This document shows positions 1 to 64,000 of a DNA stretch of 64,000 nt, piece after piece. The notes beneath the pieces were generated by a model, which saw nothing but the letters and a program-made list of their open reading frames with translations, did not search any database and was not told the DNA's origin. Source of the stretch: Ianthella basta (taxonomy: Eukaryota > Porifera > Demospongiae > Verongiida > Ianthellidae); NCBI GenBank assembly GCA_964019415.1, contig OZ025874.1:2816696-2880695 (forward strand), in the 5' to 3' direction. Every line of letters begins with the position of its first letter. The stretch's first letter is position 1. The position numbers and the translations under genes are program-made.

Positions 1-255
1 ATTGTGTCTAAAGATTGCTGTTATGGATCACCTGGCACTTCATGTGCACAGAGCTGATTGTGTAGTGATTGTCTTACAATGAATGTCATGGATCACCTGG
101 CACTTCACGTGTATAGAGTTGATTGTGTAGTGTTTGTCTTACAATGAATGTCATGGATCACTTCGCACTTCACGTGCACAGAGTTGATTGTGTAGTGTTT
201 GTCTTACAATGAATGTCATGGGTCACCTGGCACTTCACGTGTACAGAGTTGATTG
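1..255. repeat. 65-bp minisatellite, about 3.6 copies
   Basis: A unit of about 65 bp containing GGATCACCTGGCACTTCA and CTTACAATGAATGTCATG repeats head to tail. The GAATGTCATG marker recurs at 81, 146 and 211. The array probably starts before the window. Units differ by a few substitutions. No coding content is seen. Confidence 0.85.
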
Positions 256-1092
256 CGATTGTGGCACTATACACATTTTGATCACAAAGTGTATCCATTG
301 GATTCTCAGTATGACATACTGTACATTATTTGTCCTCTGCTAGTACTTAGCTCCAGAAGTGGTGATATAACATAATACATCTTTATAATGTGAGGTAATA
401 ATCATGCATTGCACTCTTAGACTAGCTTAGTATAAATTATTTTTACTATATTATATATATACATGCATGATATGGGAAGTTACCATAGAGAGGGTATACA
501 TACTGGTGTTCACCACGTGCACATTATATTTATTGCACTTTCTGATCCTTAGAGTTATCCACAAATAGAACAGCTTTGCCTCTTCCTCCTTCTGATACCT
601 CCAAACGGATCTATTATCGTGTTTGAGCTGGTTACATCTCTCTCCCATTGCTGCTTCACATTGCTCTATTATACATTAACAGTATACCTGCCTTGCAGTT
701 AAGTTGCTGTGTCTAGCTGTTTACCAGTAATTATACATTGCCTATCAAGCAGCAATAGATTGAGCAGCTAGCTTCAGTATACAATGATCATGATGCACTT
801 TAAGGATATCTAAAGTTTAAGGCATGGTGCTTTTTCATGGCCTGGTGGATGGAAACAAGCATCATTTGAGGGTATATGCCACTTGCAGCTCTTATATGAA
901 TCTGGCTACCATTTTGCAGCCATTGTGAGTCTTGTCTGTATTAAATTCATCCACACACACCATGCAACCCATTACTATAGGAAACAATGCAGTACATGTA
1001 ACTACAAAATTTATACACTACTTACGACTGTAAAACGTACACAGTATACTATGCATGCTATCCCTTATCTTATATATAAATTCTCCATCCTG
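256..1092. other. AT-rich intergenic DNA, nothing recognised
   Basis: Only short reading frames without family resemblance occur here. No receptor exon, RNA gene or terminal repeat was seen before the hAT-like element that starts at 1101. Confidence 0.5.
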
Positions 1093-1100
1093 GTGTACTC

Positions 1101-1901
1101 CAGTGTTGTGGTAATTACAGTTTACTTGTAATGAATTGCAATTACTTGGCTATTTAAGAATCAATTACCATTCCATATTACAAGTAATTAATCCCCATTG
1201 CAACTACTTGAAAGCAATTGCAGTTACTATTACAATTACGATGAAGTTACATAAACTGGGAGTACGCCTTCAGAAATAGCAGTGCTTCAACTTCTTTGGA
1301 AGCATGCAACAACATCTTAGTGGATTCAAAGTCTTGCCCGCCCGACTGAATGTCTGCTCAACTAGTGCAGACATAGCTGGTATGGAGAGTACTTGGCTAG
1401 CTAGGTTTGAACCATGGGGTAAACTTTAGATTTTTCTTCCAACAGTCTAGTGTTTTGGTAACCATGGAGGAGGAATGTAATTGCGTGTAATTTGCATGCA
1501 GGGATTTAGTGCAGTTGGCCATGTGTTTCCAGGGGGTGCCAGAATCCCCGAGGAAATGCTGAAATCCCTGGGGATGCCTAAATCCCTGTGGGATGTCATA
1601 TTCCCCAGTGAAATTCACTTGGTGTTCCAACCTGGTATGGAGAGTACGTACTCGACGAGCTAGGTTTGAACAGAGGGGTAATCTTAAGATATTTCTCTTT
1701 CTTTGTAGCGTTTTGGTAGCCAAGGAGGAGGAATGTGATTGCATGTAATTGTGTAATTAGGTATCAATGACATGAATGTAATCAACTACCATTACAATTA
1801 CTTCAGCAAAAATATCTCAATTCCAATTTAATTACAATCACCAAAAAAGTCAAATTAATTACAGTCAATTACAATTACTTGTTACCACTACCACAACACT
1901 G
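1101..1901. mobile_element. hAT-like non-autonomous DNA transposon (MITE), 801 bp
   Basis: The ends are inverted copies: CAGTGTTGTGGTA at the left and its reverse complement at the right, 13 bp identical. Both sub-terminal regions are rich in AATTAC/GTAATT, forming a looser long fold-back. The flanking 8-mers are GTGTACTC (1093-1100) and GTGTACAC (1902-1909), a likely 8-bp target duplication with one change. CAGTG-type termini and 8-bp duplications are typical of the hAT superfamily. No transposase is encoded. Inside is a direct repeat of about 110 bp (1383-1495 and 1637-1750) separated by a segment with repeated ATCCC motifs. Confidence 0.75.
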
Positions 1902-1957
1902 GTGTACACATACATTTTCTTGCATATATAGAGCTATAGCTAGTTCGGCTCCTGCTC

Positions 1958-2345
1958 ATGCCCTTGCCTGTTGAATATAAGATTTGGGTTGGTCCTTCCC
2001 AGTAACTGCAGCTTGCCGGGCTGGTCCTTTAGTAGTATTACTGGGGTTCTTGGCCAATGTTAACCTTCTTCCAGCTACAGTGAAACAAACAGTTCGAACC
2101 CTGTGCGTGTGTATAAGAACATAAGAATGTACTATGTATACTCATCAACACCACAGTGAGATTGTTATACTTATCTACCCACTACAGCCATGAGGGACAC
2201 TCTCTCACCTCCTGGTGGTCAGTAAGTATCCAATGAACCCAGATGCTACAATGAAGAGGGTCATAAAAAACACTGCAGCAAACAGAGTTGCCACAATGAT
2301 CACACTGTTATCTGGAGTATTGGATACACGACGTACAAGATTATG
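1958..2345 (-). pseudogene. Gene 1: fragment of a subfamily A receptor (TM exon plus decayed tail exon)
   Basis: Reading on the minus strand, 2345-2209 encodes a transmembrane segment (NTPDNSVIIVATLFAAVFF then GFIGYLLTTRR) ending at a GTGAGAG donor, matching the end of exon 4 in intact paralogs. A downstream stretch near 2080-1965 resembles the usual tail exon (LAKNPSNTTKGPARQAAVTG), but in a frame that does not follow from the CTGTAG acceptor. The tyrosine motifs are absent. Homology to exon 4 stops abruptly near 2345, and the tail exon of the next copy begins 168 bp further on. It is a degenerate 3' remnant of a copy, or less likely an alternative 3' end for gene 2. Confidence 0.6.
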
Positions 2346-2512
2346 TTCATGTGCTGGCACAGTTTAAAGGCTAAGTTGTACACAGATGTCACTTTTGAGA
2401 GTAATAATGAATTTTAGTTTATGTGCCATTAGTCCAAATTAAAGATGTCAGACAGCATTATATAAGGTAATATGATTAGTATGCATTTGCACTTGTTACA
2501 CACAGCACTCAT

Positions 2513-4084
2513 TCACACACTATAGCTAGAAGTCATCCATTTCTGATAAGATAATAGATAAGAATAAAGCTCTAATTCACTCTCTTGTTTAGCATGCGCT
2601 TTAGGTTGCTCCCTCCTAGTAGCTGCTTGGGCTGGAGCTGTGTTGGGTCTAGTAGTCTTCTTGGCCACCCTTGCACCTGTAGAACGGGTAGTTTGATGCC
2701 TGTATGCAAGTGATAGAATGAGTATAGGAGTTATAGGTACCTCAGTGTTCACATGTCTGCTCAGAAAACTATCTCACCTCCCGGCTGCTAGTATGTAGTA
2801 GTACGAAATTTGTCTTCCCCGTTATCAAACATATCCCAGTGCCACCATAGACCTGAATGTGTATGATTAGCTATTTCCATGTACAAGTAAATTAGGATGG
2901 TAAAATGAACTCCTTAGAAATGGGGTGAATCTTAGTGTTGAGTAGTTTGTTGCTATGCTTTATCTGCTGGCCTTTCCTAAATCCCTTTCAATTTTGAAGA
3001 ATTTTTTATTATACTAGCAATTATGATTATTAGATGCATGGTGTATGTTTGCATGTTATTTATGCTGTCATGTGCCTTACCCATTTAGCCAATTAGTCAA
3101 TGTAGTCAAGAACATCAGATCAACTGTAGCATCAGTGGAGTACAGGTAGGCTCTGAAGGTGATGTAGCCTTTAGTTCTACACATGAAGTAGCCGTTGCTC
3201 ATGCAGTCTAATGTCATTGATGACTGTGTAGGAGCACTGCTGACTGTATTTACTGATGGCCACTGCACCTCATACTGTACTAACACATGCTGGAGAGGTC
3301 CTGCAAGTGTAGAATGTGGGATAACACTAAATTATATTATGATGGATGTGGGATGTACAATTCATAAAATAATGTCATTAAGCTACTCCCTTTAAGCACA
3401 ATTATGATATAATCATTAGCATGAATGCTTCAGTCTGGTGTGAGGTTTCCTTACAATGAATTTACGACATATTTGAGCTGGCCAGAGTAGGATGTTTAAT
3501 TCAATGGCAATTTAGAAAAATGATTGCCAAAGGAGTGCATGCATCTTGTGGAAAATGATTCAATAGATAGGTGCATGTGTACTTCCTGCATTATATGCGA
3601 ACACATATGCACCTAATTCGACGTAAATTTGTTAGGAGAAAAAATACGCAGGTGTACGTTTAGGCCTGTACGCTCTGACCCACATCACATATTGACCATA
3701 GTTGGACATGGCAGCATTGAATTCAAATGAAGATCCAGTCACAATCAGATGGCGGTCAGAGTAAGATATTGAGGTAATGGAGGATGTGGAACCAGATCTC
3801 TCCCTGTAGAATATGGCAAAGTAGTTGATGTAGCTGGAGCTGTGATAGCCATCTACAACTTTCTAGGAGAAGGTGATGCGAGTGCTGGTTCTGTGGGACA
3901 CTTGGAAGTTGATGATGACATCCTGCTGGGCACCTGCATCTATTTGATGTAGTTACATTATGAATGCCGTCATAATGCACTTGTACATTGCAGTGTAGTA
4001 TACCTGTTTATCTCATTTACCTGAGAATGTTCCACAGAACAGCAACATCGCCATGGCAATAAATTTGGGAAGGAGAGCTGCCAT
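2513..4084 (-). pseudogene. Gene 2: degenerate subfamily A receptor gene
   Basis: All five exon positions are recognisable. The signal-peptide exon is 4084-4021 (MAALLPKFIAMAMLLFCGTF), the FN3 exon is about 3933-3613, the linker exon about 3515-3460 (IAIELNILLWPAQICRKF), and the partial ectodomain exon about 3300-3080. The tail exon is 2699-2513. The FN3 exon has two in-frame stops, one of them replacing the conserved Trp of the TFSW motif. The ectodomain exon stops after TNWLNG, where a chance GTAAGG follows. Most of the TM exon is missing and only its last bases near 2790 remain. The tail exon is shifted after ELEL, so it ends KWMTSSYSV and loses the YxN and YxxM motifs. It looks non-functional as a receptor. 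Confidence 0.8.
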
Positions 4085-4845
4085 TTGTGTCAATTCAAAT
4101 CTGACAGCTCTAGAGACCAGAATCATTACACATATCATGAAAAACAGACAAAATAATTATAAGCTACTGTCAATACTAATGATGGCAAAAGTTTTCTCCA
4201 CAGGAAGTTCCCCAAATGTACTTATTACACACCTCACCTGCAAGTGCAACACAGTATGAGATCCCTTAAGCATCTTGCACAGAATGTCTCTCCCACCTTT
4301 TGTGGCATGCATGTATTACTTGTAATCTGGTGTGTATAATATATATGTAGTACATACGTACATATGTATATAGTATTGGTACAATGATGTCACAGATGGC
4401 GCGTTGTACTAATGCATGAACACATGCAAAATATATTGGTACGTGTGCACTCTAATCAGTTATAAGTAGTGTCAAGTGTGCATAATGGACACCAAATCTG
4501 TGCTCATTATGTTGTTTACACATAACTATCTCACTTGTCTTTAAAGTCAAGATAAGTGGTCTGTCCACAGCAAAATTAGCTAAGGTTGACATACCTAAAT
4601 GAGTACAAAGATTCTCGGGACGACATTTTCATGAACTTCAAGAGTAATAATGAATCTTAGTGCTCCATTATTCTATTGTGAAGATTCAAAACCAAATGAA
4701 TTGTGGGGTGTCAGACAGCATAAGAAAATATGATTTGTACGCATTTGAACTTGCCACACAATCACGCTCATTAATGTAGAGGATACAATGATAATCTGGT
4801 TTCAAGCAAAGTCTGAAAACACACCACACACTGCACACACTGTAG
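4085..4845. other. Intergenic spacer between genes 2 and 3
   Basis: No coding exon is seen. The part next to gene 3 (about 4590-4845) is its 3' flank: the minus-strand transcript runs into a GT-rich stretch after the stop codon. This flank is duplicated downstream of most subfamily A genes. No canonical AATAAA signal was found close to the stop. Confidence 0.5.
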
Positions 4846-6425
4846 TTAGAAGTCATCCATCTCAGTGTATATCTCATCCTGATTAGGATGATAGTGAGTC
4901 TCTAATTCACACTCTTGTTTAGCATGCGTTTTAGGTTGCTCCCTCCTAGTAGCTGCTTGGGCTGGAGCTGTGCTGGGTCTAGTAGTGATCCTGGCCTCCC
5001 TTGCACCTGTAGAACGGGTAGTTCTATTCCTGTATACAAATGATAGAATGAGTATAAGTTATATAATTATGTAACTCAGTGCTCTCCTAACATTTAAAAA
5101 GTGCATGCACATGGCTGCTTAGAAAGCTATCCCACCTCTTGACCGCTAGTATGTATCCAATGAGTCCAAGAGACAAGATGAAGAACATAACAGCAAATAC
5201 AGAGGCCACAATGACAGCAGTGTTGTCTTGAGTTGGAACTGCTGATGTGGCCATGGATGAGGATCCTTCCTCAGTCAGCTGAGTGGCTGCAGGTGGGCTG
5301 CATGTCGGCGCATAGAGGTGTGGTATGGTCACTCCACATGAACCTGGCTCTACAGAATACCGTCTTCCATATATGGTAATAGTTTTATCTGAGTCCCGTC
5401 CGAGCAGCCAAACTGTCAAGGTACTCTTTAGTGTCGCTGGATTGGCAGTAATAGTAGTTGAAAGAAGGTTGGCCCTGAAAGTGATGTAGCCTTCAGCAAC
5501 ACAGGTGAAGTAGCCATTGTTCAAACGGATGTATTGGAAATATGGATAAGCACACTGGCAGTACTTTCTGATTCCCCAGTACACCTCATTCTGTACTGCA
5601 CTAGAAATGTCAGTTGACTGTGCCTGTACAAGCAGTAGAGAAGGTATTAATTATAATATTGGTTCTGAAGTTCTCCAATGGGCCGGGTGTTGCAGCTGGT
5701 GTGTCTGTGCGTAGCATTAGTAATACTATAACAGCATAAGATTCTCACAGTGAAGTCGAAGCATGTTTGAGAAGGCCAAAGCTGTATGTTCACTTCAATG
5801 GAGATTTGCCGTCCTATAAGCAAGTATACAGTGTAACGTAAGATTTAGAGCAAGTATTATAAGTATGTTTTTATTCTGTTTGTATAAGAATTGATGTGAA
5901 GAGGATGGATAACACTAATGTGCTTCAATATTGACATTTGCATCACAAGTAGTGACTTACCTACTTCAACATAAATTTCATCAGAATACGTTCCAGGTGG
6001 AGTAAGTCTAGACCTGTACACATAGACTGCCATGAGGTACTGTCCATAAGTAGAGAAGCTGGTCACAGTTGTGGTGTACTGAAAGGAAGCTCCATTCACA
6101 TTGCTGTCAGAGTAAGAAAATGAGCCAATTAGGGAACGATAGCCAGAGGAAGCAGATCTCTCCCTATAGTAAATGTAGAAGTAGTCAATGTAGTAGTTGG
6201 TGTAGTAGCCATCGACAATGTCCCAGGAGAAGGTGATGTGGGTGCTGTTCTGACTGGCCACTTGGAAGTTGCTGATAGCATCCTGAGCATCTAGAAGTGA
6301 GTAGGGCATTAAAGAGTTACAACGCGTTTTCACAGATCTTTTTACGTAACTTGCTTTATACCTGTTGGTACTCCAAGCAGCAGGACAAGTGCTGTGACAG
6401 CAAACAGTGAAAAGAAAATAGCCAT
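4846..6425 (-). CDS. Gene 3: FN3/SEA-like type I membrane receptor, subfamily A, 376 aa
   Basis: Exons on the minus strand: 6425-6362, 6290-5961, 5813-5749, 5623-5136 and 5029-4846, with GT/AG borders and phases 1, 1, 0, 2. The ATG directly follows a CTACAG acceptor, so the leader lies in an upstream exon (6691-6634). Residues 1-21 are a signal peptide (MAIFFSLFAVTALVLLLGVP). Residues 22-131 form an FN3 domain with an N-glycosylation site and the core Trp (NSTHITFSWDIVDGYY). The linker plus exon 4 form a domain with six conserved Cys (QTC, KYCQC, FTC, SCG, PTC). A Ser/Thr/Ala stalk and one TM helix (AVIVASVFAVMFFILSLGLI) follow. The tail is about 60 residues and ends HYHPNQDEIYTEMDDF. It is predicted to sit in the plasma membrane. 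FN3, TM and tail are firm by motif; SEA-like and ligand recognition are inference. Confidence 0.85.
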
Positions 6426-6633
6426 CTGTAGCAAAGAGCATAGAAGGAAGGATGCTTGTGCTGCTGTAATTCCCAAAGTGATATTTTAAGGACATGCACA
6501 GAATATTGCCAGACATGCATGTACACAACACATATATTGAACACAGATATGCCATAGAGACTAGTGAAACACATGACATTATAGAGTATGCAGCCATTCT
6601 CTATTGTCCTCATAGCTATAATATATTACACAC

Positions 6634-6691
6634 CTTTCTGAATTGGTGACTGTGTTGAAAAGTCTGACACTCTCTCAGTTCGTAATCCTCT
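6634..6691 (-). other. Putative 58-nt 5' leader exon of gene 3
   Basis: Bounded by a TTTCAG acceptor and a CAGAAAG/GTGTG donor on the minus strand. The same 58-nt exon with the same borders lies upstream of genes 4 (13773-13716) and 7 (29444-29387). Its open frame does not run into the signal peptide in phase, so I take it as untranslated leader. Confidence 0.5.
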
Positions 6692-6736
6692 CTGAAATGG
6701 CAACAGAAGTGTGACAGGTCACATAAGTACTATTTG

Positions 6737-6801
6737 TTAATCAGATTCATGATAAGTTGCTCTTACTTAAAACCCATCACATTCTGTATGAATCTGATTA
6801 A
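6737..6801. promoter_or_regulatory. 14-bp inverted repeat upstream of gene 3 leader exon
   Basis: TTAATCAGATTCAT at 6737-6750 and its exact reverse complement at 6788-6801, 37 bp apart. Closely similar pairs lie in the same position upstream of genes 4 and 7, and decayed ones upstream of gene 6. It is a candidate promoter element or cruciform. Confidence 0.4.
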
Positions 6802-7233
6802 TGGTGGTAATTATTATAATATAATGATAAATCTTAAATTTTCCTCCATTCCTATCTGCATATATCAGTATGTAGATATACATAAATAGCTCTAAGTTTG
6901 ACAAATGTAGCATATTTAGTTATTACTACATTAATTAACATGCAGCCTATCCTACAGTTAATGTACAGTAAAATATTGAACGCTTACACCTAATTGTTAG
7001 CAGTATGCAAATTTTCACTGTTTAAGATAATATTTATTACTGGTACTAGCTGTAACAGCTATAAGCTGCAACAATCAGTATTGTCTGATTCAACTTACAG
7101 GCATGCAGTAGAAGCAAACTATGTGAAAGGAAATGTGATGGAATATCGACATAAAGTGGGGTCAGCTAAACTCCAAACATGACTCTGAAGGAAAAGCCTT
7201 TAAATTTGGTACCAAACTGCAGGTTATTATTTG

Positions 7234-7247
7234 GCTACCATGGCAAT
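7234..7247. promoter_or_regulatory. RFX X-box-like palindrome upstream of gene 3
   Basis: GCTACCATGGCAAT resembles the RFX X-box consensus (GTNRCC, short spacer, RGYAAC). It lies about 0.8 kb upstream of the gene 3 ATG. Equivalent sites occur at 14270, 25808, 30001 and 45248 in the same relative block. Function is inferred. Confidence 0.35.
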
Positions 7248-7489
7248 GGGATCTACATTTTTCTAGTTCCATTTATTATATATTCACTATACATGTTGGT
7301 TCTTCTTCTTACCTCATCAGTTACATGTACCTACAATAAGGCATGCACATATAAGCTTATTGTGTATATGTGTACAAGAGTTTTGAGTATTCTCTTATTA
7401 CTGAAAGTGTTGTACTGCAGAAGTTGAGCAGTGTTGGCTGGTATATATGTATGCGCTGTAAAATTATGTTTGTGCTAATTAAGTGGACA

Positions 7490-7600
7490 GGTTACCATAA
7501 TTATAGAAATGCTCTGTAGTTAGAAAACTTCACCCTGCAGTACACAAAACACTTCATTCCATGACAAGTTGAATTACAAACTGACTAGCACAACAGCTGA
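7490..7600 (+). repeat. Fold-back element arm (family R1)
   Basis: Contains the R1 signature CTGCAGTACACAAAACACTT followed by CATTCCATGACAAGTTGAA. The same sequence forms the inverted arms of complete fold-back elements at 32.1, 38.2, 45.5 and 56.5 kb. Here only one arm is recognised. Confidence 0.5.
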
Positions 7601-7632
7601 CAACAGCACTTGTGGTTATTGGCTGTAGCTAC

Positions 7633-7803
7633 ATCATGCCTGGCGGAACAGCCCAGGCTGCCCAGGCCATGGCCTGACCAGATTTTTAGGTCTGCCCATG
7701 CTTTTCTATAGCTAAGATATTATCTGGCCTGTGCAAGTTGCCATCTATATACGTAAGATTGTTTTGACTTGACCTGACCACCTTTAAAGTGTTCCTCATG
7801 GCC
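7633..7803 (+). repeat. Interspersed repeat R2 (GCCCAGGCCATGGCCTGACC core)
   Basis: A segment of about 170 bp shared with 21133-21303 in the same orientation and with 37690-37866 in reverse orientation. The reversed copy argues for a small mobile element rather than only block duplication. Clear terminal repeats were not seen. Confidence 0.5.
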
Positions 7804-9400
7804 TGTATTATAGTGCCTGTGGGATGTTGGGAAATAGGTGGCTGCATGTGAGTCTGGTGTACATAGTCAAACTATCCTGCATTGGCCATGAGTATGGAAG
7901 GGCACTGGACATGCATGTATACTGTACTATCACTATCAGAAACAGTGGAGTATCTGTACATAACCCACTGCAACAATTCATGACATGCACTATATGCACT
8001 ATAGGATAATAGGACAAAAACAATAAATGCATTGAGGGTAGTTTATTGAGCGACAGCGCAGCCACTGGAGATCACAAACAAATCAATCTATTTCCAGGAC
8101 GCTTTAATCCGTAGATCTTCTTTAACTGGTATAACTGGTATAAAACTGACATGACTTAAGAAAAACCGTTTCTAAAGTAGATGATCATGTGACGGAGGAT
8201 TCACAATAAATACACACATACACAATTAATGCATGAAAACATACTCCACTACACATTTGTACACTAAGTGACATCACCAACTTGTGTGTTGATTTGGCCA
8301 ACATTATATGGATCAGCATAGGCAGTGTATAGCCACTGATCTTCTGCTGCTGTTATGTTAACTCACATTACTGCAAATGAAGTGAGGGCTTCTTAGCTGG
8401 TGTAAGGTTTGAAACAGGGTTTCAAACCTTGCCTGGCAAGGTTTCAACCCCTGACTTGATCAAGCTGGTAAATTGGACAACGAAACCCCTTTTCTAACTG
8501 CAAAAGTAAAATAATTTAATACAGATCATGCCATGGATCATTATAAATATAGGATCACACCCAGGACTCGTCTGCATGGCAAAGAGACATCCATAGCCTA
8601 ATAAAATTATACTCATGCTAGTACTCTTCCTTTCCTCCCTTCCTTTACCTCATCACTCAAGGTGCTCTACTATTGTGTATAGCAGTGTAGTAATTAACAT
8701 TACATAGTGGCAGCACAATGTTTGTGCTAGGCACACAGGTTTCCATAAGGAAATGCACTTTAGTCAAAAACAAACTCAACCTTTAGTACACAAAACACTT
8801 CATTCCACAGCAAGTAGAATGACAACCTACTAACAGGACTACTGCAATTGTTAAAAAGGTTGCAGCAATAAGGCAGTGTATGTTGTGACTGCCTGAGTCC
8901 CAAATGAGAACATACACCGCATGAATAGCTGCATAGTCGAGGATATCCTACTTTGGTCATAGAGTATGCGTACTGGCATATACACTGAATACACTTTTCT
9001 ATTAAGCAATCCAATTATATTGAAAGGGGGCTTTTGCTTTTTGCAGTTGGCCACTGCGAGGCAATAGATTGAAAGGGTAATCACTGGATATTACACCTAA
9101 CCTACCAACTACACCAGTATTGGTGTCTCAGTTGGCAGGGGGGCACAAAGCCCTATTGAGTTTGCAACCACAAAGCAAGAAACACATGGAACAGCACAAC
9201 TGTGTATATACTTCGGACAGTTAACTTTTGATGCATGTTTCTTGTGTCCATATAATGTAGGAAGACAGAACAGTATTTGCGCACAGTCTGCAATGAACCC
9301 ATTTATGCACATTAGCTAGTGTTGATAGTTGTTGCTTAGATATTTCCTTGAACCTGTGATTGCTAGGAAGTCAATCAGTCACAAATTCAGTACTTTTGTC
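7804..9400. other. Duplicated intergenic block, no gene
   Basis: Holds a short hairpin (AAGGTTTGAAAC at 8404-8415, inverted at 8419-8430), a second R1 arm at about 8718-8870, and a segment at 8925-9160 that is repeated at about 10230-10480 and 16065-16300. No coding exon of the receptor family is present. Confidence 0.5.
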
Positions 9401-11450
9401 TGAAACAGGAGCTGTGGCAACAAACATCTTCTGTTCAGGACAGGTGACAGCTAGGGACTGTGCTAACTGAATGAAATTAAACTTGTGTCAATTAGCATGC
9501 AGGAGCTCTCTTGTGCATACCAACCTGTAAATACAATTGACTAACACAGCAAGACAAAGGAATGCTAGCAGTAGTTAACACAGTCAAAAGAGCAACTGTA
9601 CACTCTGACACTTTTTATTAGTATTAGGTATACATTTCTTTATCTGGTATACCTACCTTTGGCCTTGGGAAATATTCCCCAATACATTGCCTTAATTCAA
9701 GTATGGTATATATATTACATATACATTGATTTAATTAATGACACATGATGCACCCAAGCATGAGAAAATATAGTAAATGGAATAATAATTCTTGGTTATA
9801 AAGTATATGGTCCTGTCACATTTAGGATGGATAATGTGAGAGTTCTATGATTGTCACTGACAGCAAGGTCCACTTCTGCTATGCATTGGGTGCCGTGTCC
9901 AACTTCTGAACTTGCTCCTGTATATATGGTGGTGAGGACACTATGGGGTAAGCTAGGCCATGTTCTATTTGTCAGACTCAATCCTTGCAGCTCTTCTCCT
10001 TCTCCTTCTCATGCATGCCTACAGTATAGACAGAGCCAAGCTACAGGTTACAATGAGATCATGGTACACTGGGAATAGAATACCCTGACATTGATGAATG
10101 CACATCTGAGTCAGTCACCTCAGAAGCCCTGCACCTGAATGTTCAGATGGGAACCACCATCCCTGCTAGAGGTGACCTCTAGCAGGGATGGTGGTTCCCC
10201 ACAGAGCCCCTTTCCCCATTCCACCTTTTAGAGGTGGAATAGCTGCATAGTCAAGGATATCCTACTTTGGTCATAGAGTATGCGTACTGACATATACACT
10301 GAATGCACTTTTCCATTAAGCAATCCAATTATATTGAAAGGGGGCAATTGCTTTTTGCAGTTGGCCACTGCGAGGCAATAGATTGAAAGGGTAATCACTG
10401 GATATAACCTAACCTACCAACTACACCAGTATTGGTGCCTCAGTTGGCAGGGGGGCACAAAGCCCTATCGAACAATGCTGCATGTAGAAGTGGTTCAATG
10501 CAAATGCCTACCTAGAGTCTTATGGGGCCTGTCATGTGAAAATTGGACCCCCACAATATACGTCCCCCCGGTCCAAATGTTTCAAAATATTTGGACCACT
10601 ACTGAAATGTAAGTTTCCCTACATTGCACACATAGAAATGGCGGATGAGCGAAATAGCGGGTCACACTCTGAGCAAGATTGAGATGGAGCAGAAGGAAGA
10701 ACCCATTACCAAAAGAAGGCGTTATATTGGAGCTCGCTATTGAGCTGTCTAATAACTACCCCTCTGACCTCCTCAAGCTCGATCATAGCATAGCTCAATC
10801 TGCAGGGTCAAAGGAAAAGTTAATTACTGTGCATTCACAGTCAATTTTTGAGTCACTGAAAAGCCTTCTACACAATTGCTGTATAGAATAGGAAAGGGAA
10901 GTTGGCCACTGAACCATGTCCATATTACATTAGCACTTCCTAAAACAACATGTTATGTTTTGATGACTCTTTTCCTATATAGGCCACCACCTTGCCACAC
11001 AGCTACTGTGAGGGAAGTCCTTCAATGTGCATACAGAGAGTATTATTGAATTATCACGCAGCTTCACAGAGGACTGAGAAGAACGTACAATCTAGCTTAC
11101 AGATCAGACTGGACACTGCCATTAGTGTGGGTGTGCATGGGTGTGCTGGTGTTGTCATGTATGTAGCTCTGTGGGCATACAGTATGTTCGATCTAGAGTA
11201 TGTGTGAGAGCACATGTGTTCGGGCATCAATGACATTGTGTGCATGAGTGCAGCAGTTAGACACCTGTTCATGAAGGATGAACATTTTAGGGTTGTGCAG
11301 CTTGGGGACAGACTGAGCGACATTCACAGAACTTTATTTTCACAACATTTCTTATAGCTCTGCATATGTACGTGTATATTTATTCACTTGTCTGCTTAAT
11401 TAAGTCATGTATTTTTATGAAGTTCAAATTCCCATGCATGCATTGTGCTG
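9401..11450. repeat. 2-kb segmental duplication, copy 1 (paired with 15230-17275)
   Basis: By eye nearly identical to 15230-17275, with offset about 5.82 kb. It includes the block carrying CTGTCACATTTAGGATGGA, also present at about 27.1, 31.4 and 35.3 kb, the 51-bp palindrome, and a frameshifted version of the small plus-strand ORF seen at 16473-16718. The similarity is higher than that of the adjoining receptor genes 4 and 5. Confidence 0.7.
10149..10199. repeat. Perfect 51-bp palindrome
   Basis: Arms of 25 bp starting GGGAACCACCATCCCTGC pair exactly around a single central G at 10174. The DNA just after it is an inverted copy of the flank (CCTTTCCCCATTCCACC) that follows the single arm in related blocks at 27.4 and 35.6 kb. 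The palindrome therefore arose by inverted duplication. It is copied at 15975-16025. Confidence 0.9.
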
Positions 11451-11807
11451 ATGATGAAAGTGAAATGTATTATGCCTGGAAAACCTAGAATGTAGACATA
11501 GACAAGGGGGTCCACATATTTCAGGGTAGGTCCAAAGATTTCAATCCATTTCTGAAAAGTTAGTTCCGGGGTCCAAATATTTAAAAAATTTGGACTGGGT
11601 GAACCTTTTCAGGGGGTAGATTTTCATGACAGGCCCAAGGCATGTGAAGACACGTACACAGAGCTCCAGTGTCATGCAACAAGAACTAATGTAAACATTA
11701 TGAATTTCATTACAATTATTCAAAACACACACATGTAAGATGATACAAAATATTTTGTTATGAGTAAAGTTTTAAAGCACACCACACACACACTGCACAC
11801 ACTATAG

Positions 11808-13569
11808 TTAGAAGTCATCCATCTCAGTGTATATCTCATCCTGATTATGATAATAACGGGACTCTAATTCACACTCTTGTTTAGCATGTGTTTTAGGTTG
11901 CTCCCTCCTAGTAGCTGCTTGGGCTGGAGCTGTGATGGGCCTAGTAGTCTTCTTGGCTACCCTTGCACCTGTAGAACGGGCAGTTTGATGCCTGTAGTAT
12001 GTGAATGGTGGAATTTCAATGAGTATATGTATGAGACATACCTGTCAACATTTCACATATTTGTGTCTGCTTAGAAATTTCTCACCTTCTGGCAGCCAAT
12101 ATGTATCCAATGAGTCCCAGACACAAAATGAAGAACATGGCAGCAAACACAGAGGCCACAATGACAGCAGTGTGGTCTTGAGCACTGGCTGCTGGCATTG
12201 ATGAGGATGCTGCCCCAGTCAGCTGAGTGGCTGCAGGTGTACTGCATGTTGGGGCATAGAGTTTTGGTAGTGTCACTCCACATGGACCTGGCTCCACTGA
12301 GTACCTCCTTCCATATATGGTAATAGTTTTGTCTGTGTCCTGCCCATGAAGCCAAGCTGTCAAGGCACTCTTCAGTGTTGCAGGATCAGCTGTGGTACTA
12401 GTTGAAAGAAGGTTGGCCCTGAAGGTGACATAGCCCCCAGCAGCACAGGTGAAGTAGCCATTGTTCAAAGTGATGTATTGGAAGTAGAGATAGGTGCACT
12501 GACAATACTTTCTGATTCCCCAGTACACCTCATTCTGTACTGCATCGTTTGTGCTCGTTGACTGCCCCTGCATGTGAAGGTACAGTGGAGGAAGCACTCT
12601 GATTGCATGAGGCATGATGATGATTATGAAGTTCTCTAATTGCAGCAGCTGCTTGTACACAAATGTGAATACACTTTTGCATAACAATACCATACAATGT
12701 TGAATTTTCATTGGACTGCCAAAACGACTGATTACAGCATGATTTATGAATCAGTTATAGGAATTTGATTTCAACTTTACTCTATATACTTATACTTTTC
12801 TTTACTGTAGGTCAGAAAGTAGCCTTAGGCTAACAGTTCCCTGGTGAAATAAGGTTACCTGATACCTGACACCTGTTACTCACAGTGAATTCAAGGCATG
12901 TCTGAGATGGCCAAAGCTTTATGTTCACTTCAATGGAGATTTGCCGTCCTGTATAATATTAAAGTGCAGGTATACAGTGCACAGTATGTAGAGGTTTAGA
13001 GCTAATGTATCTAAGATGAGAGAATGAGGACAATATGAATGAAGCTAAATAAATGTGCTATCATTGCAATTGCATTAATTGATGACTCACCTACGTCAAC
13101 AGAAATTTGTTCAGAGTAAGAAGCAGTAGGTTCAAGGCTAGGCCTGTACACATACACCCACATGATGTACTGGCCATAAGTAGAGAAACTGGTCACAGTT
13201 GTAGTGTATTGAAATGATGTCCCCAATTTAATCAACTTCACATCAGAGAATGCTATATATATGCTGGTCCTGGCACCCCTGTAACCTGATCTCTGCCTAT
13301 CATATATTCTGAAGTAGCTGATGTAGCTGGAGGTGTAGTAGCCGTCCACAATGTCCCAGGAGAAGGTGATGTGGGTGCTGTTCCTGTTGGCTACTTGGAA
13401 GTTGCGGATAGCATCCTGGGCATCTACAAGTGAGTAGGGTATTAATGATCATGAGTTGCAATGCATTTCCACAGATCTTGCTTGTTTATATAACTTGCTT
13501 TGTACCTGTTGGTACTCCGAGCAGGAGGACAAGTGCGGTAACAGTGAACAGTGGAAGGAAAATTACCAT
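11808..13569 (-). CDS. Gene 4: FN3/SEA-like type I membrane receptor, subfamily A, 375 aa
   Basis: Exons: 13569-13506, 13423-13091, 12948-12884, 12567-12086 and 11991-11808; all borders are GT/AG and the frame is open. The signal peptide is MVIFLPLFTVTALVLLLGVP. The FN3 domain (residues 22-132) begins DAQDAIRNFQVANRNSTHIT and has a slightly longer middle loop (YRGARTSIYIAF) than gene 3. The linker reads RQISIEVNIKLWPSQTC. The ectodomain has the six Cys in the usual places and GPCGVTLPKLYAPTC before the stalk. The TM helix is TAVIVASVFAAMFFILCLGL. The tail ends RYYHNQDEIYTEMDDF, so the first motif is YHN rather than YPN; both fit pYxN. The ectodomain closely matches gene 11 and pseudogene 10. 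Leader exon 13773-13716 lies upstream. Confidence 0.87.
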
Positions 13570-13715
13570 CTGTAGCAAAGAGCACAGATGGAAGGAGAAT
13601 ATATGAGCAGAATACTGCTGGACATGTATGCAACATATGCCATAGACTAGTGAAACACAATGATAAATTATGCAGCCATTCTCTGTTGTCCTAATGGCTA
13701 TAACATGCTGCACAC

Positions 13716-13773
13716 CTTTCTGAATCGGTGACCGTGTCGAAAGGTCTGACACTCTCTCAGCCCGTAATCCTCT
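13716..13773 (-). other. Putative 58-nt 5' leader exon of gene 4
   Basis: Same length, acceptor (TTTCAG) and donor (AAAG/GTGTG) as the leader exons of genes 3 and 7. An inverted repeat TTAATCAGATTCAT / GGATCTGATTAA lies just beyond it at 13819-13864. Confidence 0.5.
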
Positions 13774-13818
13774 CTGAAATGGCAACAGATGTGTGACAGG
13801 TCACATAAGTACTATTAG

Positions 13819-13864
13819 TTAATCAGATTCATTATATGCTGACATCCTGTTTGGATCTGATTAA
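13819..13864. promoter_or_regulatory. Inverted repeat upstream of gene 4
   Basis: Left arm TTAATCAGATTCAT, right arm GGATCTGATTAA, in the same relative place as at gene 3, with a shorter spacer of about 20 bp. Confidence 0.35.
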
Positions 13865-14269
13865 AGGAGCAAATTATATGGTAAATCTTTAAAATATTCA
13901 CCATTCCCATCTGTATATGTGCAGCTATGTAGCTAAATAGGGCTAAGTTTGAATAGTGCAGCATATTAAGCTTAATTATTACAACACTAGTTAAATAACA
14001 TGTAACCTATCCTACAGCTAATGTACTTATACCATGGTAACATTAGCAATATGCATATTCTCATTACTGGTACAGCTAAGAGTTGCACCACTCACTGCTT
14101 TCCACTCTAAATTCCATTTCAGCTAAGGCATGCAGAAGAAACAAACTATGATGTGACATGAAATGTGATAGAATTTCAGATATAAAGAGCAAGTGGGGCC
14201 AGTTAAGCTTCTAGCGTGACTCTGAAGGAAAGCCTTTAGATTTGGTGATAAGCTGCAGGTCTATATTTG

Positions 14270-14283
14270 GTTACCATGGCAAT
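14270..14283. promoter_or_regulatory. RFX X-box-like palindrome upstream of gene 4
   Basis: GTTACCATGGCAAT, about 0.7 kb upstream of the gene 4 start codon. It is identical to the copies at 25808 and 30001. Confidence 0.35.
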
Positions 14284-15229
14284 GGGATCTACTTTATGCT
14301 AGTCCTCATATATTATACATTCACTGTGTAACAGTACATGTTGGTTCTTCTTTTTCTTATATACCTCGTCAGTTCCATGTACCAACAATAAGCATGCATG
14401 TATGTGTATAATTATATATGTGTACATGAATTAGGAGCATTCTCTCATTGTGCACTGAAAGTGTTGTACTGCATGAGTAGAGAGTACAGTATTGTTGGCT
14501 GGTATATATTGTGCTGCAAAAAATTGTTCAAATGAATAATACTCGTGCTAGTACTACTCTCCCTTCCATTCCCTCATCGCTGAATGTGTTCTATAAATGT
14601 GTATAGCATTAACGCTATGTAGTGGCAGCACAATGTTTGTGCTAGGCACAGTGTCACAGATTTCCATAAGGAAATGCACTTTAGTCAAATACAAACTCAA
14701 CCTGTAGAACACAAAACACTTCATTCCATCTACGGCAAGCTGAGAGACAAACTGCTAACAGGACTAATTGACAAAAGGCTTGCAGCAATAAGGCAGTGTG
14801 GTGTATGCTGTGACTGCCTGAGTCCCAAATGAGAACATACACTGCATGAAAAACTGCATAGTCAAGGATATCCTACATTGGTCGTGGAGTATGCATACTG
14901 ACATACGAGTATGTGTACACTGAATACACTTTCCCATTAAGCCAGTCCAATTATGTTTAATTAATCATAAAATTCAATGAAAGATTAATTGATCTCTTTC
15001 ATGCAGAACACACAGAACAGCAAAAACTGTGTACTTTAGACAGTTAATTTTTGATGCATGTTTCTTCCGTCCATATAATGTAGGATGGCAGAACAGTATT
15101 TTGCACACAGTCTGCAATGAACCCATTTATGCACATTAGCTAGTGTTGATTGTTTTTGTTTAGATATTTCCTTGAGCCTGTGGTTGCTAGGAAGTCAATC
15201 AGTCACAAATTCAGTACTTTTGTCTGAAA
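14284..15229. other. Duplicated intergenic block, no gene
   Basis: Contains an R1 arm at about 14630-14770 (GTTTCCATAAGGAAATGCAC) and sequence shared with 8.9-9.4 kb. No exon is recognised. Confidence 0.5.
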
Positions 15230-15974
15230 CAGGAGTTGTGGCAACAAACATCTTCTGTTCAGGACAGGTGACAGAGACAATGATAACTGAATGAAATAAA
15301 CTTGTGTCAATTAGAATGCAGGAGCTCTTTTGTACATACCAACCCGTAAACACAATTGACTAACACAGCAAGACAAAGGAATGCTAGCAGTAGTTAACAC
15401 AGTCAAAAGAGCAACTGTACACTCTGACACTTTCTGATTAGTATTAGGTATACATTTCTTTATCTGGTATACCTACCTTCGGCCTTGGGAAATATTCCCC
15501 AATACATTGCCTTAATTCAAGTATGGTATATATATTACATATACATTGATTTAATTAATGACACATGATGCACCCAAGCATGAGAAAATATAGTAAATGG
15601 AATAATAATTCTTGGTTATAAAGTATATGGTCCTGTCACATTTAGGATGGATAATGTGAGAGTTCTATGATTGTCACAGACAGCAAGGTCCATTGCTGCT
15701 ATGCATTGGGTGCTGTGTCCAACTTTTGAACTTGCTCCTGTATATATGGTGGTGAGGACAATGTATGCGGGACAAAGGCCAGGTCATGTTCCATTTGTCT
15801 GACTCAATCCTTGTAGCTCTTCTCCTTCTCCTTCTCATGCATGCCTACAGTATAGACAGAGCCAAGCTACAGGTTACAATGAGATCATGGTACACTGGGA
15901 ATAGAATACCCTGACATTGATGAATGCACATCTGAGTCAGTCACCTCAGAAGCCCTGCACCTGAATGTTCAGAT

Positions 15975-16025
15975 GGGAACCACCATCCCTGCTAGAGGTG
16001 ACCTCTAGCAGGGATGGTGGTTCCC
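15975..16025. repeat. Second copy of the 51-bp perfect palindrome
   Basis: Identical in arms and centre to 10149-10199. Both arms are preserved without mismatch in both copies. Confidence 0.9.
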
Positions 16026-16472
16026 CACAGAGCCCCTTTCCCCATTCCACCTTTTAGAGGTGGAATAGCTGCATAGTCGAGGATATCCTACTTTGGTCAT
16101 AGAGTATGCGTACTGACATATACACTGAATGCACTTTTCTATTAAGCAATCCAATTATATTGAAAGGGGGCAATTGCTTTTTGCAGTTGGCCACTGCGAG
16201 GCAATAGATTGAAAGTGTAATCACTGGATATTACACCTAACCTACCAACTACACCAGTATTGGTGCCTCAGTTGGCAGGGGGGCACAAAGCCCTATTGAA
16301 CAATGCTGCATGTAGAAGTGGTTCAATGCAAATGCCTACCTAGAGTCTTATGGGGCCTGTCATGTGAAAATTGGACCCCCACAATATACGTCCCCCCGGT
16401 CCAAATGTTTCGAAATATTTGGACCACTACTGAAATATAAGTTTCCCTACATTGCACACATAGAAATGGCGG

Positions 16473-16718
16473 ATGAGCGAAATAGCGGGTCACACTCTGA
16501 GCAAGATTGAGATGGAGCAGAAGGAAAAACCCATTACCAAAGGAGACGTTATATTGGAGCTCGCTATTGAGCTGGCTAATGACTACCCCTCTGACCTCCT
16601 CAAGCTCGATCATAACATAGCTCAATCTGCAGGGTCAAAGGAAAAGTTAATTACTGTGCATTCACAGTCAATTTTTGAGTCACTGAAAAGCCTTCTACAC
16701 AATTGCTGTATAGAATAG
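16473..16718 (+). other. Small plus-strand ORF, 81 aa, function unknown
   Basis: The frame reads from MSEIAGHTLSKIEMEQKEKP through ELAIELANDYPSDLLKLDH to LHNCCIE. The paralogous copy at about 10.68-10.89 kb is frameshifted in its first third but keeps the rest. About 300 bp further on (near 17010-17140) another plus-strand stretch reads INDIVCMSAAVRRLFVKDEH followed by FRVVQLGDRLSDIHI and is also present in copy 1. These could be relic exons of a captured gene or of a transposon. I do not recognise the family. Confidence 0.25.
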
Positions 16719-17613
16719 GAAGGGGAAGTTGGTCATTGACCATGTCCACATTACATTAGCACTTCCTAAAACAACATGTTATGCCATCACTTTTCCACAC
16801 AGCTATTGTGAGGGAAGCCTTTCAATATGCATACAGAGAGTATTATATATTGAATTATCACGCAGCTTCACACGGCACTGAGTAGTACGTACAGTCTAGC
16901 TTACAGACCAGACTGGACACTGTTGCCATTAGTGTGGGTGTGGGTGTGCCGGTGTTGGCATGGATGTAGCTCTGTGGGCATACAGTATGTTCGATCTAGA
17001 GTATGTGTGAGAGCGCGTGTGTTTGGGTATCAATGACATTGTGTGCATGAGTGCAGCAGTTAGACGTCTGTTCGTGAAGGATGAACATTTTAGGGTTGTG
17101 CAGCTTGGGGACAGACTGAGCGACATTCACATAACTTTATTTTCACAATATTTATTATAGCTCTGCATGTGTACGTATATATTTATCCACTTGTCTGCTT
17201 AAGTCATGTATTTTTCAAGTTTTTTGAAGTTCAAATTCCCATGCATGCATTATGCTGAAGATGAAAATGAAATGTATTACGCCTGGAAAACCCAGAATGT
17301 AGACATAGATGAGGGGGTCCACATATTTCAGGGTAGGTCCAAAGATTTTAGTCCATTCCTGAAATATTAGTTTTGGGGGTCCAACTATTTCAAAATATTA
17401 GGACTGGGGGTACCTTTTCAGGGGTCCAAATTTTTCATGACAAGCTCAGGCATGTGAAGACACGTACATAGAGCTCCAGTATCATGCAGCAAGAACATTA
17501 TGAATTTCATTACAATTATGCAAAACACACGCATGTAGGATGATACAAAATACTTGGTTATGAGTAATATTTTTAAGCACACCACACACACACACTGCAT
17601 ACAAGCACTATAG

Positions 17614-19110
17614 TTAGAAGTCCTCCATTGCAGTGTATATCTCATCCTGATTAGGATAATAATGAGTCTCTACTTCACACTCTTGTTTAGCATGCGTTTT
17701 AGGTTGCTCCCTCCTAGTAGCTGCTTGGGCTGGAGCTGTGCTGGGTCTAGTAGTCTTCTTGGCCACCCTTGCATCTGTAGAACGGTCAGTTTGATGCCTG
17801 TAGTATGTGAATGGTGGAATGAGAATATAAATCATACCTCTACTTTCACTTAACATTCATGACTTTGTGTGCAGCTGATGAGAATCTAACCTCCTGGCCG
17901 CTAGTATGTGTCCAATGAGTCCAAGAGACAAGATGAAGAACATGGCAGCAAACACAGAGGCCACAATGACGGCAGTGTTGTTCTGAGTTGGAGCTGCTGG
18001 AGTAGTTGTGGATGATGATGCTGCCTCAGTCTGAGTGGCTGAGAGTGTGTTGCTGCATTCTGGAGCATAGAGTTGAGGTACTGTCACTCCACATGGACCT
18101 GGCTCCACAGAGTACTGCCTTCCATATATGGTAATTGATTTGTCTGTTACCTGCCCATGCAGCCAATTGGTCAGTGTGCTCTTGAAAGTGTCTGGATTAG
18201 TAGTAATGTCAGTTGAATACAGGTGAGCTCGGAATGTGACATAGCCATTTGTACTGCAGGTGAAGTAGCCGTTGTTCAGTCTGATGTCATCTATGACTGG
18301 GTAGGTGCAGTGGCAGTACTTCCTGAGTGCCCAGTACACTTCATTCTGTACTGCCGTGTAGGTGTTGGTTGAGAGTTCCTACATACAGAAGAGGGAAACT
18401 ATAATACTCAATTTTTGATAGTTAATGGCACACACTATTATATAAATTTGAGTCATTGCGATATTACTCACAGTAAACTCATGACAGGTTTGAGACAACC
18501 AAAGCTTTATGTTCACTTCAATGGAGATGTGCTGACCTTGGTTGGTTACGGAGAACAGATATATGTGGCATATAATAGTGAGTAAAACATGCACATGGTT
18601 AGAAGGATTAAGGGGGCATACAATATTAATTTCACTTACCTAAATCTACAGAGACTTGATCAGAGTAGGAGCTTGAAGGTGCAGGACTAGACCTGTATAC
18701 ACGGACCCACATGACATGTTCACCATTGTATCCAGTCGCAATAGTAGTTATAGTGTACTTAAAGGAGCGTCCCGACTGAATCAGATTGACATTTGAGGTT
18801 AAAACTGTGAAGTAGCCAGTATAGCCAGAACCAGATGGAGCCCTGTAGTATATGCGAAAACTATTGATGTAGCTGGAGGTGTAGTAGCCATCCACAATGT
18901 CCCAGGAGAAGGTGATGTGAGTAGTGTTTCGTTTGGCTACTTGGAAGTTGCCGATAGCACCCTGGGCAACTGCATGAGTTGGATAGAACTACAGCATTGA
19001 AGTACCGTGTGCGCGTATTCACCAAAAATGATTAAATCTATTTTACCTGCAGCTGTGGGTATTCCGCACAGCAGGACAGCTGCTGTTATAATGAACAAGA
19101 AAGCAGACAT
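17614..19110 (-). CDS. Gene 5: FN3/SEA-like type I membrane receptor, subfamily A, 376 aa
   Basis: Exons: 19110-19047, 18969-18640, 18536-18472, 18378-17891 and 17797-17614, open throughout. The signal peptide is MSAFLFIITAAVLLCGIPTA, unlike the neighbours. The FN3 domain starts VAQGAIGNFQVAKRNTTHIT and has its own loops (RAPSGSGYTGYFTVLTSNVN). The linker is GQHISIEVNIKLWLSQTC. The ectodomain keeps six Cys but differs widely from genes 4 and 6 (CSTNGYVTFRAHLYSTDITT). The stalk has a Ser/Thr run. TM is followed by LAARRLDS only in the retained intron; the spliced tail ends HYYPNQDEIYTAMEDF, so YTEM is YTAM, still YxxM. A spliced leader may end at GTGCAG/GTAAGC near 19435. It is the most divergent intact member of subfamily A. 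Confidence 0.86.
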
Positions 19111-20608
19111 CTGTATAATGTAACACAGAGAAGTATATGCTTGTAGATTTGAGTCATTTCTGTGAGTCAGATATTTATACACCCAGATATCACTAAGTAT
19201 AATAGCTATTCTATACGGTATAACCTATGCAGAACAACATTCAAATGGTGCCAATAGTGTATACAGTAGCTAGAGATGAAAGGGATGAGACCACATAGTA
19301 CAGTAGTTGTAACACCTACCTTACAATCTCTTCACGACTCTGCAGTTTTTGCCAGTTGCAGACTAACTGCTATGTATGTATGTAACTATGGTTTATATGG
19401 CTGAACAAATCCATTAGTCACAGTATGCTTACCTGCACAAGTATCCTGGTTCATAGGCAGGATGTAAACAGCTGCTAATTAGTACAGGCAGGAAGCCATA
19501 TGCAGAGTCCTTATATTAAACATACATCAGTTTTACATACGTAGCACTGTATAATATATCTGGCCATCTCTGCTGTACTTTGCTCGTTAGGCAATGAATC
19601 TAAGGAGACTTAAATTGGTATAATACTGTGAAAGTTAACAGTCAAACATCATACTATAATTTATAAGATGGAAAGGATGCAACAGTGAACTGTCTAGTAA
19701 ATTATAATCCTTCTGTTGTGTGCCTATTATTGATTTACTACAGGATATAGGAGCAGAGCTGCATAATGTATGTGAACAGCATGTTAGAATTAATGTGCAA
19801 TTATTGCTAGTACGTATAATTGTGTTGAAACCTATCAACAAGCCATGTTTAGTACACCACCATGCTATTGTTGAATAACTTGTGTTTGCCTTCCCTATAA
19901 TTTCTGCAACAACTTAATGGAATTACGACCATGCATGGATGGCACCATCTTAAATCATGTTCTATATGCTACTGCCTTATCATTTCTTGTTGCAATGAAT
20001 CACAAATCAGTAAAGAGCAAGAGATGCAATGCACTTTGACGTATGCACAATGATGTTATTGGTTAATGAGAACATTGCACAAACTCTGTGCACTCTGATT
20101 AATGCCTTCATGAAAAGTAACAGACTTCATAAATTTGTAGATTGCATTATTCATATTCCTAAGTCCACTTGCACCAGTCCAGAGTACAGAGTCCTGGGGT
20201 TCACTCATGCAATACTACACATCAGTGCTGCATGTATGAGCATTTAGCTAGCTACAACTATTTACATATTACGTATGTATATTCAAGTCAAATATATTGT
20301 TAAAGGATATAGGTGATTAGCAAAATCAAGGATAGTGCTCAAGCACAATGTCAAAGTGTGTTTCGCTGCTCATGATAAGGGAACCTGGCCCTCACTGATT
20401 GTGAGGTTCAGGGCTTCAGGCTAGGTAGGGCTGGGGACAAAGCCTGCAATAGATCTTGTGCCTCTCAGGTAGGTGATGGAGGATCGACAGAAACCTACAA
20501 TTAAAATACAACAACTGACAACTTATATTAATTGTGAGTTGGGCATTAATGATCGTGAGTTGCAATGCATTTTACAGATCTTGTTTGTTTATGTAACTTG
20601 CTTTATAC

Positions 20609-20671
20609 CTGTTGGTACACCAAGCAGGAGGACAAGTGCTGCGACAGTGAACAATGGAAGGAAATTGCCAT
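20609..20671 (-). pseudogene. Orphan signal-peptide exon, subfamily A
   Basis: Minus-strand sequence closely matches exon 1 of genes 4 and 7 (ATGGCA... ending CTTGGTGTACCAACAG/GTATAAAG). One base is missing early, which puts the hydrophobic core out of frame with the ATG. No FN3 exon follows. It arose with the block that also carried the 32.76 kb orphan exon. Confidence 0.65.
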
Positions 20672-21132
20672 CTGTAGCAAATTAAAGAGCATGCTGTAGA
20701 TGTAGGGAGAATATATCAGCAGAATACTGCCGGACATGTACGCAACATATGCATAGACTAGTGAAACAAAATGATATTCACTGTGTAACAGTACATGTTG
20801 GTTCTTCTTATTACCTCATCAGTTCCATGTACCAACAATAAGCATGCATGTATGTGTATAATTATGTATGTGTACATGAATTATGAGCATTCTCCCATTG
20901 TGCACTAGTATTGTACTGCATGCGTAGAGCAGTACAGTACTGTTGGCTGGTATAATTGTGCTGCAAATAATTGTTTGTTATGTACAGGTTTTCACATAGA
21001 TATTGAAATGCTCTGTAGTTAGAAAACTTCACCCTGCAGTACACAAAACACTTCATTCCATGACAAGTTCAATTACAAACTGACTAACACAACAGCTGAA
21101 AACAGCACTTGTGGTTATTGGCTGTAGCTACA

Positions 21133-21303
21133 TCATGCCTGGCAGAACAGCCCAGGCTGCCCAGGCCATGGCCTGACCATAGTTTTAGGTTTGCCATGCT
21201 TTTCTATAGCTAAGATATTATCTGGCCTGTGCAAGTTGCCATCTACGTAAAATTGTTCTGACTTGGCCTGACCACCTCTAAAGTGTTCCTCATGGCCTGT
21301 ATT
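21133..21303 (+). repeat. Interspersed repeat R2, second copy
   Basis: Same orientation and core as 7633-7803, inside the same kind of duplicated block, so these two copies may be one insertion event that was later duplicated. Confidence 0.5.
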
Positions 21304-22162
21304 ATAGTGCCTGTAGGATGTTGGGTAATAGGTGGCTGCATGTGAGTCTGGTGTACATAGTCAAACTATTGTGCATTGGGATACTAGACATATATACTAG
21401 ACATATAATACTATCACTATCTGGTACAATTGAGTATCTGTATATGACCAAATGCAACATGACATGCCAAATATGCACTATACACTAGTAAAATAGGACA
21501 ATAACAATAAGATGTATGAAACATACTCCACTACACATTTGTGCACTAAGTGATATCACCAACTTGTGTTATATTTGACCAACTTGCTATGGATCAGCAT
21601 TGCCAGTGTACAGCCTCTAATCTCCTACTGCTCTTACATTTTCTCACATAACTGCAAATGAATTGAGGAATTTACAACTGGCGTAGAGAAAGGGGTTTAG
21701 TTCTGCAATTACTAGCTCGATCACAACAGAGATTGAAACCTTGCCAGCAAGATTCTAAACCCTGTTTTAATCAAGCTGGTATGAACTAACTTCCTTTCTA
21801 TCTGCAAATGTAAATAATTTGATACAGATTATGCCCTGCCCCGCCTATAAATTCAGGATTTCATAATTGTGTATAGCATTAACACTACGTAGTGGCAGCA
21901 CAATGTTTATGCTAGACACACAGGTTTCCATAAGGAAATACGCTTTAGTTAGCTTGGATCATTACAAACATTATGGTAACCTATCTAGAGTCTTATGAGA
22001 CCCAGGGCATGTGAAGACACGTACAGCTCCAGTGTCATGCAGCAAAACTGAACATTATGAATTTCATTGCAATTATTCAAAAACACACACTCATTTATGT
22101 AAGATGGTACAATGATAATTTTGGTTATGAGTACAGTTTTAAGCACACTGCACACACTAAAG

Positions 22163-23703
22163 TTAGAAGTCATTCATCTCAGTGTATATCTCATCCTGAT
22201 TAGGATAATAGCGAGGCTCTACTTCACACTCTTGTTTAGCATGCGTTTTAGGTTGCTCCCTCCTAGTAGCTGCTTGGGCTGGAGCTGTGCTGGGTCTAGT
22301 AGTCTTCTTGGCCACCCTTGCACCTGTAGAACGGGTAGTTTGATGCCTGTAGTATGTAAATGGGTAGAATGAGTATAATGTATGAGGCATACATGTCAAC
22401 ATTTCACATATTTGTTGCTGCTTATATAGAAATCTCTCACCTTCTGGCGGCCAATATGTATCCGATGAGTCCCAGGCACAAAATGAAGAACATGGCAGCA
22501 AACACAGAGGCCACAGTGACAGCAGTGTTGTCTTGAGCACTAGCACTGGCTGCTGATGTCGGCATAGAAGTACCCACTGCTTGAGTGGCTGCTGGTGAGC
22601 TGCATGCTGGGGCATTGAGGTCTGGTACTGTCACACCACATGGACCTGGCTCTACAGAATAGCGTCTTCCATATATGGCAATTGTTTTGTCTGTGTTCTG
22701 CCCATATAGCCAAGTGGTCAAGGTGCTCATTAAGGCTGCTGGACCCAGAACACCAGCAGAGTAAAGAGTGGCCCTGAAAGTGACATAGCCACCAGAGGCG
22801 CAGATGAAGTAGGCATTGTACATTCGGATGGATTGCAAATAGGAGTAGTTGCACTGGCAGTACTTTCTGATGAACCAAAACACCTCATTCTGTACTGCAC
22901 CAGATGTGCTGATAGACTGTTCCTGAAATTATATTGAGAGAGTGTTTCAGTACTGCACTGCATGGCAATATGAATGGAGTGTTTCAAACAAACATTGCTT
23001 ACAGTGAACCCAAGACATGTCTGAAATGGCCAAAGTTGTATGTTCAGTTCTATTGTAAAATACCTACAGCAGGAGAATACAGAAGTAATAAGTATGGTAT
23101 GGTATGTGAAATATTGACCAAGCAGACAAGGAGCTCAGTCAAGGGTGCATGCTTGTGGTTGCATGCAACAGTGGTTCTTGGAATGCTACCAGAAATGCCA
23201 TGTACTTGCTCCATTCTTGTGTGCATTCACTTACCTACTTCAACATATATTAGTTCGGAGTAAGAATACTGAGGTGTACGGCTAGGCCTGTATACCTGGA
23301 GCCACATGACATTTTGGCCAGAGTAACGAAAGCTGGTCATTGCAGTGGAGTATTGAAATGAAGCACCAGATTTGATCAGCTGTGTGTTGGAGTATGTTAT
23401 ATATATGCTGGTGCTGGAACCACTTCTATCCCTGTATAATATGTGAAAATAGCTGATGTAGCTGGAGCTGTAGTAGCCATCCACAATGTCCCAGGAGTAG
23501 GTGATGTGGGTGCTGTTCCTGTTGGCTACTTGGAAGTTGCGGATAGCATCTTGGGCATCTGAAAATGTGTGAATTTGACATATGTCATTAGGTTATTGTG
23601 TACAGTCATAGAAATATAGCACACTTAAACCTTCTTCACCTGTGAGTGCTCCACATAACAGGACAACTGCTGTCACAGCGAATAGAGGATGGAGATTTGC
23701 CAT
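22163..23703 (-). CDS. Gene 6: FN3/SEA-like receptor, subfamily A, linker exon altered
   Basis: Exons: 23703-23640, 23558-23235, linker, 22922-22441 and 22346-22163. The signal peptide is MANLHPLFAVTAVVLLCGAL. FN3 has THITYSWDIVDGYYSSSYIS and a short loop (GSSTSIYITYSNTQ). The ectodomain and TM are nearly the same as in gene 7. The tail ends RYYPNQDEIYTEMNDF. In the linker exon, the usual acceptor (23063) would now give a 61-nt exon that is out of frame and meets a stop, because four bases are missing relative to gene 7. A new CAATAG acceptor gives 23049-23003, 47 nt, back in frame, and yields 366 aa lacking six linker residues. It is either a gene rescued by a shifted acceptor or a young pseudogene. 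Confidence 0.65.
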
Positions 23704-24039
23704 CTGCATAGCAATTGAGGAATGGTATAAGCCACTTGTCCATTGTGTGGTGCTTGCATTATGTGGTGGTTATGTGTTGTGTGATAGCTATGTGTGAAAT
23801 GTGGTGCAAGTGCTGGTAGTAATGTATTAAACCACACAGATTATTGCTGTTTGCTCCTAGTAGTGGATTAATTATTAATCACATGATATACAACAGAGCA
23901 TGAGGAATAAATAATATAACGGAATGATTCTGATTATAAAGTATGTGGTCTTGTTGCATTCAGGATGGAGAATGTGCAAGTTCTATAATTGTACATGCCC
24001 CTTCGTAGAACTTAAACCTTCTCCCTTCGGCTGCAGACA

Positions 24040-24261
24040 ATGACCATCGCAGAGCAGTTGTTGGACCTGTTCCCATTAATTGTCAATGAGGCTTCCTTCA
24101 GTCGGCATGCACTTAATGCTGCTGTTCTCTTCCACTATAGCAGCTTTCAGTATATTAGACAGGAACTTTGGAACTCTCGCCGAAGTGACACAACGCAGGC
24201 AAAGAACCTTGATGCGAAAGAGTCCAGTGAGTATTCTCCTGCAGCTAAAAATGCCAACTAG
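24040..24261 (+). other. Unrecognised 73-aa plus-strand ORF
   Basis: Reads MTIAEQLLDLFPLIVNEASF and RHALNAAVLFHYSSFQYIR, ending SPAAKNAN. It has an amphipathic, alpha-helical look and is locally richer in GC than its flanks. It interrupts the usual block order upstream of gene 6 and is immediately followed by a fold-back element. It may be a fragment of an inserted gene or element. No family was assigned. Confidence 0.25.
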
Positions 24262-24310
24262 GCAAAAGAGCATTTTAGCAGACGTGCGGGGTCAGTGCAG
24301 GGTATATAAA

Positions 24311-24439
24311 AGTTATAGATCTCTCCTAGTACTCTTAGTGTGCAATACAGTGCATATACAGCACTTGCCCTCGGGTGCTTTGCGCCTTTGGACCTTGAGC
24401 TGTATATGCGTTGTATCACACACTAAGAGGTCTATAACT
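24311..24439. mobile_element. Fold-back MITE-like element, about 129 bp
   Basis: The left arm starts AGTTATAGAT and ends GTGCATATACAGC. The right arm starts GCTGTATATGCG and ends GGTCTATAACT. They pair over about 40 bp with one extra run of about 10 bases in the left arm. The loop has GC-rich sub-pairing (GCCCTCGGGTGC). Termini look like a miniature TIR element. The superfamily is not determined. Confidence 0.6.
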
Positions 24440-25807
24440 ATTTCGTGTACAGTAGATCACAAGCTAACTGGACGAGGAAGAACATTAATGTATAACCTAT
24501 ACGCAAGTACTTATAGCTATACATGCTACCATTCCCTGACAACTATAAACATGTGCACCTTAAGATCTTGAGAGCTGGATGTTAGGAGCAGGTCTGCCAC
24601 TCTCTCTGGTAATCCTCTCCAAAATGGCAAGAATGTGTGAGTAGTCTCATTTATGCCAGTGTATTTTAGCCAACTATATTCATAGTAAGATAGTTCCTCC
24701 TTCGAGAGCACCTCCATATCCTGTATGAATATGATTAACTGTATACTATATATGTAACTGATTCGCTGGCAGTATATTTGTAGTACGTACAATACATAAG
24801 AAATTATGTCCCATTGTGCTTGCATACTACTGATGTTATTCACCCTTCGCCTGATAACCTAACAGATAACTACAGCATGAAATGACAAAGTGAGAAACAT
24901 TAACATGGCATTGTACTGTACAGTACCTCATCATGTGGTGAGTGTACTATTGCAGCATAATATTATAATAATTACACTATCATGAGTTGCACTCTTATTT
25001 GGTTGACATGAATATAATAATAATGTTTTTGTGATGAACAGGATCTACATAGCACATGCACTATACAAGCACAAAGATGACTGATAATTTATATCTGTGT
25101 GTATCTTTTTGCAGCAGTACTAGTATTGCTACATGGCACTTGCAGAGTGAGGCATTGTAGGGTATAGTGAGGTATTGTAGGGTATATAGTCTGCCACAGA
25201 CGTAGCATTACAGAAAAAATACTGCCTGTCAAATCAATCTTCGGCATTGTTCTGACATACAGTTAAATATGTGGTCACTTGGTGAGACAGTGTAAAAGCA
25301 GCATTTCTTGCAATTTGGATTCCTGATATGCTGACATCCTGCTTGAATCTAATTAATGGAGCTAATGGTATGATAAATCTTTACAAATTTCCACCATTCC
25401 CATCTGTATATATGTAGATACGTAGCTAAATAGGACTAAGTTTGAATAGTGCAGCATATTAAGCTTAATTATTGCAACACTAGTTAACATGCAACCTATT
25501 CTACATCTAATGTACAGTTACACCCATATTACCTAGTTATACCCTTATACCATGTTAATGTTAGCAGTATGCATATTCTCACTGTTTAAGATAGTAATTA
25601 TTACTGGTACAGCTAAGAGTTGCACCACTCACTGCTTTCTGCTTTAAATTGCAGTTCAGCTATGGCATGCAGCAGAAACAAACTATGATGTGATAGGAGA
25701 TGTGATAGAATATCAGATATAAAAAGCAAGTGGGGCTAGTTAAGCTTCTAGCGTTTACTCGGAAGGAAAGCCTTTAAATTTGGTGATAAGCTGCAGGTCT
25801 ATATTTG

Positions 25808-25821
25808 GTTACCATGGCAAT
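25808..25821. promoter_or_regulatory. RFX X-box-like palindrome, gene 6 upstream block
   Basis: GTTACCATGGCAAT. Here it is about 2.1 kb from the gene 6 ATG, because the upstream region contains the extra ORF/fold-back segment. Confidence 0.3.
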
Positions 25822-27690
25822 GGGATCTACTTTATGCTTGTCCTCATATATTATACATTCACTATGAAACATTACATGTTGGTTCTTCTTCTTCTTCTTC
25901 TTACCTCATCAGTTCCATGTACCAACAATAATCATGCATGTATGTGTATAATTATGTATGTGTACATGAATTATGAGCATTCTCTCATTGTGCATTGAAA
26001 GCGTTGTACTGCATGAGTAGAGCAGTACAGTATTGTTGGCTGGTATATATTGTGCTGCAAAAAATTGCTTGTTATCTGCAGGTTTCCATATATAGATATC
26101 AGAATGCTCTGTAGTTACAAAACTTCACACAATGTTTGTGCTAGGCAAACAGGTTTCCATAAGGAAATACGTATTAGTCAAAAACAATCTCAGCTTGTAG
26201 TACGCAAAACACTTCATTCCATCTACGGCAAGCTGAGAGACAAACTGCTAACAGGACTAGTTGATAAAATGGTTGCAGCAATAAAGGCAGTGTGGTGTAT
26301 GTTGTGACTGCTGTGAGTCCCAAATGAGAACATACACCGCATGAACAACAGCATAATATAGTCACGGATATCCTATATGCATTGGTCATGGAGTACACAT
26401 ACTGGCATACCAGTATATGTACACTGAATACACTTTTAAATTTAAAATTAATGAAAAATTAAATGACCTCATTCATGCAGAACACACAGAACAGCAAAAA
26501 CTTGTTGTTTCCATATATTGTAAGGAAGGCAGATGCGCTCATGCACTCATGCAGTCTGCAATGAGCCCATTCATGCATATTAGGTATATAGTTGATGTTT
26601 AGATATCCCTTGAGCCTGTGGTTGCCAAGAAGTTGATCAGTCAACAAATTAAGTACTTTAATCTGAAACAGGAGCTGCATCAACAAAAGAATTCTGTTCA
26701 GGACAGGTGACAGCTAGGGACAGGGCCAACTGAATGAAATATAATTTGTGTCAATTAGCATGCAGGAACGCTCTTGTACATACCAACCTGTAAATTGGCT
26801 AACACAGCAAACTGCAAAACAGAGGAATATGCTAGCAGTAGTTAACACAGTCGAAAGACCGACTGTACACTCTGAAACTTTCCGATTAGTATTAGGTATA
26901 CATTTGTTAATCTGGTATACGTACCTACCTTCGGCCTTGGGAAATATCCCCCAGTACATCCTCTTCAAGTGTGGTATATATTATAGCGAATTAATTAATG
27001 AACACATGATGTAACTGATCATGAGAAAATATGTTCTATATGTTCTATTATGTTCTATGACTGTCATTGACAGCAAGGCCCACTTCTGCTATGCATTGGG
27101 TGCCGGGTCCAACTCTTGAACTTGCTCCTGTATGTATGGTGGTGAGGACACTATATAGGGGACAAAGGCCAGGCCATGTTCTATTTGTCTGACTCAGTCC
27201 CTGTAGCTCTTATCCTTCTCCTTCTCATGCACGCCTGTATACAGTAAACAGAGCCAAGCTACAGGTACCAATGAGATAGTACATTTGGATAGAATACCCC
27301 GAAAAAATGAATGCACATCTGAGTCGGTCACTTCAAAAGCCCTGTGTCTGAATGTCCAGATGAGCACCATCATCCCTGCTGGAGGTGGAATGGGGAAGGG
27401 GCTCTGTGGTCAATGCTGTATAGGTGGCTCAATGCAAACGTTATGGCAACCAATCTAGAGTCTTATGAGGCCCAGGGCATGTGAAGACACATACACAGAG
27501 CTCCAGTGTCATGCAGCGAATACTGATGTATGCATTATGAACTTCATTACAATTATTCAAAAACACACACTCATTTATGTAAGATGGTACAATGATATCA
27601 ATAATTTGGTTATGAGTAAAGTTTTGAAGCACACCACACACACACCATCACACACTATACTACACCATTCACACACTGCACACACTGTAG

Positions 27691-29220
27691 TTAGAAGTCA
27701 TCCATCTCAGTGTATATCTCATCCTGATTAGGATAATAGCGAGGCTCTACTTCACACTCTTGTTTAGCATGCGTTTTAGGTTGCTCCCTCCTAGTAGCTG
27801 CTTGGGCTGGAGCTGTGCTGGGTCTAGTAGTCTTCTTGGCTACCCTTGCACCTGTAGAACGGGTAGTTTGATGCCTGTAGTATGTGAATGGTGGAATGAA
27901 TATAATGTATGAGGCATACGTCAACATTGATATTTGTTGTTGCTTAGAAATTTCTCACCTTCTGGCAGCCAATATGTATCCAATGAGTCCCAGACACAAA
28001 ATGAAGAACATGGCAGCAAACACAGAGGCCACAATGACAGCAGTGTTGTCTTGAGCACTAGCACTGGCTGCTGATGTCGGCATAGAAGTACCCACTGCTT
28101 GAGTGGCTGCTGGTGAGCTGCATGCTGGGGCATTGAGGTCTGGTACTGTCACACCACATGGACCTGGTTCTACAGAGTAGCGTCTTCCATATATGGCAAT
28201 TGTTTTGTCTGTGTTCTGCCCATATAGCCAAATGGTCAAGGTGCTCATTAAGGCTGCTGGACCTGGAGCACCAGCAGAATAAAGAGTGGCCCTGAAAGTG
28301 ACATAGCCTCCAGAGGCGCAGATGAAGTAGGCATTGTACATTCTGATGGACTGAAAATAGGAGTAGTTGCACTGGCAGTGCTTTCTGATGAACCAAAGCA
28401 CCTCATTCTGTACTGCTTGGGCTGTGTCAATATTCTGTTCCTGAAATAGTGAGAGCATGTTTCAATACTGCACTGCATGGCAATATGAATGGAATGTTTC
28501 AAACAAACATTGCTTACAGTGAACCCGAGACATGTCTGAAATGGCCAAAGTTGTATGTTCAGTTCCATTGTAATATTCCGACCTACAGCAGGAGAGTACA
28601 GAAGTAATAAGTTGGTATGGTATGTCATATATTGACCAGGCAGACAAGGAGCTCAGTCAAGGGTGCATGCTTGTGGTTGCATGCAACAGTGGTTCTTGGA
28701 ATGCTACCAGAAATGCCATGTACTTGCTCCATTCTTGTGTGCATTCACTTACCTACTTCAACATATATTAGTTCGGAGTAAGAATACTGAGGTGTACGGC
28801 TAGACCTGTATACCTGGAGCCACATGACATTTTGGCCAGAGTAATGAAAGCTGGTCATTGCAGTGGAGTATTGAAATGAAGCACCAGATTTAATCAGCTG
28901 TGTGTTGGAGTATGTTATATATATGCTGGTGCTGGAACCACTTCTATCCCTGTAGTTAATGCGGAAGTTGCTGATGTCACTGGAGGTGTAGTAGCCATCC
29001 ACAATGTCCCAGGAGAAGGTGATGTGGGTGCTGTTCCTGTTGGCTACTTGGAAGTTGCGGATAGCATCTTGAGCATCTAGAAGTTAGTAGCATTAATGAT
29101 TATGAGTTGCAATGCATTTCCACAGATCTTGTTTGTTTATGCAGCTTGCTTTATACCTGTTGATACCCCAAGCAGGAGGACAAGTGCTGTGACAGCGAAC
29201 AATGGAAGGAAAACTGCCAT
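27691..29220 (-). CDS. Gene 7: FN3/SEA-like type I membrane receptor, subfamily A, 372 aa
   Basis: Exons: 29220-29157, 29076-28753, 28582-28518, 28440-27959 and 27874-27691, all open with GT/AG borders. The signal peptide MAVFLPLFAVTALVLLLGVS resembles genes 3 and 4, whereas FN3 (SGSSTSIYITYSNTQLIKSG), ectodomain, stalk and TM are nearly those of gene 6. The gene is therefore a mosaic. The linker GRNITMELNIQLWPFQTCLG is intact and shows what gene 6 lost. Six ectodomain Cys are present (QTC, KHCQC, FIC, GPCGV, PAC). The tail ends RYYPNQDEIYTEMDDF. The 58-nt leader exon lies at 29444-29387, with the inverted repeat at 29506-29552. Confidence 0.87.
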
Positions 29221-29386
29221 CTGCAGCAAAGAGCATAAATGGAGGGAGAATATTATTATGAGCAGAATACTGCTGGACATGTACACAACATACTGTATAC
29301 TATAGACTATAGCTAGTGAAACACAATGATACTATAGAGTATGCAGCCATTCTCTGTTGTCCTAATGGCTATAACATGCTGCACAC

Positions 29387-29444
29387 CTTTCTGAATTGGT
29401 GATTGTGACAAAAGGTCTGACACTGTCTTAGCCCGTAATCCTCT
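29387..29444 (-). other. Putative 58-nt 5' leader exon of gene 7
   Basis: Same borders and length as for genes 3 and 4. It differs by a handful of substitutions. Confidence 0.5.
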
Positions 29445-29505
29445 CTGAAATGGCAACAGATGTGTGTTGGTTCTTCTCCAGTGCAGGTCACATAAATACT
29501 ATTAG

Positions 29506-29552
29506 TTAATCAGATTCATTATTTGCTGACATCTTGTTTGAATCTGATTAAT
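29506..29552. promoter_or_regulatory. Inverted repeat upstream of gene 7
   Basis: TTAATCAGATTCAT at 29506-29519 faces GAATCTGATTAAT ending about 29552, as at gene 4. Confidence 0.35.
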
Positions 29553-30000
29553 GCAGCTAATTATATGGTAAATCATTAAAATTTCCACCATTCCCATCTG
29601 TATATATGTAGATACATAGCTAAATGGGGCTATGTTTGAAAAGTGCAACATATTAAGCTTTATAATTAGAACACTATTTATAATGCAACCTATCCTACTG
29701 CTAATGTACTGTATTGTCATTATTATTATTGTACACTTATACCATGGTAACGTTAGCAGTATGCATATTCTCACCGTTTAAGATAATAATAATTACTGGT
29801 ACAGCCAAGAGTTGCACCGCTCACTGCTTTCTACTCTAAAAATTGCAGTTCAGCTGAGGCATGCAGGAGAAACAAACTATGCTGTGATAGGAAATGTGAT
29901 AGAATATCAGACATAAAGAGCAAGTGGGGCCAGTTAAACTTCTAATGTGACTCTGAAGGAAAGCCTTTAAATTTAGTGATAAGCTGCAGGTCATTATTTG

Positions 30001-30014
30001 GTTACCATGGCAAT
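30001..30014. promoter_or_regulatory. RFX X-box-like palindrome upstream of gene 7
   Basis: GTTACCATGGCAAT, about 0.78 kb upstream of the start codon, same spacing as at genes 3, 4 and 9. Confidence 0.35.
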
Positions 30015-32090
30015 AGGATCTACTTTATGCTAGCCCTCATTCATTTTACATTCACTATAAAACAGTACATGTTTGTTCTTCTTACCTCATCAGTTCCGTG
30101 TACCAACAATAAGGCATGCATGTGTACATATAAGCTTATTATATGTACGTGTACATGAATTATGAGCATTCTCTCATTGTGCACTGAAAGTGTTGCACTG
30201 CATGAGTAGAGCAGTACAGTATTGTTGGCTTGTATATGTTGTGCTGCAAAAAATGTTTGTTATGTACAGCTAGGTTTCCATAGATATTGAAATGCTCTGT
30301 AGTTAGAAAACTTCACCCTGCAGTATACAAAACACTTTGCCCCGTGACACGTTGAACTACAAACTGACTGCAGCTGGCAACAACATGACTGATGATTATT
30401 GGCTGTAGCTACATTATATAGTGGGGTGTTGCGTAATAGATGGCTGTGACTCTGGTGTACATAGTCAAACTATTGTACATTGTCCATGATGAACTGGAGG
30501 GTACTAGACATAGAATACTGTCACTATCTGGTACAATTGAGTATCTCTATATAACCAAATGCAGCATGACATGCCAAATATGCACGTACTATACACTAGT
30601 AAAAAAGGACAATAACAATAAAATGTATGAAACATACTCCACTACACATTTGTGCACTAAGTGATATCACCAACTTGTGTGTTGATTTGACCAGCATGCT
30701 ATGGATCAGCATTGCCAGTGTACAGCCTCTAATCTTCTACTGCTCTTGCAGTTACTCATGTAACTGCAAATGAAGTGAGGAATCTTCAGCTGGTGTAGAC
30801 ATGAGAAAGGGAGTTAGTTTTGCAATTACCAGCTTGATCACAACAGGGATTGAAACCTTGCCAGCAAGATTCTAAACCCTGTTTTGATCAAGCTAGTATG
30901 AACTAGCCTCTTTTCTATCTGCAAATGTAAATAATTTAATACAGATCATGCTCTACACCATTATAAATTCAGGATCCCACCCAGGACTCGTCTGCATGGC
31001 AAAGAGACGTCCACAGCCTAATAATACTCGTGCTAGTACTGCTCTCCCTTTCATTCCCTCATCGCTGAATGTGCTCTGTGAATGTGTATAGCATAAACGC
31101 TATGTAGTGGCAGCACAATGTTTGTGCTAGGCCACAGGTTTCCATAAGGAAATGCACATTAGTCAAAAACAAACTAAGCCTACAGTACACAAAACACTTC
31201 ATTCCATCTACGACAAGCTGAGAGACAAACAACTAACAGGACTAATTAATAAAAGGCTTGCAGCAATAAGGCACTGTGGTGTATGTTGTGACTGCCTGAG
31301 TCCCAAATGAGAACATACACTGCATGAATAGCTGCATAGTCAAGTATACCCTACATTGGTCATGAAGTATGCATACTGACATAAAAACATGCACATAATA
31401 CAACAGAGCATGATGAATATAATAGTAAATGGAATAATAATTATACAGTATGGTCCTGTCACATTTAGGATGGAGAATGCAAGAATTCTATGATTGTTCA
31501 TGTCTTGCCATTTCGTTGACAACAAGGTCCACTGCTGGTATTCATTGTTTGCTGTGTCTGACTCTTAAACATACTACTCTATGGTGATGAAGACACTATC
31601 GGGTTACGAGGCCAGGCCATGTTCTATTTGTCGGACGTAGTCCTTGTAGCTCTTTTCCTTCTCCTTCTCATGCCTACAGTATAGGCAGAGCCAAGCTACA
31701 GGCTCCAGTGAGATGGAACATTGGGATAAAAAATACCCTGACATTGATGAATGCACATCTGTGTCGTTCACCTCAGAAGCCGGCCCTGCACCTATGAGCA
31801 GTCAATTCACGTCAAATCAGGAACAAAGACCATGTTTAGCAACTGTACTAGTGGACAGTCATACATGCTGTAAAGGGAGTTTCAGGTCTGACCTAAATAA
31901 ATGGTTACTATAATAATTAATATAATAACTATACTGGACAGACACATTATAAAGTGTTTATACTAGTGACACAACTTTCCTTTCCATTCCCTCACTAATG
32001 AAAGTGTATTATTACATGTGTAGAGCAGTTCAGTAACGTCAGTACTAGTATCATGTCAAAGCAGAAAATGCTTATTGTGTACCGGGTGTA

Positions 32091-32337
32091 CAGGTTGCCA
32101 CAAGGAAATGCACTTTAGTAGGAACAACCCTCAGTACACAAAAACACTACATTCCAGTAAAGTTGAAGCCCAAACAACATGACTTGTGGTTAAGTGTTAA
32201 TTGTCCTACAGCAATTAGCCACATAGCCTGTTGCTGTTAGTCAGTTTGTGCTTCACCTGTCATGGAATGCAAGGTTTCTGTGCATTGTAGGTTGTGCTTT
32301 TACTTGTTAAAGTGTATTTCCATGCATATGGAAACCT
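32091..32337. mobile_element. Complete R1 fold-back element, about 247 bp
   Basis: The left arm runs from CAGGTTGCCACAAGGAAATG through ACACTACATTCC to GAAGCCCAAAC. The right arm is its imperfect reverse complement, ending in ATATGGAAACCT. Arms are about 85-95 bp around a centre of about 60 bp. A related element of the same layout is at 38236-38512. No coding capacity is seen. It is probably a non-autonomous DNA transposon. Confidence 0.55.
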
Positions 32338-32761
32338 ATTCCGCCGCACTCATACAGTACTACACATCAATGCTGCTTGTTTGATCATTTAGCTAGCTAC
32401 AATAAATATTATTATATACATACTATGTACGTATATTCAAGTCAAATATATTGTTAAAGGATTATATGTGATTAACAAAATCAAGGATGGTGCTCAACCA
32501 CAATGTCAAAGTGTGTTTCGCTGCTCATGATAAGGGAACCTGGCCCTCACTGATTGTGAGGTCCAGGGCTTCGGGCTAGGTAGGGTTGGGGATGAAGCCT
32601 GCAATAGATCTTGTGCCCCTCAGGCAGGTGATGGAGGATCGACAGAAACTTACAATTAAAATACAACAACTGACAACTTATATTAATTGTGAGCTGGGCA
32701 TTAATGATCAATGAGTTGCAATGCATTCTACAGATCTTGTTTGTTTACGTAACTTGCTTTG

Positions 32762-32821
32762 TACCTGTTGGTACTCCAAGAAGTGCTGTCACAGTGAGTA
32801 GTGGAAGGAAAACTGCCATTT
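32762..32821 (-). pseudogene. Orphan signal-peptide exon, shortened
   Basis: Encodes MAVFLPLLTVTALLGVPT with a GTAC donor directly after, in frame but three residues shorter in the hydrophobic core than gene 7. No FN3 exon follows within the next 2 kb downstream. It is embedded in the block shared with 20.3-20.8 kb. Confidence 0.65.
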
Positions 32822-33661
32822 GCATAGATGGAGGGAGAATATAATTATGAGCAGAATCGAATACTGTTGGACATGTACGCAACATATTCCATAGACTAGT
32901 GAAACAAAATGATATTCACTATGTAACAGTACATGCTGGTTCTTCTTATTACCTCATCAGTTCCATGTACCAACAATAAACATGCATGTATGTGTATAAT
33001 TATGTATGTGTACACGAATTAGGAGCATTATCTCATTGTGCACTAGTATTGTACTGCATGAGTAGAGCAGTACAGTATTGTTGGCTGGTATAATTGTGCT
33101 GCAAAACATTGTTTGTTATGTACAGGTTTCCACATAGGTATTGAAATCTTAAATTCACCCTGCAGTACACAAAACACTTTGTTCCATGACAAGTTGAATT
33201 ACAAACTGACCGGCAACAACATGACTAATGGATTATTGGCTGTAGCTACATTATATTGTGGGGTGTTGCGTAATAGATGGCTGTGAGTCTGGCGTACATA
33301 GTCAAACTATTGTGCATTGGCCATGATGTACTGGAGGGTATATACATACTAGACATACATATAATACACTCACTATCTGGTACAATTGAGTATCAGTATA
33401 TAACCCAATGCAACATAACATGCCAAATATGCACTATACACTAGTAAAATAGGACAATAACAATAAAAGGTATGAAAACATACTCCACTACACATTAGTG
33501 CACTAAATGATATCACTAACTTGCGTTTTATTTGACCAACATGCTACGGATCAGTAGCGTATAGCCTCTAATTTACTGCTCTTACATTTACTCATATAGT
33601 TGCAAATGAAGTGAGGAATTTTCAACTGGCGTAGACATGAGAAAGGGGGTTAGTTCTGCAA

Positions 33662-33735
33662 TTACCAGCTTGATCACAACAGGGATTGAAACCTTGCCTG
33701 CAAGACTCAAAACCCTGTTTTAATCAAGCTGGTAA
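33662..33735. repeat. 74-bp fold-back hairpin
   Basis: TTACCAGCTTGATCA at the left faces TAATCAAGCTGGTAA at the right. Arms are 36 bp with about 80 percent pairing by eye. Related, more decayed copies are near 21700, 30824 and 46047. It may be a miniature element or a structured transcript segment. Confidence 0.6.
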
Positions 33736-36155
33736 GAAATAACCTCCTTTCTATCTGCAAATGTAACTAATTTAATACAGATCATGCCCCACACCATTAT
33801 AAATTCAGGATCACATCCAGGACTCGTCTGCATGGCAAAGAGACATCCATAACCTAATAATACCCGTGCTAGTACTACTCTCCCTTCTATTCCCTCATCA
33901 CTGAATGGGTATTCTATAAATGTGTATAGCATTAACATCACATAGTGGCAGCACAATGTTTGTGCTAGGCACACAGGTTTCCATAAGGAAATGCGTATTA
34001 GTCGAAAACAAACTCAGACTGCAGTACACAAAACACTTTATTCCACAGCAAGTTGAAAGACAAACTGCTAACAGGACTACTGCAATTGTTAATAAGGTTG
34101 CAGCAATAAAAGCAGTGTGATGTATGTTGTGACTGCTGTGAGTCCCAAATGAGAACATACACCGCACGAACAACCTAGGGCGGATCAAGAAACTTATATG
34201 ACTGGTATCCAACGCATAAAGGTATAGCTATAAGGAAGCATAGACATTATAAGACTGATACATGCAAATACTAGCCAGAGGTGATCTGACCAGTTTCTGG
34301 AAACCTTGGAAACACCCCTGAATCCGCCCTTTAACAACTGCATATATAGTCATGGATATCCTACATTAGTCATGGAGTATGCATACTGACATACCAGTAT
34401 ATATACGCTTTTCTATTAAGCCAGTCCAATTATGTTTATATATTTTAATCATAAAGATTAATAAAAAAATGAAATGATCTCATTCATGCAGAACACACAG
34501 AACAGTAAAAACTGTGCCCTTCAGACAGCTAATTTTTGATGCATGTTTCTTGCGTCCATATAATGTAGGAAGGCAGAACAATATTCATGCACTCATGCAG
34601 TCTGCATTGAACCCATACTGCATATTAGCTATTAATGAAAGTTGTTGTTTAGAAATCCCATGAGCCTGTGGTTGCTAGGAAGTCGATCAGTCAACAAATT
34701 AAGTACTTTAGTCTGAAACAGGAGCTGCAGCAACAACAGAATTTGTTCAGGACAGGTGACAGTTAGGGACAATGATAACTGAAAAAAATATAACTTGTGT
34801 CAATTAGAATGCAGGAACTCTCTTGTACATACCAACCTATAAACCCAACTGGCTAGCACAACAAGACTGACGAATGCTAGCAGCAGTTATCACAGTCGAA
34901 TGAGATCACAGTCGAAAGAGCAGCTAGGGACAGTGGTAACTGAATGAAATATAACTTTGCATGCAGGAACTCTCTTGTACATACCAACCTGTAAACACAA
35001 TTAAATTGCCTTAACCTTATTGCTGCAAGCCTTTTATCAATTAGTCCTGTTAGTAGTGCGACTGTGCACTCTGACACTTTCTGATTAGTATTAGGTATAC
35101 ATTTGTTTATCTGGTATACCTACCCTCAGCCTCAGGAAATATCCCCCAATACACCCCCTTTAAGTGTGGTATATTATAGTAAATTAATTAATGAACACAT
35201 AATGCAACTGATCATGAGAAAATATAGTAAATTGAATAATAATTCTTGGTTATAAAGTATGGTCCTGTCACATTTAGGATGGATAATGCAAGAGTTCCAT
35301 GATTGTCACTGACAGCAAGGTCCACTGCTGGTATGCATTGGGTGCAGGGCCCAACTCTTGAACTTGCTCCTGTATGTATGGTGGTGAGGACACTGTATAT
35401 GGGACAAAGGCCAGGCCATGTTCTATATATTTGTCTGACTCAGTCCTTGTAGCTCTTCTCCTTCTCCTTCTCATGCATGCCTACAGTATAGACAGAGCCA
35501 AGCTACAGGTTACAATGAGATCATGGTACACTGGGAATAGAATACCCTCACATTGATGAATGCACATCTGAGTGAGTCACCTCAGACACCCTGCACCTGA
35601 ATGTTCAGATGGTGACCACTATCCCTACTAGAGTTGGAATGGGGAAGGGGCTCTGTGGTCAATGCTGCATGTAGAAGTGGTTCAATGCACTGCTATGTAC
35701 ACAGTATACAGTACATAGTATAATGTATACAGTTAACAGAGCCAAGCTACAGGTATACCAATGAGAAGGTACATTGGGATAGAATACCCCGACAAAATGA
35801 ATGCACATCTGTATCCGGCTCTTCAAAGCCCTGTGTTTGAATGTTCAGATGGGCAGCATCATCCCTGCTGGAGGTGGAATGGGGAAGGGGCTCTGTGGTC
35901 AATGCTGTATTGGTGACTCACTGCAAGTGTTATGGCAACCTATCTAGAGTGTTATGAGACCCAAGGCATGTGAGGACACGTAGAGCTCCAGTGTCATGCA
36001 GCAAACACTAATGTATGCATTATGAAGTTCAGTACAATTATTCAAGAACACACACTCATTTATGTAAGATGGTACAATGATATCGATAATTTGGTTATAA
36101 TTATGAGTAAAGTTTTGAAGCACACCACACGCACACTGTCACACACTGTATATAG

Positions 36156-37395
36156 TTAGAAGTCATCCATCTCAGTGTATATCTCATCCTGATTAGGATA
36201 ATAGCGAGCCTCTAATTCACACTCTTGTTTAGCATGCGTTTTAGGTTGCTCCCTCCTAGTAGCTGCTTGGGCTGGAGCTGTGCTGGGTCTAGTAGTCTTC
36301 TTGGCCACCCTTGCACCTGTAGAACGGGTAGTTTGATGCCTGCAGTATGTGAATGGTAGAATTTCAATGAGAATAATGTATGAGGCATACATGTTGACAT
36401 TCATATTTGTTGCTGCTTAGAAATCTCTCACCTTCTGGCAGCCAATATGTATCCGATGAGTCCCAGACACAAAATGAAGAACATGGCAGCAAACACAGAG
36501 GCCACAATGACAGCAGTGTTGTCTTGAGCAGTGGCTGCTGATGTTGGCATAGAAGTACCCACTGCTTGAGTGGCTGCTGGTGAGCTGCATGCTGGGGCAT
36601 TGAGGTCTGGTACTGTCACTCCACATGGACCTGGTTCTCGATGGCCGACATGAGTTCCAGTCAAAGTCGCTCCAAACGAATCCAGGGGGTGTGGTGGAAG
36701 GGATGGATAAAAGGAAGCGGAGCCTGTGCCGCGGGCTTGATGGTTTCGAGTTGTCTTCCGCGCGAACGCGTGGCTAACCGCCGCCATTTTGGTGACGTCA
36801 CACTACGCTACGCGTGGCGACCAGTCGAGCGGGTACCATATCTATAGCCTGACGGCTTTTCGGTGCCCGTTAGCCGCTGAATCCAGGGTCCGCAGCCACC
36901 ACCGTTTCGTGAGGAGTAGTCCAGATTCTGGTGGTGATTTCTCTGACTCGCCTTTGGACTCGCAATCCATGGGGAGTGCCATCTTCTATGCGCTAGATAG
37001 TGGCAGGGGGTTGTGTCACCCAGGACGTTCCCCCTGCTGCTGGCCCAGGCTTTCCCAGGGCCCTGCCATCACAGCACTTCGTGCTGTGGGCAGATTTCAA
37101 GGTTCAAGGTTCAAGGACCTGGTTCTACAGAGTAGCGTCTTCCATATATGGCAATTGTTTTGTCTGTGTTCTGCCCATATAGCCAGGTGGTCAAGGTGCT
37201 CTTTAAGGCTGCTGGACCCGGAACAACAGTAGAATAAAGAGTGACCCTGAAAGTAACATAGCCTCCAGAGGCACAGATGAAGTAGGCATTGTACATTTGA
37301 ATGGATTGCAAATAGGAGTAGTTGCACTGGCAGTGCTTTCTGATGAACCAAAGCACCTCATTCTGTACTGCTTGGGCTATGCTGGTAGACTGTTC
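36156..37395 (-). pseudogene. Gene 8: 5'-truncated subfamily A receptor with a retroposon in exon 4
   Basis: Only exon 4 (37395-36432) and the tail exon (36339-36156) remain. Exon 4 is split by a 476-bp insertion (36639-37114) between GPCG and the preceding Tyr-Ser-Val-Glu-Pro region. Outside the insertion the coding sequence is intact and close to genes 6 and 7 (KHCQCNYSYLQSIQMYNAYF; tail ends RYYPNQDEIYTEMDDF). Upstream of 37395 the intron runs about 45 bp and then switches to sequence that lies far upstream of gene 6 (about 24780-24900), so exons 1-3 and the promoter were deleted. It is not able to make the standard receptor. Confidence 0.85.
36627..37126 (+). mobile_element. GC-rich retroposon (SINE or truncated LINE) insertion with 12-bp target duplication
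   Basis: GGACCTGGTTCT occurs at 36627-36638 and again at 37115-37126, flanking 476 bp of foreign sequence. The insert is much richer in G+C and CpG than anything else in the window. It ends in a tight hairpin (CACAGCAC, loop TTC, GTGCTGTG) followed by a 7-bp tandem tail (TTCAAGG repeated). Those 3' features are known from CR1/L2-type LINEs and from SINEs that use their machinery. It has no recognisable protein. Insertion is in the opposite direction to the host gene. Confidence 0.75.
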
Positions 37396-37689
37396 CTGAA
37401 ATAGTGAGAGCATGTTTCAATACTGCACTGCTTGGCAAGTATGAATGTAGTATGTACAATACATGAGAAATTATGTCTCATTGTGTATGCATACTATTGA
37501 ATACTATTGATGTCATTCACCCGTTGCCTCAATAACCTAACATATATCTACTGTACAGCATATAATAACAAAGTGGGAACATTATCTTGTACAGGACCTT
37601 TAGCTATTTATAATTTACAGTGAAGGTCTATCACCATTACCATGGAAATGCATAATAGCTAAACTGTTTCATAACACGTTTGAATGCAC

Positions 37690-37866
37690 ACCTGCAGGCC
37701 CAAAGGAAGCACTTTAAAGGTGGTCAGGCCACGTCAAGACAATCTTACCTAGATGACCACATGCAGAGGCCAGCAAGTATCTTTGCTATACAAAAGAATG
37801 GCCAGGCCTAAAAATCTGGTCAGGCCATGGCCTGGGCAGCTTGGGCTGTTCTGCTGGGCATGACCT
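37690..37866 (-). repeat. Interspersed repeat R2, inverted copy
   Basis: The reverse complement aligns with 7633-7803 over its full length, including the GCCCAGGCCATGGCCTGACC core and the GACCACCTTTAAAGTG end. It is the only copy in this orientation. Confidence 0.55.
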
Positions 37867-38235
37867 GGTTACTTATGGAATTACTAGTACTAGTGAATAC
37901 GTAATGCTGTACATTAGTGAAACCTCTCTACGACAGCCACCAGTAAAACACATTAACAGTCACTTCACGTACAAAGACCACCTTTAGCAACTGTACTAGT
38001 GAACAGTCATACATGCTGTAATGAGAGTTTCAGGTCTGACCATAATTAATAGTTGCTATAATAATTATATAACTATACTGGACAGACACATTATAAAGTG
38101 TTTATACTAGTGACACAACTCTCCTTTCCATTCCCTCACTACTGAATGAGTACTACTACATGTGAAGAGCAGTTCAGTAACGTCAGTACTAGTATCATGT
38201 CAAAACAGAAAATGCTTATTGTGTACCTAGGTGTA

Positions 38236-38512
38236 CAGGTTTCCACAAGAAAATGCACTTAAGTAGGAACAAACACAACCCTCAGTACACAAAAACACTG
38301 CATTCCACTAAAGTTGAAGCCCAAACAGCAACAAGTCTAGTGGTTATTAAGTGTTAATTGTCCTACAGCAATTAGCCACATACAGTATCTACTCTGTATC
38401 CTATATTGCTGTTAGTCAGTTTGTGCTTCACCTATCATGGAATGCAAGGTTTCTGTGTATTGCAGGTTGTGCTTTTATCTGTTAAAGTGTATTTCAATGC
38501 ATATGGAAGCCT
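38236..38512. mobile_element. Complete R1 fold-back element, about 277 bp
   Basis: Same arms as at 32091-32337 (CAGGTTTCCACAAGAAAATG at the left, TATGGAAGCCT at the right) with a slightly longer centre. Flanking DNA is also shared with the 32-kb copy, so the two are duplicates of one insertion. Confidence 0.55.
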
Positions 38513-39365
38513 ATACTGCTGCACTCATACAGTATTACATGTCATTGCATGTTTGAGCATATACGTAGCTAGCTACAATTATATAGTACTACATGCTCTA
38601 CTGCTACATTCAGCATTAGTGTCATCTTCGTATGGAACATTAGTGGTGGTCCATAAGATCCTTCAAGTCAATCATATTCTGTAGGTTGGGTGGTTGTATT
38701 CTAGCTAGCTAGACTATCCAATCAATCCTGAACAAGGTAAGAGGTTAATAGTTGACACTCTCAATTAGTAAGACCATTAGCACTCACTGTACATGTACAT
38801 GTGCTTGTGATGTTGTTGAGCATCTTAGCAAGCTCTTGCAATTCTGAACACATGCAATCTACATGCACGCTATGCACCATTGTATATGCACACTATATAT
38901 TTATATTACCTGCATGCGCAAGAGCCACATATGAACCTACACAAACATACATTCACACACACATGTACAACAACACAGACACATGTACACATCTACTTGG
39001 GATACTCTGGCGCTTATCCTATGTGCAGGTTTAGTATATAAGGTCATTATTAAGGAGGTCCGACAGCACTTTGTCATAGTGCAAACTATACAGCACCAAT
39101 GCCAACTCTTATACCCCAGTTATCTTCCAGTTTTTGCTGCTTCACAGTTATCTGACAGTCAACAATCTAGAGGCAGCTATACTTGCCCAATAATGCCTTA
39201 TGCACAAATTTGGTCCATTTATGCCGTACACAACAACTGTATGCTGGTTCAAATCATGTTGCAGAAATGGAGGCACTGCCTATCCACTGACAAAGTGCTC
39301 ACAGAATGACTACCTATCTTGCATGAATTCACTGATATGAACATGACTTCTAGAATTATATCCGC

Positions 39366-39406
39366 ACACACACACACACACACACACACACCCACACACA
39401 CCCACA

Positions 39407-39452
<46 letters not shown>

Positions 39453-39457
39453 CACAC

Positions 39458-39505
<48 letters not shown>

Positions 39506-39515
39506 AGAGAGAGAG
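39366..39515. repeat. (CA)n microsatellite with (GA)n end
   Basis: About 140 bp of CA repeats with occasional C insertions, ending in GAGAGA. Apparent proteins of His-Thr or Cys-Val repeats here are artefacts. Confidence 0.95.
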
Positions 39516-39785
39516 ATCTAGAGAGATTCTGAGGGAAAAGGAGCAAATTCATTCAATGGTTGCTATTGCAGTCTGGACAAATGCCCGGCATGGCTCTACA
39601 GAAATTAGTGTCACCACCTACAATATGCCACACAAGACACACTCCATAAGAAGATTTTGGTGTCTAGAAGTCAACTTTATGTAAAGGCAACAACAACATC
39701 TTCCTTCACTGCAAACAAATCACACTTCCACAAACAATTACAAATACAACGGCCTGTCTACTGCTAAATATGCTATCCTGTACAA

Positions 39786-39859
39786 TGCACACACACACAT
39801 ACACACACACACACACACGCACACACACACACGCACGCGCGCACACACACACACACACT
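39786..39859. repeat. (CA)n microsatellite
   Basis: CA repeat with a few CG interruptions. Confidence 0.95.
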
Positions 39860-41899
39860 CAGTTTGCAGATAAAAATGCCTATTTCTCTTGCTGTTACTG
39901 CAAGTTCAAATTTGCTGTTACTATGACAACAAGACTGCTGTTACAATCATGTTCATGCATGAAGTCGAATATGCCTGGCCTGAGTCATTCTGTCTGAAAA
40001 GTGACTTTCAACCGTCAAATTCCAGCTGACAATGTCCTACCAGCGGCACAACATATTTAGAATAGCTGTTGCTAATGACTGCAATAGGTGATGCCCTGCT
40101 GGTACTGTCATGTAGGCATGTGTCACTTACACATCTTAACTTTCACACAAGCACCCTGAAAGCAAACATGTAGGCTCCTATGGCTACTACACACTGAGGA
40201 GATTGGAGAATTACTTAATACAGCAAGTACACAGCGTCTCTCTAACAGTCTTGGCAGTATGTACTGTACATGTTCAGATTTACAGTATTGCCTATATTTA
40301 TATAGTCCTATCTCTGTTATTCCAATGTCTATACATGGTACTGTATAAATTTATGAAAGAATGCATATCATGTACAGTATAACCAATTTTTTCAATTATC
40401 CACACACAGTGCTAAATTGGGAATACAGGGTGACTGTATGGCTAACGTTGCAAGTATAATATATAGCAAGTTAGCGGCACACCACACATGCATATGTATG
40501 TTACGCGCATACAGTAATGTCATCCTTCTCAATACTTGTTCATCACATCCAGATTAGCAAACATGAGGCTCTGGGTCTCTTTTTTCAGCATACATTTGAT
40601 TTCTTGAGATCATGCCTACTGCATGAGTAGATATTCAGGACTCATTTGCCTGGCAAAAGACATCCATAACTAAAAATGCTCATACTAGTACTAGTACCAT
40701 TATCACTCAAGGTGTTCAGCTATTGTGTAAGGCAGTGTAGTAATTAACATCACATAGTGGCAGCACAATGTTTGTGCTAGGCACACAGGTTTCCATATGG
40801 AAATGCACTTTAGTCAAAAACAAACTCAGCCTGCAGTACACAAAACTCTTCATTCCACAGCAAGTTGAATGACACACTGATAACAGGACTAATTGTTAAA
40901 AGGGTTGCAGCAATATATGCAGTGGGGTATATGTGATTTGTCAACTAGCTACTTGAATGTTAATTACAGATAAAGTTGTCCTGGGCAGCGGCAGCATTGT
41001 AGAGAATTAATGATAGCTACGAAACATGTAAACACCAATGTCCTGGAGTACTGTCAACCACAGTCTGAATGCTTATCATAATGTTATAGCTACTTTAATA
41101 CCAGTGAGTGTTCCTGTTAAAGTATTACAGTAATGAAAATGCGAGTCTTCATCTTATGGAGCTGAAAGATAAGAAAGCTATGTATAATATTATAGAGAGT
41201 AAGATATCACATCACCTAATGCAAGTTATGCACAGTTAGTTAGTTAACTGTATGGGAAGTCAAATCCAGTTCCTATACAGTGTGCACTAATGTTCCTGGT
41301 TGGCTCACAGCTTCTTTGTTGTGCACCACCCACCCTTGAGTAGATCAGCAAGACATTGGTGGAACAGGACAAATCCTTTATATACATATACCACCGGAGG
41401 TGTAACATACAACTTCACATTATGAACAATACTCGAGCTTCCTCGGGCAGTCCCTTAATAGCACATGGGGCTGCCACACCCAACTCCAAACTCAAATTGC
41501 ATCAGTTGTGAACACATTTACTGGCAGGGAAAGTATGAACCATGACACATGCAGTGTGTAGTGTATATGTAGGCCTGTAATGTTACATGACTAGTGTACA
41601 GTGCCATGTTAATTGCCTCAAGGAGAATTTGGGTTCTTCAAGGAGCATAAAGGGTTCTGCACTGGTACCTTTAAAAATCTGCTTGGAGTCAACAATACCC
41701 CTGTACAATACATCTCACATGCAAGGATGAGGTTTTGACAACAGACTCTGATACAGCTGCAAATGTCACAATAATTACTGTTTTACCTTTCCAAAATTTC
41801 ACGCAATGCACACTTATATATACACAAGGTATATGACATAACCTATTGCTACAGTGAGAAAACATGATGCAGAATATAATGGGAATCTTTGCATGTGTT

Positions 41900-41905
41900 T
41901 TTATT
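41900..41905 (-). terminator. Polyadenylation signal of gene 9
   Basis: AATAAA on the minus strand, 28 bases after the stop codon of gene 9, which implies a very short 3' untranslated region. No equally clear signal was seen for other genes. Confidence 0.45.
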
Positions 41906-41932
41906 CACACAACACACAGTAGTCAGTAATAG

Positions 41933-44455
41933 TTAGAAATCATCCATCTCAGCATATATCTCTTCAGGCTTTTCGGGTGCATAAAAGTAGGCATTGGCAC
42001 ATTCAACCTGTTTCTTTGCACAATTTTCCTCTTTAGCTGCCTTCAGTGCACTCCCTTGCATTATTCTGTAGGAATAGTAAGTGCCAAAAGACTGAAGCAT
42101 AAAACATAAATGAATCAGAATATGAATAATTGCAAAATTTTGATGTGACTTGGTAAATGGTGCACACATTAACTGGACACACAAGTATGAGAAATAGAGT
42201 GCCATGCATGGCAGTACGCTTGCAAAGATGAAGCATTAATTGGTCTTGTTTTAATGCTGGCAATAGTTCTTGGATCGAACTACAGTTCTTGATAGGTGTA
42301 GACCAAACATGGTTGAAAATATAGGGGGGAGAGAGGGGGGGGATGTTGGAGGAAGGTTATAGCAGAGCCATGCATGAAAGGATCTATCAAAGAATAGCTG
42401 AATCAACAGAATTCTGTGCCTACAGAGTTTTATGGAGTCATACAGTACATGTACCAATCAAAAATTTAATCGTCAATTTTGAATGATGAATGGATGGCAA
42501 TCTGCATAGGAACTTTACATGTTTATATAGGGTTGGTTATCAGCTATGCATATATATATAACAGTGCATGCTGGTTGCAGAATTAGGCATACCAGTCAAC
42601 AAAGGCTGTAGACACAATTTTGCAATTAGTAGAGACAGCATCTCGATATGTGTACAGTAGGTGTTGTAGAGTATGAATTTTGCATAATTATGCATATATA
42701 TGAGCAAGTTGTGTGTACACTCACTTTCTTGTGAATACACATATGTACACTATGAGCCCCAATGCCAGGATGAAGAACATAGCAGCAAAAACTGTTGCAA
42801 TGATGATTGCAGTGTTGTTCTGAGTAACTATTGAGTTGACTTGGGGAGTGCTGCTGGAAATGTTACCTGAAGGCAGTGTAGCATCTGGTGTAGAGTGTGT
42901 AGATGGAGGCATTGATGATTCAGAGTCCAGTGTGCTGTTAAAACAGTGAGGAAAGTCAAGGTTTGGTACAGTCACTCCACATGGTCCTGGTGACAATAGG
43001 TATCTCCTTGCCCTGACAGTGATCTGTCGACTTCCTTTCTCACCACTTAACACATCTGTGAGGTTGCTTGTAAGGAATGTCAGATCCAATGTAGGGTTCT
43101 TAGAAGACAGCCAAACTCTGAAAACAACATAGCCACTGGTGGCACAGGTGAAGTAGCCGTCTCTCATTTCAAAGTCCGAAGGCAAAGTACACTGACAGCT
43201 TTGAAATAATATCCAATACACACCCTGGAATGCTTGTGTGTGGAGTAGATCATAGTAGTAGAAGGGATCTATAGCTGAGGCTTCTTCCTGCATAACATTA
43301 TAATTAATGCAACGATAGATAACAAGGTGCAAGTAGTCATTAGAAAATAATTATACTACAATTGCTATCCATCGTTAATTCAAAGAAAATAACTCTGCCT
43401 GCTACCATGATCACAGTACCACAAACTGCAATTGCACCGGCCACTGACATTAAAATGCAAGAATGGCATCTACTGTTCCTTCTTTGGCATGCTTTACATT
43501 TTATTAAGACATGCAGAAGCTAGCTTATACCAATGCTTCAATGCTAATGTACAGTAACATATTATATATTAAACTAATACCTGTAAACTCACAATGAAGT
43601 CTTGACAGGTTTGAGAGGGCCAAAGGTGTATTTTGAACTCAAAAGTAACTTCTTGCTCTTGAATACCTGCATGAATGCACAAAGTCGCTATCCACGAATG
43701 CGTTTGAATACCTTGTTCACTAAATATAATTTCAGTGCATTCAGAGCAAAAACACATACATTCACAAATTGAATGAATACTTAGTTTTGAGAACTCAGAC
43801 AGTATCAATCCTTGCAGTGTACTGGATGAACCAATTACTATAATGTTATGTCTTGTCCCACTGAATGAAAGTAAGGTATTACTCACCATGCACCATTGGA
43901 AATGCAGCGATTAACAATTTATATTATAAAATTTTGTGTTCTTTGTGCTAGAACAATTATTCACTTACCCAAGCTTAAGATCACAAATGTTCTTTCTGAA
44001 GTAGGGTATGTAGGTTGAAGTGGTCGGCGTCTAGACACTCTAACCCACATAATATACTGTTCATATTGAAAGTTATCCACAATTGAAGAATATATGAATG
44101 TAGTGACTTCATTGCTGATGGTGTTTTGAGTTGCTGAACTGTAAGCGATGTACAGAGACCGAATGGTATGTTTGTGCTGATAGTATATACTGAATGAGTT
44201 AATGTAGCTGGAGCTGTAGTAGCCATCCACAATGTCCCAGGAGAAGGTGAAGTGGGTGCTGTTCCTGTTGGCAACTTGGAAGTTGCGAATGTGCTTCTTC
44301 TGGGCAGCTGCATGTGTGGAGTTCCAAGTTATAACAGATAATAAAATATATCTTGTATATGTATGATTAGCTGCTTACTGTAGTGGAATATGTTTTGTAC
44401 CTGTGAGTGGAGCACAAAACAGCAATGTTGCAATTGCAGTTGCAAGAAGAATCAT
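41933..44455 (-). CDS. Gene 9: FN3/SEA-like type I membrane receptor, subfamily B, 387 aa
   Basis: Exons: 44455-44401, 44307-43969, 43666-43593, 43287-42725 and 42065-41933, phases as in other genes. The signal peptide is MILLATAIATLLFCAPL; an in-frame upstream ATG (MCADAKEADFVK) could add 12 residues. FN3 keeps NSTHFTFSWDIVDGYYSSSY, and the C-terminal strand differs (ERTFVILSLG). The linker exon is 74 nt (GIQEQEVTFEFKIHLWPSQTC). The ectodomain keeps the six Cys (SCQC, FTC, GPCGV, PHC) and has an insert of acidic/aromatic residues at its start. The stalk is long and Ser/Thr/Pro-rich, probably O-glycosylated. TM is AIIIATVFAAMFFILALGLI. The short tail (about 44 residues) ends FYAPEKPEEIYAEMDDF: YxxM kept, no YxN. 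An ETS plus TATA-like promoter lies at 44680-44730. Confidence 0.85.
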
Positions 44456-44678
44456 CTTCACAAAATCAGCTTCTTTGGCATCGGCACACATTATAATCTT
44501 TTGTAGTGTGGTCTTCTGGAAACATCAGAAGCTTGCAATGAATATAGGTGACTAAACAACAATTAACATTTAAGATGAAACACACAGGAATTTGCAAGCA
44601 CTAATACGTATACAAAAACTCCTTACATCAACTCCACTGAGTCATGTGTAAGATAGTTTGGACTTGTGTGCACAGTTG

Positions 44679-44728
44679 CCTTTATAGAGGGCACATCCGT
44701 ATACTGTATAGCATGCAAACAGGAAGTT
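44679..44728 (-). promoter_or_regulatory. Putative promoter of gene 9: ETS site plus TATA-like box
   Basis: On the minus strand, CAACTTCCTGT (ETS core GGAA on the other strand, 44719-44728) is followed about 30 bp downstream by CCTCTATAAAGG (44690-44679), about 230 bp before the start codon. Genes 12 and 13 have the same pair. Confidence 0.5.
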
Positions 44729-45529
44729 GGTTCAAAATTCCTATGATACATCCTCTGCTTGAGTGCTGGCCAGGTGTATCTACCACTTTGAAGGATAATT
44801 ATACATTTATCCTTGTAAATTATAACATTCTGTATAATTTATTATAGCAGCTTAAGTATTATAATAGTTTACACTGAACATACTGATACAGTGTACATGG
44901 ATGGCTGAACTGCCTCATCTTGTGCATATTGTTGTACATGTGCATGGATCAGCAAAATGAAAATCAACATTTGATTAGCCAGGAAATTACTATGATAATG
45001 TATGTCCTAACTTCGTAATCAACTAGCTAAGTGACATTCCATGCAAACTGAATGAAAAGCAGCCAAATATGTACCTAGAGTGTGTGCATGGATACCTCCT
45101 ATGTACAACTTGAAAGCTCATGAAATGATGTGATAGGAAATGTGATGGAATGTCAGATAAAAAGAACACGTGGGGCCAGTTAAGCTTCAAAGGTGACTCT
45201 GAAGGAAAAGCCTTTAAATTTGGTGCCAAACTGCAGGTTATTGTTTAGCTACCACGGCAACGGGATCTGCAATTTACTAGTTCTTTTTTACATTCACTAT
45301 ATAATTGTACATGTTGGTTCTTCTTCTTCTTTACACTTAATTATCACAATGATTTCACAGCTCACATACCAGCCAACAACACTGTACTTTTCTACTCATG
45401 CAGTACAACACTTTCAGTGCACAATGAGATAATGCTCAAAATTCTAGAACACATACATAGTGAGCTTATATGTATAAATGCATGCCTTGTTGCTGGTACA
45501 TGTAACTAATGAGGTAAGGTTACCATAAT

Positions 45530-46530
45530 GATGGAAGTGCTTTAGTTAGAAAAATTCACCCTGCAGTACACAGAAACACACTTCATTCCATGCCAAGTTG
45601 AAACACAAACTGACTGCATGGCAACAACAGGACTAATGATTATTGGCTGTAGCTACTTATACAGTGGGGTGTTGCATAATAGATGGCTGTGACTCTGGTG
45701 TTCATAGTCATTCAAACTATCTTGCATTGGCCATGAGCATTGGAAGGCACTAGACATAGCTATATACTGTACTACATCACTATCAGGAGCAGGGAATGTA
45801 TAGCTGGTATAACCCCTGCAGCAATTCATGACATGCCAAATACAGTATGCACTATAGTATGTAATAGGACAAAACAATAAATGCATGAAAACATACACCA
45901 CTGCAGATTTGTACATCACCAGCTTGTGTGTTGATTTAGCCAAAATGCTATGGATCAGCATTGCCAGTGTATAGTGCAAATGAAGTGAGGGCTTCTCAGC
46001 TGGCTATATATAGGCATGGTAAAGGAATATCACTTCAATATAGTTCTCCAATTACCAGCTTGATCCAAGCTGGATATGAAACATCAATTGACTGGCAAAG
46101 TTTCAAACCCTGTTTTGATCAAGCTGTTTTACACAGTAATTGGTGTTCTGCATGTTCCTGTATAATGGTTATTTAAATTTGCTTTCATATCAAATTGTCA
46201 TTTTATGATTAATATATACGTATGTATTGGACTTGCATAATAGAAAAGTGAATTCAGTGTATGCCAGTATGCATACTCCATGACCAATGTAGGATATCCT
46301 TGACTATGCAGCTATTCATGCGGTGTATACATGTTCTCATTTGGGACTCACAGCAGTCACAACATACATCACAGTGCCTATAATTATTACTGCAACCCTT
46401 TTAACAAGTAGTCCTCTTAGTAGTTTGCCTTTCAACTTAATTGCCACAGAATGAAGTGTTTTGTGTACTGCAGGATGAGTTTGTTTTTACTTTAGTGCAT
46501 TTCCTTATGGAAACCTGTGTGCCTAGCACA
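45530..46530. mobile_element. R1 fold-back element, about 1 kb version
   Basis: The left arm (GGTTACCATAATGATGGAAG through ACTTCATTCCATGCC) and the right arm (46440-46520, reverse complement GTTTCCATAAGGAAATGCAC) are inverted relative to each other. The interior, shared with other spacer blocks, holds no open frame. Exact ends are uncertain. Alternatively, the right half was inverted by recombination between repeats. Confidence 0.4.
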
Positions 46531-47605
46531 AATATTGTGCTGTTGGCACTTGCCAACTATGTAGTGTTGATTACTACACTGCCGTACACAATTATAGAAC
46601 ACCTTGAGTGATGAGGGAATGAAAGGGAGAGTTTGATAGCATTAGCATCTTTAGGTTATGAATGTCTCTTTGCCATGCAGATGAATAATTATAATTATAA
46701 TCATTATGCAGTAGACATGATCTGTACTTACTTTGTTTACATTTGCTGTTAGAAAGAGGTTAGTTCTCCAATTATAGGAAGCACAATCAGTCAACAATAT
46801 AATTACTTTAGTCTGAAACAGAAGCATGCAGCAATATATAAGCCTTCTTTTCATCACAGGTTTAAGCACTGTGATAGTAATAACTGAATGATTCAGAAAT
46901 AAAACTTGCATCAATTAGTAGGAATGCTCTTGTACATACCGTACGTACCAACCTGTAAACACAATGCAACTGACAGAGGATTGCTAGCAGTAGTTAATAC
47001 AGTCGATAGAAGCAACTGTACACTCTATTATAGTATTATACTATTATAGTATTATAGTATACCCACTCACATATACCCTTTAACAATATATTTGACTCGA
47101 CTATTGTTGTACTCTAAGCATGTAAGGCAGTGCGCATGTGTGCCTATGTATTTATTATTTGCTGTGTCTGTCATCAGGGGATTGTAATGAAAAAAATTAT
47201 AGTATTATTCTATTATAGTGTTAGCATACATTTGTTTATCTCGTATAATGAAAGCTGGGGGGTGAATATTAACTACTCATTAATGAGTAGCCAGTTGCAA
47301 CAGTCAGCAATAGTTATTAATGACTAGGATGCCCTACCAGTACTGCCACATCATTGTTATGTTCCTGTGTGTATCACTTATTTTACTTCACTTTCACCCA
47401 AACACATAATAATTGATGGCTCCACCCTAACCACAAATTGACTCCTGTATGATGATTGCACTGTGTGGCTTTGAGAAATACTGCAGATGAGCATGTGTAG
47501 ACAGACTTGGCTATACAAGTTTAGACAGAGTACTGCCTACTATACAATATTGGTTCCATAACTCTGATTCACTGATCGCTGATCACTGTTCACTGATTCA
47601 CATTC

Positions 47606-47650
47606 ACTGATGAAGGTGACTGTAATGTCACCAAAGCACCTGAATAATTA
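47606..47650 (+). other. Hammerhead-like motif, possible retroelement remnant
   Basis: CTGATGA is followed by a perfect 6-bp stem (GGTGAC, loop, GTCACC) and then AAAGC. This layout matches hammerhead ribozyme stem II next to the CUGAUGA core, although the second core strand is not the canonical GAAA. A similar context (GACAAAGACCCCC then GCAGAAACGTC) lies near 58495-58535. Such motifs occur near the 3' ends of Penelope-like retroelements. No reverse transcriptase is visible. Confidence 0.3.
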
Positions 47651-48363
47651 TTATTAATTCTGGCTAGTGTGCACTAAGCTACAATGAACTCTAATAGTCT
47701 ACAGGCAAACATCATTAGTTGACAAATTACAGTGTATAAGGGAACATAATTTATTGGTAACAACAGATTTCAATTGAATCCTTCACACTATAACCAAGTC
47801 CACAATTCTGAGCACTGGTAGCTGAAACCTTCATTGTGAATGATTGAAGAAAGAACTAAATTGAGCAGTTAATGTTTATGCAATTGGCATAGACAAAAGA
47901 TGATGTGATGGATATGTTAGTGAAATGAGCCATGATATAATTATAATAAAAGATAATTATTAGAGTCTGAATTCTAGCATATATATAGTACAAACTAAAG
48001 TATTAGACAGTCACTATTATATGTTTGCTGTTTACTACTGTAATCACTCTGATTCGAAAGTGCTGATTACAAGGCAAGGTACCTCTCTCCTTGTGTAAGT
48101 TTGGGTCACATTGTATTTGTGAGCTCCTCCAAGAGCCATCAATTGGTGCATGGTGTATGATGGGAATCAGACATGCACCTCAGCCTTGGTGAGTTCCACA
48201 GGATGGCCTGTTGCCAAATATGGGTTCTTCAAGGGTTAAAGGTGGCTGTATGTGCTCTTTTCAGGGCCACCACTGCTCTGCTATAGCCAATGTGTTAGGC
48301 ATGTGCCATGCATATTTCTTACGCATATAGGGCAACCCCATGCCACACATGTACACAATGACT

Positions 48364-48466
48364 TAGTCTTGCGGGGCCAGACCCTTTCCAGTATTACACA
48401 AGTGCGCGCCTTGCAGCTGGTGGGTTATGCAAGACCGGAAGAATAGGGTCTGGCCCCGCGAGACTA
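48364..48466. mobile_element. 103-bp miniature TIR element
   Basis: The left end TAGTCTTGCGGGGCCAGACC and the right end are inverted copies over 22 bp with one mismatch, around a centre of about 59 bp. The outer TA may be the target duplication, as in Tc1/mariner-type elements. Nothing is encoded. Confidence 0.75.
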
Positions 48467-48939
48467 CAAAATGCTTTTGTGCTACATGTAGCAATGGTGC
48501 ATGAACAGGTGCAGAAGGGTGCTCATCTGGCAGGACACTGCCTATTGACTAAGGCATGAGAATCAGTCTAACCAATACAGAGCAAGCACCGATACAGGGC
48601 AAAGTCAGCTATTGCAAGCCTTTTGTTATCAACCTGGGGGTGTGGAGTAGAGGGGGGTGGGAGGGTGAGGGGTAGCTATTCTGCTACAGGTCCTCCACAA
48701 TTCTTCTCCTATTCCATCACCTGGAGCTCACTCCACATGCACACACGATGACATCCAGATCTCATGAGTGGCAGACTAATACTATCATGCATGTATGCTG
48801 AATGAGTTAATGCGATTGCTATATTGAATTTGCCAATACTGTAGATACCTGCACAATGCATACTGCACAATGCAGTACAATGATGATTTGATTGCAAGCA
48901 TCAAGTTAAGAGCACACCTTACATTGCACACACTGTAGG

Positions 48940-49716
48940 TTAGAAGTCATCCATCTCAGTGTATATCTCATACTGATTAGGATAATAACGGGACTCTAAT
49001 TCACACTCTTGTTTAGCATGCGTTTTAGGTTGCTCCCTCCTAGTAGCTGCTTGGGCTGGAGCTGTGTTGGGCCTAGTAGTCTTCTTGGCCACCCTTGCAT
49101 CTGTAGAACGGGTAGTTTGACGCCTGTAGTACGTGAATGGTGGAATAAATATAAGAATCATAATCATGTAATCTCTACTTTTCACTTAACATTATAGCAT
49201 TCATGCATATGCGTGTAGCTGATGAGAATACTCTCTCTCATCTCCTCGCCGCTATTATGTATCCAATGAGTCCAAGAGACAAGATGAAGAACATGGCAGC
49301 AACAACACACAGGCCACTGTCACAACAATGTTTTCTTGAGTAGGAGTTACTGGAGTGGATGAAGACACTGCCATGGATCGAGTGGCTGCAGGTGTGCTGC
49401 ATGTGGGTGCATAAAGGTGTGGTATTGTCACTCCACGTTAACCTGGCTCCACAGAGTACCTCCTTCCATAAATGGTAATTGTCTTGTCTGTACCCTGTCC
49501 ATGCAGCCGATGGTCACTTTTCAATGTTGCAGGATCAGCTGTGGTACTAGTTGAAAGAAGGTTGGCCCTGAAGGTGACATAGCCCCCAGCAGCACAGGTG
49601 AAGTAGCCATTGTTCAAACGAATGTATTGGAAGTAGAGATAGGTGCACTGACAATACTTTCTGATTCCCCAGTACACCTCATTCTGTACTGCATTATTTA
49701 TGCCCGTTGACTGCCC
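48940..49716 (-). pseudogene. Gene 10: degenerate subfamily A copy (exon 4 and tail)
   Basis: Exon 4 (49716-49242) starts normally (NEVYWGIRKYCQCTYLYFQY) and is nearly gene 4 in its first half. It then has an in-frame TAA where GPCG should follow, a shortened NWL region (KSDHRLHG), an out-of-frame TM segment and a donor changed from GT to AT. The tail exon (49123-48940) is intact and ends RYYPNQYEIYTEMDDF, with Asp changed to Tyr after the YPNQ. Exons 1-3 are absent. Upstream lies another relic of exon 4 instead. Confidence 0.85.
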
Positions 49717-49867
49717 CTGTGAAGCAGAGGAATTTCTGACCACCTTGCACCTGTATAATGAAGAGCTCGATTTTAATGTCTGTTGTAAATGGCACAATGC
49801 ACAATCATACATATTTCAGCTTTTACCTACCATTTGTTCTGTATGTATAGCTGATGAGAACTCTTCT

Positions 49868-50345
49868 CACCTCCTGCATGGTAGCCAGTTAGTATTCATT
49901 GAGTCCCAGAGACATGGCAGCAGACACGAAGCCACAATGATGGCAGTAGTTTTCCATCCTGGTGTGGGTTGGGATGCCAACCCAGTCTGAGTGGCTGCAT
50001 ATAGTTGTGTTGTATCCTGTGACATATAGAGGAACGCACCACACCTAAGGTGTGGTACATACAGTTACCCCACATGAAACGGGCTCTAACGAATAATCCT
50101 TTCCATAAATGGTGTTATATTTAATTGTGTTCACTTGCCCATGCAGACAAGTAATCAAGGTTTTCTTAAAGGAAGAAGCCAGATCGGTGGTAACATCAGT
50201 TGAGTGCATGTGGGCTCTAAAGGTAACATATTATAGCCATTTGTACTGCTTTTGAAATACCTGTTAGTCATGCACTCTAATGTCATTAATGACTGGGTAG
50301 CTGTAAGCACACTGATAGTATGTATTTCCCAAGGGCCATGCATTG
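49868..50345 (-). pseudogene. Gene 10b: relic of exon 4 only
   Basis: A decayed copy of the ectodomain/TM exon, recognisable from the GGAG/GTGAG donor through TVYPHM-like and TFRAHMHSTDVTTD-like stretches to a KYCQC-like start. It has several frame breaks. Neither a tail exon nor exons 1-3 accompany it. Confidence 0.7.
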
Positions 50346-50527
50346 TGCAGCCACATAGCAGTCAACAACTTATATTCATTGCATGTGCATGAGTTAATGG
50401 GAGTGATGAATTTGCTAATACTGTAGATATCTGCACAATGCATACTGCATTAAGGTAAAAGAATACAATGATGATTTGGTTGCAAGTATTAAGTTCAAAG
50501 TACACCTTACATTGCACACATTGTAGG

Positions 50528-52090
50528 TTAGAAATAATCCATCTCTGTGTATATCTCATCCTGAGGTTGCTCCCTCCTAGTAGTGGCTTGGGCTGGAGCT
50601 GTGCTGGGTCTAGTAGCCTTCTTGGCTACCCTTGCACCTGTAGAACGGGTAGTTTGACGCCTGTAGTACATGAATGGTAGAATAGTATATGTAGTATGTG
50701 AATGGTAGAATGAACAATTGTAAGAATCATAACTCCACATTCACCAATGTAGCATTCATGTGTGTAGCTGATGAAAATGCTCTCTCACCTTCTGGCTGCT
50801 AGTATGTATCCAATGAGTCCAAGAGCCAAGATGAAGAACATGACAGCAAACACACAGGCCACAATCACAGCAAGGTTATCCTGAGTAGGAGTTGCTGGAG
50901 TGGATGAAGACACTGCCATGGATTGCGTGGCTGCAGGTATGCTGCATGTTGGGGCATAGAGTTGTGGTACTGTCACTCCACATGGACCTGGCTCCACAGA
51001 GTACCTCCTTCCATAAATGGTAATTGTTTTGTCTGTATTTTGTCCACGCAGCCAATTGGTCAAGGTACTCTTCAATGTTGCAGGATCAGCTGTGGTACTA
51101 GTTGAAAGAAGGTTGGCCCTGAAGGTGACATAGCCCCCAGCAGCACAGGTGAAGTAGCCATTGTGCACACGGATGTATTGGAAATATGGATAAGCGCACT
51201 GGCAGTACTTTCTGATGCCCCAGTACACCTCATTCAGTACTGCACTAGAAATGTCAGTTGACTGTGCCTGTACAAGTAGTAGAGAATTAAGTCATTAATA
51301 TTGGTTCTGAAGTTCTCCAATGGGCCGGGTGTTGCAGCTGGTGTGTCTGTGCATAGCATTAGTAATACTATAACAGCATGAGATTCTCACAGTGAAATCG
51401 TGGCATGTTTGAGTAGGCCAAAGCTGTATGTTCACTTCAATGGAGATTTGCCTTCCTACGAGCAAGTATAATTATATGCATTGTAATGTAAGGTTTAGAG
51501 CAAGTATTATAATTATGCACTTATACTGTTTGTGTAAGAATTAATGTGAAGAGGATGGATAACACTAATGTGCTTCGATATCAACATTTGCATCACAAGT
51601 GGTGACTTACCTACTTCAACATAAATTTCATCAGAATACGTTCCAGGTGGAGTAAGTCCAGACCTGTACACATAGACTGCCATGAGGTATTGTCCATAAG
51701 TAGAGAAGCTGGTCACAGTTGTGGTGTATTGAAAGGAAGCTCCATTCACATTGCTGTCAGAGTAAGAAATAGAGCCAAATTGGGAACGATAGCCAAGGTA
51801 ACCAGATCTCTCCCTATAGTAAATGTAGAAGTAGTTAATGTAGGTGGAGGTGTAATAGCCATCCACAATGTCCCAGGAGAAGGTGATGTGGGTGCTGTTC
51901 CTGTTGGCTACTTGGAAGTTTCGAATAGCATCTTGGGCATCTGTAGGTGTTTAGATTGAACATAATTATGGTATTAAGTTTGTAGTGTGCATTCACATAA
52001 GCATAGTATGGATGAAACTTCTTCACCTGTGAGTGCTCCACATAGCAGGACAACTGTTGTCACAAGAAACAGAGGATGGAGATTAGCCAT
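50528..52090 (-). CDS. Gene 11: FN3/SEA-like receptor, subfamily A, shortened tail, 356 aa
   Basis: Exons: 52090-52027, 51940-51611, 51455-51391, 51267-50789 and 50660-50528, all open. The signal peptide MANLHPLFLVTTVVLLCGAL matches gene 6. FN3 matches gene 3 closely (YSDSNVNGASFQYTTTVTSF, LMAVYVYRSGLTPPGTYSDE), and exon 4 is between genes 3 and 4. The receptor is therefore a mosaic. Six Cys, a Ser/Thr/Pro stalk and TM (AVIVACVFAVMFFILALGLI) are present. The tail exon is 133 nt instead of 184: a 51-bp in-frame deletion joins RREQP directly to QDEIYTEMDYF, removing the YPN motif but keeping YTEM, and the last residues are DYF rather than DDF. A leader exon may end at CATG/GTAGGT near 52230. 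Expected to signal through YxxM only. Confidence 0.86.
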
Positions 52091-53808
52091 CTGTAGCAAG
52101 GGACTACATTAATGCAGCGCTTCCCCAAGATGTGAGTCAGGTCTTATACATAGCAGAAATCATTCCTGCTGCTCTGTGGCCCTCAACAGCACTGCAAGCA
52201 TATAATGTCATTGTGTTAACATTCATAATCACCTACCATGTAAACCGTTTCAGACGCCTTAGAATCTGCTAGCCCAACTGGAACTAACCACAGTACGCCC
52301 CTGATGTGTAATATTTATGGCCCAACAAATCTATTGCATGGTTTCAGTGCAGCTATCTAATTAATACAGATAGGAAGCCCTGCAGATTCCATTAGCGCTG
52401 CAGTCCTAAGTTGTGCTGCACCCTCTTCAACAATGTACATACATATCCACCCATGTCTATACAACTAGCTGTATATAGTGCACAGAAAGGACCATGATTT
52501 GCTATAAATGATTTAGTAATTGTGTCATGTATAATACCCTATACATTGTGTTCATTAATGTTTATAACGTAGAACTGAGTGAATTGGTCTACCTAACTAG
52601 TAAAATTATCAAACAGAATGAGATGCGGGCCGCTGTGGGGCAATCTGTTTGAGTGCATTGAACATTCACACAGTGTGCAGAAATTGCATCTGATCAGCAT
52701 GTAAGAATGGAATTAATATATGTGCCTACCCACTTGCGTGTGGAAACAATTAGAGAATTGTATTATAAATAGAACCTGACTGACCAGGGATTTCCTGGGT
52801 AATTGTCATAGTGTGTGAAAGGTGTGCACGACTGCTATAATATTAGTTACACTAACATGGCCATGAAATAGCTTTCTATATACACACATGAATTAAATTT
52901 TGTGCAGCTACAATGTATATATTTATGGGCACTTGCTAATAAGTACACAGACAGACATTGCAACTTTAAATGGTGTGCTAACCCGCTTTGCCTTGAGCAT
53001 CTTCTGGTTCACCTTGGGTCTGGATTGGTTTGCTATAGGTACTGTACCCTACCAGTTAGTGCTTATCCAGTATTTCATTACCTTTCCTATCTGCATCCTT
53101 CGTCCATCCTCACTTACTCCATGCAACTATATACGTATATGAATATCTCCATGTAATAACTGTTCAGGTCATGCGCATGCAACAACAACAATTCAAAGGG
53201 ATTTAAATCGCTCACTGCATGCGTGGCAGGAGAAATCAATGAACACATGTCACTCACAGATAGTGTGACATGCACATGTGCACTATCATTATACAATCAT
53301 GCATAGCATAATAACGCATTGCAAGTGATTACACTCCATTATGAAAATATCTAGCTATTTTGTGCTGTGTGTGCCACAGCAGTGCTCAGTGCTCACTCTG
53401 TATGGCACTCTTGCATGCATCACATACTGCTACTGTTGCTCTGTTTGAATTCATCACAGTTTCATGCACAACCTACAGCTAGAGATCTGTATATGCACAA
53501 TAACCTACACACCACAATAGCTTGGTTTGGTTCCCCCCCCCCCCCCCTTCTCTGTATGTTGAAATGTCCATGCTGTTCACTTAATCATTGCCATATGTAA
53601 ATATTGCGCTCAGGTTCATTATAACTCAGTCATAATAGTACAGACATAATAATGCATGCCGGCAGTACTACTTATAATATAATGTTTTGTAATTCATGTG
53701 ATAATCTGCAGTGTTAGGATCACTAACAGAACAGCCAAGTCATAGGCTTCCTATCACTACCGTAACAAATGTGATACTCTTTACTCTTATCATTAGCAGC
53801 ACAGTACA

Positions 53809-53864
<56 letters not shown>

Positions 53865-54370
53865 ACACACACACACGCACACACACATTCACACACACAC
53901 ATGCACTCGCACACTTTCGCATTCATGCACACATCTATATGTATGTACCACATGTTTACTGACATAGTGACAGCACGTCTGGTTCAAGCAGTGCACGTGG
54001 GAATCATTACCCCAAAAGGAAATTGAATAGTTTGACTATAAGCTACTGGTTACTGACTGCGGCCATCTAGAACGGACAACTGACCCAAACGACCGTGTGC
54101 AGCCATTCTCAGCAATCGTACGTATTAATGCATATTAGTAGCATAGCCAAACTGTTTGCATTGGAACATCATTGTTTAATAATGCTTCTCAATCATTGTG
54201 AGTGAGTGCATGCATATGATCATGACCTCCTTGTAATGAACACTTGCAGTGGCACACTATTGAATACATGGTAAAGGATGTCTTTGTTGTTTTCAAAGAG
54301 TAATGTAGTGAACACACATTAATGTTTAAAAGCTCACGCTAAAACAACACTCGTAATTACTACAAAATAG
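52091..54370. other. Gene-free region between genes 11 and 12
   Basis: Includes a C15 run (53533-53547) and a CA microsatellite (53811-53910). The stretch 53960-54310 next to gene 12 is duplicated beside gene 13 (59680-60070). Otherwise nothing is recognised. Confidence 0.55.
53811..53910. repeat. (CA)n microsatellite downstream of gene 12
   Basis: CA repeat of about 100 bp with a few CG and TT interruptions. A longer homologous tract sits in the same position relative to gene 13 (59450-59620), so it predates the duplication of genes 12 and 13. Confidence 0.95.
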
Positions 54371-55927
54371 TTAAAAATCATCCATTTCAGTGTATATCTC
54401 TTCTGGTTCAGAATAGTAACGGGGATCCTCCAACTGCTTGTCAGTGCAGGTCTGTTCAAGTACATGTGGTTTGGCTGTGACAGTCTCTTTTGCTGATTTC
54501 TGTTCAGCTGAAGAGTTTCTTGCAGTCCTGTGAATACAGTCAGAATGTGTGAAGCAGTGGATGAGCTTGTTGTATATGCATACATTGAAAGCTGCATACA
54601 AAGTCCCACCTGCAACATATGTACTGCATGTCTGTATTATCATAAACTGAAATGGCTCCTGACATAGTAGCAGCATCCTGGCTATTAGCTATGTACCCAA
54701 GCATGGAGCTCTGCCTAGACTTGCAGACTAGTCTGTCTAGCGCAACTTACTTTCTACTGAGAACATTTATGTATCCAATGAGTGCTATGGAAAGGATGAA
54801 GAATATGCTAGCTAAAACGGAGGTCACTGTGATGGCTGCAGTGTTGTCTTGATTATGATTCACAGCAGCAGCTAAGGATACACAGTGTGGAGCATGGAGA
54901 TCTGGAATGGTCAGCCCACAGGGCCCTGGACCAATGAAATATCCCTTTCCATTGAGGAAGATTGCTCTGTTCTCATCTCCTCCCAAAAACCAGTTGGATA
55001 GACTATTCTTTAGAGCTGTCAGATCTAATGTAATGTTTTCAACAGTGGACAGTCTAGCTCTGTAGATGACATAGCCACTTGCACAAGTGAAGTAGTCATC
55101 TTCCACTGTAAAGTCATATGGCAAAGAACAACGGCAACTCTTAAAAAGTAGCCAGAGCACTTCTCTGCTAACTTGGCTGCTGATGGAGGTTGATGCTCCC
55201 TGCATTAATTAAGCATAATTTTAAGCTATAATTTGATAAACATTAATTTTATTGAAGCAAGTCTGGCCATCACAGCTAATGTATTCACCAGCAACTCACA
55301 ACAAAGTCAGAGCAGGTTTGAGTATGCCAAAAATGTACTTGATATTCAAGAAATATCTCTTGCACTGGTAAATCTGTGCAATTAATATAGTAAAGTTTTA
55401 CACAGAATATCTTCCAATATACAAATGTCAATTAAACTGCCAAATGAATTGTACACTCTGTAGTACTTACCCAATGTAATTAATTGTTTTGCAGAATTCA
55501 CAACACTAGGGACCAGTCGGCTATATCGGTAAACAGTAACCCACATGATGTTTTCCTTCTCAGAAAAGTTTTCCAAAGAAGTGGTGTACATGAAAGTGGT
55601 GGTATCATTAGTGATGATATTCCAAGTTGTTGATCTGTATGGAATGTATAGTGACCTGGTAGAAGAGCCATATTGGTAATACAAACGGAAGTAGTATATG
55701 TAGCTGTAGTATCCATCCACAATGTCCCAGGAGACTGTGACATCAGTGCTGTTCTGATCAACTTGGAGATTACGAACGTGTTTCTCCTGGGCAACTGTAA
55801 GGAAAATCAGGTGTTGGACTCAAATGTAAGCAGAGTAGCAGTACACAACATTTAGAGATCAAGTACCTGTGAGGGATGCAGACAGCAGTACTGCTAGCGC
55901 TGTAGTGAGGAGAGCACCCATTGCCAT
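54371..55927 (-). CDS. Gene 12: FN3/SEA-like type I membrane receptor, subfamily B, 354 aa
   Basis: Exons: 55927-55867, 55794-55471, 55373-55300, 55199-54751 and 54527-54371. The signal peptide is MAMGALLTTALAVLLSASL. FN3 is VAQEKHVRNLQVDQNSTDVT then SWDIVDGYYSYIYYFRLYYQ. The linker is DLPVQEIFLEYQVHFWHTQTC (21 residues with the last Cys). The ectodomain is compact: KSCRCSLPYDF, YFTCASGYVIYRARLSTVEN, GPCGLTIPDLHAPHC, followed by almost no stalk. TM is AAITVTSVLASIFFILSIAL. The tail (about 52 residues, with one Cys) ends DPRYYSEPEEIYTEMDDF: YxxM kept, the YPN position is YSE. The ETS/TATA promoter pair lies at 56197-56227. About 90 percent similar to gene 13 in exon 4 by eye. Confidence 0.87.
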
Positions 55928-56196
55928 TACAATGTAGTTGCTTCAGTTAACTTTCCACTCCTTGTAGAAACAATAGAGAATTGTCATAATATAAATAAAT
56001 ACTATTTTTGTTAAGTAACTATCTAGTGTAATGCCTGCTAGATGAATGAATCAGAACATTAGATGAATGTAAGTGATATAACATATAAGTATGCATAATG
56101 GTATAAATGTCTAAGGATGGTACTTGATGCACCTTTGCCCCTCTCTCTCAACTCCACGGATTTCACTGGAACTGCCCATTTATGCTGTGCAGTGCT

Positions 56197-56227
56197 CTCT
56201 TATAGTGTTTGAACCCAACAGGAAGTG
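56197..56227 (-). promoter_or_regulatory. Putative promoter of gene 12: ETS site plus TATA-like box
   Basis: Minus strand: CACTTCCTGT (56227-56218), then CTATAAGAG (56205-56197), about 270 bp before the ATG. The surrounding 100 bp, including the CAGCATAAATGGGCAGTTCC stretch, is conserved at gene 13. Confidence 0.5.
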
Positions 56228-59200
56228 GGGCCATATAATTATAATTTATTCTGCTCTGCTCTATAGTACAGTAAGCTGCAACTGGTATTACATAGTTCCA
56301 AGTATGATTAGTTTTAATTCAATGATGTTTGCACGTAGTTTATAGGTGTTTTCATTTCTGCCATCAGCTACAGTATAATTAATATAGCACCTCTATTATA
56401 TGTGCATGTGCATAATGTCATTGTGGTAGCACAGTACAGTTAGGTAGTTACCACTTTGCAACAGAGCAATAGTGTTTACGCTAGGTGTACAACTTTCCTT
56501 ATGGGAATACACATCATATGGTTTGAAAAACACTTCAACTGCAGTAAACAGCTGCATGCAGAAATACTTCATTCCATGACAAATTGAAAAACAAACTGAC
56601 TGCCAACAACAGTACAGGACTGTGGGTGATGGTGGTAGCGATAATTATAAGGGTGGTGTACACGTCATGTATAATTATAGAACACTGCTGTGATTCCAAA
56701 GTATGCACTGCAGAGTAATATAATTACAGACTGGTACAAAAGCATTGATAAAATAATTAATGTATTCACATCACATTTAAAAGTGTACGTACATGCACAA
56801 CCAAGCTAATTGGTGGTATGTACTTGTCATGATTTGTATTGCTTGTACCTGTGGAAGGATACTGAATAGCTAGTGGTATTTCACTTTCTTCCATGCAGCT
56901 ATTACATAACTTCCTTACTCTGTCCAGCACATGTAACTGTTTATATAGCTGCATGTTTTACTTTCATGCTTTTTCAGTGCCTTATACAGTGGAACCTGTC
57001 TATATGGTCACTGTGTTTGGCAGCCAGCCTCACTGGTCCCAAATAGCTAGCACTAAAGTAATGCAAACTACCTCCGTAGAGCAGCCACCTCCCTATAAAG
57101 GTCAATCAGAACAGACTCACAGGTTGCTGTCTTGGGCAGGTTCCACTGTATTACATTACAGTGCATGCCTATATATGTTACACGCAAACCTCCAACTGGG
57201 GCAAACCCCTGTATCTAACTTCAAGGAATGTCAATTATTGCCATTATTGTTTGTGACACAATTGCTACTGCCCCCTCCCACACAGGTTCAGCACAGGCGG
57301 TGAATGCTGATACTCCATGACCAATGTAGGGCACCTAATTGCTCGTTGTTCCCATTTGCATGGGCTCACAGCAGTCTTCAACTGTATACACGTATGATGT
57401 GTACCACACAACCTTAATTACTACACTGTAAACAACATGTTCTGTTGTGTCAGTCAGTTTGTGCTTCAATTTGTTAGGAATGAAGTGTTTATTTATTGTA
57501 AACTGGTTGAGGCTTTCCGACTAAAGTGCATTTCCTTATGGAAATGGTAAAGCTAGCAAAAGCATTTACTGAATGCCACCGGGGCACAATGTTGTTGAAC
57601 ACACATGCAATAGTTCATCTTTAGAGACAAGGGAACAGAAGGGTAGTTTGTGGCTCATTGATTGCTCACAAAAGGGAATGACATTACAAGGTGATGGCAT
57701 GGCAGTGCTGTCAACTATGCATTTCTTTCTTGATGTCATCTCTCACTGCCATGCGTCACGTAAGACTGATGACAGGGCATGCATATGCTAGCAAGAGGCA
57801 CAACTGCTATGGACCTTGAAGTTACTGAGTGTCACATCCATGTGATTTGAACACCTATATTTTCCATTATTCTCTGCTCATTCATATTGTTTTGCAGTGT
57901 CCATTATCACATGTACATCATTCCAACATCAACTAAAATGAACTAATATTTGTATATACATAATGTTTGAGGGGAAGGAAGAGTTATGTCACTATAATAG
58001 CAAGAATGCACATTATAGGGTGAATGCAAATCCACTATAATATTATACGCCACGTATGGTGATATGTCAAGCTGGTAAGTGTGCCCCTTATACCACAATA
58101 TTTTGAGGGTGCCCTGTGCCTGAGGATTTCCACAGTCCATTTTTGCAAAGCCTTGGCTTCCCCCTAAATGACTAGTGACAGTAGTGGCATGCATGCATGT
58201 TAATTTATGGGAGTGTGAGCTAACTCATGAAATTCATGAAAATATAGTAGTCCTGTGAAATTTGGATGCATATTGTAGATGATCAGAGTAATGAAACGAA
58301 GTGGTGGCGAACAGTAGAATCTTATGTAACAGTTTTCTTCTGGTAGTCAGTGGGATACATAATTGCACAACAAAGCAGAGAGGTACCAGTGAGTGTGAAG
58401 TGCTGTTGTACATGCAGCATGTTGACACAACACCTTGTATAAATGATTACTTAACATTTATGAATTACCAAGAGACTCTGACACTTTAAGCAGTTGACAA
58501 AGACCCCCGGGCAGAAACGTCCTGCTCCTCCATCGTTTATTAAAGCTGCAGTACTGCTCATCATTTACATGATCTATTGAATATCGCAGCTATGAGCCTC
58601 TATCAAATCAAGAGACTCTGAGCCTGAGGGACTCTACTGAGCCATGTAATTTTTATACACCAAACAATTTCACTCAACATTATTAGATTATTATTGTGCA
58701 CCCCTTATGGGGATCATTAACTAACAATGCTTTCCTTCCCTTTCAGCTATACTATATTTGTAATCTTAAATTCATTGGGTCTCTTCTAACTATGCTTTGC
58801 ATGTCCTGTTTTCAATGACATATAAAAGATATAATATACGTAATGTTATGCTCTAATTTCATGCTTGCTATACTGCTGCTTTACCAATGAGAAGGCTGTG
58901 CAAAGGGAGAAGGTCTAACAAGGATAAAGTTACTCTATAGTCAACAGCCACACCGTACCGTGGTTTGTTTTTGCCCATAATATATATTCCTTCATCACTA
59001 AAGGTATACTGCATACTACATATTTACTATACTACATATACACAGCAGTAATGTTAGCTGCTACTTTGCAGCTTTGCAATAGAGTGTTTGTGCTACGTGT
59101 TCAGGTTTCCATATGGAAATGCATGTTAGTCGGAAAAAACATCTACCTACATTGTATGCATGGAAACACTTCATTCCATGGCAAGTTGAAATACAAACTG

Positions 59201-59450
59201 ACTGATGTTGACAACAACATGCAGGAGTTGTGATTAGTGGTTGTAGTAATGAAGGTAGTGTGGTACATGTAATGCATTTTGTAGTTCGTGAGAAATCCCA
59301 TTAGAGTCAGGCAGATATGCAAGTCAAACAAAATTAATGTGAGAATATGTGTACATGGGAAATGCAAATATACAAAATGCTCCATCATCACTCACTTCAC
59401 ATGAACTGCATGTTCACACATGCACTCACATGGACATACGTTGCACAGAT
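56228..59450. other. Gene-free region between genes 12 and 13
   Basis: Holds a large R1 fold-back (about 56485-57555), a plus-strand ORF of 72 codons at 57573-57791 with no family resemblance, a PLE-like GCAGAAACGTC motif near 58520 and an R1 arm at about 59090-59190. Nothing else is recognised. Confidence 0.5.
56485..57555. mobile_element. R1 fold-back element, about 1.07 kb version
   Basis: The left arm (CTTTCCTTATGGGAATACAC, then ATACTTCATTCCATGAC) and the right arm near 57440-57550 (reverse complement TTTCCATAAGGAAATGCAC, then CACTTCATTCCTAACA) are inverted copies. The interior has no transposase. The left half and the inner right part recur at 62.79-63.0 and 63.83-64.0 kb upstream of gene 13. 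Confidence 0.45.
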
Positions 59451-59492
<42 letters not shown>

Positions 59493-59514
59493 ACACACAC
59501 ACACACGCACACAC

Positions 59515-59611
<97 letters not shown>

Positions 59612-59625
59612 TTACGCACACATGT
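59450..59625. repeat. (CA)n microsatellite downstream of gene 13
   Basis: Almost pure CA repeat of about 170 bp followed by a CATG/GCATGCAT-rich stretch. Confidence 0.95.
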
Positions 59626-60125
59626 GCACACATGCATGCATGCATTCATGCACGCATACATGCTTACTCACATGAAGACAGCAAGTCAGGTTCAAGCAGT
59701 GGCAAATGGAGGAAAAGACAGACTTATTCGAGCAATTTGAGACCAAGGACTTAAGGGCATGGACATTTCTGCTCCAAGGGGAAGTGTCTAGTTTGACTAT
59801 GATTTACTGACAACCAGTTGCAACCGTCCAATCAGGGTCAACTGACCTAAAAAACACTGTGCACAACCAGTCACAGCCATCGTGCATATTAGCAACATAG
59901 CCAAACTGTTTGCATTGGAACATCATTGTTTACTAATAATCATGCTTCTCAATCATTGTGAGTGAGTGCATTGACATGACCGCCTTGTAATGAACACTTG
60001 CAGTGGCACACTGATGTATATTATACATGGTAAAGTATGTCTTTGTTTTCAAGGAGAAATGTAGTGAACACGTATGTACTGTATGTATTCTAGTTTACAC
60101 TAAAACAACCCTTGTAATTACTGTA

Positions 60126-61763
60126 TTATAGATAAAAATCATCCATTTCAGTGTATATCTTATCTGGATCAGAATAGTAACGGGGATCCTCCAATTGCTT
60201 GTCAGTGCAAGTCTGTTCAAACGTTTGTGGTTTGACTGTGACAGTCTCTTTTGCTGCTTTCTGTTCTGCTGGAGGGGTTCTTGCAGTCCTGTGAATACAG
60301 ACAGAATGTGTGAAGCTGTAGTGAGTTTGTTGTACAGTCATATATGTACGTACTTTGAGCTGCATACAAAGTCCCACCTGTAACATACTGCATGCTTGTA
60401 TATCATAAACTGAAATGGGTCCTGACCTAGTAGCAGCATCCTGGCTATTAGCAATGTACCCAGGCATAGCGTTCTGCTCATACAGGCCAATTATATATAG
60501 TTTGTCTAGTGCAACTTACTTTCTACTGAGAACATTTATGTATCCAATGAGTGCTATGGAAAGAATGAAAAACATGCTAGCTAAAACGGAGGTCACTGTG
60601 ATGGCTGCAGTGTTGTCTTGATTGAGATTCACAGCAGCAACTAAAGATACGCAATGTGGAGCATGGAGATCTGGAATGGTCAGCCCACAGGGCCCTGGAC
60701 CAATGAAATATCCCTTTCCGTTGAGGGAGATTGCTCTGTTCTCATCTCCTCCCAGTAGCCAATCAGCTAGGCTATTCTTTAGAGCCATCATATCTAATGT
60801 GATGTTTTCAACAGTGGACAGTCTAGCTCTGTAGATGACATAGCCACTTGCACAGGTGAAGTAGTCATCTTCCACTGTAAAGTCATATGGCAAAGCACAG
60901 CGACAGCTCTTAAAGAGCGTCCAGTACACTTCTCTGCTAACTTGGGTGCTGATAGAGGTTGTTGCTCCCTGCATTAATAGAGCATATTTTCAAGCTACAA
61001 TTTGTATATTATTGGAGCAAGTGAGGCCAGTATATAGCAAAACAATTACAAGCAACTCACAACAAAGTCAGAGCAGGTTTGAGTAGGCCAAAAATGTATT
61101 TTAAATTCAAGAATTACCTCTTGCATTGGAATATCTGTAGAAATTGGCATGGCAAAATATCACAAAGCATTTGCAATGTACACCTGTTCAATTAAGTTGC
61201 AACCCAAGTGAGCATGCTATATAATGTAGTGTAACCTACTAAATGTCACCAACTGTTTTGCTGTATTCACCACACTGGGGTTCAGTAGGCCACTTCGGTA
61301 CACTCTAACCCACATGATGTATTCTTCTTCATTGAAGTTCTCCAAAGAAGTGGTGTACATAAAGGTGGTGGTATCATTATTGATGATATTCCAAGTTGCA
61401 GATCTGTATGGGATGTACAGTGACCTGGTAGAGGAGCCATATTGGTAAAAGAAATGGAAGTAGTATATATAGCTGGAGCTGTAGTATCCATCCACAATGT
61501 CCCAAGAGACTGTGACATGAGTGGCGTTGTGAACAGCTTGAAGATTATGAGCATGATTCTCCTGGGCAGCTGCATTAGGGAAATAAGGGGATGGACTCTT
61601 TTACCCCTTTTATATGAACAAAATCTGGATTCAATCTGCAGTAAATCTTTCATGTCATTGGCTGTAGAAGGGGTGTTATAGACATGCATACAACATTTCC
61701 ATGTCCAGTACCTGTGATTGCAGACAGCAATACTGTTGTAGTGAGAAACATTCCCAGCATCAT
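60126..61763 (-). CDS. Gene 13: FN3/SEA-like type I membrane receptor, subfamily B, 355 aa
   Basis: Exons: 61763-61712, 61569-61240, 61134-61061, 60968-60520 and 60288-60126. The signal peptide is MMLGMFLTTTVLLSAIT. FN3 is AAQENHAHNLQAVHNATHVT, then SWDIVDGYYSSSYIYYFHFF. The FN3 donor is A/GTAGGT instead of G/GTAAGT. The linker is IPMQEVILEFKIHFWPTQTC. The ectodomain is as gene 12 with few changes (KSCRCALPYDF, GPCGLTIPDLHAPHC). TM is AAITVTSVLASMFFILSIAL. The tail ends RYYSDPDKIYTEMDDFYL: the family stop codon has become TAT, so two residues (YL) are added before the next stop, which would remove a free DDF C-terminus. The promoter pair is at 62018-62049. Confidence 0.86.
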
Positions 61764-62017
61764 AACAACTCAATTGCACCAGTTTAAAGTTAAACCTTTA
61801 GAGAAACAATGAAGAATTGTTATAATATCATTTATATTCAATATAAATGCTTAGTATTTGCCTACTAGATGAATAAGCCAGAAAAGTACACATACATAAA
61901 TGACAAAACATACTTAATAGCATAAATTTCCAAAATAAGTACTTGATGCACCTTTGCCGCTCTCTCTCTCAACTCCACGGATTTCACTGGAACTGCCCAT
62001 TTATGCTGTGCAGTGCT

Positions 62018-62049
62018 CTCTTATAGTGTTTAAATCTAACAGGAAGTGG
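62018..62049 (-). promoter_or_regulatory. Putative promoter of gene 13: ETS site plus TATA-like box
   Basis: CCACTTCCT (62049-62041) and CTATAAGAG (62026-62018) in the same order and 13-bp spacing as at gene 12, about 260 bp before the ATG. Confidence 0.5.
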
Positions 62050-64000
62050 GTCCGTATAATTTATTCTGCTTTTCTGTTGGGTGTTATCTAAATTGAAAAT
62101 TCTATAGTATAGTAAGCTGCAACTGGTTTATTATAGTTCTGAATAAATTATGATAAGTTTCAAATCAAATGTGTTTGAGCTATAGGTTTTACAGGAATTT
62201 TCTCTTCTACCATCATGTGCTACAGTGTACTATAGTACATGCATGTGCATGTGTACATACATGTGGCAGCACAGTAACATTAGGTATAGCTATACATGGC
62301 TAGAAACTTTGTGTGACGATCACATGCACTGTTAATTGGTGTGCGTGTGAATTGGCTGCTACATACAGTGAGTGCTCTAAGTTTTGAGTGTGATCTTCTG
62401 GTGTACGTGAGCATTGCCCTGAATTCTCACACCAGATTTGAGTGTGGCTTCATTGACTGATTCAATTGGCTACTGGTATATATATATGAAGCCAAATTCA
62501 AAATACAGTTCAGAATTGAATTTCAACATTAATAATGCATAGTAGCATGCAGTTGTAATATATGGTACAAAAGAGACACAGTTAAAGATGATAGGTCTTG
62601 TTAATAGTATGAAAATTGAGTCTGATGATCCATGCAACTTTTGGCAATATCTTGCATGCGTTACTTGAATCTTGTCTTGTCATTGAAATTTCATTGTCTT
62701 ACAGTCTTGTCTGTTGAAAAGTTGTCTTCAAATTCAGTAATCTGGACACTGTTTGGTAGTCGTCCCAATGGCAATTTGCAACAGAACAATAGTGTTTATG
62801 CTAGGTGTACAACTTTCTTTATGGAAGTACACATCATATGGTTTGGAAAACACTTCAACTGCAGTAAACAGCTGCAGAAACCACTTATTCCACATGACAT
62901 GCTGAAACAACACTGGCTGACAACAGGACTGTGGGTTATAATTGCTGTGATAATTAATAAGGGTGGTGTAAATTTCATGTATACAGAAGGCTGTTGTGGT
63001 TCTCCAGTATACACAGTGTAGAAATTAATGCAGATGAGTAAGAGCAGTGATATAATAAGAGTCTTCACAATGCACTAAAGTGCACACAACTCAACCTGTA
63101 TTGATTGGTGGTACTTGTAGAAAATGGATGCAATCCCTTTCAATCATTTTGAATTCACAACTAAAGGACAAGATGCCACCTTCTTGTCATTGTCAACCAA
63201 ATCAATCAATACATGACACAGACAAGACATGTCTCCAAGACAGGAGGACGTCCAAAGTAACTGCATGGGCACTGCTAAACAAAGAACAGATTAGGCCCAT
63301 AAGTACTATTCTAAAATAGACCAGCCATCATAATCTAGGTCTTCCTCTGGGCCATATTCCTCTATAACACCTTCAAACAATCTCCCAGCACATCTCTCAA
63401 TGCCATCCGTTCCGATCCTCCTTCCACTCCTCCTGTCTCTTCTTCACCATCTCCAGCTCCCTCCTTGTATAGTCAGCTAGTATATTGCACTTGCCATGTT
63501 GTTGCCATATAACGTAATTACATAACACTGAATTCAATGCTAAGGGTATGTTGTCAGTAGTCACCAAAGGAACAATCCCATTCTACATAAGCTGACATGA
63601 TTTGTATTGCATACCTGTACAAGGATATATTTGATATAATTATAACTGTTGGTACGTACCTTATTTTATTCCATCTGTTTGTAACATCTTCCTTACTCTG
63701 TTTAGCACACATAACTGTCTTTTTTGCTTTTCTTCATGCATAAATTTTCAGCCCTTTAAATTACACTAAAGTGCGTTCTTATAAAATACCTCCATCTAAC
63801 TTTAAGGAAGGCCATTTGTTGCCCATATTAATATTGTTTGTGACACAATTGCTACTGCCCCCTCCCACACAAGTTCAGTACAGGCGGTGAATGCTGATAC
63901 TCCATGACCAATGTAGGCCACCTAATTGCTCGTTGTTCCCATTTGCATGGGCTCACAGCAGTCTTCAACTGTACACGTGTAATGTGTTCCACACAACCTT
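62050..64000. other. Gene-free right end of the window
   Basis: 62.79-63.0 kb is an R1 left arm like that at 56.5 kb. 63.83-64.0 kb matches the inner right part of the same element, which probably continues outside. Two small plus-strand ORFs (62632-63021 and 63080-63319) have no family resemblance and are not called. Confidence 0.5.

Follow-up and report, generated by a model that had tools for sequence, protein, structure and literature searches.

A tandem array of candidate recognition receptors with FN3 and six-cysteine ectodomains in the demosponge Ianthella basta

In the window (i.e., the whole 64,000-nt stretch of DNA analyzed), an exon encoding a six-cysteine (six-Cys) part and a transmembrane segment (TM) was found at 13 places, of which 9 were open and 4 decayed, together with 12 tail exons and 10 fibronectin type III (FN3) exons, including one with stops. 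All 13 places are on the minus strand, in agreement with the preliminary description of a tandem family on one strand, while its count of at least 14 copies was too high for the window. The genes, copies and fragments are listed below.

60135..61570, minus strand: class B gene, modeled from FN3 to tail (FN3 61235-61570, mini-exon 61058-61123, six-Cys/TM 60519-60968, tail 60135-60299); tail motif DKIYTEMDD
54371..55927, minus strand: class B gene B2871, a quick, unfinished model with AG at 3 of 4 acceptors as placed (candidate leader 55867-55927, FN3 55471-55794, mini-exon 55300-55364, six-Cys/TM 54751-55199, tail to 54371 with a provisional start)
50528..52090, minus strand: class A gene A2867, GT-AG at 4/4 introns (exons 52027-52090, 51611-51940, 51391-51455, 50789-51267, 50528-50660); the tail is short and has no YxN motif
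50051..50320, minus strand: decayed six-Cys exon fragment containing stops
48943..49716, minus strand: decayed class A copy for which no FN3 was found; the six-Cys exon carries a stop and changes frame, and the tail can still be read
41933..44455, minus strand: class C gene C2859, a quick, unfinished model with AG at 2 of 4 acceptors as placed (candidate leader ~44401-44455, FN3 ~43964-44314, mini-exon ~43590-43655, six-Cys/TM 42724-43269, tail to 41933); tail motif EEIYAEMDDF
36159..37392, minus strand: decayed class A copy, tail readable; a 477-bp insert (36638-37114) flanked by 11-bp direct repeats splits its six-Cys exon
27691..29220, minus strand: class A gene A2844, GT-AG at 4/4 introns (exons 29157-29220, 28753-29076, 28518-28582, 27959-28440, 27691-27874)
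22163..23703, minus strand: class A copy A2839, each exon open singly, probably disabled by a broken frame
17614..19110, minus strand: class A gene A2834, GT-AG at 4/4 introns (exons 19047-19110, 18640-18969, 18472-18536, 17891-18378, 17614-17797)
11808..13569, minus strand: class A gene A2828, GT-AG at 4/4 introns (exons 13506-13569, 13091-13423, 12884-12948, 12086-12567, 11808-11991)
4846..6425, minus strand: class A gene A2821, GT-AG at 4/4 introns (exons 6362-6425, 5961-6290, 5749-5813, 5136-5623, 4846-5029)
2208..4022, minus strand: decayed class A copy, FN3 with 2 stops, six-Cys exon broken, tail without the end motif

The genes contain five coding exons, which encode the leader, the FN3 domain, a 65-nt mini-exon, the six-Cys part with the TM, and the tail, and their intron phases are 1-1-0-2. 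Of the 8 class A genes modeled, 7 have GT-AG boundaries at every one of their four introns, and five of these 7 are inside the window; the exception is A2839, whose mini-exon acceptor carries a 4-nt deletion that disrupts the reading frame. From N to C terminus, the modeled proteins consist of a hydrophobic leader, one FN3 domain, the six-Cys module, a stalk, a membrane helix and a tail, and are thus type I receptors. This domain order is confirmed by uninterrupted reading frames of foreign contigs. Six ectodomain cysteines are conserved: one is in the mini-exon and five are in exon 4, where they are invariant in 12 aligned copies. The exon number and the six cysteines proposed earlier were therefore both recovered.

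In the Pfam scans, FN3 was the sole family above its cut-off. Against the gathering score of 25 bits for PF00041 (Fibronectin type III domain), the FN3 exon alone scored 27.5 bits and the whole protein 24.6 bits, just under the cut-off; scores of distant relatives were lower (14.5 bits for P0106 and 15.7 bits for P0113). The six-Cys module had no Pfam match. It had previously been called SEA-like, a label for which sequence comparison gave no support: SEA (PF01390) was found in none of 57 members at E ≤ 1 and in none of 10 proteins at E ≤ 5, a PDB profile search gave no support, and hhalign returned an E-value of 0.35 with a probability of 0.17%, compared to a better E-value of 0.15 for the FN3 control. 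A whole-genome search with PF01390 gave no signal and was uninformative, as the control genomes were silent too. Weak Pfam matches, e.g., to C1q in 3 of the 57 members (best E 0.0014), were taken as chance. Scans of the family proteins gave only weak immunoglobulin (Ig)-type matches (e.g., Big_8 at E 0.09 in P0106) and neither sushi nor Calx-beta domains. Relatives were absent from the viral and prokaryotic genome contigs searched, and no named family, including any housekeeping adhesion family, was matched in the collections searched, consistent with the preliminary description, which had recognized no described family in this architecture.

The tails are of two types, YxxM and YxN/NPxY. A YxxM motif ends all 13 class A and class B tails checked, which together with the gene models supports the proposal of a type I receptor whose tail is of the phosphotyrosine type. 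The YxN motif was found in 7 of 9 class A tails, a count from which A2821 was left out given that the first residue of its match precedes the tail exon in the gene model. Class D carries YxN and NPxY-type motifs. The end of the tail could be read in four membrane-bound relatives from foreign contigs, and two of them (P0112 and P0078) have YxxM; P0106 and P0108 lack the Met of this motif. Three genes, as well as the foreign genes P0107 and P0115, lack a membrane segment.

The array extends far beyond the window in both directions. It is real and larger than first stated, covering 269 kb of contig C7 (2.670–2.939 Mb), where all scored relatives found in the genome search are located. It has 48 places, of which 35 are full-length open exons, 34 of them on a single strand, and 13 are decayed or fragmentary. 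Matches between different copies reach E-values as low as 6e-92, and the tandem family is therefore not a chance resemblance. We consider it highly improbable that alternative haplotypes or collapsed repeats joined end to end lengthened the array during assembly. A few copies are indeed near identical, such as D2743 and D2777, whose six-Cys exon translations are the same; the 11 other aligned copies, however, are only 41–81% identical in protein sequence to the first, and all seven proteins listed for an independent-looking public contig (455,905 bp) are identical to the assembly over ~225 kb, with the exception of the start residue.

The earlier suggestion that the ectodomain varies most holds for class A, where pooled dN was 0.208 for FN3, 0.144 for the six-Cys part and 0.060 for the tail, but not for class B, whose tail (0.198) is more variable than its FN3 (0.105). 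Class A dS falls from 0.65 (0.49–0.83) in FN3 to 0.09 (0.03–0.16) in the tail, and judged from these sequence comparisons the FN3 exon is diverged and the tail homogenized. The dS comparison revealed no such homogenization in class B (0.27 for FN3 vs. 0.23 for the tail). Positive selection, which the preliminary description had implied, was not found gene-wide, as the FN3 dN/dS values of class A and class B were 0.32 (0.24–0.42) and 0.39, respectively.

Values of dN/dS far below 1 in the FN3 and six-Cys parts are what would be expected if the proteins were ordinary adhesion, growth-factor-type or gamete receptors whose copy number drifts by unequal crossing-over and whose variants are functionally equivalent, and the 13 decayed or fragmentary places are likewise typical of any drifting array. 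This explanation is nevertheless unlikely. At least two tail types and soluble members exceed the needs of a redundant receptor, as do the separate radiations of the family on different contigs, two of which had supports of only 80–81 in a tree without single-copy orthologs. The different evolutionary rates of class A FN3 and tail exons and the lack of a match to any named adhesion family also argue against it.

On two haplotype-like contigs compared, 7 of 8 proteins of the likely second haplotype match the assembly at 96.7–100%, and the eighth, P0038, has no assembly counterpart above 76%. This gene-content difference was seen once and may reflect a gap in the assembly. P0061, whose best match in the partial assembly was 81%, was no longer considered haplotype-specific because the whole-genome search found a counterpart (98% over 141 of 159 residues). 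Judged from the sequences, paralogues turn over between contigs and between probable haplotypes.

With moderate confidence, we interpret the array as a complex of many genes for type I recognition receptors whose variable input would most likely be non-self, i.e., allogeneic tissue or microbes. Such a family is in line with the separate radiations, the missing counterpart of P0038, the diverged FN3 exon beside a homogenized tail in class A and the genes lacking a membrane segment; the FN3 dN/dS values, the class B tails and the lost Met of P0106 and P0108 speak against it. Once phosphorylated, YxxM motifs recruit PI3K via its p85 SH2 domain, and YxN motifs recruit Grb2. The membrane-distal FN3 domain may bind a variable ligand, with the six-Cys module serving as a membrane-proximal spacer, perhaps for dimerization. 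A Src-type kinase would phosphorylate the EIYTEM motif, which would then recruit p85, and the YxN of 7 of the 9 class A tails could add Grb2. In class D receptors, signaling may instead run through the YxN and NPxY-type motifs. The soluble paralogues may serve as decoys or ligands. The family looks built for recognizing something variable and is therefore a testable candidate for self/non-self or microbe recognition.

Its microbial branch taken alone would make these proteins innate receptors only, whose FN3 ectodomains attach to the surfaces of symbionts or pathogens and trigger PI3K-dependent uptake, whose copy number tracks microbial pressure and which have no role in tissue fusion or rejection. 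This is a possible but less probable reading. Soluble and membrane forms adjoin each other, the tails are class-specific, and the genome also has 1173 first-look candidates of SRCR, a family linked to microbe recognition in sponges (PMC4772301); the data, however, contain no pointer to a microbial ligand. Allorecognition is plausible, and we lean slightly toward it given that the genes form one linked locus, that the probable haplotypes differ in gene content and that the family has soluble members as putative partners, although the data do not separate the two.

A second array, 0.6 Mb from the first (C7:1.83–2.05 Mb), contains a related but diverged module in 19 copies, which in the one copy read is located behind multi-exon ectodomains and lacks a membrane segment. 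Conceivably, although we regard it as quite doubtful, both arrays form a demosponge histocompatibility complex, in which the first would provide FN3/six-Cys receptors (YxxM, YxN/NPxY and soluble) and the second their partners or ligands. If so, allorecognition would operate here on a protein architecture that differs from those of cnidarians, tunicates and vertebrates, whose systems are Ig-based.

Sponge aggregation factors, a clustered family proposed for sponge self-recognition, are extracellular Calx-beta proteins. The array resembles them in clustering, but membership in that family was rejected given that Calx-beta was absent from the Pfam scans and that none of the 150 scored Calx-beta genome matches (of 969 candidates) was on C7. 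Vertebrate KIR-type receptor arrays also combine variable gene content with mixed tails; their receptors, however, have Ig domains and ITIM/ITAM-type signaling, and share no homology with those described here. Sponges distinguish self from non-self grafts with remarkable specificity, and aggregation-factor genes were not enriched in a graft transcriptome (PMC5450542).

Like the present array, the Alr genes of the Hydractinia allorecognition complex, whose polymorphism has been demonstrated, are clustered in a single genomic region, encode single-pass receptors and are accompanied by many pseudogenes, but they belong to the immunoglobulin superfamily (PMC11067881), whereas the proteins described here have one FN3 domain and a six-Cys module. 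The fester family and its co-receptors at the Botryllus fuhc locus likewise form large linked families with tyrosine motifs in the tails; they also vary in gene content and have a polymorphic secreted partner encoded at the locus (PMC12065747, PMC3691228), features that the sponge array may share. The fester co-receptors, however, combine Ig and sushi domains in the ectodomain with ITIM/hemITAM motifs, in contrast to FN3/six-Cys with YxxM or YxN/NPxY, and we found no ectodomain homology to fester proteins. Among the open-licence papers listed in the literature surveys, no title or abstract opening describes an FN3-based receptor array. If our interpretation is correct, the sponge array would be a recognition-receptor array in which FN3 takes the place of Ig in receptors with tyrosine tails. 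Because the array occupies a single interval that can be mapped and has defined gene models and clear tail motifs, the recognition question becomes directly testable.

In the genome examined (209 Mb, 96 contigs), exon-by-exon mapping and the inventory located 13 places in the window (G000:C7:2816696-2880695), all on the minus strand, with the six-Cys exon, which when intact encodes five of the six Cys and the TM segment, together with 10 FN3 exons, one of them with stops, and 12 tail exons. The tandem receptor array of the preliminary description is real, and its count of at least 14 copies is too high. Nine of the 13 six-Cys places (class A, 6; class B, 2; class C, 1) were open and the other four were decayed. 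The figure of nine refers to open six-Cys exons and should not be read as a count of proven genes: A2839, which is among them, carries a 4-nt deletion in the acceptor of the mini-exon that probably disables it. Other features noticed in the window were:

36638-37114: 477-bp insert within the six-Cys exon of a decayed copy, flanked by 11-bp direct repeats, 58% GC (surrounding region, 40%), resembling a mobile element; the loci examined contained no further copy
9952-10251 with 15778-16077, and 8923-9159 with 16063-16299: paired intergenic stretches, 97-98% identical
about 39400-39910, 53768-53976 and 59485-59707: long intergenic CA/TG simple repeats

The identity of the paired stretches exceeds that of the neighbouring genes' ectodomain exons; the pairs appear to reflect recent segmental duplication or conversion.

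Of eight class-A gene models, six in the window, all except A2839 had GT-AG boundaries at each of the four introns, with intron phases of 1-1-0-2 and a product 356-376 aa long. The models of B2871 and C2859 are partial, with AG acceptors, as placed, at 3/4 and 2/4 introns, respectively. Class-A proteins start with a hydrophobic leader of ~21 aa, followed by one FN3 encoded by a single 1-1 exon (Pfam score 27.5 bits for the exon alone and 24.6 in the whole protein; cut-off 25). The mini-exon then supplies one Cys, and the next exon supplies five Cys that are invariant across 12 aligned copies, a Ser/Thr/Pro-rich stalk and the TM helix, after which comes a tail of ~60 aa. The six-Cys module had been called SEA-like. 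No convincing Pfam match was found for it in 57 members of the alignment (8 of them mini-exon fragments) or in five further relatives, the best hit of a PDB profile search had an E of 1.3, and an hhalign comparison with a SEA profile of small size (one typed consensus plus four PDB stretches) gave an E of 0.35, worse than the FN3 control (0.15). Because none of these comparisons was convincing, the SEA label is without sequence support.

All 13 tails examined (nine class A and four class B, decayed copies omitted) terminate in an acidic YxxM motif, either EIYTEM or a variant of it. A YxN motif was also found in seven of the nine class-A tails, being absent from A2867 and A2821, and in none of the four class-B tails. 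The p85 SH2 domain recognises YxxM and Grb2 recognises YxN; the acidic-I-Y-x-E pattern corresponds to a Src-type site. In class D, a different candidate tail, which carries NPxY-type motifs and in most cases YxN as well, was found at six of nine places (one of the six decayed); these exons were picked downstream by acceptor and tyrosine pattern, and their splicing is predicted. Three genes, at C7:2902, 2910 and 2915 kb, have a leader and FN3 and a stop that precedes any TM segment.

All scored matches of five genome searches with six-Cys queries (61, 44, 38, 43 and 31) were on C7, as were all 41 matches of an FN3-exon query. The main array (C7:2.670-2.939 Mb) spans 269 kb and 48 places, of which 13 are fragments, short or decayed copies and 35 are open over their full length (11 in class A, 9 in D, 4 each in B, C and E, and 3 in S), 34 on the minus strand and one on the plus strand. 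It should be noted that at least one place counted as open by its six-Cys exon, A2933, has its FN3 split over two frames. A second, diverged array at C7:1833139-2050268 contains 19 copies of a diverged relative of the six-Cys module, every one in minus orientation and one with a stop. In the parts that match, their identity to the main array is 23-35%, with a best E of 7.6e-8. The sole copy read (L072, C7:1943700-1948700) has two ectodomain exons of ~135 aa, with no convincing Pfam match, then a matching mini-exon, and ends at a stop without a TM segment. Its ectodomain was matched 55 times within C7:1.81-2.045 Mb; many of these matches are weak or contain internal stops.

Pooled dS over 36 class-A pairs fell from FN3 to the tail: FN3, 0.65 (0.49-0.83); six-Cys part, 0.49 (0.38-0.64); TM segment, 0.33 (0.18-0.56); tail, 0.09 (0.03-0.16). 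These intervals are indicative only because pairs share branches. The class-A copies have thus diverged in the ectodomain, and their tail exon has been homogenised in the manner of gene conversion. No comparable drop was observed in class B (6 pairs; FN3, 0.27; tail, 0.23). The dN/dS ratios of FN3 and the six-Cys part were 0.32 and 0.29 in class A and 0.39 and 0.27 in class B, so gene-wide positive selection was not found; those of the tails were 0.64 and 0.87.

When 5.8 billion proteins were searched with a profile, 105 homologous exons were obtained; none had a telling name or a Pfam domain precomputed for it. A full-length query (15 matches, one with precomputed FN3) and a full-length profile (30 matches) extended the set. 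This collection, which falls short of a complete set of animal proteomes, gave no match to a named housekeeping or adhesion family. Seven relatives (P0009, P0078, P0106, P0107, P0108, P0112 and P0115) read uninterrupted across at least two exon junctions known from the array on contigs of 995-1523 bp and are therefore taken for cDNA, although they may instead be intronless genes. P0112, 31-33% identical over the protein, ends in EQIYDEM and P0078 in EQFYDDM, from which the YxxM tail motif looks old; P0106 and P0108 end in QIYEET, without the Met of YxxM, and P0107 and P0115 end before any TM. Two other foreign relatives, P0117 and P0118, differ at their ectodomain ends and have identical tails, like the homogenised class-A tail; chimeric assembly may be the source.

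A quick tree was built from 103 rows: 34 own exons, 65 taken from the 105 profile-search proteins and four from the full-length query, with short rows, P0054 and all seven contig-455905 proteins omitted. Labels on this tree (own, two contig groups, other) required 14 changes, versus 51.0 when shuffled, a test that is not independent because contigs were grouped partly by similarity; the contigs themselves are independent. One block of own class-A genes, seven contig-2028934 genes with one of another contig, and the third group formed separate radiations (SH-aLRT 81, 80 and 98, of which 80-81 is modest), and the separation between classes B/C/D and classes A/E goes back further (SH-aLRT 99). 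Among representatives of 90% clusters, 7/7 proteins listed for public contig 455905 were identical to the assembly save start residues, over about 225 kb, and 7/8 of contig 575170 matched it at 96.7-100%. Contig 575170 appears to represent a different haplotype from the same species. The best match of its P0038 in the whole genome was at most 76%; an assembly gap could account for the missing counterpart.

First-look candidates in the 209-Mb genome numbered 1173 SRCR, 969 Calx-beta and 2773 FN3 (150 scored each), which fit a sponge; SRCR-like domains are reported to number 811-2166 in three sponges, although a sea urchin, too, has 1328 (PMC4772301). The host is probably a demosponge. The 150 scored of the 969 Calx-beta candidates included large exon clusters on C11 (about 4.8-8.1 Mb), C6 (7.36-8.47 Mb) and C23 (1.68-1.83 Mb), possibly aggregation-factor genes. 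We also noticed a dense FN3 exon run with repeated near-identical scores at C12:1688478-1713223, which probably belongs to a single long, internally duplicated multi-FN3 gene or to a small number of them, and three adjoining cathepsin-L-like frames at C6:3129864-3135966; in the one frame read, Ser occupies the place of the catalytic Cys, as in silicateins, although its best PDB matches are cathepsins.

On balance, we favour the reading that the array is a large receptor complex of the recognition type, with non-self as its most likely target; the boldest form of this reading, that the array is a sponge histocompatibility complex, is improbable. Among the matches listed, titles and abstract starts of the open-licence literature contained no FN3 receptor array in sponges, and by that measure the complex is undescribed. 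The array would work in the same way as the clustered receptor families of Hydractinia (PMC11067881) and Botryllus (PMC12065747, PMC3691228), but it has no ectodomain type in common with either system and is not placed as a member of them.
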